A stretch of 64,000 nucleotides of DNA. It comes from Thysanoteuthis rhombus. Its lineage: Eukaryota > Mollusca > Cephalopoda > Oegopsida > Thysanoteuthidae. The notes below the pieces were generated by a model. That model was not told the DNA's origin and made no database searches. It was given only the letters and a program-made list of their open reading frames with translations. The stretch is taken from positions 30,930,716 through 30,994,715 of the forward strand of contig OY735220.1 of assembly GCA_963457665.1 (NCBI GenBank), read 5' to 3'. Positions 1 through 64,000 of the stretch are shown piece after piece (position 1 is the stretch's first letter; each line of letters begins with the position of its first letter). The position numbers and the translations under genes are program-made.

Positions 1-327
1 TTACCAATGAAAAGTGTATGGTTTTTTTTTTTTACACTAATATATTAAAAACTCTTTTCTTTTAGATTAAAATATACTTTTTTCGTAAAGATATTCTTGA
101 ATTTTCCCTATTTTAAAAAGGAACAACACAAATCTCATGTATTACATCCAAAACGTGCTAGAAAACAAAAATTCAAGCAATTATTTAGCATCCATCACTA
201 TCCAAGATATCTCTGTGATTGCATCTAGATTTTTTCTTTTCCCACCACTCAACTTCCAAGAAGAAATGGAAGATAAATTAGAGTGGAACTACCTACGTAA
301 ATAACAGTTTCTTTTTCTCTTTTGCAG
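1..327 (+). other. End of an upstream SESTD1 intron
   Basis: AT-rich sequence ending in a pyrimidine-rich tract and the acceptor at 327. Nothing else was recognised. Confidence 0.7.
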
Positions 328-505
328 GATTTTGAAAAATTTATGAAAGAAGCCAAAACTGCTTCTGTTCATTTGGACAATGCTGAGGCCCAAGTGAATA
401 GAGCATATGCCAAAGAAGGAGCCTCAAGTCCATTTGCTTCAATGAAGCGGAGGCAAAACTGGAATAAGTCTGTGATGTCTGTACCTGAAGGGGTGATTGC
501 TGATG
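328..505 (+). CDS. SESTD1: SESTD1 exon: SEC14-to-spectrin linker
   Basis: Preceded by a pyrimidine tract and TTTGCAG at 321-327 and followed by donor GTAAGT at 506. It starts in phase 0 and ends in phase 1. It encodes about 59 residues, from DFEKFMKEA to VPEGVIAD, aligning with the segment right after the SEC14 domain. The split Gly codon at the end is completed by the next exon (VIAD-G-KVLL), which fixes the donor choice. Confidence 0.85.
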
Positions 506-3500
506 GTAAGTTACAAAGGTATGAGCAAATAACTTGATATGAATACATGCCGTTCAAACACAGATATACTGTATATGCTGGCATATAAGTCTACCTCAAA
601 ACTAAGGTAATTTAGTCCAATACCCGCTAGATCAGTTGACTCTCCAAAATGAGGCAGCATAGTGTTCATCAAAGTGTCAAGTTCATAGGGTCTAAACTGA
701 ATAATATGATCCATTAGGGAAAATTATAGTCAACTTATATACAGTAATTATTGTCACTCCAACTTATTCCTTTGCTTTATCATTTATCATAGTACGTAGA
801 ATATGACAGGATTGTTTATGCATGGATCGGCACTTCTGCCTACAATCTGAGTATCTGTGCTCTATGAAAATGTCACTCTCCAACACTGCGCCCAGGATCA
901 GAATGTTGTGTTTGTGCATTCTGCCTCAAATCAAAGTGTGCTTCTTCTGCACTTCTAAGATCTGAGTGTAATATCTGTGTGCTCATTGAAAAGTGCTTCA
1001 CAAAAGATATGTATGTGGATTGTGTGTTATATATGTGGAGTTTTGTTGTATCTTCTTTTCTGGTTTTCTTTCACTCCTGTCTTTTTTTACTCAGCATCAA
1101 CTTTTAAACTTCCGTGAAGTATGCTTTTGGCTACTTGATTTGACAGTGCTGAAATGTCAAATTGATAATGGTAATTTTTCAGTCTTTAATAAGATACCTC
1201 AAGTTTACTTTATAATGTCATAAAAATGATCTAGTATTTTTAGAGATACACTTCAAAATTATTTTATTTTAGATTTATAATATATATTTTGTCCGATGGA
1301 CAACACTTGTAACATCCAAAAAACACTCCACAAAAATGTGATTATCCTATATACCAAGCTTTGAATTTTACTAAAAAAAACCCTCATTTGATTGGTTCCA
1401 GACCCCACACTAAAACCAATTTTTAAGCTACTGGTATATTAAACACCTGACAAACAAATATACAGGCACAGCATAAGTATTACCAGTAGTTTTGGGTAGC
1501 CAGCTTGAAATGTAATGGTGGCCAAGCTTCAAAGTGGAGAAAATATGCCAGTTTTGGCTGCATTAAACACCATTTCTCTGTTGGTCATTGTTGGCTTTCA
1601 GACCCCCCCCCCCATTACAGATGTATTCATTCTAAGTTCTTTTTCTACTTGATTGCAAATACAATAACACTAACTTCAAAATTCCATACAAACTATTGTA
1701 CAGAATGGTATGTCTTCAGTCTTTGAAAAAGCTGCTATAGTGTACTCAATTTTCATTTTGTACTAAAATCCATTAGTAACTACATGCACTAGTTAAAGTG
1801 TATTCCAATTATAGGATATCTTCTTTGAAGGTTTAATTTTGGTTATAATTGCAAAAAAAAGTAGCAGGGAGTTAGTCAGAGGGAAGAAAATACTTTTGCA
1901 TTATTTCAGTGAGTTTCAGACCATGTCTAAATACAAAAACACCAAATGTGTCATGATGTCATTTGAAAAATTTAAGTCAATTATTAAAAATCTTTCAAAA
2001 ATAGAATTAGCCCCGTAGAGAATTATGTCAAAGAAAATCAGTAAATTTAATGATTGATTGACTGTATTTTGGAAAAATATTGCTTACTTTTTACTGAAAA
2101 TTTAGTGAAAAATATATTTGTTTACTGCGTTTTTTTTTGTTTTTTTTAACAGTGAAGATGTTTCAAAGATCAACCCAATTCTCATACCCCCATACTTTAA
2201 CTAGTGTTAAACAAGCATTTGTTTTTAATGCATTAAGATATTACCATTTGTAGTATATTTGAATAGATTTAAGTATTACCCTTATACCATTAATACATTC
2301 AAGGTATTGTATTCATTGTATTGATATATCACAGCACTGATTGTTTAGTGCTCACTGACTTAAATTTCACGCTTTGGTAGTTTGGGGTTCAGCTTATACC
2401 AATGATATGATCTAAAACCATGAAATTCAATCCAAAATCAGGGTCTTGTCTTATCTGGGGGTCACCTTATCTACTGAAATACATGGTATATTTAGAATGA
2501 TAATTTAATGTCATCTTCTATGCAATTTTCAGGGAAGGTGCTACTTCGACAACTTCAAAATGATGGAGAATCAGCATATGAAAGAGAAGAAGATGCAATT
2601 ACTACTTTAGACAATTTAGAAAACCAGAAGCAAGTGAAAAGAATCATTCGTTTTTTGGACCACAAAATGGATCAACTCTATGACATCCAGGAAGCCAGAA
2701 ACAAGTCCAAAATGGTCAACCAGGAAGTCGCAGAGTTGCAGGACTCCATGAAAAAAGTAAGTTGGGAATTTAGTGACTCCTAAAAAATATATTTATCACT
2801 GATGGAAGTGGAAATTGATCTTTGTGTCACATAAATTCATGTCATTTTTCTCTCTATTTGCACGTGGACAGATATCCATAATCAAAGTTTTCAAGATCTT
2901 CAGCACAATTAAGAAGAGTCAGATGAAGATCACTACTATGATTCATGATTGGTTGGGAAAATAACTTCTAGATTTTATTATCAGTGAAATATGAAGATTA
3001 GTATTAAAGAATTTTGCACTTCACTAAACTTTCAAACAAATAGGTTGCCACTCAGACTTTCTTTATCACATCCATCTATTCTTTTTTTAAATTAATTCAA
3101 AACTTAAAAGTAGACAAGAAAAATGAATGGAGCCACAGCAGGGGATGGTTTTTGAGCCTTACTGGATGTCCAAGGAGGAAAATTTAAGATGAATTTAAAA
3201 ATCATGAAGAATAAGATGGCACACATCTTACTTAGATGGAAAACAAAATAATTAATTTTTGTTTCAAATGTTCATAGTTGACAATTTCTTCACCTAGATA
3301 TTATAAAAAAATTGTGCTTTGCTATGGGTGGTAATCCAGACTCCCTGTAAGACTTGATGACCTTGTTAGTTCATTATAATTGAAGCTGTTCTTGTTCTTC
3401 TTCTCTTTCAGGTGGTTGATTGGATTCTTGGGCCAGGTGAAAAGTTGCTTGCCTCCATGACTGACATTGGTGACAGTTGTGATTCTGCTGAAGTCCTTCG

Positions 3501-6500
3501 GAAAACACATGAAGAAATGGAAATCAAATGTGCTGTAAGTAGCAATTCTTTTTGTTCCAAGAGTTGTATAATTATTGAACTTTCTCTTCATATTGTTTTT
3601 ATTGTTATCACATTTCAGTTGATGCATTCTACAGCTTTCTCTATATGTACAGTCTGTTGATATAGAGAGAGATCTTTTTTTCTTATGAGATTTGTGGCTA
3701 AGAAAAGAAATGGTGATTAGTATACTGACTATCTCCGCTCATTCCCAACCATGCAGGCTACACAGGCAATTCTGTTTTCAGCAATCTGTGATTCTATATT
3801 TATATTAGGAAATGCTTGCAAATTCTCTCTTTGTTGAGCAAAGAAATTCAAAGAGTCCTCAAATCCACACTGGCCTGACATACTTCTCTGATGATCATGA
3901 TTGTATTCTGCGACTGTAATAGTTGAAACATCCTATAGCAGCATTCAGTCCTCCTTCCTTTCAAGCCACAGCATCTAACTCAGCGAGCATCCTTATCACC
4001 TTCAATTTCTCACTAGATTTTAATGTTCCTAATCCTGTGTCTTTGAGGTCTGCCTGATGCTTATCAAGCAAGTTTGTGCAAAGATGGCCTTTTCAAGCCT
4101 TGGAGTTGTTGAACTCTACTAGTACAAATTTCAGGGCTTTTTCAGCAGGTGTTTCTTCAGTCATCTGTAGTATATGGCTAAACATGGACTCCTGTAGTTG
4201 GGCCACTTTTGTTAAGAATTGTGTCACACGCCTTGTACAGAGCCTGGTTGGAGATCAGGCTGTTTGTCTATGGGTGGCCTGTGATAACTCGCAGATTTTT
4301 ACACTGCCCCTGGAGCTGCCAAGCTGTTGGAATTGTATGTCATCAAAGAAACATACATGCGCAGTTTCCTAACCCTCAGGTTAATGTGTGCTACTTCTTT
4401 CAATTCTCTGACTTTATTGTAGTAGTAAAAAAAAGCAACACAAAGAATGAGTTCAATAGCCCAAACAATATTTAGAATGATCACTTCTGTTTCTCAGGAA
4501 TAAAAATGGTTAAAGTTTTGTACTGGTCTTCAGTTAGTTCCATCATCTTGGCTGTATTATCTAATTAAAACAGAGTTATGAAACTGTCAATTACATTATC
4601 GATTGTAACAAAATCATGATTACAAAACACACCAATGTGATTTGTTGTTGTTGTCATCTTCTTTTTCTTGTTGTGGAATGAAATACAAATCAGACATCTT
4701 CCATTGTACTTGTTGAGTTCTTGCTTCCTATGAAATGTTGGTTTGGAGAGAGAATGAGGGGGTGAATAAGGAATGTCGTTTCTGACTGCATGGAAGGGTA
4801 GCAAGAATATTTCAACACCCCATTTTTGCTGTTTCTGCTCCTCCTCCTCCTCCCCCTGACACTGATGCTTGCTGACCGGTGTGGCTAGCTGTTCACTTTT
4901 TAAGCCAAATAAAATAGACATGTGGATAAATCATGTAACCTTTGCTTCCATTCATTCACATGTATAACCATGACTTTCTGATATTATGCCACACTATTGA
5001 ATATATTACAATTAGCTATCTAAAATTGATAACATGTAGATTTCAGTGTGCTAAACCAGGAATTATTCATATTCTTGTTCATTGATAAATTATGCAAAAT
5101 AAAATGCAAATTTGTCTTCAAAGGAGACCTATGGCAATTATGCTGAACTTCGACACAAGGCTGAAGAGGTCATCCAAGAAAATGAATCTTCTTCTGCAAA
5201 TGTTCTCGCTCAGAGGGATTACATGGATACTGTGTGCAGAGGTTTTGCCAGTCGATTGGAGAGACGCAAAATTTTGCTGATAACTTCTGTTCGTTTTCAC
5301 CGATTTGCTGAGGATGTAAGTTTGTTATATTTTTCTCTTAATCAAATTACATATTTAAATTATACGATAAACATACTCACTAAACTTGACTGTAATTTTA
5401 CTATGAAACTGAAATTGTCTATAATTGGAAATAGTATAATTGATAGCATTGGCTGTACTTAATCTTATTCATACATACATAGAAACATTACATTTCATAT
5501 GCTACATTTAACAGTATATAGAATGTGCATTTTAAAAAAAAAATGACTAAAGAAATTAACCTTTGTCCTTCAATATGCCAGTATTTTGTTGTGACTACCA
5601 TAGGCTAGTGCTATTTCTTGAATATCCTTTGCTGCAATGATGAAAGTCCTATCAAACATATTGTCCAGATATAAAATCTTATCTAGTATTTCTTCTCTTC
5701 TCTTGGCAAAGATTTTAGAACGGTATCTTTTTTTTTCTTTATTAAAAGGAATATCTAAAATTGTTGTGGTTACCGATTAAATAGATTTTAATTTAAATAT
5801 TGGCATAATGCCTATGTCAGACAGAATATTATCATTTTAATCGGGCAGCATTAAACCTCATTTAATCACTTAGGATTGGGATTTTTTTTTTTAAAACTTT
5901 GTGCTTTCAGACAGGAATATTTTTTTTAGATAGTTTTAGTGGAAAATGTCATTCTGTTTTAGTGGTTTGTAAATGCTATCAGTTCTTATGCAAAATTTCA
6001 TATTAACAATTATGTGATTTTCCAAACTAGAACAATCACAGCTTTCTCTGGCTTCATCACCATGTACAAATTGTTACCTGCCAGAGTTAGAAATATGAAG
6101 TTCTTTAAAAGTATATGCACAATGTTTTTTCAATGGGTGCCATATTAATCACATTCACTTAAATGCATCATTTTCAATCTAGCACAAGTAGTTGCAGAGC
6201 CTCTCAATGTGTGATATTATAATGGCAAAATATCTCATCAATTGCTCAAGAATTGAAAAAAATTCCTCCTGAGATATCTAATCAGCTTGTACAAAGTTAT
6301 TTCATTTAAAAAAAATCTGATTATTTCAAATAGGATTTCCATCTGAAAGTTTATCAAAAATCAATGAAGATATTTTGAAATATAATTATGACATGGGTCA
6401 TTCTATGTCAAGTGGACCAATTTGAGGAAAGTATCCCATTTGACCATTATTGATTTTACTCCAACTTTGATCTTGGGTTCTTTTGTGTCTGAAATGAAGT

Positions 6501-9500
6501 CCTGTAAAATTCTAGCTTGATATCTCTATTCATTCAGTCACTATGGATCCAAGAAAAAGGAATACGAATTTTTTTTTCTGGTACCAATACGAGAATGGGG
6601 TTCAAATGACTAAGAAAAAAAGTTACTCCCCTGTAATCTTTTAAAAGAAAGTTTTTGAGGCCTGACAAACTTGAAAACAATTCCTGCAGAAGGGTTCCAG
6701 GTTTGAGTGATGTAAATGAGTATAACATGAAGATATTTTTCAATAAATTCCGTCTGATAACGTATTGTAAATCATCATAATTTTTATGACGTCTTTTCAT
6801 CTTCAGCTTAATCTTTTAGCTGCTTTTTATTTTTTTAACTTTCAACTGCCCTGAATAAAAGTTACAATAAAACTTGAATTTCAAATTTGCTTTAAAATAA
6901 AAATAAGCAATCTTCTAGGCATAAAAACATTAGCATATGTAGATTTTGAAACCTTTGAACGGATGGATAATGGGAGCAGAAGTAAATAAATCCATGGATG
7001 GAAGATATTTTGTCTTAATTTTTTCGTTGCTTTTTATCATAACTTTTATTCATAAAAATTGACCATAAAACTGACATTCTCTCATTTCTCCAAATCCAAC
7101 CCTGGGAAAATCAAGGGAAGTTTTATTATAACTTTCATTCAGGCCAGTTAAAAATTTGAAATAATTAACAAGCAACTAAAAAATTAAGCTGAAAGTAAAA
7201 AGTTGTCATAGAAATTAAAGAATGATTTATAATACTTCAATGAATAAAATCTTTTGAAAAATATCTCTATTTTACACCCATTTACATCACTCAAACCCAG
7301 AACCCTTTTGTTGTGTCGCTCCAAGTTAGAACCGTCTTGTAAGAAATTGTTTTCATTTCTATCTGGCCTGGAAAAATGTTTTTTCAAATTCATGGGGAGT
7401 AACCTTTTTCTCCATCATTTGGACTTCACTCTTGTATTGGTACCTTTTTTCCATTTTCAACAAGTCACCATTCCATAACAGGTACTACTTGAATTGTACT
7501 GAAAATTTGTTTTGGGAGTCAACATTTTTTGTAGATTTTGAAAATGTTATCAGCTTAGCTCTAGGAAATATCTTTTTTTTTTTTCAGAAAAAGATGTCAA
7601 ATGGGATCCAAATTTCATCGTTATTTCCAGGAAACCATTAGGTAGTCATAACTCAGGACCTAGCTCACTTTGTGAGCTCTGTCTAGCAAGAAAGAGAGTA
7701 GTGTCAATTCAGTACATAATGTCAAAATTGAAATTTTTCTAGTGTTTCTAGATCCTGAGATACAAGTTCTCAAAAATGGTTACATGGGACAAACTGAACC
7801 ATTTTCTAACAAAAACCATATGAAAAGAGCGTGTTTAAAAATACTTGGGGTTAGTTCTTTGGGGGGGGGGCTTGATTCTTTCATGTTCTAATCAGTGAAA
7901 AGGAAACATTTCAATGCTCTATTGGAACCAGTGATGAAGATTGGTTTTGAGAACTAGGTATACAGAAAAAGCCTGATAGTGAATGATAAAAGATTTTTTG
8001 GTTATCAGGGACATAATGATCAATTGCAAAACAAAAATCACAATTAAACTTTAAAACTCATTGAAAAATCAGAAACTAAAAAAGAATTAAGCAGAAAAAC
8101 TAAATATCTGCTTTCATACACACGTGTACATACATACGTATGTACATATTGATAAGTCCACAGCCTTACGATGATAAAAGCATTTATTCTAAATGACAAT
8201 TTTTTTTTTTTTTTTTTTTTTTTTTTCCCTACTAAAGTCTCTTGAAAAGGTAGGAGATTAATTCAGTTGTGAATATTAATCACATAGATCTAACATTAGA
8301 TGATGAAAATTTTAACTTGATATCAAACTAATAATTACATATCAGGTAAAGTAAACCGTCCGTCTCTTTAGAGGCACTTCCAATGGAATATGACAGCCAG
8401 TTTCTATTGTACATGTCAGCTTACTGATCCTTGCAAATCTCAAGTCTGGTTGAAACCAGGACTTTATTCTTGCATGTTTTTTTATGACCACCCCCTCGGC
8501 AGGCTGCAAATCCACCAAAGGGATACCTCCGCCCTAATCATACAGCTTAGAGTATACTTACTTAGATGCTGAATGTACAGGGAGATTGTCCTAATGAAGA
8601 GTCAGGCTATGGACTTATTAATTGGAATTAATTCTCATTTATGTTGCATTGTCTCTTTTTATTTTAGCTGTCTTCTCATTTGGATGAATTATTGGAATTG
8701 CTATGTTCTGAAGTGAAAGTCGAAAATGCTGCAGCTGCTGAAATGGATCTGACCACTTTGAATGACAAATGCAAAGAAATAGGTATTCTTTCAAGTCAAC
8801 ATCTTTCTAGGGGGGGGGTATCCTTCTTATTCTTTAAATCTTCCACTTCTACTTGAGGTGCTGTAAAAAGTCGGGACTGGCGGTTGCATCAGTTCCATCT
8901 ATCCTCTTCCCTTTTCGTCTATTTTACCTGACTCCTGACTACATAGATCACCCTTCCCCAATCAGGGAGAAATGGGGGTGGGGGATGGTGATGGGCCCTA
9001 CTCTTCAACACCTGCCCACAATGTACTGGCAGAGGGGAAAAGACTGATGCTCGCCTTTCACAAATGATTTCAAACTATCTCAGCCAGAGTTTGAGCTCTA
9101 TAATCCCATTTGCTCTACCATTAACCACTTGGCCATCCACACCCACTAGGTTTTTTTTAACATCATCATTATCAGTCTTTTATTGTCCATTGTTGGACAT
9201 GGAACTTCTCCAGACCTCTCTATTGTGGGTATTGCAGAGCCAATACTTTCTGAACTTGTCTAGTTCGTCTCGCCATCTTATATCCTGCTGGCCACAGTTT
9301 TGCATCTAATATCTGAGGATCCGTGTTGTGAGTTGTGATATCCCGTGGTTGTCTGCCATTCTTGCAACATGACCAGCCCATTGTCATTTGCGTTTTCTGA
9401 TAGATTCTATGATGTCATGGACTACTGTTTTTCCCTAATATATCGTGCTGTCTTGTGCTCTCTCCATGTGATATTGAGCATAATTCTTTCATGTGTGCAT

Positions 9501-12500
9501 TGCGGGGTTCTCAGTTTCTTGTTTAGGTTCTATGTTTCAGTTCCATTGGTGACTATCAGGAATATGCATTGGTTGTATAACCTTCTTTTGAGGACTAATG
9601 GGATTTTCTTGTTTTTGAAGGTTAAGCTTGCTCTACCAAAGGCTTACCATTCTAGAGTAATACTTCACTTGATTTCTTTTAAGGATTCTAAGGAGAATGC
9701 TTGTTTTAGGTAGATGTAGTGGTCTACTTTCTCCAGCTTTGCATTTTTGATTTTGATTGCTATGTTTATTTCCAACATATTTGTGTACATAACTTTTGTT
9801 TCTCTGAAGTTCATGTGAAGGCCAACTTTCTTACTTTCTTTATTCAGTTCGTCCAGTATCAGTTGGAGGTCCTGAAGATTTTTAATTAGAGACATCATTT
9901 CCCTTGGGAGAAATTTATTTACCAAATTTGCCAGCAAAAGAGATGTACATTAAAAGAGAAAAAAAAAAAAACAATGCAAATATTATACTGCATCTAACCA
10001 CTGGTATTATGACTAGAGAGCTCTGTACTGAAATTTGAAATAGTCAGCTCTAGGATTGAATGTGTCGTGAAACATAATGGCAGGGGGTATGTGTACCATT
10101 CGCGCACCATGGCTGCAGTAAGAGAAGGAAAGAAAAATGCAAGACTCATGTTGGGATTGAAAATCAACCTTCATTTTCTAGTTTGACTGACCAAGTTTGA
10201 GGATCAAACAAACCCTACTGCTCTAAACTTCTGCTTTTCTTTGTCTATCTTGATGACCAACCTTTGCTTTGATCCTCCAACTTATAGATAAGGGTCATTA
10301 ACTTCTTTTACCAGGATACCAGAACTAAATGATCTTCTACCCATTTCTTTTCTATTTTCCTTCTGCTTTCTTTTGGTTCTCTCTTCCTCACAACACTGAA
10401 CTTACTATCTTACTGACTACTGCCTCTTAGCCCTTTTTATCAACCCCTTTTCACTTACTTTCTTCTAATGTCTTTTTAATTAATTGCCTGTGACTGGCTA
10501 TCTATCTAGGGAGGGGGTCCAAGTGCCCAGGCTTTATCTTGTCAATAAATCTACTTGGGATGTTCCTATCATACCTTTGGCAGCTGAAAAGGGTTACTCT
10601 TTTACACCCTCATACATACATACAAGTAAGTAGCATATCTTTAAGGACCAAGTATGTAAGTATAGTTCACATATACTCACGCAAAAAGTATCTTCAACAA
10701 ATATGTTGTTTGAAAATAAAACAAAATACTTGAAAAAAAAATGAAATGTTAAAAAAAACAGTCCCAATCAGGTTTCATATTGTAACAGTAGCAGTGAATG
10801 ATAGTCTCTCAATTACTAATTTTTTTAATTGTATATAAATTCATAAACTGATTTTTTTTTTTTACAAGTGTGAATATTTCATTATTCTTCATCATTAAAA
10901 TTGTGATCTTTTCCTAAATTATAAAAATACTCTATACAATTTTCATGTGTCCTGCTAGTGAAAATAACTTTCTATTTCTACTATTTCTCTCACTTACAGA
11001 TACTTTGGCCAATCAAACACTCTATGATGGACAAAGCTTATTGGATGAAATGTCTCGACCAATGAAGAATTCAACTGGAGTGGACATAACTCCAAGTTAT
11101 TCTAATCAGATAAAACATATAAACAAAAGTGTGGAAGATTTGCAGGAGCGGAAACTTCGGTGTGATGAGCTGGCTGATGTCCGCAGATTAAAACTTCAAC
11201 AAATTCTTCAACTTTTCACCTGTGAAAAAGATGCTGACCAGGTTGGTAATATCTAGTTAGGTTTTTTTTTCTAATTGCTATAGAATTTTAGTGTCTTGGG
11301 CCATAATAGAGCTGACTCATGGCTGGTGAGATGAGCAATAGGCATTTGGCTAAGGGATGGTTCACCAATGGATATATTACTGAATGAACATGGGCTTTTT
11401 GATTTTTGTCAGAGATCAGTGTTGTGTGTGATATCTGGTACTTCAGTTTACTCAATACTGCTGTTACCTTCTCAATTTTCAACTTTCAGTCCAACTGCTA
11501 TTTTCCTTGTTTTATAATGGTTAACATCACAAGAATGTTTACCATTACTACTCTGATTGTGAAACTAGGGATTTCATGATATTACTGAAATGTTGAGGGA
11601 TTTCACAAAATCACCAGTTTCGCAATCTTAACAGAGCCACTTAAACTATTAGGAAGAATGGAATTGAAGCAAAGGTAGAAATTGGTTACATAACTTTTAA
11701 TTTCTGCTTTCAAACTTCTTTGGATTAAACATTACATCTGCACTATTAAAAAAAAACTACACTGTGCATTATTTGCAATTGTCAAGGTCTACTGTTCATG
11801 CATATTGAGAGGAAAATAGTCTTTTGGTTTCTTGTTTTTTCTACTGATTCTTAGTCTTTTTCTGTTCCAGCTGACCGATTGTTGAAGTAGTCGTGAGATT
11901 GTGGTTTGCCCATGTGCTCACTTTGTCTACTATTGTGGCACACTAGCAACAAAGAGACCTTTTTGTAAAGATATGACTATTAGGATTCATACCTTTACCA
12001 AGGATATTAGTGCTAAGTGAACACAAGTATCCCCAGACCGTTCAGAGATAGGGAGTGTAAGCAGATTTGGGCCTAATAGTTAGCATCATCTTATCCCATG
12101 TTATTGCTGGAACTATGCCAGGTTGAGGACAGAGAGGAATTTCATGTAGCAAGCTCTGATTTATCTACCAACGTATGTGTGTGGCAGGGAGAGGGGGACT
12201 AAATGTGAAGCCAACACTGGATGACTTCATTGCACTAACCAACTACACCATCATCATCATCGCAACAGTTTGTTGTGGTTTGGCATCATATCTTGTTCAG
12301 TGGAAAGAATTCTGTAATTATATATTCTGAGAGATATCAGGCAATCTTGCTAGACTACTTGCTATACTAACTGCACTTATTAGTTTGGTTCAGTTGGTAG
12401 AGAAGATCATTAAAGGCTTAGAGGTCTTCAATTTCATCCAAAATCTTGGACTGATTAATATCTCTGAGGAAATTCAAAGTAAAAGAAAAAAAAGCTTCCT

Positions 12501-15500
12501 TATTTTCTCAAATACTTTTTGTTCTAATGTAAAATACTCTAGTGGTGCTTCTGTCTATAAATAAATCTTTACAAGAATTTGTGTAGCTCAGGTAGTACAA
12601 AAAAATGTTTAAAGGCTAAGAAGTGTGAGATTTTCTTTCCTACATTAGATCGTTTATGCCTTTTGCTTCAAACTAACATGAGAAAAAGAAGCCTAATTTT
12701 AAACCTATGCAAATTTTCTCTTGGTATTTGTAAAATCTAATGAGTTTTTTTCATTTCTTGCTTTACTCCAAACAGCAGTTAGATTTCAGGTATATGATTG
12801 GTCATTTGGTAGCATTGGGTCGCCTAAAAAGTTTGTTCAGTTTATTGAGAAAAAATAAAAGACAATTTTTAAAAATTTTCAACCTTAACTTATTTGAACA
12901 ACATATTTAGCATTTTGTTCTATCTTCTCCCTTTTCCCTGGTAACTTCATGATCCCAACACTCTTAATCATGTTTGAGTAGATAAGTGTTGGTTAAACAT
13001 ATCAAGTAACCTGCCTTGTGGTCATGAGTTCAAATCCTAGGTTGGGTGGTGCTGAAAAGTGATAGATCCTGGTTCAGGCAAAGGAGTGACATTAGTAGGA
13101 CGAATCAACTACGAAGAACTGACTGATATGGAATATTTTTTCACGTGAACAGCAGAATGAAAACAATTTACTTTGGTGGATTAAGTAAGGGATTAGGTTA
13201 AAAGTTTCCAGTAGGTTACCAACTATGAAAGACTCCTGAACAAGGTCAGAGTGTACAACGTCTGAAACATGACTATAACAATCAAGATGAGGATACTAGT
13301 CCAAGTAAATCAGCGTATAATAATGATAATTTCTCATCTCAGAAATTCAAAACAAAACAGAATATTTTTAATACATTCAAGTAGCAGGTCGCCCATGGAA
13401 ATATAAAAAAATTTTTTTCCCTCAACTTGGAAACCTAACATCAGAGAACTAACATAAACAAACTGACACAAATGATATTCTACACTTGATTTGAATATTT
13501 TGAGTATACTGTATTGTATAACACTGATTATTTTTGCTATCAACCTGAATTTTAATAACTTTTTTTCAAAAAAGACTGATACGACAGTCACAATACAACT
13601 AACTTTTTGAATGAAGTTAATCAAAAGTAAATGTTCCTCATACCATCTAATGATGTAAATCGTATAAAGTTTTTAGGCTATCCAATAGTTAAATTATTTT
13701 AGTTATATCAAAAATGCATAGAAATAAAAATTCACACTGGTGAAGGTGTAATCTTTTGGTGGATGTCTTTCCTGTAAAGTTATAAACACAGTTTGAATTT
13801 TAGATGCTTATTCACAATACAAAACTTGTTTCTAGACATAAATCAAAATTTTTTGAATTCTAAGATGAAGTATTTCCATTATTAATTTTTGACTAGTGTT
13901 ATCCCCATCTTTTTTGGTTTCTTTTTATCACAAATCCTATTTGACATTACTTACTTTAATCGTTGATGAGTTTTCGACCTAGAATGTGTGATAAAAAGAT
14001 TAAGAAAAGACTCGTCAAAAATTAGTTTTTTGGTGAAGTTAGTATTTGTAGCTTGGTGGATGTTTTGAGATAACCCACTTCAGTGAGGGTAGATAAAATA
14101 AGATAAACCTAATGACAAACTGGGAGGGATATTTATAGTTAAAAATCCAAGGTAAATCATGGTAAAGTAAGACAATGACTGATATTCACTGATGTTGGCT
14201 TGGCTTTGTGAATGGAGATCCAGGAGGGTTTTCTTCATCTTTTTCAGTCCTAAGATGCTGAGGCCTGTATGTGAATAGCCCAAAGACCTGTATAATGGAG
14301 TAGATTAGCTTAATTAGATATAGGGCCAAATGGTTGGAAATGAAAGTTGAGAAGGATGTGTTGCACCAGTTTTTTTTTCAAATGGGGAGGGTCTGCTTGC
14401 CTTGAAAATCTTGACTATTACCTAGGCTTAAATACAGGCCGCAGGTGCTGGCGGAGAGTATAGTAACTATCACAGACACTACAACAGGCTTGAAGTAAGA
14501 TCAACTATTATCTAAGAAAACTGGAGGGATGTAATCAGATCTCCAGTGTCATGATAAGCAACATTTGGAGAGATATTCTTTGGCAACTGATTTAGTATCA
14601 AGAAATATTACTGTGCTGCAATACTTTTCATGATATCAAATTTTGGCAATTCTTTTACACCAAGGATTATTCATATCAAAATGAAATTCAATTGTATCTC
14701 TGAGAACTGAAATAAGAATTTAGAGTTTGCTACATTCAACTTGTTTTCTCCTTGGCATATTTTATAAACAACAAATATATTTCGGCTTGTCAGGTCATTA
14801 TCATTGTTTTATTGACCGATTTAATAAATCGGTCTAGAAATATTTCTAAAAACACGATGGCGATACATGTCAGTCTTGGAACATCAACAACAACAACCAA
14901 AGTCATTGTGAATGAGAACAATGACATAATCTTCAGCACTCGAAATTCCGTTACCTGATTAAATTGTAACTTGAATGCTTTCATTCTGACCTTTGTTAGT
15001 GATAACATGAATAAATCATTCTTTTTGCAAAAACAAAAATACAATTACTGTCCTGTTAAGCTTCATAAGGAATGAAAAAAATTATTTTGATATGCATTTG
15101 TCAATGAGTATAGAAAATTTATTAACTTTAAAAAGTTTAGACTAAACAATAAATAATCTTATGGTATACCCTGAAAAAAGAGTCTATACAGTTGTCCCCT
15201 CCTATCTGTGGTTTCACTCTCTTTAGTTTGAGTTATCTGTGGTCAAACCAAAAAAGTAACAATTCATGGTTTACATGATAACGATCCCAAAGCACAATAT
15301 TAGTGAGACTAACAATTCAAATTTGCCAAGTGGAGACCTTAAAGTGCTTCTTCTAAAGGCGAAAGTTTTCGATTCAATAAGGAAAGACAAAAATTGTATA
15401 CTGAGATTGGTAAGATATACAGCAAAAATGACTCTTCCATTTGTCAATTCACTTTTATTACAGTATATTGTTCTATTTTATATGTAGTTATTGTTGTCAA

Positions 15501-18500
15501 TCTCTTAACAAGTCTTATTTATGAATTGAACTTTACCATAGGTTTGTATTTCAAAAATCGTAGTATAGTGTATCGTGTTCATTACTATCAGTAGTCTCAG
15601 CACCCACCGGGGCCTTGCAACATATCACTCACAGACAACAGGGTACTATTGTATTACTGTAGCCATCTTTAAAGGGTGTTTTTGTCAGAATTGATTTTAA
15701 TTGAAACAGTATGATGATTAAGTGAGAGAATGATGACCAAAATATTCAAGGCTGCCAAAAATATCATCCCTAATGACCAACATGGTAGGAAGAGTTCATC
15801 TCAAGAAGTGGCTCTATCTCTCTGCAAATGAATATAAAGCTTAAGAGTTTCTGCTATGTATCATCTTCATAGTGCTTGGTTTTTGAATATGCTGAGTTTC
15901 AGTACAGAAATTACATTTTCTTTTCACTTACAGGCTGTTCAGTGGATCTTGGAGCTTTGTGATGTCATGGTAAAAAGTCACACTGAGATGGGACAGACAA
16001 AAGAGGATATTGAGAAGCTCCAGGAGGAACATAAAAATTTTGAATCAACTGCTTTAGTATGTTTCTTTCGATTTTTAGAAGATTTGTTTTTCATTATAAT
16101 CTGCAAAGGTAAATCAATGTCCGCAGCTTAATTATGAAAAAAGCATTTTTTGCACAATAAACATTTATTTTTCAACATAATCACCTTCTATGTCAGTGCA
16201 TTTAATTTGGTGGTAAATATCAATGACAGCTCAAACAGTAATTGCTTTAATCAAAATATAATGGTTCAGGGACATTTTTAAAACCTTGGTAATTCCATTA
16301 ACACTTGAAATTTTAAAATAAAGCTTATTCACAATATGAGACAAAAATATGGCTGTTTTAATTTTTTTTCCCCTAAATATCTCTGTGCTTAATTCAGGTC
16401 GATATCTCTTTCTGATTGATACACTTTTTGATTGTGGTTATTTTGCAGGGGACTTACCAATATGGAAAACAACTTTTAGAAGCTGCTTTGTTTCTGAGAC
16501 GCTCCCTACGATACAGTTTGGATGACAACAATCTTGTGGCTGAACAACTGGAAAGAGCTTGGAAAAAGTTCTCCCAAGGGACCTTGGAAAGAGCCAATCG
16601 ACTCACACTTTTAGCAATGTTTATATCGTCATCTGACAAGGTAGAAATATTCTTTACACAAATGGCATCTTGTTATTCTATGGCTTATCATGAACATTTA
16701 CTTAGGTTTAGCTTCGTTTTGCAGAAGGCTATAACTGAGTGGCATTCAGGAATGATCAAACTCTCTACACAGTAGTAGTGGCCAGCTAGACTAGATTCCT
16801 AACTGTTATCCCATTATTTGTTATTATATATATTGATTACTTTGGAGAATTAATAAAATGTCTCACCGAAGTGAAACAAAGACTTATAATCATCTGACAA
16901 ACAGTTAATTGTTTTTCACTTGATCAAGCACTTACAATTGCAGCTCAGTGATTTTAGGATAGTATTGTATGTTGAGAAGTTTGAGGTTGATGAAACTCAT
17001 TATTAAACATTAACTTAAAAGAAGAAATAGGGATTTTTACTAGATCAAAGGTTCCTTTCTCCTTAATTGCCAGTTTATTATAAAAGTCCATACAATAGAT
17101 AGATATTTACTGAGATTTGCAATGAACGTGAGGATCAAACTCACTACAACAGTAATGGTCTTCGCGGGTAATATTCTCAACAGCAATATGTTCTTATAAT
17201 GATATCAGGTTTGAAAAATGGCCTTACGAACCAACTTTTGTTCGAACGATTCAATCTCTTCGTCCCGTCTTTGTTGTTGACACGTTTTGGACAATTTATT
17301 CTGCTGCCCTTTTCATATAAAATATGATATCTGTAAGATCCCACAGAGGGCCGTAGTATGATTCAACCAAAACATATCAACAACAGAGATGGGAAGGGAA
17401 GATCAAATTGCCCAAACGAAAGTTGGTATTTTCTGTCTGAATTTTTTAGATGAGGGAATATCATCATGTAAAGTTTTTTGCAGACTTTTGTCCTCATCTT
17501 GACTCATATTTTGAACACAATGTTTCGGCCGGTGTATTATGGCCATCTTCATGAATGGGTGTATTTAAGAAAAAAAAATACACCCATTCATCACCTGAAA
17601 ATGGCCGTTTGGTACAACGGCCGAAATGTTGTGTTCAAAAAATGAACCAAGATGAGGACAAAAGTCCACAAGAATCTTTACTTAGAAAGTTGGTATGTTA
17701 ATCACTCTTCTCAAAGTTATAGACAATAGTCTTTTAGAAGTGTTGGGTAATCTTACTACCACTGTTACATCACCTCCTGCCACTTCTTATTCAACAGAGT
17801 GCAAAGTGTATAAGTGGAGGAGTACAGTTGAGTAGTTTATAAGCCTTGAGCTTAAATTCTTTTTTCTAATGGGTAGTCATATTTTCAGCTGAGCCTCATT
17901 CTGGAAACAGAGGTCAAAGTTGCAAAGTGTGAGCAACACATAGTGAACTGGAGTTAGTTCAAGTAGGCAGAAGTTCTTTGCTACTTTACGTGACTAGAGA
18001 TCAAAGGAATTATATGCAACAATCAGCCAATCAAGATTATGCTGTTATAACATATTAACATTAGGAATGATTTATTTTCCAAGCAGAGCAAATATGATTA
18101 GTAAGAGAATTCATACCCATGAAGAAGCATAAAAAAAATTTGGGGTACCGGGAAACAATTTGCTCACCATTGCTGAATGTTAGGAACAATAACACCTTAA
18201 ATATTTGGTAGGTTTGAGAATAGTGGAATAGTTAATGTGCTGATCTTGAAACTATTAATAATTACATAGATTCTCACTAAGTTCTCCACAACTGTGGCTC
18301 TTTGGCAGATATATATAGTTTCTGGTGTAGTTGCCTATCAGTTTTCTGCCTGGTATAGTTTTTCTTTCTTGTAAGAATCTTTTTCCTCCATCAGTGGCCC
18401 AATTATTTTATGTAGATCATTATCATATTTTATGCTTATCTGTAGATATTTGAAAAAGAAACACATCTCTAAAATAACCAATGTAGAATTATTGTAGAAC

Positions 18501-21113
18501 CTATGAAAAAGTGCTTGTTATTAGAATCTTTTAATGATGCAGCAGAAATGTGGATAGATAAGATATGAATTTTTACTCTATTTGAGTTATGTAGTTTTTA
18601 ACAGCCTTAATTGATTATGCCTTATCAGTATTTTCATCTAAAACCTTTATGAATTTTCTAGTGCAAAAATAACTTTAAAATGAACGAGTAGCCTATATCA
18701 ATATTTTTATAGTATTTTTTAGTCTCTCTTTTACTGACACATGCATTTTGCTTAGAAGCCATTACCAGGGATAAATGTAAGTAAATTAGGCTTGGAATTT
18801 TACAAAAAAATCAACTACTGTAGTATAAATAATTAAGAAATGGCTCCTCACACAACTCCACCTGCGGCCATTTGGTGAATAAGTGTGAGAACTGCAAAAA
18901 ATTCAAGTGTCCATTAGTAATCTTGTCTGGTTTAGAAGAGGTGCCAGACCGTCAGTTGCCAAAAATTGGTGGTAAGTCATAACTTGATTTCAGAATTCTA
19001 AATACGGTGATGTATCAACTATTATCCAAATTACATTCTGGTAGTATGGATGCAACTCAACCTGGGCGTAAGTTGATTATTGTAGGGTGAAGTCAAATAT
19101 ACCATGACACATACATATTTACCTAAACCACTGTATTGTACATAGATCTTGTCTTTCCGAAGAAGGAACAAATTTCATTCATTACATTTCTTTCACCAAG
19201 TCATTAGCTTAACCCAGCAAGGTGTCTGCTCTTTTTACCTCCTCCTTGCCTTCTATGCCTCAAGAAATTGAAATTAAAATGACTAAGCTAACAATAACAA
19301 GATGGAAATTTTTATCTTTTGCAGTCAAGCCATAGAACTTCATTGACTGAAATTTCTGTCATTTGCAGTTAATGGACTTTAAGCTCTTATAAGAACACAT
19401 CTGTAATTGGATGTAAGTTGGTCAGGTGTAAGTCTACGTATAGCTTTATAGAAAACTTTGATTGCATTTTACTCGAGACTTTATTTGGAATTAGCTCCAG
19501 ATATCTCTTCTTTTCAAAGTTAAATAATTTTCTACTTATTTTTCTCGAATATAAGGTTATGATATTTAAACTTATATTTTCTTATTTAAAAGTTATCAAT
19601 TCTGTAAAGATTTGCCTATTTTCAGTATTTTGCTTATTCTATTTCTACATAATTTACAGATTTTGGATCGAATCAACCAAGTCTTCACTGAAATATCTGA
19701 TCTTTATGAGAACAAATTACTGAGAGGAGTAGAACTAAGGAAAAAATATCAACCAGTATGTGATGTTCTTTTTGATGATTCTCTGGAAACAATTCAAATG
19801 GGAAAGGCCTTACTTGATCGCCTTGCCCTGCCTGTAATTGTAGCTGACGAGTAAGTCCCAAGTTTTTGGTTTTTTTTGTCTTTTTTTCATTTTTTAACTT
19901 ATTTTTGAAGAAAACTAATATCTCAAGTATGTATGCAATTGTTCAGCATCTGGAAAAGCAGCACAGGTAAAGGTCTTATTTTGCACAAATGCATTCCAAG
20001 AAAAATGGACAATCTGGGGTCTTTGTCCAGTATTGAAATAATAACAGGTGAAGTTTCTAATTTGTAATGAGATTGTCCTAAGTAAAAGCTTTACCTGTTC
20101 TTAATATTTTGCAAGTGATAATACCTTTCTTTGTATTGTTAGATATTATGTTATGTATTACATTTAGAGTGAAGGTTAAAACATTCAAAATTTGATCCCA
20201 GGTACAAGAATAATTTAGTACTGCAGTTCTTAAAGAATGGTCAATGAGACCCATGTAAGGGGTCCGCGAAAGATTCAAATTTTATGAATTTATTTGCCGA
20301 GAAAAAAAGAAATCTAGGCAATTCTACAAATTACAATCTTGCATCTAATTTGATAACTTTCAAGATAAAAAGTCCAGATATTGAATATTGCATATTCAGA
20401 AAACAGTGTGCTTGACAGCTTCCATATTTATAAAGACATTTCCAGAGAACTACATGGTAACATCAATGCAAATGATCTTTCAATACTTTTTAATGAAATG
20501 CATCAACATTTAGAACTTTTCAATTCACCGAGTGAATCATTTCCAAATGATCAAAGTATCATGTTATAAGGTAATGCTTTGGTTAGCTAATATTAGCTTA
20601 AGAAAAATGTTGAATAAAAACCTTTATTATTTTCCTTTTAGTTATACTTTATTCTAATTTTGCAGAAGTAACAAGAATTTCCTGACAGATGACAATGCAG
20701 CTTCTTCAGCCATCATGGCTAGTCTACAAAAACTGGAACAAATGATTTCTGAACTGCTTGACTACTGGAATGAAGTCAAATCTGACAATACCCTCTCTCA
20801 AAAAGCTGAAGTTAACCCACAACCAATCACGACTGCTCCAGTTGCACCTTTTCAGACCGAGCCTGCATCTCCAAACAGGCTAGGCTACCCCACATATGAT
20901 TCCATATCACAACAAAAAAATACATTATTAGGTAGTGCCATGAGTCCAAGTACAAGTAATCATTTTATCAGTATGGATGACTCTCATTTAACTGCTAATG
21001 TCCACGGGATTCCTACTGGCAATCCACGTGGCTTATCCCCTATAAGATCTTCCCCGTATGAACACAATATGGCAGGATATAAGGATGATGATCTCCTGCA
21101 AAGGTTACACGAT
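328..21113 (+). CDS. SESTD1: SESTD1-like gene, 3' ten exons (SEC14 and spectrin-repeat protein)
   Basis: SESTD1 is a cytoplasmic protein with an N-terminal SEC14/CRAL-TRIO lipid-binding domain and spectrin repeats; in vertebrates it binds phosphoinositides and partners such as TRPC4/5 channels and Dact1/Vangl2 (family knowledge). Ten exons join in one frame over 2028 nt (676 codons) with matching phases at every junction. The start, DFEKFMKEA, matches the vertebrate segment just after the SEC14 domain (FEKFTKES). Diagnostic blocks are VVDWILGPGEKLL, RKLRCDELADVRRLKLQQIL followed by QLFTCEKDA, and LLDRLALPVIVADE, each close to vertebrate SESTD1 as I remember it. The 5' exons lie left of the window. 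Between the 123-nt and 192-nt exons the protein keeps the helix pattern of spectrin repeats. The C-terminal tail is longer than in vertebrates. Identification is by remembered homology, not a database search. Confidence 0.9.
506..2532 (+). other. SESTD1 intron (2.0 kb)
   Basis: Contains a terminal fragment of the CGTATATGCTGG repeat (about 567-589), a copy of a dispersed repeat at 815-990 whose other copy is near 53220, and a C10 run near 1604. No coding evidence. Confidence 0.7.
2533..2756 (+). CDS. SESTD1: SESTD1 exon: first spectrin repeat, early helices
   Basis: Acceptor TTTTCAG ends at 2532; donor GTAAGT starts at 2757. Phase 1 to phase 0, 224 nt. The charged helical sequence (RQLQNDGESAYEREEDA, then IRFLDHKMDQLYDIQEAR) is typical of a spectrin-repeat helix and leads directly into the 123-nt exon that begins with VVDW, as in vertebrate SESTD1. 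It occupies the same slot in its module as the 242-nt exon at 11000-11241. Confidence 0.85.
3412..3534 (+). CDS. SESTD1: SESTD1 exon: spectrin helix with VVDW motif (123 nt)
   Basis: Acceptor TCTTTCAG ends at 3411; donor GTAAGT starts at 3535. Phase 0-0, 41 codons. VVDWILGPGEKLL corresponds to VVNWLEGPG in vertebrate SESTD1, and TDIGDS corresponds to GIGDS. The Trp at codon 4 is the conserved core Trp of spectrin repeats. Same length, phase and spacing of W, G, L and H as the exons at 15934 and 60292. Confidence 0.92.
3790..4368 (-). pseudogene. Decayed coding sequence, unrecognised
   Basis: On the minus strand, within the SESTD1 intron 3535-5123, one reading frame runs about 580 nt. Its in-frame stops are TGA at 4255-4257, 4093-4095, 3961-3963, 3895-3897 and 3859-3861, bounded by TAG at 4369-4371. 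The segments look like protein (FLTKVAQLQESMFSHILQMT, EKLKVIRMLAELDAVA) and the base composition is less AT-rich than the surroundings. All five internal stops lie in the same frame, as expected for an old processed pseudogene or transposon ORF. I do not recognise the family and saw no clear poly(A) tail. Confidence 0.45.
5124..5315 (+). CDS. SESTD1: SESTD1 exon: spectrin helices B-C (192 nt)
   Basis: Acceptor is CTTCAAAG ending at 5123, with a weak pyrimidine tract; donor GTAAGT starts at 5316. Phase 0-0, 64 codons, from ETYGNYAELR to RFHRFAED. The segment ETYGNYAEL lines up with EWFAVYVEL of vertebrate SESTD1 directly after the previous exon, and RFHRFAED lines up with EFHGVAQD. Matches the 192-nt exon at 16449-16640 in length and phase. 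Confidence 0.88.
5316..8667 (+). other. SESTD1 intron (3.4 kb) with long foldback
   Basis: Contains the long inverted repeat at 6580-7444 (listed separately), a G10 run near 7861 and a run of more than 25 T at 8200-8226. No exon-like sequence was found. Confidence 0.7.
6580..7444. repeat. Long foldback element (about 300-bp arms)
   Basis: Arm 6580-6872 matches the reverse complement of 7120-7444 over most of its length, with indels, around a spacer of about 250 bp. Shared anchors are GGTACCAATAC, GGGTTTGAGTGATGTAAATG-like sequence, TTTCAGCTTAAT and CTGAATGAAAGTTA-like sequence. Translations of the two arms on opposite strands (6534-6800 minus and 7254-7478 plus) are similar only because they are copies. 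This is a non-autonomous foldback, or two opposed insertions. Confidence 0.75.
8668..8782 (+). CDS. SESTD1: SESTD1 exon: inter-repeat segment
   Basis: Acceptor TATTTTAG ends at 8667. The exon opens with LSSHLDELLELLCSEVKV, matching LSQQLDGLLGMLCVDV in vertebrates. It must end after 8782, in phase 1, to join the next exon in frame; the donor GTATTC is weak. An alternative nearby donor was not found. Confidence 0.85.
8783..10999 (+). other. SESTD1 intron (2.2 kb)
   Basis: Holds the LINE fragment at 9150-9945. The rest is AT-rich with no recognised feature. Confidence 0.7.
9150..9945 (-). mobile_element. 5'-truncated LINE (RTE-like), reverse-transcriptase C-terminal part
   Basis: On the minus strand, ILDELNKESKKVGLHMNF followed by TKVMYTN and KLEKVDHYIYLKQAFSLES is the conserved segment of non-LTR reverse transcriptases that follows the FADD box. 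Past frameshifts, a GHVARMAD-type 3' motif (near 9340-9375) and a 3' end rich in ATGATG (near 9160) follow. The FADD catalytic box is missing, so the copy is truncated and dead. A second 3' end of the same family lies at 54340-54590. Confidence 0.75.
11000..11241 (+). CDS. SESTD1: SESTD1 exon: spectrin repeat with CDELADVRRLK motif
   Basis: Acceptor CACTTACAG ends at 10999. Phase 1 to phase 0, 242 nt. ERKLRCDELADVRRLKLQ is nearly identical to RKQRCEDMVDVRRLKMLQ of vertebrate SESTD1, the clearest match in the window. The end at 11241 (donor GTTGGT) is chosen because Gln-Ala-Val-Gln-Trp across the junction matches the vertebrate Gln-Ala-Val-Glu-Trp. The stronger-looking GTAATA four bases on would break the frame. 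Confidence 0.92.
12990..13105 (+). repeat. tRNA-derived SINE-like fragment
   Basis: GAGTTCAAATCCT at 13026-13038 fits the tRNA B box (GWTCRANNC) and is followed by the GGTTGGGTGGTGC-type body common in SINEs. No good A box or tRNA fold is left. Confidence 0.45.
13228..13330 (+). repeat. Half copy of a foldback repeat
   Basis: The GAAACATGACTATAAC block, the AAGATGAGGATACTAGT block and AAGTAAATCAG match the right arm of the foldback at 41624-41917. Confidence 0.55.
13879..14026. repeat. Small inverted repeat
   Basis: Arms near 13879-13934 and 13990-14026 share ATTTTTGAC(T/G)AGT and TTTTTATCAC in opposite orientation. Related sequence occurs at 22735-22800 and 50385-50445, so this is part of a dispersed family. 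Confidence 0.5.
15189..15651 (+). mobile_element. Tigger/pogo-like DNA element relic
   Basis: It begins CAGTTGTCCCCTCCTATCTG and ends with a related inverted terminus (TACAGACAACAGGGTACTATTG type), with TA on both sides (15187-15188 and 15652-15653), the target duplication of Tc1/mariner/pogo elements. Inside, KVFDSIRKDKN and, after a frameshift, EIGKIYSKNDSSIC resemble the N-terminal helix-turn-helix of Tigger transposases. It is internally deleted and frameshifted. Confidence 0.65.
15934..16056 (+). CDS. SESTD1: SESTD1 exon: spectrin helix with AVQW motif (123 nt)
   Basis: Acceptor TTCACTTACAG ends at 15933; donor GTATGT starts at 16057. Phase 0-0, 41 codons. AVQWILELCDVMVKSHTEMG aligns with the vertebrate AVEWLSELLDALLKTHIRLG, and LQEEHKNF aligns with LLEKHRKF. 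It is the module counterpart of 3412-3534. Confidence 0.93.
16165..16215 (-). mobile_element. mariner transposase C-terminus remnant
   Basis: On the minus strand, HQIKCTDIEGDYVEK followed by TAA (16165-16167) is the conserved C terminus of mariner transposases. The flank 16107-16164 is shared with the second remnant at 35400-35515. The rest of the gene is gone (TGA after a few codons). Confidence 0.65.
16449..16640 (+). CDS. SESTD1: SESTD1 exon: spectrin helices B-C (192 nt)
   Basis: Acceptor TTTTGCAG ends at 16448; donor GTAGAA starts at 16641. Phase 0-0, 64 codons. GTYQYGKQLLEAALFLRRSL aligns with [20 protein letters not shown] of vertebrate SESTD1. It is the module counterpart of 5124-5315, sharing T2, Y3, L9, F41, L52 and F58 in an ungapped comparison. 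Confidence 0.93.
17231..17426. repeat. Foldback element, 60-bp arms
   Basis: Arms 17231-17290 and 17367-17426 are inverted copies, sharing CCAACTTT(T/C)GTT and TTGTTGTTGA(C/T)A(C/T)GTTTTGG. A related element sits at 40589-40850. Confidence 0.8.
17468..17681. repeat. Foldback element, about 100-bp arms and tiny loop
   Basis: Arm 17468-17565 pairs with 17578-17681, with an A-rich loop of about 12 nt. Both arms carry GACTTTTGTCCTCATCTTG, TTTCGGCCG and GAATGGGTGTATT. This is one of the best hairpins in the window. Confidence 0.85.
19660..19850 (+). CDS. SESTD1: SESTD1 exon: third repeat with LLDRLALPV motif
   Basis: Acceptor AATTTACAG ends at 19659; donor GTAAGT starts at 19851, in phase 2. 191 nt. 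It encodes ILDRINQVFTEISDLYENK through GKALLDRLALPVIVAD, matching the vertebrate GKSLLDRLTVPVVYPDG. A Glu codon is split over the junction. Confidence 0.9.
19851..20665 (+). other. SESTD1 intron (0.8 kb)
   Basis: AT-rich. A possible hAT-like terminal piece lies near 20222-20345 (GCAGTTCTTAAAGAATGG and GGGGTCCGCGAAAG). No exon signal. Confidence 0.5.
20666..21113 (+). CDS. SESTD1: SESTD1 exon: C-terminal helix and Ser/Pro-rich tail
   Basis: Acceptor ATTTTGCAG ends at 20665. The first part (about 50 residues, including ASLQKLEQMISELLDYW) corresponds to the C-terminal end of vertebrate SESTD1. About 100 further residues follow that are rich in Ser, Pro, Thr and Asn (for example NPRGLSPIRSSPYEHN) and end in an acidic DDDLLQRLHD; I do not recognise this tail. 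A good donor, GTAAGT, starts at 21114 in phase 0. If unspliced, the frame runs four more codons to TAA at 21126-21128, with AATAAA hexamers from 21360. Whether the gene ends here or splices on is open. Confidence 0.85.
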
Positions 21114-21359
21114 GTAAGTATTGTTTAAGATAGCTTTAGTTTAGTTAAGCTGAACCTAGTTATTGGCTATTAATCCTAAAGCTGCATCATAATCTTTTAC
21201 AAGAAAATATTCATTAGGTTAGATCTTAACTAATGCTAAAGTATTAAAATTATCCCCATTACTAATTGAGACCATATCAGTTATGATTTGGCAGTCAGTT
21301 CAAGACCAAATATCAGCCTTTTTATATGATATTTGTTCTTATGTTCTGGATATATATTG

Positions 21360-21393
21360 AATAAAGTTGTAAATAAATCAATCAATAATAAAT
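21360..21393 (+). promoter_or_regulatory. Possible poly(A) signal cluster for SESTD1
   Basis: Several AATAAA hexamers (21360-21365, 21372-21377 and one near 21388) lie about 230-260 nt after the in-frame TAA that would be used if the donor at 21114 is skipped. Such hexamers are common in AT-rich DNA, so this is only suggestive. Confidence 0.35.
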
Positions 21394-22938
21394 TTAATCT
21401 ATGGGATAAGGCAAACAAAGCCAAATATGTATTTCTGGATCTCAAAAATTTCAAGGTGATGCTGTGAAAGCATATTATTTAATCACCTGACATTGGGGCT
21501 GTGAGGAATTACGATTTGGAGTTTCATGACTAAATCTACCTGTATTTGGTCTGATTTCAAAACAAATCTTTCCTGATAAATTTTATTGAATGAGATATTG
21601 TTGCAACATTGTAATTTATTATACTAAAATACTTATCTTCATTGTTTTTACCTCAGCTAAGTGCATGTTTAAGCATTTTCTCATGGCATACTTTGTATAT
21701 GTGTTCGTGCGTGTGTGTGTTACAAATCTGGGATCCACCGCAATGACCAAATGTTGAATTCATGAAAAAAATCAATGTTTCGATTAAGATTACATAGTGA
21801 TTGTTTTTAAAGTTCCTGTAAATGCTGCCTCTTCATATGTGTGTCATCTAAAATCAGACATTTTCTGGAAGTCTATAAGTTGATTTGAATTAAAGATTTA
21901 TCTGAAAGTCTATGGTTGGATTTTAAAAAAATAAAAAAGATTACTCCTGAACAGTAAGTCTGAAAGTAAGTGACTTGTCAGAAATTTGTCAAGACTCCCA
22001 CCAAAAATCAGTTTCAGGAGTTGCACTTCCAGTTACTCTATTGAAAGATTCCATTTTACTACATGAGTGAAAATGTGTGCAAGTGAAAATGATGAGTAAA
22101 ACATTTTGCTTCGAACAGCATAGAAAACAGTGAAGATTAGATTTGAAATTTTGAATAAATTACAGAGTTGCAACCATTCCTCCTCCCGGGTAATAAGTGC
22201 TTTATAGTAATCTTGGCCAATTTGTCTTTAGGGTTAATCCTAACCCTTTATTTTTGTCTATTTTAAAGGTTTCCATTAATCCTGCCTCCCAGCATCTGGA
22301 TCACAGAATTTCTTAAAAGACATTCCCAACACCCTGCCTTTAAGCTTATCTCAGTTAAGATGCTTTCATGGCACATGTATAAGACTATGAATTCCGCGCA
22401 TTGTGATATGTTTTCTTTTATTAAAAATTACAAAATATCATCTTGTTTATTTTGTGTATTTTTAAAAGTAGCCATTTTTTTTATCGATTACTGTAAAGTT
22501 TTATTTATAGACCGGGGATTTATGGAGCTACAAATCTTGTTTTTGTTTTTTTTTACCATGGCTTTTTTTTACTTAGTAAGCCAATTCAACATTGAACAAT
22601 ATATTCATATCCTTTAATAATTTGTGATTAGCATTTTTTTAATCTTAATTTTAGTTGCTTTTCATTGTAACTACTCAGACTGTCAGTTTACAACTGTTAG
22701 TAAATAGCATGGATCAGAAATGAAAGAAAACAACTATAACTAAGATGAAAGAAATTTTACTAAAAAATTGATAATGGGTGATAATGCTTCATCTAATAAA
22801 AATGAATCATGATGATAATCCTGCTACTAATCCTACTAGTGTAAAAACAATAACCAACATGGCGCCATAGATCATGGAAAAAAATGAAGGTTTGGTTTAA
22901 TGGTTAGATTTGATCATTTGCCAAATGTAAGATTCTCA

Positions 22939-23060
22939 TAGCTCAATTGATAAGAGAATCTGGTTCACTTAACCAGATTTTCCATGGCTAAAGGGGTGTG
23001 TGTTGAAGTCTTACTAAGAGCTTATCCTTTATTTCCAATCTGTAGAGTTTACTTATGGCT
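22939..23060 (+). repeat. tRNA-derived SINE-like fragment
   Basis: TAGCTCAATTGATAAGAG at 22939-22956 is a good tRNA A box, and TGTTGAAGTC near 23001 resembles a B box at a fitting distance. The fold is decayed, so this is a SINE head, not a tRNA gene. Confidence 0.5.
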
Positions 23061-26000
23061 ATAGTGTAGACTGATGTAATGAAGAGCAACTAAAATTGAG
23101 GTGATATAATTACTAGTCAAAAATTAATATAATTTGCAAATGTGAATGATTCCAAAGTAGATATATTGAGAATTAATTTTATTCTTGAATAGTTATTCTG
23201 TCCTAGCCTTTTATAATAGCTGTTAAACTCATAACCATTCAGTGAGCTATTTTTATATTGTTTTGTGACATTCAGTACATTTACAATTCAGATTATTTTT
23301 TTTGTGATTTGCAATCGATCAAATACATTGCATTTTTTCATATTTATTTACCTAAACTACTTAAGGGGATTGTATGGCACTTCTCTTATGTTACCTGCCA
23401 CAAAATTTTAAAAATTTCTTGTGCAGAAATTTAAAATCAACCACACCTAGCAGTATAATAAGTCTTGACTGTAAAATCTGGGTAGATTTTCATGACAATA
23501 TTTTCAAAGTCTGATGTGATTAACATTTACAATACTGACATTTCATTGGTTCAAGTCAACAGTCTGAATCGACCGATTTTGAGATTATTTGAAAATTATA
23601 TATTCTCTAATTGTAAATATATTGCTATAAGCATTATTGATTTTTAATGAATTATATTGTATTCAGTGTTGGAATGGCCCATACAAATACTAACTCTTTG
23701 TGTAACCTTACTAAATTGGGTTGGTTTTTGCAAAATGCTTTCATTTTTTTGCATTGACATAACATTAAACACTATTTCGTATTGTTGATATTTTGTTTAA
23801 AGTCATTTTGAATTGAAGAAAACAGAACCGTTTTTTTGCTTTACTTATGTCTTGATATCCTTTGAAATTTTTTGAAAAGGTAAAGAAAAGAAAATCATTT
23901 TAAAATAATTACCATTTCAAAGTAAGCCCTTTTGGCTACATTTGAAAAAGTTTTATTGAGGCCAAGTGTTTACACTTTATTTCAATCTTGTAATGGTCTG
24001 GGATCAGAGAAGAAATTCCAAAGGTTATGTACTTTTACAAACTTTTATTTGAACATGACTTCACAACATGGTGTAGTTCTTGGAAACCAACTAGGAACTA
24101 CTTGGCAACTAGTAAATCAAGTACACTCACTTTATACTACCTTTGTGTTTGGTGTACCCAGAGGTAAACAGACGGTTTTTCCATCTCAAACTATTTTTGT
24201 TTTTGTCCTACTTTCTAGTGTTGCCTCTTTCATACTAAAATGACTGAAGTTCAGTGATTACAATAGTAAAAAATCAAGTATAATGATGCAAATGATTTAT
24301 TCTTTCTTGCTAAATAAAGAATGCTGAAGATTTGGCAAAACATAGGAATTTAATGTAGAAAACCAAAGAACATATTTTATGGATGTTACACACACCCACA
24401 TACATGCAAAATCTTAAAATGGCATTTAGCATCTCATTAATTAGGATGATTATCTAGCCTATAAATATTCATAGTAAAGACAAAGTAACTTGGAAAAATG
24501 CTTATAGATAATTGATATTTGATTTACAAACAAGGTGGTTGACTGTTTATGATTTAATGTTTACTATCTTATTCCATGTCCTAAAGTTTGAATAAACATG
24601 AAAATATCACTTATATCGATCAAACTTGTTTATTTATCAAATGTCGATTATCTACAAGCCTGTTCGTGATGCCTTAGAATTATCACCTGAACAAGATTGT
24701 GATGGATATTGTAAATTGCATAAGACTTGGACCAGCCTTCCTCAACGTGGATTCTGTGAAGTGGTTGTTTGTTGTTCTGCGAAAATTTTACACGTGCGTG
24801 AAAGAAGCACCTGACTTTGGCTTCATTTGAAGTTTTTTCAAATTACGAGTAATGGATCCTGATTTGACATTGGATACTGGAAGCACCAGAATTTTACCAA
24901 CTGAAAAAGTCCAATGATTCATTTTTTTTCAATCATTATAAATTTCAATTTTTTGTGGGGAATATTTTTAAAAAGCTAAAATCTAGGATAATATAATAAA
25001 ATACGTATAATTAGGGTTCCATATTTTTTTATAGTCATTGATTTTCTTTGATATATATCATCAGTAAAGATACTGTCTGTAATTTTGGTAAGTGTCATTA
25101 ATATTCAGAGTTTTTTGGACAATTGAACTCCTTGTTTTTGTTCACATGACCCTTCTGTTGTTTCATTCTTTGGCCTTCTTTAGGTGTAATAAATAATATC
25201 TGTTAGGGAAGAGTTTCTCTACCAGGCAACTTTCAATGGTGGTGTAAAGTAAAAAAGGTATCAAACAGAAACATTTTATGAACAATGAGTTCAATTGCCA
25301 GTAAAAACATTTTGATACCATGAATAGTTAATGATATAATGCATATGATGTATCACTAGTTGTGTATGTATATTTTTATGCATTATTTGGATGAAAAGCA
25401 TTCTTTCCTTTTACTTAAAAACATTTCCTTGAACATAGTCTGTGTAATTATATCATATAGATATGGTGGATTTTTTTCAAAATTCAATTTCTTACACTTT
25501 GAATTAGTGAGCAATGATGCTTAAAATGGAATTTTGAACCAATCAGGTTGCTGCTCTAACTACTGAATGAGATCATCACCTGTTTGCAAGGCACCTTTTT
25601 GCTCCTTTGTTTTTATAGATACATTCACTTGAAAGCTTTTACATTTTCTTGGATGTTTCAGTGAAAGATATTAAGGATTGTTTAGAAATAATATTAGTCC
25701 ACGTGGCTAAATTACTACAGAATTTAAGCACTTTCAGGCAAGCAAAATGTTATAAAACAGTGATTCTCAAATGGGATGCATTTGGCTCCTAGGTGAGGAA
25801 TTTCTTAAGAGATGGACTTATAGCTTGAGGAATTTCAGTTTGGAAGAATGTATAATAGACAGAATTATAGTGGAAAAGTGACTAAATGACAAATGAAAAT
25901 TAGGCGGGAATTGAGGAAACCTGGGATTATAATGGGAGAGAAGAGAGCTATCTGAAAATAGTGGAATCAATTTTTTTTTTATGTGTATATCTGTGATGCT

Positions 26001-27032
26001 CTGTAAAATATCTCTAGAGCAGTGTGATTGCTCCTGCTCAAACCTGGTAGATCGATTCATTATGTAAATGTGAAAGTCTACATCTAAGTTTTCAACATTT
26101 CTAGGTTGGTTTTGATAGATGGGATTCACAAGCATAGTTCCCTCTGAGCAGTGCAAATATGCATGTGCTGGCTGATACACATCTTGAAACCAGCGCAAAA
26201 AACATTTCAAATTTTGTTGGTAGCTTACTGAGTTTCAATTAAAAAAATATTGATTTCCTGTGTTGAATTCAAAAGTATGAAAAAAAAAATTTGCTTAACA
26301 TGAGATTTTAACATGCACTGACCACAAAAAATTAGAAGGGACATTGTTCACAAAAATTTGATTTTCTTGTTTTTCTCTATAAGAAAACCTGAATTATAAA
26401 TGAAGGACTGACTTTTGATCTGGTTTGATCTACTTTTCAGAACACTTTTCATTGATTTCTTTACTTGCGCTCTGTTGATCTGGAAGACCAACTTGACAAC
26501 AAAGTTCATTATTTTTATGTGATACTTCTGACAATTCCATGCTGCAACTTTGAAATTTATAAATACAATACAAAGTAATTCATATATTTGACATGTCTAA
26601 ATATTGACTCAAATTTATCAATTTGAAATCATGCTGAAAAAAAATCCACTATTCTTCAAAACTTCACAAGAGATATTATTTCTCTTCTGTTTTGCCTCTT
26701 TGTTGCTCAACTCTATTACTTTAATTCTCACATTTTGTAATCCTTTGTAAGGGGGAAAAAGGATCGTAAATTGTCTGCGATTAAATACTGGTTGCAGCAA
26801 GTTCGTTCCAACCTTGTTAAAAATTTAGCTTTAGACTTTATTCATTGTCATTAAATAGTGTAGATATTTTGTTCATTTGAATAGAACCCTTAATGAATAT
26901 CTGGATAGTAGTGTGACTGTAGAGTCTGTTTTGTGGAAGTTTAGGAATACTAATATAATCATTAGCTACTCTGACTCATCAATGGGCTTAGTATAGGTTT
27001 GGCCATCTTCAAAAAAAACAAACATTCTTAAC

Positions 27033-27216
27033 CAGTGGTTTCCAAATTGGGTGTCTGCAGACACACACACACACACCCTAGAGGGGAGGAGATCCACAAA
27101 GGTATGACTGATGGTTTGTGAACTGGAGTAGGCAAACATTTCAAAAGCTTGGTATCCGTGGGTAAATTACTTCAAATAAAAGAGGTCTTTGATATTGAAA
27201 AGGTTAGGAATCACTG
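27033..27216. mobile_element. hAT-like MITE
   Basis: It begins CAGTGGTTTCCAAATTGGG and ends AGGTTAGGAATCACTG, the imperfect inverted CAGNGRTTC-type termini of hAT elements. A (CA)n run sits inside. No clear 8-bp duplication was seen. Related starts occur near 25761 and 61576. Confidence 0.55.
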
Positions 27217-27408
27217 TTATAGAGTTTACTCTCCCAGGCGAATTAATGACATGACTCTACACTGCAGATGATCAGTAATGTTGACAAAGTCAATTACATA
27301 TAATTGAAAACACACGTTGACATTTGTTAAAACTTTCAATTCCCACTTTTAATTATATCTGATGTAATTTACATGTTTAGTCAGATCCTAAAAGGGAGGG
27401 GAAATCAA

Positions 27409-27546
27409 CGTCTAGCTCGAGGTGACACCAACTAGAGGACAGTGTGTTCAAAAGCTGGACTTTTTGGCATAAAAATTAACATTTGGCTTGAGGTGGCACC
27501 AACCAGAGGACAGAGTGTTTTGAAAGCTGGACTGCTCGGCATAAAG
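27409..27546. repeat. Two-copy tandem repeat, period about 73 bp
   Basis: The units at 27409-27473 and 27482-27546 share GAGGTG(A/G)CACCAAC(T/C)AGAGG, AAAGCTGGACT and GGCATAAA. Confidence 0.6.
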
Positions 27547-28369
27547 CAAGTTGTCTGACCTCTCTAGCTCAGCACAATTTTTTAACAAATTTAGTATGCA
27601 TACTATTCAAGGTATGATCTACAGTTGAAGAATTTAAACACATATTAAAAAGTAAAAATGCATAAATTTTTATAAGAAATAAATATTTTCTTCCTTTATT
27701 TGATATTATAACAAATTCATCTAATATCTTGTATAATTCATTTTTTGTGCTCAATCGATGATTATTTGTTTTTCAATTGAAATGCAAGCCAGTGAAAATG
27801 ACCATTCTTGTGCCATTGTGCATCTTAAAAATGATTGACTTCTGTCCATGGTTGAGCAACTTCTTTTGTTTACAACCAAAGCTTATGTCACAAAGCAGAA
27901 TCATCTTGTCCCGAGCTGGGCTAATGAATTTCTGTTCATGTAACATTATCATGAACATCAACTTTATTCAAGTAAAAAAATTCTAGTAATGAAAGTGAAA
28001 ATAACTATATTCCTTGAAGAACAGTGAATCAAAACCATTTAAGATTTTAAAGATTATTCTTAATAGTTTGCATGGAAATTTGTCAGCTCAAGTCAAGTTA
28101 TTAGACAGATAAATGAAAGCTTTAGTGTCCTTTTTGACACACCTTTGGATTCAAGCAGATCTTGTTACAAGAGTTAAAAGTTTTAAGATATTTCTTGCTG
28201 GTTTGAAATGGATTGACATAGTTTGGGTACTCAGGCCAAGTGGAGTTGCCACATATACATATCATGACCATCTGCCTAATGAAGTGTTGGTCCTCCAGGA
28301 GCCTACAAAACAGTTCTTATTCAAACATGCATAGATTTTACTAAAAATCTAAAGGTTTCCTCTAGGATC

Positions 28370-28560
28370 TGGTGCCAGGATGTTAATTGCGGCAAATTAC
28401 GTGATGGAGATTCTGCAGAATGAATTTGTTGATCCAACACATCCCATAAGTGCTCAATGGGATTGAGATTTGGGAAGTTTGGGAGCCAAGGCAACACAAG
28501 TCTTGGTTGGCACTATCGAAAAGAGAGACCTTCTCTTCCACCTGAAGATGGCTGTACAAT
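28370..28560. mobile_element. Unclassified DNA-transposon relic
   Basis: ATCCAACACATCCCATAAGT, CAATGGGATTGAGATTTGGG and TTTGGGAGCCAAGGCAACAC resemble a segment I remember from a widespread DNA transposon family. There is no open frame. Classification is uncertain. Confidence 0.3.
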
Positions 28561-31500
28561 GGATCGGCTGAAACATCATGGGAACAACATGAATAGTGAA
28601 AAGTATGAATTTGATTCTGAAAAACTCTTGGAATGATTATGATTCTTCTCAAAGTTAAAGAATTTCTTTTTTTTATTGCTTATAAGAAATGAAAAAAATT
28701 TTTCGGTAGGTGTTGCTGCCATTTTAATTTTCCTTATTTTTATCTTTGTTCATATAATATTTTTAATACATCTAATTGTATGTTACATTTTCTTTGTTGG
28801 GGGGGGGAAGGGGAGTCTTTTATGCCATCAGATACAGTCATCTCTGAACTAAGTTAAGGCTTTACTTTGAAAATTTAACATCGTTTTCAACATTTTGGTC
28901 TTTATACTTTATGGATCAGGATTAATTTTGGAAAATATTTTTATAGATTTCATCACAAGCAAAGTAGATTTCATGTGAAAGTTTAAAAATAAGTGCACAA
29001 TCCCGCTATGGGATCTACTTTCTTTAAAGTAGATTAGAAATGTCCAAGTATTTACATGCAATGATTTTCTAAAAATTATCGGCAAAGTTCAAGCCCTCAT
29101 CCAGTATCATGAGAGGCTGGCAACATGGTTGGGAACACATTCCCAACTTCCTTGCCAGCCTCATATATTCCTGAAATGTACAGTTAACTTGGCTCTGGCG
29201 AAGCTTTAATGTGCACTGCAAGCTGGAAGTGGATTATGATAAATGGCCCAAGAAAAATAAAGTGCAATAAAAAAAAAAATTTTTTCAAATGGATTAAATT
29301 ATGTGACACCGAATACCAGTGGAAGATTAAAAAGCAAAGAAAAAACAATTTTGGCTTGATTAAGCAACTAAAGAGTTAACTTATAAAGTTGAGACCCTGT
29401 TTTAGTTAGATTTCATCATACACATTAGCTAAGGAATTATAATTTGCCTGCTATTGTTTCTGGCTTTCTAACCAATCCTTTTTGCAATTTTTTTGATAAA
29501 AGCAAAGTAATGGAATAATGATACTATAGTGTGCAAATGATATGGACTACTGGTTTGCTTTATGCTGGAGGATAGAAAATACCATATTTTACAAAAATGA
29601 AAATTCTTAGTTTTCATTCACTAAAGCCAGGATGTCTTTCAGCAAATTTTTCAATTCAGTTTTTAACAAGCCTGCTCCATATTTTCATACAATAAGCTTA
29701 TTCACTTTGAGATTGAAAAAGTAGTTAGCCAAAAATTAGGTCATTGTTATCAGGTGATGTTGATGCGTATAGTCCTGGTACAGACATCACAGTTAATGCA
29801 GACTTGTTATGCTATAACTAAAATTCATTAATGCAAAAGTACATCCATAAGTCCATAGCCAAATAATGAAAAAAAGGAAAGCATTTGTTTTATACAATAT
29901 ATGATATTATTCAAAGTAAGAATCAATAAACAAAAATATACCATTCTTGACAAGTTTCCCCAAAATGCATGCTGATATGAAAGCAATCCCAACACAATCA
30001 AAAGCTACCTTTTTGAATGAAGATAGGTAAACTAAATGTCTCTATTGCCATCTAACTGACTAAAAAAGAACAAACTTTTTAAACTAAATAATAATTGCTG
30101 TCTTAGGTATTTGTTTTGACTAGTATCCTGTAAATATTACTTCTAACACACAGCCTTGGTAGGTTTATTTTTTCTTTTAGCTGATCATCACTTCATGTAA
30201 CTTTCAATGGACTTTCAAAAAGAACTCTTTATTTCAGTTATGAGAAAGGAAGAAGGTATGCTGTGGTATTAAAAAGGATTGTCACATTTTTAGAGACAAA
30301 ATAAAAACCCATTTAAATCTGACAGAAGTTAAATTCATTTACAAAGAACATATTCATCCTTATTAGCAATGACAAAAGCTGACTTCAAAACCATTTCTTT
30401 TATTCCTTGTTGAAAGGATATGAGGTTCAAGAAGAAAAACCTTTTGAGATCTGAAACAAAGCTCCACTCCTGTAACATCTTGGTAGGTTTCATTTCTTAC
30501 AAGCTCTTAGAATAAGGTAAAGACAATCGTAGTAGAATTTTATTATCGAAAACAAATGAAAAAAGTTTTTGGTTGGTCAAAAGAATAACAATACAAGCTC
30601 AGGCTCAGAAAAATAACCTCAGATCAAATCATTAGGTTGGGATATTTTATTGCATCCTTTTATCTTAACCTAGCACCTTAAGAGTTCCATTTAATAAGAT
30701 CACTGGAATGGAAAGAAACCAATTGAGCACTTTCACAATTGTTTTGTCCCAAATCCCAGATTATTTCAATAAGGAATTAAATAAATTCGCTATGGATTTC
30801 TGTTATTGTTAATGATGATAATTATGTTCTCCATGTATAAATTCAAATTTTTGTTAGATTTCACATAAGCTTTGTGCATAGTTGACAAATAGATGAAATT
30901 TCCTGAGTGAGAAGTTTTAGAAAATTTGTTTAAAACTATGAAAAAATATACGTTGTTGATATTAGCACAACTTGAATGATAAATTTTGAACGCCAGAAAA
31001 GTCTAAATATCCTAACTGAGTTTATCTTATAAGGGTTTTGATTTACATATTCTATGCCAGTAAATTCTAAGCATTTTTGGAGTATCAGCAGTAAAAACAG
31101 GTTTGTCATCATAATATCATTAGAAAATGGAGAATCCTTTAATCAAAACATCACTAAACAAGCATAACAAAGAATATCTCATTTGAATATTAGTCATTTA
31201 TGACTGCATTGAGTTAAGGCCAATAAACAACAGGATGTTTTTTCCTGAGCTGAAGTGTGCAGAATTTAGTTCATGAACAAATATCTTTATCTACCAAGTT
31301 TAGCTAATAATCCTACATGTATGACTAATTAGGTTTTCACTTCGTATAGATTAATAAAAATCAAATTATCTAAAGTGGAAAAGAACCACTTAAAAACTGG
31401 AGAAAACTATGTTGACAGTTTTGGTTGACTGTTTCTAATATTAACACAATTTATCTTCCTTGTTTGATAATAATTTCCTGATAATATATTCTTCTGTGTT

Positions 31501-34500
31501 ACTCTTATCCTCTTTGTTCTGTGCATCATTTTCTTGGATCACAAAAGTTGTTGAGTTCAAGCTTATTGTATTATAAATAGTACTGCCTTGCAATAGGCTG
31601 TTAACTGTTTACAGTTGAGGCTTGACTCCCCCCTCCCCTTCACAGGTATTGGAGATGTTCTCTTGAAAGAGAAAAAAAAAACCTCCTCTCAGGAGGTAGT
31701 ACCTCTAAGTCAATCTGCTGCCAGGAGTGGCCAGGAATTCTACTGAACCATATGCCCTATACATTACCTACCTACATGTATATTTAACCACCTCCAGCCG
31801 AACTCCACCTGAAAACTTCAATGCGCAGACTAGGCTTGAGAGTCTTCCACTCATCCAATCCTATTCTACTCCTACTTGGAGAGTGGAGATGGAAGAAATT
31901 AGTTAGATGCTGTTTGGTCAAGAAAGAGGTTACATTCAATACTTGAGGACTGGTACTTGAATTTTGCACGATTGTTAAAAATAATTTCCACAATTTGGCT
32001 CGGGCAACTGCAATGACGTTCATGTATCTAAATATATGAATGTAAATTCAGATACGCACATACATATTATGTAAAAGAAATCATTTTTTGTGAACTTTAA
32101 TACACGTATGTACAAAATGCTACCCAAAAATCAGAACTTGAAGCACAAAATATATTCTTTAAAAATCAAAAAAATTATTCAAAATGAGGTTCCTTTTCCC
32201 TAATGGAGTGATTTCTAGAGATGAGTGAAATGTGTGGTGAGACATAGAGAAACTGGGTAACTTGACAGAAGAACAGATTGATCAATCCGTTCAAATACCC
32301 TGAACTTTTGAGTAGCACCTCATATACACAAGGGGAGTTCAATTAGTTTGTAGCTTGATGTAATCATTAGCTGAATTTTTATCTGAAATTGTCATTGTAT
32401 AATGTTTTATGTATATGGTTAATATCCACCACTGAATTAAATGCATTGACAAGAAAGGAGATTATGGGCAGAAATAAATATTTGTTGCATAAGATGAACG
32501 CTTTTCTCATCATTAATCTGCAGCCATTGATATATACATGTATGTATACATAAATAAGTATATATACATGAGAAGTGTGAATTTTAGATTTCCTTATTGT
32601 ATATGTATACTTATATATATTCATACACATACACATTTACTGACATAATCATTTTTAGACAAGAGTGTTTAGTTCCAACATATCTATGAAAAATATGACT
32701 TGTATTAGGTATCAATACAAAAGCTTTCATTTTCAATGCCTGAAAAAATACTTCATACATCAATATAAACTATTAAAAAGAAACAAAATCAATGTTAAAA
32801 ATAAAAATTTGTATAGATTTTCCATCATATTCCTCACAAAATGTTAGAAATACATTTTAGCTCAAATAAATTGATAAATGAGTGAGAGCTGCTGATGTTT
32901 TAATACACATTCGAATGGGCTTCAATTCAGAAACATCACCAACATCAAGAAAGGAGAGTTTTTACGTATACTTTTAAGGTGACACATCCCCTTTGAATAG
33001 GCACTGAAAGCAATATTCTAATGTATAATAGAAGTAGGAGGATTGTGTTCTGACAGTCTTCAAATTTGATGAGCTTGTCTGCTTTGAAAAGCATCATCCA
33101 AAATTCTGGTTTTCACCTGGGTTCAAACATAAATGTTTTGATACAATGTTAACATAATGTTATTGTATTACAATAGCGTAATGAATTATTGCAACAATAA
33201 CATAACATGGGAAGCTGCATATCATGATCACTTTGGGATAAGGTCTTTTGAATAACAATAATCAGCTGATAACACTAAGCAAGGGATAAAGAATTAGAAC
33301 AATTTAAATTAATTTCTATTAATTTACTTTAAAGTATCAAAAATGTTTCATTATAGTAAGCAGATAATTTTTTGATTTTCAATTCATTTTGAATAAAGTG
33401 TTGGGAACCAACTGATTTTGATAATAATCGTTTGATAACATTATGTGTAATTATAATAAACAGTTTCCTCTATACTTGGAGTGTGTATAGATAGATATAC
33501 TTGATTATCTACATAATATTGCTAAGGACAGTCTAAACTATCGAACAACCTCATGTATACAACCATTGAGCAGGTATTTAATTTTATTAGCTGGAATCCT
33601 TATATTTGTACTTATATGGATCATTTTTAAAGCACAAACAGAAAGTGCAAAAAGATTGGTTTCAGATTCATAGCCGTTTTCTTTTCTTACCTCCTATGTT
33701 GTATGTCTGGAATAGCAGTGACCAAAGATACTAATTCTGTTCCAACAGCAGTAGGGTGTAACTTGAAACGTATGGGGCCTGCTAAACATGTTCCATCTTA
33801 TACTGAATATCTTTACTTATGAAATGTTTAGGTGTAAAATTTGCCCAGGCGTGGTTCTACTTTCAGGTTGATGGTTTAGAATGTAAAATCTTTGGTGTAG
33901 ATATTCATGAATTATGTGAATGGCTTAAAATGTCAAGGAACAGCACCGACAAAATAATTTTAATCTTGGTCATCTTCCACTGGTGTTAACTACCGGCATC
34001 CCATGTTATGATATGGGTGTTGGGGGTTCAAGAAAGCCAACCATGTTATAACCAAGCTGCAATAATTGTTGAATGGGTATGGGTAGTAGATGAAAGATTG
34101 TAAACATTGTCTATCGTATAAGATCTAGGTTAGATTTGAGCAAATAACGTTGGTATTCTTTGGTGTATCTCTTTTTTATCAAATGATACTACCAAAATAA
34201 ATACAATATATTAAAAAATATGCTGAATTACTGTTTTTAAAAACAAAATATTCACATCAATTACTTAGTCCTTTGAACTCTTAACCTCTACACCTCAAGA
34301 TACCTCATGTTTTAGTTCCAATGGGAAAATGCTCAAATTGATTAAAAAATGTTTTATTCATTGTCTATTAAAATGTTTTTGTTTGAATTCACTTAATTTT
34401 TTCAGTTGGTTTGTGTTAGTCAAATAAATTCTAGGGTTGGAGTTGTGTCATTTCTGTCATCAAATGGGTTTACAGTGTGGTAAAATAGCACTCAGCCTGA

Positions 34501-35465
34501 AATATCAGACTTATGAGTTCAAAGGGAAATTCTGTTTTTATTCATTGGTTATGATATTGCAAACTATGTTATAACAAACCTCATTATATTGGTTATTTAT
34601 GCTATACGAATGTGTTTGGTCTAGTTTAAAATCAGTTTTTTTTTGTACTTACAAAACCTCTGACACTCAAGGGAGTTAATGAATGTACACATCCAGCTTC
34701 TGTTACAGATCCATCTAATAATGAGATATTGTAACAGAATCATGAAATAGAAAACTATCTTTGTATATGATAGGTTGTTGATTAAGTTGTTGTGCCTGAG
34801 ATAATCTTGGAGATTTGTCTGTTTTGAGATAAGTATGTAGAACCACTACAAGAATAGGGAACAGATGTGCTGTTCAGGCCATCATGTCACATGAGACTCT
34901 GAAATCTGAGGATACCACCAATCCAATGGGTAAGGGTTCTGTTATTCTAGCTAAAAATACATACCACCCTTGTCATCTTCATCACTTATATAAGTTCTTA
35001 TGTAAACTTTGAACTTATATAAGCCTCCTGTGAACTTGAATAAAATTTTTTAGTTCATATTAAGGATTAAGGACCATGGTCTTCCCACCTTATTATGATC
35101 CATCTTCATCATTTGCTAGCTACCACTTCAATGGCTTGTTGTTTTTAATGCTTGAATTAAACTTGAGAATCGTACCAAAATGTTTTGTTATTGTCTTCTG
35201 CTGAACCCTGTGAATTTTACCTCTTGTTATGTAATGGGTGTGTGCAAAAGTTATCAGCACTCTTTTTAAAAAATTAGAGACTGAATATAGAGTTTTCCTG
35301 AAAGCTTTTGCATATATTCACTCACGTCTGCCATTTTTTATCCAGAAACCTACTCATGCACATCTTGAAATTTATATGGGAGGCCATTTTTTTTAATATA
35401 CGTAGGTAAATCAATAAGATTACTGCCTAATTATGAGAAAAACATTTATTTTACACAACAAATGT

Positions 35466-35515
35466 TTATTTTTCAACACAATCTCCTTCCTTGTCGATGC
35501 TCTTACTCCTGCGGT
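35466..35515 (-). mobile_element. mariner transposase C-terminus remnant (second copy)
   Basis: On the minus strand, RRSKSIDKEGDCVEK then TAA (35466-35468) matches the mariner C terminus at 16165-16215. The adjacent 60 bp is also shared. Confidence 0.6.
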
Positions 35516-35649
35516 GAATACTAGTCATATAGAGTGAATATCATACATTGAGTATTTGCCCAACCCCACTTAATATGCCTTTTGAAAGTTTGACCCTTAT
35601 AGTCAACTAGAAAGCACTCAGAGAGCACACACTGCTGCCAATGCCATTG

Positions 35650-36262
35650 TGTTTGGATCCACCCTTAAATTTACTCAATTCTTCCATAGCCTAATGTCCT
35701 CCCTTCCACAAAATATCAAAAATTAATTGTGAACTTTTAGAGATATAATGTGGGCAAACATGAAATTCTCACAATATTGTGTGGTTTGGATATATAACTA
35801 CAATGTAGGGGAGGAACATGGATCTGCTCCAAAATTCAATCAATTCTTCCCTAGCCTATTGTAAACCTTTTTTCAAGATTTATTTTATAAATTTCAGAGA
35901 TATCTTGCAAAGAGACCAGAAAATTTGGCAATATCATATGGTTTGGATACATAACAATGATGTAGGGGAGGCAATTGTGTGAGGGTCTGCTCCAAAATTT
36001 GATTAGATCTCTTGTAGCCTATTGAAACCTCTCCACAGAATTTCATTGAAATTCATTGAAAACTTTTTGAGATATCATGTGGACAGTCACGAGTATATAA
36101 TATGAATGTAATTGAAATAAAAACGGAAAATGTCTTACAATCAAAATAGAATTCCTGGATCCATTGCAAAATTTTACCTCCTCTTTCTTATCCTGCCCTC
36201 CCCAAAAATTTTAGTGAAATCCATGAAGTGCTTTCAGAGATATTGTGTGGACAGATGATCAA
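35650..36262. repeat. Diverged tandem array, about 160-bp unit, four copies
   Basis: Units start near 35650, 35783, 35941 and 36150. Most share GTTTGGAT, CTCCAAAATT-like, a TAGCCTATTG-like block, a TTTCATTGAAAT-like block, GAGATAT and a TGTGGACAG-like end. Confidence 0.6.
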
Positions 36263-36867
36263 ACAGATAATGGTGCAGTACAATTATTTTATGTAAGCCA
36301 AACTTAATGTTCCCATATAAAACGACTCTATTATTATTCGCTCCATCAAGTCACCCAGGTGTAAGGTCATGCGTCTCCATCAATGATCAAGTGTGCTATT
36401 GGACATCAGGATACAATGGGCTGTACTAGCTTACAGTACAAATGGCAGTGAGTTGAGCCCCTTCTCCACGTGTGGAATACTCATCATGTAACAGGGTTGC
36501 CACTAAGATATATTCCGATTATACCCTTTTGCCCATCCCATAGAAATATAAACTCTCTCTATGGGAATATGAAGAAAAGTTGCATGGATGTGAAATGAAA
36601 ATAGATATCTTTCATTGTAAATTATACCTCAGTGAGAAAGTTGTTTCTGTTATTTTAACTAAAAATATAAAGCATCCTTGTCATTTTCACCTGTTATATA
36701 AGATCTTATATAAGCCTCTCTGAAGTTATATAAGCTTATATAAGCCTTCTTAAACTTATATATTACCCTCCCTGAACTTATATAAACATTTGAATTCATT
36801 TTTATTTATTTTAGTACTCTTCAACAGTGAGGGAATGATTTAACAACGCGGATCGGAATAAAAAATA

Positions 36868-36965
36868 AGTTCCAGGTGAAAATTAAACTCACAATCTTTT
36901 ATATTAGAGGGTGACTTGCTTGAGACACTACCCTTCTTACCACTAAACTACTGGAACTTAATAGC
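36868..36965 (-). repeat. tRNA-derived SINE-like fragment
   Basis: On the minus strand, AGTTTAGTGGTAAG resembles a tRNA A box and GTGAGTTTAATTTTCAC a B box, about 50 bp apart. A partial inverted copy of the flank occurs near 37200-37245. Confidence 0.5.
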
Positions 36966-37715
36966 AGGCATCAGTCCAAATCAAACCCTTAAACTCACTC
37001 CCAATCCACAATCTCCTCTGTGCCATGATTGTTATTAACTGGTAGTTCTGTTCAATCCAATTTTATTTCTAAATATTTTAGTAGATCAAGTATTATAAAT
37101 CATTATTATTCAATTTTGCCACTATTTACTTTCATCTTAATTGTTGTTTCTTTTCAATCCAACTAAATTCAGGCTGGGTACTCTTCAGTCGTGAGTGAAT
37201 AAATTATTGTCACCTGGAACTTATTCTTCAGTCTAATTCATTTACTCATTGCAAAAGAGAACCCAGCCTGAGTTAAGTTGTGATAAAAACCAACAATAAT
37301 CAAGATGACTAGCAATTAGGATTATCAGCAAAAATAGATTATAATGATTTTGAATTTGAATTGCATAAAGCTGACCAATCAAATTTTGAATGCTTTGGGA
37401 TAGAAACATTCTCTTTTGATTGGAATCAATTTTTTCTGGAGAAAAAAGTTATTATTAACAGTAACAACAATATGATAATTATCAATTTTTGATTTGTATT
37501 TCTTTTATCTTATTTCTGTTGCTCATTATTATAACTCTCAGATTATAATTGTATAACTGTTAAGAAAGCATCATTGATTAGAAACAAAGAATAAACCATT
37601 AGCAAGTTTTGAACACTTATTTCTTATCCTTTGAAGCCTATCTTTCCGTGTCAGTTCCATTACTAGTTTGTCTACAGAGGCTCTACTGACAACTGTCACT
37701 TGATTAGTCCATATA

Positions 37716-38577
37716 CAGTATCGCCCATGAATGAGTACACCCTATCACTTTTTAAATTTTCTATAAGAGGTTAATTTTTTTCTTAACCAAACATAGGATT
37801 TTATTATTTGTAGTGGGACTTTATACATTAAAAAAGTCATTGAATTGAATAGCCCGGTTGATGTCACATAAGCAACTTCTAAAAAAACTTAGAGATGAAA
37901 ACAATTCATGAAAAATCTGGACCAAGTTCTGGGAGAGAAATGAAGAATTTGATTTTGAAAGATGAGTTGAAACATCCAACAGATTTTCCCTCAACGAAGT
38001 AATTGAATCAATTTGGACACTGACTTCCCTATCTACACTCCTACTGCTTCACCAGCTGACTGCTGAGAGAGCTGTGTGTCTCCTACCAGCCTCTGTCACT
38101 AACTGACCATTACGATTCAAAATCTCCCGTCCAAAGAGAAGGGAGAACTACTTTTGAATTGTCTGTTGGTTGGCTCAGCAAACCATACTACTTTGTAAGG
38201 AACCCTTTGATTGGCCGACTGATCCCACAAGTAATTCCAATTAAAAATCAACAACCTATGTTTGAATGTCCCAATAAATATGTATGTGTGTATCGCAAAT
38301 TTCTCTTTGAACTAATATTTATTTTGATTGTTGCAATACTTACGCACTTCACTACAATATTATTAGGTATTATTTATTATCATATACACGCCTACAAAAA
38401 TTTATTTTGGAGAACAGAGTTTCAATGCTGTAGAGTGAGGTCATATATAGTACCTGAGAATATTCATTTTGATTTTATAATGCTCCACCAGAAATAATGA
38501 AATCCTGCTATGTTGGGTTTAGGAGAAAATAAACTTTCTATGAATGGTAAGGGTGTACTCATTTATGGGTGATACTG
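37716..38577. mobile_element. Tc1-like DNA transposon relic with intact termini
   Basis: It starts CAGTATCGCCCATGAATGAG and its end is the inverted copy of the same sequence (GAGTACACCCT type; two mismatches in about 28 bp), with TA at 37714-37715 and 38578-38579 as target duplication. The interior (862 bp in all) has no intact transposase; a 112-codon frame at 38159-38497 shows no recognised motif. Confidence 0.75.
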
Positions 38578-38645
38578 TAGCTGTATTCCTTATATCTCTG
38601 ATCGCTGCTATACCACCATCTCGTTCTGCTTATTTCATACTAATT

Positions 38646-39298
38646 CAGTGATATCTCATTTAACAAAGACAATCCATTCCACAAAATGTCTTGTTGGATG
38701 GAAATTCATGAAGTAAATGATTAAATCTATCGGATTTCAATTATTTGTTCCAAATAAAACTATTGGACACCTAAAACCTTGATAGTAACTTTGTTAATGA
38801 TACATAAATACTAATAAACATATTACTTTAGCTATTTTTAGAACGTCTTCCTTCTATAGAATAATGGAAATGGTGCTCATAGCCATACTATAAACTTTGC
38901 TAAATTTCATTATAGGGATGCCAGGTTCATTTTTACTGACTATTCCCTGTTTTATTTGGATTGTAATTGTCTTTCTAGGCTTTTTTGTTTGACCACCTGC
39001 AATAGAAGGTTTCTTGGGAGGCATAGTTTAATGAATAATTATTCCCCAAAATAATAATGCACAGTAATACAAATGTTTACAACATCATTTATATTTCTTT
39101 CTTCAAGTTTTAGGCTGATGCGGTCACAAAATATCTTATCATCTCCAAACTAATAGATTTGATGTTGTCAATTTTGTAGTTTTTTTTTCATTTCTTGCAA
39201 ACTAAGAATATTTCACTTGGAGATTTTTTTCTCTATTGGTACCTCCTTGCTAAATGAAATTTCATTACAAAACTCCCTTGCTATGAGAGATTCCACTA
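38646..39298 (-). mobile_element. Tigger/pogo-like element, internally deleted
   Basis: The terminal sequences CAGTGATATCTCATTTAACAA and TAGTGGAATCTCTCATAGCA (reverse complement of the right end) are imperfect inverted repeats. The minus strand carries a 56-codon open frame from ATG 39022-39024 to the stop at 38854-38856. It begins MPPKKPSIAGGQTKKPRKTI, the typical N terminus of Tigger-family transposases. The catalytic part is missing, so the copy is non-autonomous. Confidence 0.7.
38854..39024 (-). pseudogene. Tigger transposase N-terminal fragment
   Basis: 56 codons, starting MPPKKPSIAGGQ and continuing with a basic KKPRKTI stretch, then a degraded helix-turn-helix region and a stop. No DDE catalytic residues remain. 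Likely non-functional. Confidence 0.6.
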
Positions 39299-40050
39299 TA
39301 GTATTGAATAAAATAGTCATTCAACTACTTGAATTAAAAATTGTCTTTGAATGAAGGAATTTCTTTATCATTAATTTTTCTTATATTAATCTTGCATTTT
39401 ATTTCTGTTGGTTTTTATTGTAACTTTCAGATTATGATCTTAATACTGTTAAGTAAGTAGTATGGATTAGAAATAAAGAATAAGTCACTGATCAAAAATT
39501 CATACTGATGACAATGCTTCGTCTAAATAGTTTGAAGACTATTAAGTTCAATATTTGTAGTGTGAAACAAACAAAACTAGATGGTGGTGTAGTAGCAATC
39601 AGAGATGTAAGGAATATACCTATATGGCTTTTTTGAGTGACACCTGTCATGCAGACTTCAAGTATCTCTTGAAGCTTATTCTTTATTTCTGATCTACACT
39701 GCCTAATAGTCATAGAATAACAATCTGAGAGATTTTATAAAAATCAACAGAAATAAAATGGAAGAAAGTCTAAAAATTAATGATAATGACAATGTTTCAT
39801 CTAAGTGGTTCAAAGATTGAAACAAAAATGATTTCTAACAATCTCAGAAAGTCCAAAGTATTCTTTTCTTCATACTATTTTTTGGGCATGAAATATTTGA
39901 GGCTTGTACTACCCATCTCTTTCCTATTTTTGATCAAATATAGGAGACTCAGTATAATAAATATCCTTATCCCAGCTATTTGCCTATCAAAGATGTAATT
40001 GAATCCTGCACTTTCGTTTACACACCCATATCTTTGGCTTTTTCTGTCAG

Positions 40051-40114
40051 CATGAAGCTCAGTGCTCTGCAGTTACAGGAGTTAAAGGAGCTTAATGTTT
40101 CTCTATCAGAACCG
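40051..40114 (+). CDS. Candidate small exon (possible alternative 5' exon)
   Basis: A good acceptor (pyrimidine tract plus TTTTTCTGTCAG ending at 40050) is followed by 64 nt and a donor-like GTATGG at 40115. From ATG 40052 it encodes MKLSALQLQELKELNVSLSE plus Pro, a helix-like sequence ending in phase 0. That phase would allow splicing to the exon at 60292. It does not fit as the next exon of SESTD1: phase 0 reading from 40051 meets TAA at 40093. No homology was recognised, so this may be chance. Confidence 0.3.
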
Positions 40115-40588
40115 GTATGGTGCAGCCTTTTAATTCTTGCTCTCTACCATAATCTTATTTCCTTCAAATTCCAGTTTTTTTTAAATTCATATCACAAAAA
40201 GAGTAGAAATACTAATTTCAAGAAGTAATTGTTATGTGTATATTTGTGTATATGTATGTGTGCATGCATGTACACACAACTCAATTATATGGCTCTTCTA
40301 CTTTACTCTTTCCTTTTCTTTTAATATGCCTGTTGGAATTGGTCTTCAGTTTGATAAATTTAACTATTTTATAATGTCAAAATGAAAAATCCTAATTTAT
40401 TTTCTTCTCTGCTTGTCATATCTACCATAAAGTGCATATGTCTTTAACATGTATAGAAGGAGTAATGAAGGGAAGAAAATTGATACAGAGAAGAGGGAAA
40501 GATCAGAGACTGAAGAAGGAAATATTTAAAAAATAGATTAAGAATCAAAACTGTCCTTGTCTATAACTAAGTCATCGATATACTAACT

Positions 40589-40850
40589 TCAGGCAATCTA
40601 ATCTCTTCTTCACATCTTTGATGTTGATACACTGTTTTGGCTGATTTGTTCTGCACCATTCTTCAGGTTTAACATGTAAATCCACAAAGAAAGTGAGTTT
40701 TTTGCTCTGCACTACAGGAGACAGAGACCGATAAAAGAGACTTTCTCTCCTTGCGAATTCACATATTACACCTGAAGAAGACTATAGAAGGAGATGGCTG
40801 AAACATATCATAATCACAGTTGTGAAGAAGAGATTAGATTGTCTGAACAA
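40589..40850. repeat. Foldback element
   Basis: Arms 40589-40643 and 40797-40850 are inverted copies sharing CAATCTAATCTCTTCTTCAC. The right arm follows a CCTGAAGAAGACTATAG block. Related to 17231-17426. Confidence 0.75.
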
Positions 40851-41284
40851 AAGTTGGTATAAAAAAATGTCCCATTTGTAGGATTATTGGTTTTCTTTAT
40901 CTTCATTCCAATAGAACTTTCATTTTATTATTAGTGAGTTTGATTCTCACTGTGGGCTTGCTCTTTATTTTCTAATTGCACTGTTTAATCATTGCCGTAG
41001 GATTGTGGTCGAATTCAAATTTATGATAAAAAGCAAGTCAAAGCTAGTCAAAATTAATAATAATGTTGCCTTACTCCATCCAAGAATAAATTTGAAAAAT
41101 TTTTTTAAATATTGTTGTATCAAAAAATACTTTTTCATTTTAGTCCATACTTATGTTGGTTCTTGTATTATATAAAAGTATTTAGAAAAAGAATAAAGAA
41201 GCAAAGAAGATAGATATATAGTGACAAGCAGCAGGTGAATAAAGTAAAGACGCATAATTCAGCTTACTGGGAGAATTCATGGTA

Positions 41285-41450
41285 ATACAGTGGCTTATAT
41301 ATTAGTCTTACAAGCCATGGGTAGTAAGCTCAATCCTCACAGAATGCTCTAGAGATATGGCCTTGAGCCAAAATTGGTCTAGCTCAAATAACTATGATTC
41401 AGCTTTCCAGAAGGAAAGGAAGAAAAGAGACAAGGTTTTGGCCCAACAGG
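41285..41450 (+). repeat. SINE-like fragment
   Basis: AAGCTCAATCCTCAC (near 41328-41342) is a weak B box, followed by a body with GGTCTAGCTCAAATAACTAT. The same body is seen in decayed form at 42360-42500 and 55935-56065. Confidence 0.45.
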
Positions 41451-41623
41451 AAGGTGACCAACTTATACAAGTTAGAGTGTATATTAGTTTTGTTTATGAT
41501 GTTCACTTGCCAAAACAAAAATAAAATAAATACTGCTTTGCTTATGCTGTGCCAGATTTGGTAATATGTGCAGCTTTTTTTTCATATGAAATTCTGAGAT
41601 GAGAAATTATCATTGATATAAAC

Positions 41624-41917
41624 TGATTTACTCAGACTAGTGTCCTTATCTTGGTTGTTATAGTCATGTTTCAGCTGTACTATCCGTCTTTCATCTGGTG
41701 ACTGTTATAGTTTGCAACCTGGGAATTTGGAATCAAACCTTTCATTCAATCTGAATGAACAAAGGAAGGAGAACAATGTACACCCATTGATCAAATGGAG
41801 GTTCCAGTGCAAAATTCCCTGAAGGTTGGCAACAATGACAGACAAAGAGGCTTGAGGGTATATTGGCCGAAACGTAGCTATAACGACCAAGATGAGGACA
41901 CTAGTTCAAGTAAATCA
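41624..41917. repeat. Foldback element, about 50-bp arms
   Basis: Arms 41624-41674 and 41866-41917 are inverted copies sharing TGATTTACT, ACTAGTGTCC and ATCTTGGT. A lone right arm is at 13228-13330. Confidence 0.75.
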
Positions 41918-42359
41918 GTGTACAATAACATAGATTTTTTTTCATGCTGAAATTATCCCGAGATATATTCTCATATAATGCAAGGCATGAGCCTACTTGT
42001 ACATTGTAGATATCTGGTACAAATGATATAATCAGTAAATGGTGAGAAGATTCCAACCCTGGATCTTCTCTAATATTATTTTGTTCTAATATCTTTTGGA
42101 AAGGTATTTGCCAAAAAAACTTTACTCGTATAAACAAATAAAGAGCAGACACACTAAACTAAATTTGGTATCAGAGTTTGGATAAAAACCAGCTGGTGAA
42201 TTTAAACAAAACTTCAAAGATGTTACTGAATATGCCGGACTAGAAGTATATTTTTTAGCACTTAACATGCCTACCTTATTATGATCGTTACACAATGCAA
42301 AACTTATACATGCATATTTACATTTTCCTATCTGTTTATCGCTATGAACACCTGTTCTA

Positions 42360-42500
42360 ATGCAGTGGTTGGCATGCTAGATATGTAAATCTTAGATAAG
42401 TTTATTTAGGGAGTTTATTCCTCATTGTGGGCTCTGTAAATGTGGCTTAGTACCAAAGTTGGCATAGTCCAACTAATATCTATGTTCAGATTTTTCATGG
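42360..42500 (+). repeat. SINE-like fragment
   Basis: GGAGTTTATTCCTCATTGTG (near 42409-42428) resembles a degraded B box. The body shares GTGGCTTAGTACCAAAGTTGG with the family at 41285. Confidence 0.4.
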
Positions 42501-43769
42501 GCCATAGGAAATATGGGAAGCAACAGGGGGCAATGATAAGCAATTATATTTTACAAGTAACAATTGCTCTACCCAATGAATAACCATAACCCTACCCTAC
42601 TAATATTATAAAATAGCAATATTTTCTTGCTGATTTCAAAATTTCGACAAAAAGGAAGGATCAGTTTATTCTATTTTGAGAAATTTCTGAGAAAGTCTCT
42701 GCAAAAATTCATGAATATTCATCTGGTCATTCAACAGATTTTAGTGTATGTATGCATTTATTGGAGAAAGATGAAATCTGTGTATTTAAAATCAAGTATA
42801 TTTAGTTTTCAAAGAAAAAAGTAATTACAGTCAACCCAAACTGTCACCATTGGTTTCTTCTGTTTTCTGCCTAGCTATGTATGTTTGTACGCATACGTCT
42901 AATGTGCTGACCGTACAATTGGAGCTAGCATGCTGAAAATTTGAACATTTACTCCTTATTATGTCTAAAAAGAGAATTTTTTTTTTTTCAAATCTACCCC
43001 CACCTATTTTTTGGGGGGGAGGGAGGGGGTTCAATTTACAATATAAGTTCATGCTGAATTGGTCCCTTAGTTGGTGTCCAATAGTGTTCATGCTTATTTT
43101 TTGGAAATTCAAAATTTTTACTATCGAACCCACGAGAGAAGTAACCTATTCATTGATCATCCCGTTTCCCCAATTTTTCAAATGATCATCCCCAACACTG
43201 CTGAGAGATGTTGGTCACATGACAGTTTCTATTGGATGACTAACCAGACCTGTTTTATGGAAATGATTACTTTTTTCTCTTGTGTTAGTGTAAATTTTCT
43301 GCAAACTTTGTTCTCTTCAATCAAATGATCTGTAATGATGAATAACAGGTTTAAATGTCTTTGATTGTTTGAATTTTTTTTGATGAAGCATTTTCATTAT
43401 TTTCTTGTGATTAGTTTTCTTATCTTTTTTGTTCCTTTTTTTTTTATCACTACACATTACAACTGTTAAGTAAGCTGCAGGAATTGAATATATATAGAGA
43501 GATAGATATGTATATAGAGGAATAAACATAGGTATGTAGCTGCATTCTTCTGATAGAAAAACAAACAAAATAAAATGATGGAAAAACTAATAAAATGATT
43601 AATGATAAATTTATCACTAATAATTTTTAAACAAGAAAAAATTTCATGATAAAAGTAGAGGTTAAGACCATATGATTATGTATACGTATTTACATAAATC
43701 GATTAGTTCACATCTATCGTTATCTGTATGTATGTAAGTATTGTGATACAAGCCTGCTCATTAATCTCT

Positions 43770-43845
43770 CTCTCTCCCTCTTCCTCTCTCTCTCTTTTTT
43801 CTTTCTTTCTATTTTTCTCTCTATCTATTTATCTTTGGTTTTTAC
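43770..43845 (+). repeat. CT-rich tract
   Basis: Polypyrimidine (TC)n-rich sequence about 600 bp upstream of the predicted TATA box. It could act as a GAGA-type element or be simple repeat. Confidence 0.5.
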
Positions 43846-44396
43846 CATTCTTTGATTATTTGAAATGTAAACAAAATGGAGTGTTGTTATCATTAAATGT
43901 AGAAAATAACTTTTACTAAACTCTCAAGTTGCCATCCTCTTTCTCCTGTCAATATTAACAATCTGAAAAAGTTGGGCAGAGTTCTGACTCAGTCAGCCCG
44001 TTACTCAGCCCATAGTGTTAGAATCAGTGGCTGGCACCTCCGTTTCACTGCTGTTCGTTCTGGTGTATATTTCTTTCTGGCTGTCTGTTTACCTTATATG
44101 GGGGAGAGGAGGGGATCTGCAGGATGAAAAGTTTACTCCTCATCTTGGACAAGCCCATTCAAAAACACTCAGAGGGTGGGAAGCATCCACCTTTCAACTA
44201 GGAAAAAAGTTTTAGAATTTATAATTTTAATTCCAGAAAACTAAACTTTGAAAACTGCTGAGAGTTCCTACATGCGCAGGAAGTTTCTACTTGTCTAAAG
44301 TTCTCATTAGCTGTTGGATAAATGTGACGCTTTGGAATTGGTATGAAACAAGATACCCCTCTTTGATGGAATAGGCTCTTCTAGTAATGGGGCTCC

Positions 44397-44431
44397 TATA
44401 AAAGCCACTCAAGTGAAAATTCTCCTCAGTT
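44397..44431 (+). promoter_or_regulatory. TATA box and initiator of the CCDC141-like gene
   Basis: TATAAAAG at 44397-44404 is followed by TCAGTT at 44426-44431. If the A of the initiator (44428) is +1, the TATA box starts at -31, the canonical spacing. The start codon of the CCDC141-like frame follows 153 nt later. The combination of position, spacing and orientation makes this a credible core promoter, though no expression data were seen. Confidence 0.65.
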
Positions 44432-44476
44432 AGTGTGAATTGTTTAGAGCCGTTTAGTGCCATCAGCTGTTGCTGC

Positions 44477-44555
44477 ATGCATGCCTGTTGGGGGAACGGG
44501 TCCTCTGCCCATAAGACTGTGTCATTGTAACATATTAGTGGCCTTTTTACTATAA
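44477..44555 (+). other. Two overlapping upstream ORFs in the 5' leader
   Basis: Two ATGs lie in the predicted leader, at 44477 and 44481. The first ORF has 17 codons and stops at TAA 44528-44530; the second has 24 codons and stops at TAA 44553-44555. Both end before the main ATG at 44581, so they could reduce or gate its translation. No homology supports the peptides. Confidence 0.4.
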
Positions 44556-44580
44556 GGCCAACAACAAACAAGAAGCAACA

Positions 44581-44709
44581 ATGTCTGACAGTGTGTCGGA
44601 CATTACCTCAGACATAACCGATGTGTCGGAAATACCTCCCTCCACAACAACCATCAGCACAGTCGCTGTGCAAGCAGGGAAATCAAGAGTTGTCCTTGCT
44701 ATCCTCAGG
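44581..44709 (+). CDS. CCDC141: CCDC141-like gene, first coding exon
   Basis: CCDC141 (CAMDI) is a large spectrin-repeat protein that binds DISC1 and myosin II and acts at the centrosome in neuronal migration (vertebrate knowledge). ATG at 44581 has A at -3 and an in-frame TAG 45 nt upstream (44536-44538), so it is the first possible start in this frame. The exon encodes 43 residues: an acidic Ser/Thr/Asp-rich head (MSDSVSDITSDITDVSE), then STTTISTVAVQAGKSRVVLA. The latter is very close to the N terminus of vertebrate CCDC141 (STTTVSTVAVQAGDSKIVIA, from memory). Donor GTGAGT follows at 44710 in phase 0. It lies about 23 kb downstream of SESTD1 on the same strand. Confidence 0.88.
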
Positions 44710-45020
44710 GTGAGTAAAACATACAAATAAATATTGAACTTAGCGTGTTTATAGGTGAAGAAAAAAAAAATGTAATGATGAAAAAAAAAAAGTTGAAAAA
44801 AAAAAGAAGCTACTGGAAGTAAACTAATGAATAAAAAGAAATAACATTACCTTCAGGTGAAAAAAAAAAGACAAAAAAAAACCAAGAACAATTAAATGAA
44901 TGAATGAATGAATGAAAACAAAATAAACAATAAGAAGGAAAAAGCAAAAGTTTTGTATGTAACTCCCAAAACTTTTCTTACCTAAAATGAAAGTTTTCAG
45001 ATTTTTGTTGGTTCATATAT

Positions 45021-45226
45021 CGTATATGCTGGATTATAAGACAAATGGTTTACAAGAGTATTTTGAGGAGTACCAATCATTACAACTCATCCAAGCCCCA
45101 AACGGTCCTTATTGAAATTTGGTAGATGGCCCATAGTCATAATACCTGCATATTTAATGCAGTGTGTTATTTGCGTAGTTCTTTAAAAAAAAGATTAAAT
45201 ATGCATTTTATATACCAGCATATACG
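45021..45226. mobile_element. MITE with perfect 12-bp terminal inverted repeats
   Basis: CGTATATGCTGG at 45021-45032 is the exact reverse complement of 45215-45226. A second copy lies at 53738-53951 and a terminal fragment at 567-589. About 206 bp, no coding sequence. Confidence 0.65.
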
Positions 45227-45920
45227 GTAGTATATATAAAAGAGAATTAAAATATAAATCCTTTTTAATTGATTTATTGATGATTGATTCTAATATTCTA
45301 CTCAGACTGTATTCACATTGTTATAGTTCAAAACTTATGTAACTTGATTAACAAAGTTCTGATTAGCATCAGGTGAGATGAAAACACTTTCGGGACATCT
45401 AACTTAAAAGTTTAGTGTAATAGAAAGAAAAACAACTTCCTACATCTTTCAATGACTTTTTTTATTTATAAAAGTATCAAAATCAAAATAATATGACAAC
45501 AAATATTTCAAAATATTTCCATATTCTAAGAATTTATGATTGCCATAATATGAGTTTGACTTTTCGAGATATACTTCAGTCTCAGTTTGATGAAAAATGA
45601 AATTTAAAAAGAATTGAAATGTTTTGAAATAAGTTTGAATTTGACTTCATTTTCATTAGTTTTATTAATTTGTTTTAATATATAACTCATAAATATTTAA
45701 TCAAAAATGGATACAAGAGTGAGTCAATAAATCTGTAGTCCAACACGATTATTACCTGAATTATGATTCGAAATTTTCACTCTATAATGATTGATCTATG
45801 TAAATAATGGAGACATTAAGATAAGTGTATTGACAAGGAAGAAAATTATGTTGGAAAATAAGAATTTGTTGTGAAAATAAATGCCCCTTCTATCTATAAG
45901 CTATGGACTTGTTGACTTGC

Positions 45921-46161
45921 CTATATATGTATGTATGTACATATATATGTATGTATCTATGTATATATATATGTGTGTATATGTATATATATATTTGTAT
46001 GTATGTATACATATACATATATATATATATATGTATGCATGTATATATGTGTGTATATACATATATATATATGTATATTTGTATGTATATATATATATGT
46101 ATGAATGTATGTATGTATATATATGTATTTATATATATAAATGTATATATGTATGTATGTA

Positions 46162-46192
<31 letters not shown>

Positions 46193-46197
46193 GTATG

Positions 46198-46245
<48 letters not shown>

Positions 46246-46256
46246 CATACACACAT
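45921..46256. repeat. Compound (TATG)n/(TA)n microsatellite
   Basis: About 335 bp of alternating TATG, TATA and a short TCTC run. Open frames through it, rich in Tyr and Ile on both strands, are artefacts of the repeat. Confidence 0.9.
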
Positions 46257-46639
46257 AAACTTTTTTCAAAACTTGTTTTAGATAGAAATTCTTCATGTTA
46301 GCAACCCTTTACAAAAAAATCCTCCTGTTCTTTGTTTATTAGAACTCTCAGTAAATTGGATATTTTCTATTCATAAATCCATTGCTGAGAGACAAAACAT
46401 AAAATTCCTGAGGTGCTTCACATAGCATTTATTCCATACACAAAGCCAACCTCATCAGCCTCTCTCCGTTCCCACCGCACACTTCATTGGAATTTTATCT
46501 TGTCCCTTATTTGGAGTTATGGAACAAACTGGCATAACTTTTGGCTCTTTTTTGAAAAAAAATGGGTAAAAGAAATAAAGATGTTTACCTTGTAAAGAAA
46601 ACTAACAAAATGTTTACCAAAAAATAGTTAATGCGAGTG

Positions 46640-46870
46640 ATGTTGATCATAATGATGATAATGATGATGATAATAATAAGAGTAATGATGTTGATAAGGA
46701 TGATGATATTGATGATAATTTTGGTGGTGCAGATATTGACTAGTGATATCAGTAGTGATAATGATAATGATGTAAATGATAATTCTGATGATGTAGATAT
46801 TGACTCTCGTGAGGTTTATAGCAATGATGATGATAGTGATAATCATTATCAATATAATTATGTTGATTTC
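46640..46870. repeat. GAT-rich imperfect microsatellite
   Basis: About 220 bp of GATGAT and GATAAT units, imperfect. The Asp-rich and Ile-rich frames here are repeat artefacts. Confidence 0.85.
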
Positions 46871-47066
46871 TGTGGTTGTGATGATGCTGATTTTGATAGA
46901 ACGATAATATAGGAGTAGCCAAATGTGGGAGAAAGAGTTGGGTTGGAGGGAGAGGAGAGGTGTGAGATAGAAGAATGCATTTCTATATTTGGATTTTAGG
47001 TTCCTTGACTCCTAAAGTGGTGCTAGATTGATGGTGGAATTTGCAAGCAATCAGATGCCTTAGCTA

Positions 47067-47185
47067 ATCTATCTATCTATCTATCTATCTATCTTTTTAT
47101 CTATCTATCTATCTATCTTTCTATCTATCTATCTATCTTTCTATCTATTTATCTATCTATCAATCTATCCATCTATCTATCTACG
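47067..47185. repeat. (ATCT)n microsatellite
   Basis: About 115 bp of ATCT units with a few interruptions. Confidence 0.9.
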
Positions 47186-47294
47186 TATATGTATGTGTTT
47201 ATCGATGCCAAATTATACAGAATTATGCATACATGTCTTTATATCTATCATCTGAAGTGTTTGTATTTTTATGTATTCGAACATATTAATATTT

Positions 47295-47380
47295 ATTTGG
47301 GTATTTAATAAGCTCGGTGGGGCACCCAGTGAGGATTGAACTCACCGACTGCTTACAAAACTAGCTAGTACTTATTCATG
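47295..47380 (-). repeat. SINE-like fragment
   Basis: On the minus strand, GGTGAGTTCAATCCTCAC is a good B box, followed by TGGGTGCCCCACCGAGCTTA. The same motif in decayed form lies at 48805-48900. Confidence 0.5.
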
Positions 47381-48452
47381 CATGTAAGTAGATATGTGTG
47401 TAGGATGAATATGTTATTTTTCGGATGGTGGTGGTAATAGGTATGGTTGTGTATGCCTATGAAAGCAAGTGGATATCTTGTGTATATGTGTTTAGGATGG
47501 TACGAATAAGTATGTACATTTCTCTCTGAGAGGGGCTGTGTATACATATGTAGGTGGACGAAGATGAGTTTTGTGGAGGTGTATGGTTGTTTGTGTGTGA
47601 GGGAGACCAAATGAGAAACTGATGGGCAGGGTGGGCACCAGGGTATTCTGCACTTGAGGCAAACCAAGATATTCAGCGCCCTAGGCTAATTCTACAATGA
47701 GCAGCACTCCCTTTCCTTCGACCATCTGATGTTCCACCCCTACCTCTGTACCTACGTATATACATCTATTGAAAAAATATGTACGTATGTAGTTACTTCG
47801 AATAAAGATTTTTTTCTCATCATCTGCCGTAGCCACTGCTCTCTTCATTACTAAGTTCCCATAGTTTTGGTTGGATTAAATCATTTTGTCCAAGTTATTC
47901 CTTATTTGTGGCACCCAGATTTTATCGCCCTAGGTGATTACCAAGTTTGCCTAGTGCGTACCACTGATCCAGGTAATAGGGAATGATTTATTAGTTAAAT
48001 ATTTAGTTAACATGTATCCTCTTATAAAGACTTTATAGCACAGTTTTTCAACTAGCTAAGTGTTTTTTAACTTAAATAAGTGCGCTATAAGACTAACAGT
48101 TATTCTCCTGAATACGCACCAATAATGATTAGTTATATAAACTGAAAGTATAGGGTTAGTAGAAGGAAAAATTAAAGTAGAGGTCTTATAGATTTGAAAC
48201 CCTTGATTTATTGGTCACCTTCTCTGTGCGTGTGTGTCGGAGCACAGGATGGGATTTATGTGGGAGAGTGATGAGTATACATGTGTGCATGTTTAAAAGA
48301 AAGAGTAAAGAAAATAGAGAGTATACAATCTGTATGTGTGAGGATCTTTATAAATAATACCAAGTGAGGATTTTGGTTTATCAGTTGACTAGCAATTCCA
48401 AAATTTATGTTGTGGGCTACTTCAGCATTACCACTTATTTATGTATATTATC

Positions 48453-48719
<267 letters not shown>

Positions 48720-48804
48720 AGTGTGTGTGTGCATATTATATGTTTTGGTATCTGTGAGGCGGTGTAAATTTATGCAATACAAAAAGGGTAGGAATATATA
48801 ACTA

Positions 48805-48900
48805 TTTACTAAGTTTAGCTTAGTCAGCCACAAGGCCACCCAATGAGGAATGAATTTACTACATAGTAGTAATAGTCTGCTTGATTAGCTTGCGAACCTT
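48805..48900 (-). repeat. SINE-like fragment
   Basis: On the minus strand, AAATTCATTCCTCATTGGGT aligns with the B-box region of the copy at 47295-47380. Confidence 0.4.
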
Positions 48901-48930
48901 TACTCTACAGCAAAGTACTCAAGGTACAAT

Positions 48931-49017
<87 letters not shown>
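48931..49017. repeat. (TA)n microsatellite
   Basis: About 85 bp of nearly pure TA. Confidence 0.95.
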
Positions 49018-49019
<2 letters not shown>

Positions 49020-49514
49020 AAGTTTTGTTCAGGTGAGAAGAATAATACCTTGGAGAAAAATTTTTGTTGTATGATACACTTCAGGGAAAAGATTCAGGTG
49101 TGGCACTTTGTCAGAGATATTGAGATAGCTACTCTCATGTGAAGCTGGTATGGTTAGGAGGTTGACACTAGATAGGTATAAGAAACAGCCAAGACCAAAA
49201 AGGGAGAAGAAACTCTTGCTAAAGATCAGGTATAGAATGACTCTAAGAAATACTGATTCTCTTTCAACTCATTGTACCCAACAGCCTTAGGAGTTATGCA
49301 AAATTAATAGAAGTCAGTATCCTTAAGTATTATGTAGTTCGTTAGAAATAATTTTTAAGTAAAGATTCAGGTGAAGTAAATGAGTAGAGGATTTACACAT
49401 AGCTGGTCTTAAACTTATGATACTCTCCAGTATATTTATTATATATAATTGTGTGTTCATATTCATCTATATTCAGCAAATAAAGGTCTATTTTGTTTAT
49501 GTGTACAATTTGGT

Positions 49515-49549
49515 GTGTGTATATATGTATACACACATATATATGTATG

Positions 49550-49621
<72 letters not shown>

Positions 49622-49633
49622 AATATATATATG
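49515..49633. repeat. (TA)n microsatellite
   Basis: Mixed TATG units followed by about 60 bp of pure TA. Confidence 0.9.
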
Positions 49634-49762
49634 TACACACTCATGTAAATATTTATCATCTTTTCATATGAATGTTTTTATAATAATGTATAAGTATCTA
49701 TTTATCTTTCTCACTGTATATTTATGTATACATATTTGTACTTATATTTACACTAATATATG

Positions 49763-49765
<3 letters not shown>

Positions 49766-49830
<65 letters not shown>
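49766..49830. repeat. (CA)n(TA)n microsatellite
   Basis: A (CA) run of about 16 units directly followed by about 15 TA units. Confidence 0.95.
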
Positions 49831-49831
<1 letters not shown>

Positions 49832-52800
49832 ATCTATCAATAAATATATATTAACATTTATATAAGTTCTGCTTAGTTTGGATCAATATATATTCGTGTG
49901 TGTGTATATATATATATACTTATATATGTATATATATGTGTGTGTATGTGTGTGTATGCGTATGTGTGTTGTGCATAAAAAAACATAAATGCTTACAGCA
50001 ATTAAAAAGCACTAGTAACAAACTATTCAGCCTAGATATCAATGATTTGAACTGGTTTTTCACTTCCTTAGTTTATATGTATTTTTTTTAGTAGTTTTAC
50101 TATATTTTACCAAACATATTTTGGTGATCGTAACATTTTTTCTGCTTATGCGTTTGGTTTATCAATTTCAAATAAATGCTACTTGCCAAGTTTGGCATTT
50201 CAATGTGGTTATTTTTCCAGTTTTTTCTTTGAAATTTGATTTATTATTTTTCATATTTCTCCCTCAGAGGTCTTCAAACTCTCTTATCTTTACTCTCTCA
50301 TTCTTCCATTAACTCTCTCTTTTAATTTTCCATTTCTCTTCATTATTCTTTGTCATATAAGTCCTCTATAAAAGCAATTACAATCAAGATGAAAGAAACA
50401 CTAGTCAAAAATTGATAATAGTTTAAAATGCTTCATCTAATAAATGATCAAATCAAGATAGTATGTCCTGTTCATATCTCCTTATTCTTTCTCAACTCTC
50501 TCTGTCTATTTTAATCTGATCTTATCATTTTCAAGGTATTCATTTCTCTTTAACCTTTATGTCTATATCAAGATATCTATTAATATTCTGGTCTCTTCAC
50601 AATATATCTATCTCACTCTGTTCATTTCTCTCTAACCCCCTCCTTAGCATGTGCTCCTCCCACATCTACCTCTTCACCTAGTTCTCTCTGAGATGAACCT
50701 TCTGGAAAAAAAGTCTTAGAATCCCTCCTACTCTCCCTCCTCCCTTGTTCATCTCTTGAAGCAGGTGTAAGGAAATACCTGCAGTGCCTAGCAGTCTGGG
50801 GTTCTATTTTGTCCTACCTCATCAAGATAACTCTGGAAGTCTGTAAAAACCCCACTCCTCCTGTTAGCAGTTCAGTATGTAACATCACAATAATGGATAT
50901 CACCTTCATTTACACCAGATATAAAGATCTCTTTTTAGCTCATAAAACAAAGTTATCTGACTGTATGCTAAAGAAAAGATACTTGATATGTTAGTAAGAA
51001 TGTTATTGAATATGCTAGAAAGTTAGAATTTCTTTTGATTTGATTGGCAGAATTTATCTAATGAGTTCTGCTATGATGAAAAATGATCGAGTGTTGCAGG
51101 TATTTTATAAGTATAAGAATTAGCACATGAGGAAATGCAATTTTCAGAATTATTTTTTAGAGGAAATTATACCTTATGAACATATGAAGATTCAAAATTG
51201 GAAGTTTAGATATCACAGCCTTCAGTTGTAGTCCTCTCCTTCCTCTGCTATGACTACTGCTGCCATCACCTTTACTCTGTTCATTATATTTGTAACTAAC
51301 TTTTAAATTCAAAAACAGTTTGAAACCTCTCCTAAATTCAATGGAACTCTTCAATGAAAAGAATTTAAAAAAAAAAGGAAATTGAATAGAATAGAAAATT
51401 TTGAAAAAAAAATTCACATACAGCTCGAAGGGAGGTAACTTAATTCACTAGTTATTGCCCTTGAAATTGAATTTAAAATTTTTTATATGAATTTAAGTGT
51501 AAAATAATTAGCTCAACACCTTTTTTATTATCTGATTCCAATTTTAAAATGAAAGCTGATCTAGATAAATCTGGCTTGACTATGAAATTTCAAAAGAATA
51601 TTAGGGTATACGATCAAAGTATATTTATTCAATTCCCCTATTCTGATACACAAAGTAAATAGTGTTCTTTTCTGTTTTCAGTACATTAGATTAATTTAGG
51701 AAGTAATGTGAAGTTTTAAAATAGTTACTAAAAAATGTCAAATAATGATAAATTGATGTGTAAAATATTGGTGGTATGAATTTGTTTGCTAGGTGCCTGA
51801 TAAGAAAGAATATGACTCTCTCCCAATATTAAGAAAAAAATAATTTTTACTGTTTAAAAATTCAAATTATTTATTTATCTAGATTATCTAAAATACTGAT
51901 ATGCCTGATTTTTTGCTTAATAGTCAAGTTGAGTAGCTCCTTTGGGTTGGATTTTGTTCTAACCAAGAATTATTCTTGCATCATTTTCAAGTTAGTCTGT
52001 ACAGCTTACTTGGCAGTTAGTCAAAATTTGAAGAATCTTGGTTACTGCCTACTCTTTTACTCAAGCAACTACTCTTATTTTACTCACGCATTTCTGAAAG
52101 CAGGCAAATATGAGTATAAGATTACTTTTCTAAAGTTTGTAGAATTCCAGATTAGGATTTTGTAGTCTCCTGGGTTACAGGTATTGTGAGACACCCAGTA
52201 ATATTCCCAAAAGAAAAAAAATGTTATAGGAAAATTAAATTCATTTTTACAAGGCTAAAAATAATAAAAATTTAAACATTTGCTTTGCATAATTTCTTGA
52301 AAACAAATTTCTCCAAAATATTTTTGAGTTCTTGAGAACATCAATTGCCATGAGAGCAAGTCTGTTTAATTGTTCTTGTGTCATCATTGATCTTTGCAGG
52401 GTTTCAACCAATAAAAACATTATTCATACATTGAAATTCGTATGACGTAACAAACCATCATACTACAAATATATGTGCAGTATATTAATTGAAGCCTTTT
52501 TTAAATAGATTATTTAGAGTGCTTATACTTTGACTCAGCATTTACTAATGAAATTACTTTTCACTTTATCTCTGGAGGCCTTCCAGCTGGCAGAGGCCCA
52601 GGGTCGCAGCCCTTAAAACTCATGTCTCAATCTGGCAGTGAGTCTGTATACTATGAAAAATTTTGATATATTTTAACAATTAAATCTCAACATAAAAAGT
52701 GATCATTTGAATAATGGCGTGAAAATAGTGATAAGTAATTGAAATTCCAATGTCAGGTTCTTTTTTTTTAGATAAATCCTATTGGTGCACTTTTCTCTTT

Positions 52801-53219
52801 GCAGATAACTTAAAACATTATGTTGGTTTTGAATTAGCTTTTCCTATTCTTGGTTAAAGTTTTGCCAGCCTGGCATTTCAGGTGGAATCTCAGAACTCTT
52901 GGCCTTTATTTTTCTCTCTCTAACACACAGAAAGAGCATATATGACACCGTAGTAACCTTGGATTTTATAGATTAAAGGAAGAAAGGAGAAAGAATTAGA
53001 ATTTAAATTTTGAAATAGTTTCTTTCAGATATAATTCCTTTAATTGAAAGTGAAATATAAAAGAATAGCATAAAAAGGTTATTTTTGAAATGGTAAAAGA
53101 ATATTTTACAGTGATGAAGGGTAAAGATTTGCAAGAAATAAAGTGAATAAAGATTTTTTTCTAATTTTACTCTTTTTTTAATCATTATACTAGCATAGTA
53201 CCCATCAAACATAATGGGA

Positions 53220-53335
53220 TCTTTACATATGGATCAGCACTTCTAGCTGGGATCCGTGCCCTCTATGTAGGATCAAAGTGGTGCTCCTAGCCCTTAGCCT
53301 AGGATTAAAGTGTAGTATCTGTGAACTCTAGCAGA
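53220..53335. repeat. Dispersed repeat, partner of 815-990
   Basis: ATGGATC(A/G)GCACTTCT at the start and a series of AGGATCA or AGGATTAAAGTG units are shared with 815-990. Confidence 0.5.
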
Positions 53336-53737
53336 GGTTATGGACAGATAAGCAACAAATAAATAAAAAAGGTCAAACTGTTTTTTATACTGATAGATTT
53401 TTCAAATTCTGAGATTTTTTCTGACAAAACTATTCTTTTTGAAAAATTTTACATAGATAATGCACTTATAAGATTGCATCCTCGTTAAAAAATCAAGCCA
53501 AGCAATTTTGTGCTGTATCAGTAACAAATGACCCTTTGGGAATTCTAGATACTGGAAGTAAAACCAGCATCTTTAGTAGTGTAGTCTATTTTGAAACTCT
53601 TTTCATATCCTCTATAACAGCAGAGATGATTTAAAGTACTTAATAGAGAAATGATATAAAAAATTAACTGAAATAAAGTTAATCAGGAATTCTATTCTCT
53701 CTAACTATATTCTTGATACACATAAGTCCAGCTGTGT

Positions 53738-53951
53738 ATTGCATATGCTGGACTATAAGACAAATGATTTGCAAGAATATTTGGAGGACTACTGCTCACT
53801 GCAACCTATCCAAGCCCCATAGCTGTCCATTTTGAGCTTCAGTAGACAGTCACACTGTCAGAGTACCAGTGCCTTGGACACAATTTTTTATTTGCATAGA
53901 TCTCTGTTTTTGAAAAATTAGATGTCCATTTTATATACCGGCATATATGGT
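53738..53951. mobile_element. MITE, second copy of the CGTATATGCTGG family
   Basis: Direct copy of 45021-45226. Both carry GACTATAAGACAAATG-like sequence, ATCCAAGCCCCA and TTTTATATACC(A/G)GCATATA. Confidence 0.65.
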
Positions 53952-54339
53952 ACTTGAATTTAGGTTAATGATAAGAAAATTATCAAATCCTGAAAAAAAA
54001 TTAATAAAATATTCATCAAGGATAAATTCATGCATACAATTAGAAAAAAACTCTGCAATGAGAAAAATGCTAGATGCTATCATATGATGCAAATTTTATT
54101 TGGGAGCAGAAGCTTTCAAGAACTGTGATTGTCAAACTCCATAAGATATAGTTATGAATATATTACTATTTTATCAGCCTTATATCCAATTACATCTTTT
54201 TCCTTAACTTATCAATAAAATCCTGCTATATATACAGTCAGTACCTCATCAGCTCTTTCACTGGCAAGAATATATAGCTAGGAAGACTGGAATTCAGAAG
54301 TGAAGGGGTGTAAATAAACTAAGGGTCACTAATCCATAG

Positions 54340-54590
54340 GAAAACTTAAATGGCAATCGGCTGGTCATGTTGCAAGAATGTCAGACGACCGCTGGACATC
54401 ATGACTCTTAATGTGGATCCCCAGAGATCACAAGCTAAACAGGGGCCAACAAAATATAAGATGGCATGACAAACTAGATAAGTTCAGAATGTACTGGTTC
54501 CATGCCACCCATGATAGAGAGGTCTGGTGAATCTTGGGGAAGGTTTATGTGCAACGATGGACGCTAAAAGGCTGATGATGATATATACAT
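54340..54590 (+). mobile_element. LINE (RTE-like) 3' end
   Basis: CTGGTCATGTTGCAAGAATG encodes the GHVARM motif of LINE 3' ends. AACTAGATAAGTTCAGAATG and ATAGAGAGGTCTGG match the reverse complement of 9165-9375. It ends GGCTGATGATGATATA. 5'-truncated. Confidence 0.7.
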
Positions 54591-55934
54591 TTAAAAAATA
54601 TAGGTGCTGGATAGCAGGTGAATCTCACAAGCCATTGTTCAATCCTTACTGAGTTCCAGTATCTGTAGGCAAAGACTACATCAGGGGACAAAAACAGTAC
54701 TCAGGAGCAGTCATGCTCCATTCGAGGGAAGGGCATAGTTATTATTTAAAGGGCATTATAATCTACAGGATATTTTGCACCCCTTCATATCTATGCCCAG
54801 GCGGCAACTATACCCCCTCTGGCTATGCCTCTTCCTACTCTTATTCCCTCTCATTTGACGTTGTGCTTGACTAAACTAAGCTTAGCCTATATATATATAT
54901 ATATATATCTGAAAGTAAAACATTCTTATAAAAAGCTTTTATTAGCAGAAATGCTGTAAAGTGAAAAATCTATTACCATTAATTCATATGAGAAAATTTG
55001 TGAGCGTTCTCAGATCCCCAAGATGGTGATGATGGTGTGTTAGGCTGTGGGGTTGGAGTAGGTGAGAAGTACAGGATGTTAGGGCTGTAGGATAGAGTGG
55101 AAGATGGTCTGCACTGTCTCTTTAACAGCTTGCTGAAAAACAAACGCTATATGTTATTTCTGCTTTTTGCTATTTTTATAAAAGCAAAAAAGTGGCTTGA
55201 AGCAAACTTTCGAAAGGTCAGGGATACACATGTATATTGCCTAGATTTTACACATAATTCTCATCAAAGTTCCATGAATTTCTCAATACACAGCTCTAAT
55301 GACTGCTTTTATTCCTTATCATTATATAAAGCTCAAAGTGAATGGAGAAGGCATTCAATGAAAATCAGAACCAATACTCTATGAGATATGAGGTACATAG
55401 ATACTAATCTGAAAAAATGTGGTACGAATAATCTTGGGTCTTTTGGTTTTTCTGGATACTTGTGTACTTTCTCACCAGTTTTATGCCCAAGAGACAAATG
55501 CAACATATCCAAACATGAGTATTATTAATGTGCAATGATCGTTTATGACTATTGTATGGGGATTGTGAAATATAAAACCCTTTGTTAGAATAGTGAGTCT
55601 TTATTAGTGAATGAGTTTTCTGTAATAACTCTAAATAGAAACATTTTCATGAAACCTAACAAACAAAAAGCTTAATTACCTAAATATAAAAATAGGTGAA
55701 TCTTCATTCATGGAATTTTTTTCTGCATTACTTTCTGTTTGTCCATTGATTAGAGAGAAAAGTTCTAAGAAAAAAAACATCTATTGCACAATGTCAGTAT
55801 TCTCCTGAATGTTTGAGATAAGATTCAGATAAAATTGTTCTATCTCTATTTCAGGATTCAAATAAGTAAGAATAAAGAACATTCTTCTGAAGATATTTTT
55901 TTTATCAATGAGTCATTTATAATATAACATATAA

Positions 55935-56065
55935 GCACTAATGATATAATATTCATAAGTGTACTCGTCTCATAAACCATGAACAGTAGGCTCAGTCTTT
56001 TATAAGTAATTTGAAAATGCTAATATCAAAGAAGGCTAATCATAACTATGTCTATCACAGTAGCA
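55935..56065 (+). repeat. SINE-like fragment
   Basis: GTAGGCTCAGTCTTTTATAAG, then ATATCAAAGAAGGCTAATC and ATAACTATGTCTAT match the family at 41285 in decayed form. Confidence 0.35.
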
Positions 56066-59000
56066 GCCCCTTTCCTTTTTTATCCTGTTATTAAACTACT
56101 CAAGTTATTTTCTCTCCTCTCTCTTCTCACCCTTTTTTTAAAAGTACCTAACTCTCTTTTCTCCCCAATCCCTTTGTACTGTGACTGTCACACATAGCAT
56201 CAATACCAGCTATCAGTCAAACCTGATGTTGCACTCTTATGATAAATGTCAGCAAAGCGACAAGTCATGGACTCGTACAAATGATAATATGTCACTTGGG
56301 ACATTCTTTTTAGTTTATATTCTCTTGGTCATTTATCAAATTAGATTGTGACTTTTCTGAATGATTGAGATTTATATCTTGGTTTCTTAAATTAACATTG
56401 ATGATGACTGAGTTACTCCTACTTACCATCACCACAATTCCATGGACCTCACCACCACAATCACATATAATAATAAATAACTTGCATTATAACAAGAGAA
56501 TGAATTATCATAATTTACAATGCATTTAACCTTTCATGTTTCTTACATAAAGAGAACATTGCTAACATTTTTTCAATTCTTTCTGCATACTTGGTTTTAT
56601 CCATTTCTATGGCATTTCATAATTATATCTAGTGAAAAATTCAAGTTGACTGGTAAACTTTCATTTCATTAAGACTTGATGTTGAAACTAGTGATGGAAA
56701 TGGGTTTTGGGAACCAGGTAAATGGTAATGTCTCTATTAGTGAACAATGAACATTAAAAAAACCTGGCAATTGAGAAGTTGGTGTATGCTGTATCCTCTC
56801 CATCTCCACCACTGGTTAAGACTGACAAATGGCCACTATATCATTGGATAGCATGTAATTTTATTTTTGCTTATATATCTCTATTATATTTTACTTTCTT
56901 TATCTTTTTTCACTGGTTACTGTCACATTTTAAGAGACAAACTAACGTTGTCTTTCTGATGAAAACCAGTTACATTAGCATATTTTTTCATAAATAACTC
57001 CTAAAACTTAATCATTTCATTTTTAGCCATCATAATTATCATCTACTTATACTATACACCATGTGATAGTCTATTTTTTCTCGATGTGATATTTATCAAG
57101 GAAGATAACTATAAAATACTAGTTGTAGAGTAACCTCCCTTATTTTTTTTTACATTAAAAAATTACTTAAGTTGAACATGAACAATAAAATGCAAAGCAG
57201 CATAATGTTTTAGATATTTTTTAAGTACAGTGTAATTGTAAAATTATTCAAATGTTACCATTATTTTTGAGGACATGGGTGATGTAGTAAATCATAAAAG
57301 TGAAATATAAAAGAAATATTGATAAGTATACATAGTTTATTTTGTGTTTTTTGAGTGTACAAAAAAAATTGATGATTTATGCAAGCAAGTTGCTCTTTGA
57401 GAAATCTATGAATATAAAGCAGAGGAACAATTTCTGTAAAATTTTCTGGTTTAGTTTTTGCTGTGGAGGATATAAGTAGACTTATAATCAATAGAACAAG
57501 AGATAGTTAAAAGAGGAGACAGTGTAAGGGTAACGCAACCATGGAAGTTTGAAATGTTTGATATTTGATCTGAAGTTTTAGAGGCTGATTGTTGTAAAAG
57601 ATAATTTTACAATATTGCTTTTGAAAAGAAAAAACTGGAATTGGTCATACCATTTAGGTATGGGTATCTTCACACTATAATTTTGAAATGAGTTTTTTTC
57701 CTCTTGGTTATGTGTATCTAATTAGGTTGTCTTTATACAAACGTATTGAAAAAACAGGTTCAACTCTTAACTTTATAAACTGCTTGAAATTGGCTCTTCA
57801 ATGAATAGAATTAAAAATAGTGGAACTCTATAGGGAAAATTTTTTCAAAAATTTCTAAAAGGTGAAAGGGGATGGTTTTATAGTCATTTCCCTTGAAAAT
57901 AACATTCTATTTTTATCTATATGAATTCAAGAGTTGGTATGATCATAACAGACAGCCCAACTTGCAGCGATAGCTTTACAGCTTTATTGGCAAGGATTGA
58001 TATTCTCATAATCTAATACAAACATATTCATATTACAAATTTTTGAGTAATCTTTTTTAGTTTCATAGACAAATCTCTCTTAGTTCATGTTGTCATATAA
58101 GTGGAATGGTAAAAATAATGTGTTTAATGTTTAATGTTATAACTATTGAATTTAAGGGTATTCCATAATTTGCTCCCATATGGTATGGTTTTTGACAGCT
58201 TTAGGTGTTTTATATCTTCCATAGCCTTCCAAAGAGAATAGTGCAAATCCTTTATGTTTTCATGTATAACTATAGGAGTGTTTTTCTCACATTTTTAACA
58301 CATTAACAGAATTATCTTTCTCTCTAGATGGAAATTATTTTGATATCAAAACAGAAATAAGCAAACAATAACTTATCATAGTAAGTTTCTCTCTTGTTTT
58401 CATCTAAATCTGTTTCATAATTCTGGTAATATGATACACAGTTTTCCCTCACCAACTAAAAGGAGAGCATTTCTATAAAAACTTTTGGTAAGCAAATATG
58501 GTGTAAGTAAAAGGAGCAATTACTATAAATTTATGTAGGGAAGATTTTTGAGCATTCCCAGATCCCCAAAATGCAGATGATAGTTTGTTAGGATGAGTAA
58601 GCAGAGGTTGGGGTGGTGGTAAGTACAGGAGATCAGGGTTTAGCTGAGAGAGAAAGAAGGTGTGTGCTACTGCTATCATGGTTCGCTATAAAATAAATAC
58701 CGACACTATTTTTGTTGTTCGCATTTTTTTCATGGTGGTGAAAATGTGGCATAAAGTGAATTGTTGAAAAGCAGGGAATACCTGTTTTGTCATATCTTTG
58801 GATATTGTCGGCATTGATATCAGGGTAGTTCAGAATTTGCTGTGGAGTTTGAAGTGTATGTGAAGTCCAGTTTTTAAAACTTTTATGCATAGTGATAAAA
58901 GAATTGAATTAAGCCCAAATAAATATGTTTTTGTTTCATATCCATTTTCAAAGGCATAATCAGCATAACTCCAACTCATATTAAGCACACATCTATTCAT

Positions 59001-60291
59001 TAAAGTAAATTCATGTACTTATTGTGTCCAAGTGATATGAATATATAAGTTTTAGAGCACTATACAGGTGCCTACATAAGCAACTGTAAAATCACTATTA
59101 AAATAGATTATTTCTTAATTTTGGATAAATTAATCATGTATTCTATACAGCTTTGGTTCCAGATATTTCAACCTATGCAATGTCCTCCAAGAGATTCACT
59201 ATTAATCATTTCCCGTGTATTTTTACCGATTTCTTCCTCAAAATTTTCAATCCACGATTTGTTCTGTTGTAGAAAAGGTAGATGAACTGGCTGGGAAATA
59301 TTTGGTGGGAGTTTCATTTTTTCATTTTGCTTGGGAGAAAATTTAGTTTGTATTACTAGTACTCTCTCAAATTTATCATGAGTACCATACTGTGCTTGGC
59401 TAATGGCTACTTCTTATACTATAAGTGCGACAAACAAAGGAGGAAGAGGAGGGAAGAAAAGAAAAGTAGTTTAATGAGAGAGTAAGGATGGAGAGGGGAG
59501 AAAAGAAAGGTAGTTTAGGGTGGTTCTCATTATATATAAGATAATTTCAAGTATTATTTGTAAATTTGGCATTACTAGTATTTTACCATTAAAAACATCT
59601 AAAACAAAAAATCTGGAATTAAGCAGAAGTTGGGAAAAAACATGGGAGATGATTTGAAATTTGAATTTACTTTTCCTTATCATGTACATTATAGAAACAA
59701 ACTAGAATTTTTAAGGGCTTTTATTGAAAAGAAAATTGCAAATTTTTTGAAAGATCTCTCAAATTAAAGAGTATAAATTGACATTAGGAATAATGTAAAA
59801 TTGAATAAATGTTACATAATAGCGATATATACCTATGCAAAAGAGAAAAAAATTGTTTGCTTCTTGACAACAGTGAATGGGAAAATCTTGCTCGCAATGC
59901 TTATGCTCTGAGTACTAAACCTGGACCACTTGTTTAAAAAAATCATCTGTAAGATTGTTAAATATTCTATATATATCACAGGATTTGTTGCGAGGTTCCT
60001 ATTTAAAAAAGATTGGTATATGATTAACTTTTAAATTCATTCTAGTAATAAAAAATAATTGAAGGGAAGTAACTCCCACCTGTTTTTTTGGTAATTTTTC
60101 AGTTCACAAAAGAGTCCTATTTTTTAATTCTATCAATTGTAGAGCTACACAGGGGTTTATTAATCTAAGAGTTGAAGAATACAAAACAGATACACATTTT
60201 ACTGAAATTATTGATACATTGTATTCTTTTTTTTGTTTTATGTGTATAATTTTGGTAACAACTTTTCAATCAACCTTTTTTTTTGTTGCAG

Positions 60292-60414
60292 AGTGGAGAA
60301 TGGATACAAGTTCGCGTGCACCAAATGGAGCCCGATATCATGGATATTGGGACCAACCTGGAAGAAGCCCGTCAATTACACCAAGAACACATAGGCCTCC
60401 TTAGCCAGCTCAAG
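60292..60414 (+). CDS. CCDC141: CCDC141-like gene, second coding exon (first repeat, 123 nt)
   Basis: Acceptor TTTTTTGTTGCAG ends at 60291; donor GTAAGA starts at 60415. Phase 0-0, 41 codons. SGEWIQVRVHQMEPDIMDIG continues directly from AILR of the previous exon and corresponds to [20 protein letters not shown] of vertebrate CCDC141; LHQEHIGLLSQLK corresponds to LHDHELLLAKLK. The match in order and spacing is strong. The following exons lie beyond the window: no continuing spectrin-like frame was found in 60415-64000. Length, phase and W/G/L/H spacing equal those of two SESTD1 exons. Confidence 0.9.
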
Positions 60415-63400
60415 GTAAGAACTCTTTTGCATTACTTGAATTACTTCCTTGCTTGCTTTCTTTTAGTAAGAGCCATTGCTAAAACCTGAAAAAGAGTGAA
60501 GATTCACTGTCATTTGTTAATCACTTCAACAAAGATTTTAGTGTTTTTCTTAAAGCAAATTTATTTCTGTACTTAATAACATAGCAAGCAGTCAGCGCCA
60601 TCTAAAATTTACTCATCTTTCTGATACACATCATATATGTTTATGTATACAAAGGAAATTGTTAATTGTAATCATAGATAATATCATAAAATGGTTATGA
60701 ATTATGAATTATCAACAAATATTCATTTTTTACAATGTAAAGTTGTTTGTAACAGTGAATTTAATAACATATCAATGAATTTAAGTTTATAGCAATAAAT
60801 GTAAATTGTTCCAAATTCTACATCCTTTGCTAAATATTATCGGCTGGGTATTTTTATCTAAAGACCCTATCTCAATGATCACAATAAGTGGTTTTCTCTG
60901 TATATAATGTGTGTCTTTGCAATGCATATATGTGTGTGTGCATGTATATATATAAATAAAGTATCAATTTTGAAAGGATTATGGCTATCAACAGAGTTCA
61001 AATTTAAGCTGTGGTGGCTCATGTTCTCCTCTTTCCATTAATGCTCCTGGGAAAGATATAAATTCTTTTCTCTCTGAGCTCTGTCCCAGCACCAGATATT
61101 TTGACAAAATACCTTGTCAGTGGCATACCAATAGTTGCCAGAGAAGAGAGTAGGTTAGTGAGCATACAGGCAAATTTAGTAAAATTTAAATAAAGAAAAT
61201 AATAATTCCTAACTTTTGGCAGCATGAAATCTTTCAAAGGTTTCAAGTAGACACATTAACTCTTAAATTCATTAAAAAATAAATTAAATGCTTATATCAA
61301 GAGGAATAACTGCTGATCAAAGTTACCCCCCCCCACTTTAAGATTCAGGTGAATTTTTATATTCATTTTTTATTCTATCTGACTTAGTAAATTAAAAAAA
61401 AACATATCTTCTCTAGGGATGAGCTCCACTGTCAATAAGGAGTGGTACCAAGTGAGTTACAAATTTGATGGTAGAGTTAGATATGAAAAAAAGAAATCAT
61501 GATAAATGATACTGTTAAAAATTTGAAAAAATATCATGATTTATCATAAGAAATACCTATTGATTTTATAGAGTAGTGCAGAGGTTTTCAAACTAGGGTT
61601 CTCTACTCCTAGATTATTGGGGGTCACAGAAATAATTGAAAATTATTCAAAAACAAAAATTATGCAAGTTTTTTTTATCTCTATACAAAAATGTACTCCT
61701 TCTAGTGCTAATTATTTATGTAAAATGACTGTTCACTAATTTTTTAAAAAATCCCGTTTTTGTTATGTTAAAGTAATTCATTTTTAAAAAGTAATCTTTT
61801 TAGCATAATAAACACTATAAAGCATAGATTGTAAATGTGTTGAAATTTTTGAAAATTTATTGGTCTTTATTAGTTTATATGTTTACTTGCTGTTAGATTA
61901 TGACTATTACAATTAGTGAATTTGAGAAGCCCAGGAGTAGAGTATAGAAAGACAATTTTATGTAGATGAGGAAAGTACATTTGGTTATATATTGAAACGC
62001 ATGCTAAGTGATCTAAGAATTTAAAGAGCTTTTCGTATTTATCAGACTTTTTTTTATAATCATTAATCTTATCTCCGTGAAAGAATTTCAAATATGTTCG
62101 AAGAAGTTCTACCCTGCCTCTCTGGAAAAAATGAATGATTCATTCAATACCTTTCATTAACCACTTCATTTTAAAATCAGTTTGAACAAAGATATTATTA
62201 CCTGCATTCATATTAGAAGTGAAAAAATAAAGCTATTGGTGGACTTATTTAAAACATTTTACTACACTAATATGATAAAATCTATAGGATTGGTTATTTC
62301 TTGTCACTTTTATGTCATTTGATACCCCAGAAATTTGGTTTACAGAAAGTATTTGAGTATTTAATCACAAGACCATCAAATGAATTTTCTCACATCATTC
62401 TCAGCACAGTTTAAAAAGGAAAGTTTCATGTTAAAAAATGTACCCAAATGAAATATTTTCTGAAGAAACACCTGAAGAATGACTTTGTTTGGCTCAAGTA
62501 GACTATAAAATAAAAGACAACAATATTCAAGAAGATTGGTTTATTTGGAGTGTTTCAAAATGTCTGAACAATCCTCATTTCTGTTTGCTTGTCTCCTTGT
62601 TCAATAAAATATTGATGTCCAACAAGAACACTGCAAAGAATCACTTTTAATCTCTTTGATATTTAGTAAATGTAATCTTATCAGCTTGTAAAATAACTGC
62701 AAAACATTTCTGTAATTCTCATGAATCATCTACCCACCCTCCCTCCTATTCAGGCAAAACAGTGTTAAATTTTGGGCAAAACCATGTAAAATTTCAGGTA
62801 AATCAAGCCCTCTGCCCCACCTTAATGGAAGAGTTCCCATTCGCCAATGCTCTGCCACCTTGAAATGATGTTCACTTGAACAGGCTTTTCTGAAATCTGA
62901 TCTGTGCTTAGTCTCAACAAGTTCTGAGGTTCAACATGTATGCCAAGATATTATTCTGCCAACCTTGCAACTATCTCACCAATACAGATGCTTTATGTTT
63001 TCTCTAACATATCAACCAAGGAGTGTGTATGAATTGTAAGTCTGCATGAAGGTGAATAAACTTAGGCCTCAAGTCTTATGGTGTTATTCTAGAGTCAGTC
63101 AATCAGCAGCCGACATTGGAATGTTGCAGCAGTGTTTCAAGAAGTATATATTTCTCAAAGAACATCGTAAGATAGATAATTCTTGGATGGCCGATGCCCA
63201 AAATACCTTGTTTCCATGGCGATATGTTGGTACCAAACAAATTGGTATTTGAGAAAGCAGGGTGGTGGGGATATCTGCAGATCCTATCTCTCTTCAAGAA
63301 TACCTTCACTTACCACTGGCAATGGGAGGATAGTGAGAAGGGGGTGCAACAGGCAGAGTAGAGAGAAATTGTCAGTTGGTAGTAGGTAGGAGGTAGGTAC

Positions 63401-64000
63401 AAGGTGGGTTAGTTGGTAAGTAAAACAAGCTGGTTGGTTGAGTTGATAACAGATACTCTCTAATGCTTGAAGTAAAAAAAGGTGTAATAAGTAACTTGAG
63501 GGTTTGATGTCCTGCTGCTAATAGTTGTTGAATTAATCAACTCAATTAGTTTTTCTATTTTTAATCCTGTATGATCTGTAATGTCAATGCTATTATTATT
63601 ATTTTATATTATTACATTAGATATGAATGGACGTAAATGCGATAACTTCTGTTTTCGAGTAAGAAAGAGTTAGTATAGTAGATATTGAGACTATATGGAA
63701 AGGTAATAGTTTAATTATGCACTCAAATAAAGGTGGCCAGTGTTATTTCTTTATATTACTTTTTATTTCAAGTTATGATCTTTTTATGTATCCTGATTAT
63801 CTACTTTTTTTGGCTACTTTTATTGTAAGAATATGGGAAAAGGTATATCCCCATCACTCTCCCAGGCTAATAGAGCCTGGGATAGGGATGGAGATATCCA
63901 TGATTCATGAGATGATATCCATTAGGACATAGTGATGGAGATATTGACAATTTATAAGATGATATCCATTAGGTCATGTGAGCCCTGAGATGAAAGTGTT
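60415..64000 (+). other. Start of the next CCDC141-like intron
   Basis: No further exon with spectrin-like sequence was found. It holds a C10 run near 61327, a hAT-like terminus near 61576, a GGTAGG-rich stretch near 63375-63430 and a two-unit tandem repeat at 63886-63977. The rest is AT-rich. Confidence 0.6.
63886..63977. repeat. Two-copy tandem repeat, period about 47 bp
   Basis: Both units contain GATGGAGATAT, then AAGATGATATCC-like sequence and ATTAGG(A/T)CAT. Confidence 0.6.

Follow-up and report, generated by a model that had tools for sequence, protein, structure and literature searches.

Spectrin repeat exon borders shared by SESTD1, a CCDC141-like gene and Trio in the squid Thysanoteuthis rhombus

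SESTD1 and a CCDC141-like gene adjoin in the genome of Thysanoteuthis rhombus, and introns cut their spectrin repeats at the same sites as repeats of Trio, which lies elsewhere in the genome. We consider it probable, at roughly three chances in four, that these cut sites were inherited from one ancestral gene, and that SESTD1 and the CCDC141-like gene together represent one Trio paralog that was later broken. The homology of the cut sites, the order of events and the preference for fission over tandem duplication are what we infer from the exon maps described below.

The exon cassette in SESTD1 and the CCDC141-like gene

The window is a stretch of 64,000 nt from contig OY735220.1, and its right flank was read for another 200 kb; coordinates beyond 64,000 continue those of the window. 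SESTD1, the CCDC141-like gene and Ig I-set (titin-like) exons are found on one strand, in that order. Exon lengths, phases and cut sites were read from splice signals, frame and homology, as follows.

328..505, + strand: SESTD1 repeat S1_B (B-type), exon 1; 178 nt, phase 0-1
2533..2756, + strand: S1_B, exon 2; 224 nt, phase 1-0
3412..3534, + strand: SESTD1 repeat S2_A (A-type), exon 1; 123 nt, phase 0-0
5124..5315, + strand: S2_A, exon 2; 192 nt, phase 0-0; weak acceptor, picked by homology
8668..8782, + strand: SESTD1 repeat S3_B (B-type), exon 1; 115 nt, phase 0-1; covered by a PF24915 genome match
11000..11241, + strand: S3_B, exon 2; 242 nt, phase 1-0
15934..16056, + strand: SESTD1 repeat S4_A (A-type), exon 1; 123 nt, phase 0-0; donor picked by homology
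16449..16640, + strand: S4_A, exon 2; 192 nt, phase 0-0
19660..19850, + strand: S5_B, final, partial B-type repeat of SESTD1; 191 nt, phase 0-2
20666..21113, + strand: SESTD1 C-terminal exon, up to GTAAGT; 448 nt, phase 2-0
44581..44709, + strand: CCDC141-like gene, probable first coding exon, read directly; 43 codons from ATG, ending in phase 0
60292..60414, + strand: CCDC141-like repeat C1_A (A-type), exon 1; 123 nt, phase 0-0
73316-73510 (continued coordinates), + strand: C1_A, exon 2; 195 nt, phase 0-0; 9 kb past the window

In brief, an A-type repeat has about 105 codons in two exons, of about 123 and 192 nt, with phase-0 introns 3 codons before a W and about 37 codons after it. B-type repeats are cut differently and alternate with the A-type, so that the repeating unit is two repeats. 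The A-type exons measure 123 and 123 nt (exon 1) and 192 and 192 nt (exon 2) in SESTD1. In the CCDC141-like gene, where C1_A is followed in the right flank by four further pairs of 120-126/189-192 nt, they measure 123, 120, 123, 126 and 123 nt and 195, 192, 192, 189 and 192 nt. All A-type exons of SESTD1, the CCDC141-like gene and Trio are in phase 0-0, and W is codon 4 in eight of their nine A-type first exons, the ninth (CCDC141 C9) being without W. The cassette is thus seen in both A-type repeats of SESTD1 and in all five of CCDC141, four by the position of W and C9 by length.

A sequence-only reading of the window had pointed to three 123-nt phase 0-0 exons (3412-3534, 15934-16056 and 60292-60414) with W4, I5, G20, L29 and H33 in common. 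All three are present, bordered by AG/GT and open in phase 0, and the five residues are identical in them. At least five identical columns among the three 41-codon peptides occurred in none of 100,000 trials in which two of the three were shuffled, and the ungapped BLOSUM score against CCDC141 gave a shuffle P of 2e-5 for SESTD1-a and 1.2e-4 for SESTD1-b. W, G, L and H belong to the usual signature of spectrin repeats, and the information therefore sits in the cut sites, not in the residues. The surroundings described for SESTD1 were also recovered, namely the 192-nt exons at 5124-5315 and 16449-16640, the phase 1-0 exons of 224 and 242 nt and the phase 0-1 exons at 328-505 and 8668-8782. The next CCDC141-like exon, forecast at about 192 nt in phase 0-0, is the 195-nt exon at 73316-73510; a 189-nt reading of it scores nearly the same (10.3 vs 10.4). 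By these exon maps, the cassette is common to the repeats and is also carried by the CCDC141-like neighbour.

Spliced S3_B matches PF24915 (Spectrin_SESTD1) with 115.7 bits (cut-off 27), and a genome search with this profile at E up to 1 gave two matches, both inside SESTD1. The matches listed in genome searches with PF24915 and PF25075 are confined to the window or its right flank. A coding scan also reports 8668-8782, although the scan model was trained on that exon. At 15934, the splice score favours a later donor, 16108, over the 123-nt form. The exon at 20666..21113 may be the last of SESTD1, because an in-frame TAA is found at 21126-21128. The N-terminal SEC14 domain of SESTD1 would be expected to the left of the window. 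In a SEC14 search with PF13716 (E up to 10), the 17 matches listed all lie on contigs other than C25, and among the matches listed in the SEC14 searches there was none on contigs C25 or C34.

The CCDC141-like gene, which we take to resemble the N-terminus of human CCDC141, probably starts at the 44581 exon. A plus-strand coding scan, with a model trained on these genes and blind to first exons, left the stretch from 21113 to 60292 free of internal exons. Positions 64001-66500 of the right flank are N, and C1_A appears complete without any exon inside this stretch. Spectrin repeats reach about 95 kb, and I-set exons begin on the same strand at 97.4 kb; all three Ig-like peptides tested downstream of the repeats are I-set. 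A phage search, run as a check, and an NCBIfam search gave no match.

The same borders in Trio

Trio lies on a different contig, C34, away from the SESTD1/CCDC141-like pair. We identify this gene as Trio because it encodes a Kalirin-like spectrin repeat and a downstream RhoGEF domain. Its spliced repeat SR5 matches PF23323 (Kalirin-like spectrin repeat) with 37.6 bits (cut-off 27); the raw genome match gave 24.2 bits, under the cut-off, and SR7 was unmatched by this profile at E up to 10. The RhoGEF match (PF00621, 48.9 bits) is at C34:16651218-16651472 on the minus strand, downstream of the repeats and on the same strand as Trio. There are stops within this match, which presumably crosses exon borders. 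Another Trio candidate, at C25:761-771 kb, was dropped as dystrophin-like, judged by eye.

Trio SR6 (120 and 192 nt) and SR8, the last repeat (123 and 183 nt), are in phase 0-0 and cut at the same residues as the A-type repeats of SESTD1 and CCDC141, and the second exon of SR1 is 192 nt in phase 0-0. The cassette is thus found in two of two Trio first exons and in the SR1 second exon, in a reading of Trio that reached SR1, the end of SR4 and SR5-SR8. Like the two window genes, the TRIO/Kalirin array is cut in phase 0 at W-3 and near W+37 (SR6 and SR8) and has exons of about 123/192 nt and two alternating repeat types. Unlike them, Trio apparently has two successive B-type repeats, SR4 (only its end seen) and SR5, a different phase-1 intron (with a 116-nt exon) and the downstream RhoGEF. 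A phase-0 intron lies 60 and 61 codons before the repeat end in CCDC141 C6_B and Trio SR5, respectively, a likeness noticed afterwards.

We compared kinship over the seven A-type repeats of SESTD1 and CCDC141, also by halves (123-type and 192-type). Trio was the best partner of four of the seven, in the 192-type and 123-type halves alike, whereas the other window gene was best partner in 0/7 (192-type) and 2/7 (123-type) and the own gene in 3/7 and 1/7, respectively. Trio was also the best partner of three of six B-type repeats. Judged by these comparisons, SESTD1 and CCDC141 do not stand out as each other's closest relatives. The repeat tree gave no resolved grouping and was not used to place genes. 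Relative to Trio SR1-SR8, the repeat order is in line for C1 with T6 and C3 with T8; C9_A matches T1, and C2_B is closer to T5_B than to T7_B.

Fission or tandem duplication

Since Trio shares the cassette, the cassette predates the split of SESTD1 and CCDC141, and therefore it cannot by itself show that these two arose by tandem duplication. Here the sequence-only reading holds in part: the cassette is shared by both genes as it claimed, whereas the tandem duplication it drew from this does not follow. From synteny, the arrangement of domains, and phylogenies of SEC14 and kinase domains, Hanashima et al. (2025) proposed that one Trio/Kalirin paralog, 'connectitin', became SESTD1, CCDC141 and titin (PMC12198301). 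The sharing with Trio, the best-partner counts and the gene order fit a single Trio paralog that was split better than they fit tandem duplication. The squid locus is like the SESTD1-CCDC141-CON(TTN) cluster described there in gene order, in the use of one strand and in having a spectrin part followed by Ig I-set exons (PMC12198301). From the published description, the same row of gene types is found in Drosophila as CG15822 - zormin - sls, that is, SEC14/spectrin, spectrin-plus-Ig and titin-like genes (PMC12198301).

We suggest that Trio and both window genes would owe the W-3/W+37 cut sites to one ancestral spectrin-repeat gene. The two window genes would most likely stem from one paralog of Trio ('connectitin') that later broke into adjoining genes, the downstream part acquiring a fresh first exon at the phase-0 border of a cassette. 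SESTD1 ends with a B-type repeat and CCDC141 begins with an A-type, so that both read together keep the alternation. More tentatively, and with somewhat less conviction than doubt, we speculate that the break in the Trio-like gene fell after a B-type repeat and before an A-type one, in register (B-A-B-A), and that the second half captured the 43-codon exon at the conserved phase-0 intron.

The alternative is that a SEC14-spectrin gene was copied beside itself, giving SESTD1 and a CCDC141 that lost SEC14 and gained Ig domains. The two genes do adjoin on the same strand with the same cassette, and some signs run against fission. A phase-1 intron is present in S1_B, S3_B and one of four CCDC141 B-type repeats (C2_B) and absent from Trio SR5 and SR7; PF24915 also matches C2_B in context; and C2_B is the best match of S5_B (12.8 bits) among the four repeats compared. 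However, the presence of the cassette in Trio leaves its sharing silent on such a duplication, and in both halves the two SESTD1 A-type repeats find their best match outside CCDC141. Cnidarian proteins described as combining SEC14, >10 spectrin repeats and Ig domains (PMC12198301) are, moreover, what fission predicts. We regard tandem duplication as unlikely.

It is very improbable that introns are simply common at these sites, through convergence or general spectrin heritage, which would make the match uninformative on kinship: the W, G, L and H are common spectrin property, PF00435 matches these repeats too and many of its genome matches start or stop near profile position 44, but among 15 W-containing exons, predicted mechanically in three further spectrin-type genes and one dystrophin-like gene, none has a border at W-3 or W+36-38. 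Two such exons on C39 end 1 codon past H, whereas cassette exons end 8 codons past it. In PDB searches, the spectrin-type matches were to alpha/beta-spectrins only.

Meaning for the Trio-titin group

The main text of PMC12198301 uses 'exon' four times, in one passage on the exons of titin, and 'intron' never. The exon-level evidence therefore seems new within the literature searched. The shared intron positions would provide independent evidence, from the spectrin part, on the origin of titin, CCDC141 and SESTD1 from a Trio paralog. If these genes do come from a split Trio-like gene, the cassette would serve as a marker by which the gain of repeats, the fission and the loss of domains could be dated in the Trio-SESTD1-CCDC141-titin group.

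Exon cassette of SESTD1 and the CCDC141-like gene

The three 123-nt exons described by the sequence-only reading (window C25:30930716-30994715, plus strand; animal genome, 2.73 Gb in 514 contigs; G+C 32%) are present with open reading frames. W4, I5, G20, L29 and H33 are identical columns across their peptides, and at least five shared columns occurred in 0 of 100,000 trials with two of the three peptides shuffled. By splice score alone, the donor of exon 15934-16056 would be placed at 16108; homology favours 16056.

SESTD1 exons, plus strand, nt (phases)
In order: 178 (0-1), 224 (1-0), 123 (0-0), 192 (0-0)
then: 115 (0-1), 242 (1-0), 123 (0-0), 192 (0-0), 191 (0-2), C-terminal exon

The C-terminal exon starts at 20666. 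A good GTAAGT donor follows it at 21114, and reading on past this site meets a TAA at 21126-21128; where the gene really ends is ambiguous. Between 21113 and 60292, no internal exon was listed by a coding scan of the plus strand. A putative first coding exon of the CCDC141-like gene was read from the sequence: it runs from an ATG at 44581 to 44709, comprises 43 codons and ends in phase 0. We take the two as separate predicted genes, head to tail. The first CCDC141-like intron holds several long simple-repeat arrays, seen as low-complexity open frames (about 45.9-46.3, 47.0-47.3, 48.4-49.0 and 49.4-49.9 kb).

The next CCDC141-like exon had been forecast at about 192 nt, phase 0-0, and an exon of 195 nt in that phase was found when 200 kb to the right were examined. 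The pair of about 123 and 192 nt, here called an A-type repeat, occurs five times in this gene, alternating with B-type repeats that are cut differently; the observation of a shared exon is confirmed and extended.

CCDC141-like exons, plus strand, window numbering continued past 64000
73316-73510, 195 nt, phase 0-0
73954-74062, 109 nt, phase 0-1
74540-74784, 245 nt, phase 1-0
75062-75181, 120 nt, phase 0-0
75314-75505, 192 nt, phase 0-0
75881-76078, 198 nt, phase 0-0
76312-76425, 114 nt, phase 0-0
76864-76986, 123 nt, phase 0-0
79552-79743, 192 nt, phase 0-0
80565-80735, 171 nt, phase 0-0 (repeat C6_B)
80866-81045, 180 nt, phase 0-0 (repeat C6_B)
87482-87607, 126 nt, phase 0-0
91518-91706, 189 nt, phase 0-0
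92119-92295, 177 nt, phase 0-0 (168 nt equally likely)
92708-92836, 129 nt, phase 0-0
93460-93582, 123 nt, phase 0-0
94686-94877, 192 nt, phase 0-0

Several acceptors are weak by score and were picked by homology and frame, and an exon could be hidden in three 2.5-kb stretches of N (64001-66500, 84001-86500, 166501-169000). In profile searches, spliced SESTD1 repeat S3_B matched PF24915 (SESTD1-like spectrin repeat) at 115.7 bits. CCDC141-like repeat C2_B matched PF25075 (DUF7799) at 74 bits, and PF24915 at 28.3-29.2 bits with neighbouring repeats and 17.4 bits alone.

From 97.4 kb onward Ig exons follow on the same strand. All three Ig-like peptides tested matched I-set, a spectrin-like peptide from about 95 kb tested alongside them matched no family, and a crude motif count over 264 kb gave 36 Ig motifs on the plus strand and 0 on the minus. 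As in titin-type proteins, two very long open frames built of repeated units lie among these exons, 208317-216743 (2809 codons) and 229982-234508 (1509 codons); by eye they are Glu/Lys/Ser-rich.

The same cassette in Trio

PF23323, a Trio-type spectrin family named 'Kalirin-like, spectrin repeats', gave a single weak match in the genome, on contig C34 (24.2 bits, under its cut-off); the spliced repeat scored 37.6 bits. The surrounding 50 kb were read for Trio exons, and a RhoGEF lies downstream of the repeats. The repeat numbers (SR) are our own count, with human Trio as the guide.

Trio exons, C34, minus strand
SR4 end: 116 nt (1-0)
SR5: 162+183 nt (0-0)
SR6: 120+192 nt (0-0)
SR7: 147 nt (0-0), 112 nt (0-1), 116 nt (1-0)
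SR8: 123+183 nt (0-0)

A protein search with SR6 listed seven places. Two are the exons of SR6 itself and four lie in C29 and C39; the seventh, a weak match (E 3.8), is on the C34 minus strand, some 91 kb upstream of the SR4 end exon. The 1.6 kb read there holds a phase 0-0 exon that is exactly 192 nt long, taken as the putative second exon of SR1.

SR6 and SR8 start 3 codons before a tryptophan; the cut comes 36 (SR6) and 37 (SR8) codons past that residue, as in SESTD1 (37, 37) and CCDC141 (37, 36, 37, 38; repeat C9 has no W). The control set comprised 17 motifs from spectrin-type genes on contigs C9, C29 and C39 and one dystrophin-like gene. A W-containing exon was obtained for 15 (one gave no exon, one no W), and none of these 15 exons, which are best mechanical splice predictions, uncurated, had W as fourth codon or a cut 36-38 codons after it.

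Dystrophin-like spectrin repeats were also seen by eye on the window's contig (C25:761000-770999), where the opposite strand carries reverse-transcriptase-like fragments. On the plus strand of C41 a weak SEC14 match (CRAL_TRIO_2, C41:42499526) and a RhoGEF match (C41:42584137) lie 85 kb apart; this may be an MCF2/DBS relative, which would be a useful outgroup for the cassette.

Which gene is nearest to which

Single repeats and two-repeat units (a B-type joined to the next A-type repeat) were compared by phmmer.

Unit scores, bits
C2B3A: Trio 46.6-54.9; SESTD1 units 16.4-25.8
S3B4A: Trio 37.4-39.8; C2B3A 25.7-25.8
S1B2A: Trio 30.1-31.5; C2B3A 16.4-17.0
C8B9A: Trio SR5-6 19.9-21.0; C2B3A 18.7-19.5
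C4B5A, C6B7A: at most 10.0 in every comparison

Singly, A-type repeats had their best partner in Trio (4/7) or their own gene (3/7). B-type repeats had it in Trio (S3, C2, C6), their own gene (C4, C8) or, in one of six, the other window gene (S1, 3.4-4.5 bits). Best partners of the 192-type halves were Trio in four of seven, the same gene in three and the other window gene in none; for the 123-type halves the counts were four, one and two (C5-S2, 4.8 vs 4.5 for Trio SR8; C9-S2, 2.9). The repeat tree had zero starred branches. The comparison does not bear out the window pair as closest relatives, nor are the genes placed by it, since a slowly evolving Trio could yield the same pattern.

Some evidence favours a close kinship of SESTD1 and CCDC141, and the B-type introns point both ways. 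A phase-1 intron lies 74.7, 80.7 and 81.7 codons before the repeat end in S1_B, S3_B and C2_B, with other introns in Trio SR5 (61, phase 0) and SR7 (76, phase 0; 38.7, phase 1). Present in 1 of 4 CCDC141 B-type repeats, it would unite the two genes, provided that it is absent from Trio SR2 and SR4 as well. The partial S5_B matches C2_B best among the repeats compared (12.8 bits; S3_B 3.8, SR5 0.6, SR4 end 0.5). C4_B, C6_B and C8_B have phase-0 introns at 38, 60 and 43 codons, that of C6_B (80565-81045) falling within one codon of the one in Trio SR5, its best phmmer partner (9.0-9.8 bits).

Origin of the gene pair

Given the usual spectrin fold, the exon borders are expected to lie within helices A and B, so the cassette would be a trace of repeat duplication rather than a functional module. 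The A-type exons read here have phase 0 at both ends, so that gain or loss of complete repeats, singly or two at a time, and capture of a new first exon would leave the frame intact. It is precisely at a phase-0 cassette border that the putative 43-codon leader of CCDC141 is joined. The last SESTD1 repeat is B-type and the first of CCDC141 A-type; this would fit an ancestor that broke in register between the two, though chance alone gives it one time in two.

In PMC12198301, SESTD1, CCDC141 and titin are proposed to derive from a single TRIO/KALRN paralog, 'connectitin', which in cnidarians combines SEC14 and Ig domains with more than 10 spectrin repeats. The starts of the three genes appear to correspond to three internal promoters of kalirin, and Octopus sinensis appears in the SEC14- and kinase-tree legends (PMC12198301). 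The SESTD1 spectrin part is reported to resemble Trio, and SESTD1 to hinder Rac1-Trio8 binding (PMC4536496); on the basis of its SEC14-spectrin layout, SESTD1 is placed in one group with Kalirin, TRIO and relatives of MCF2 (PMC9823006). Searches for 'connectitin' and for zormin with CCDC141 returned PMC12198301 alone, and those for spectrin repeats with intron position, phase and duplication returned nothing.

Shared ancestry of the two genes is supported, but their tandem duplication does not gain support from the exon argument, since Trio has the same cassette. Fission of a Trio-like ancestor, although unproven, would be the better account. The SESTD1-CCDC141-titin cluster is already known; to judge by the searches made, its support at the level of exons seems new.
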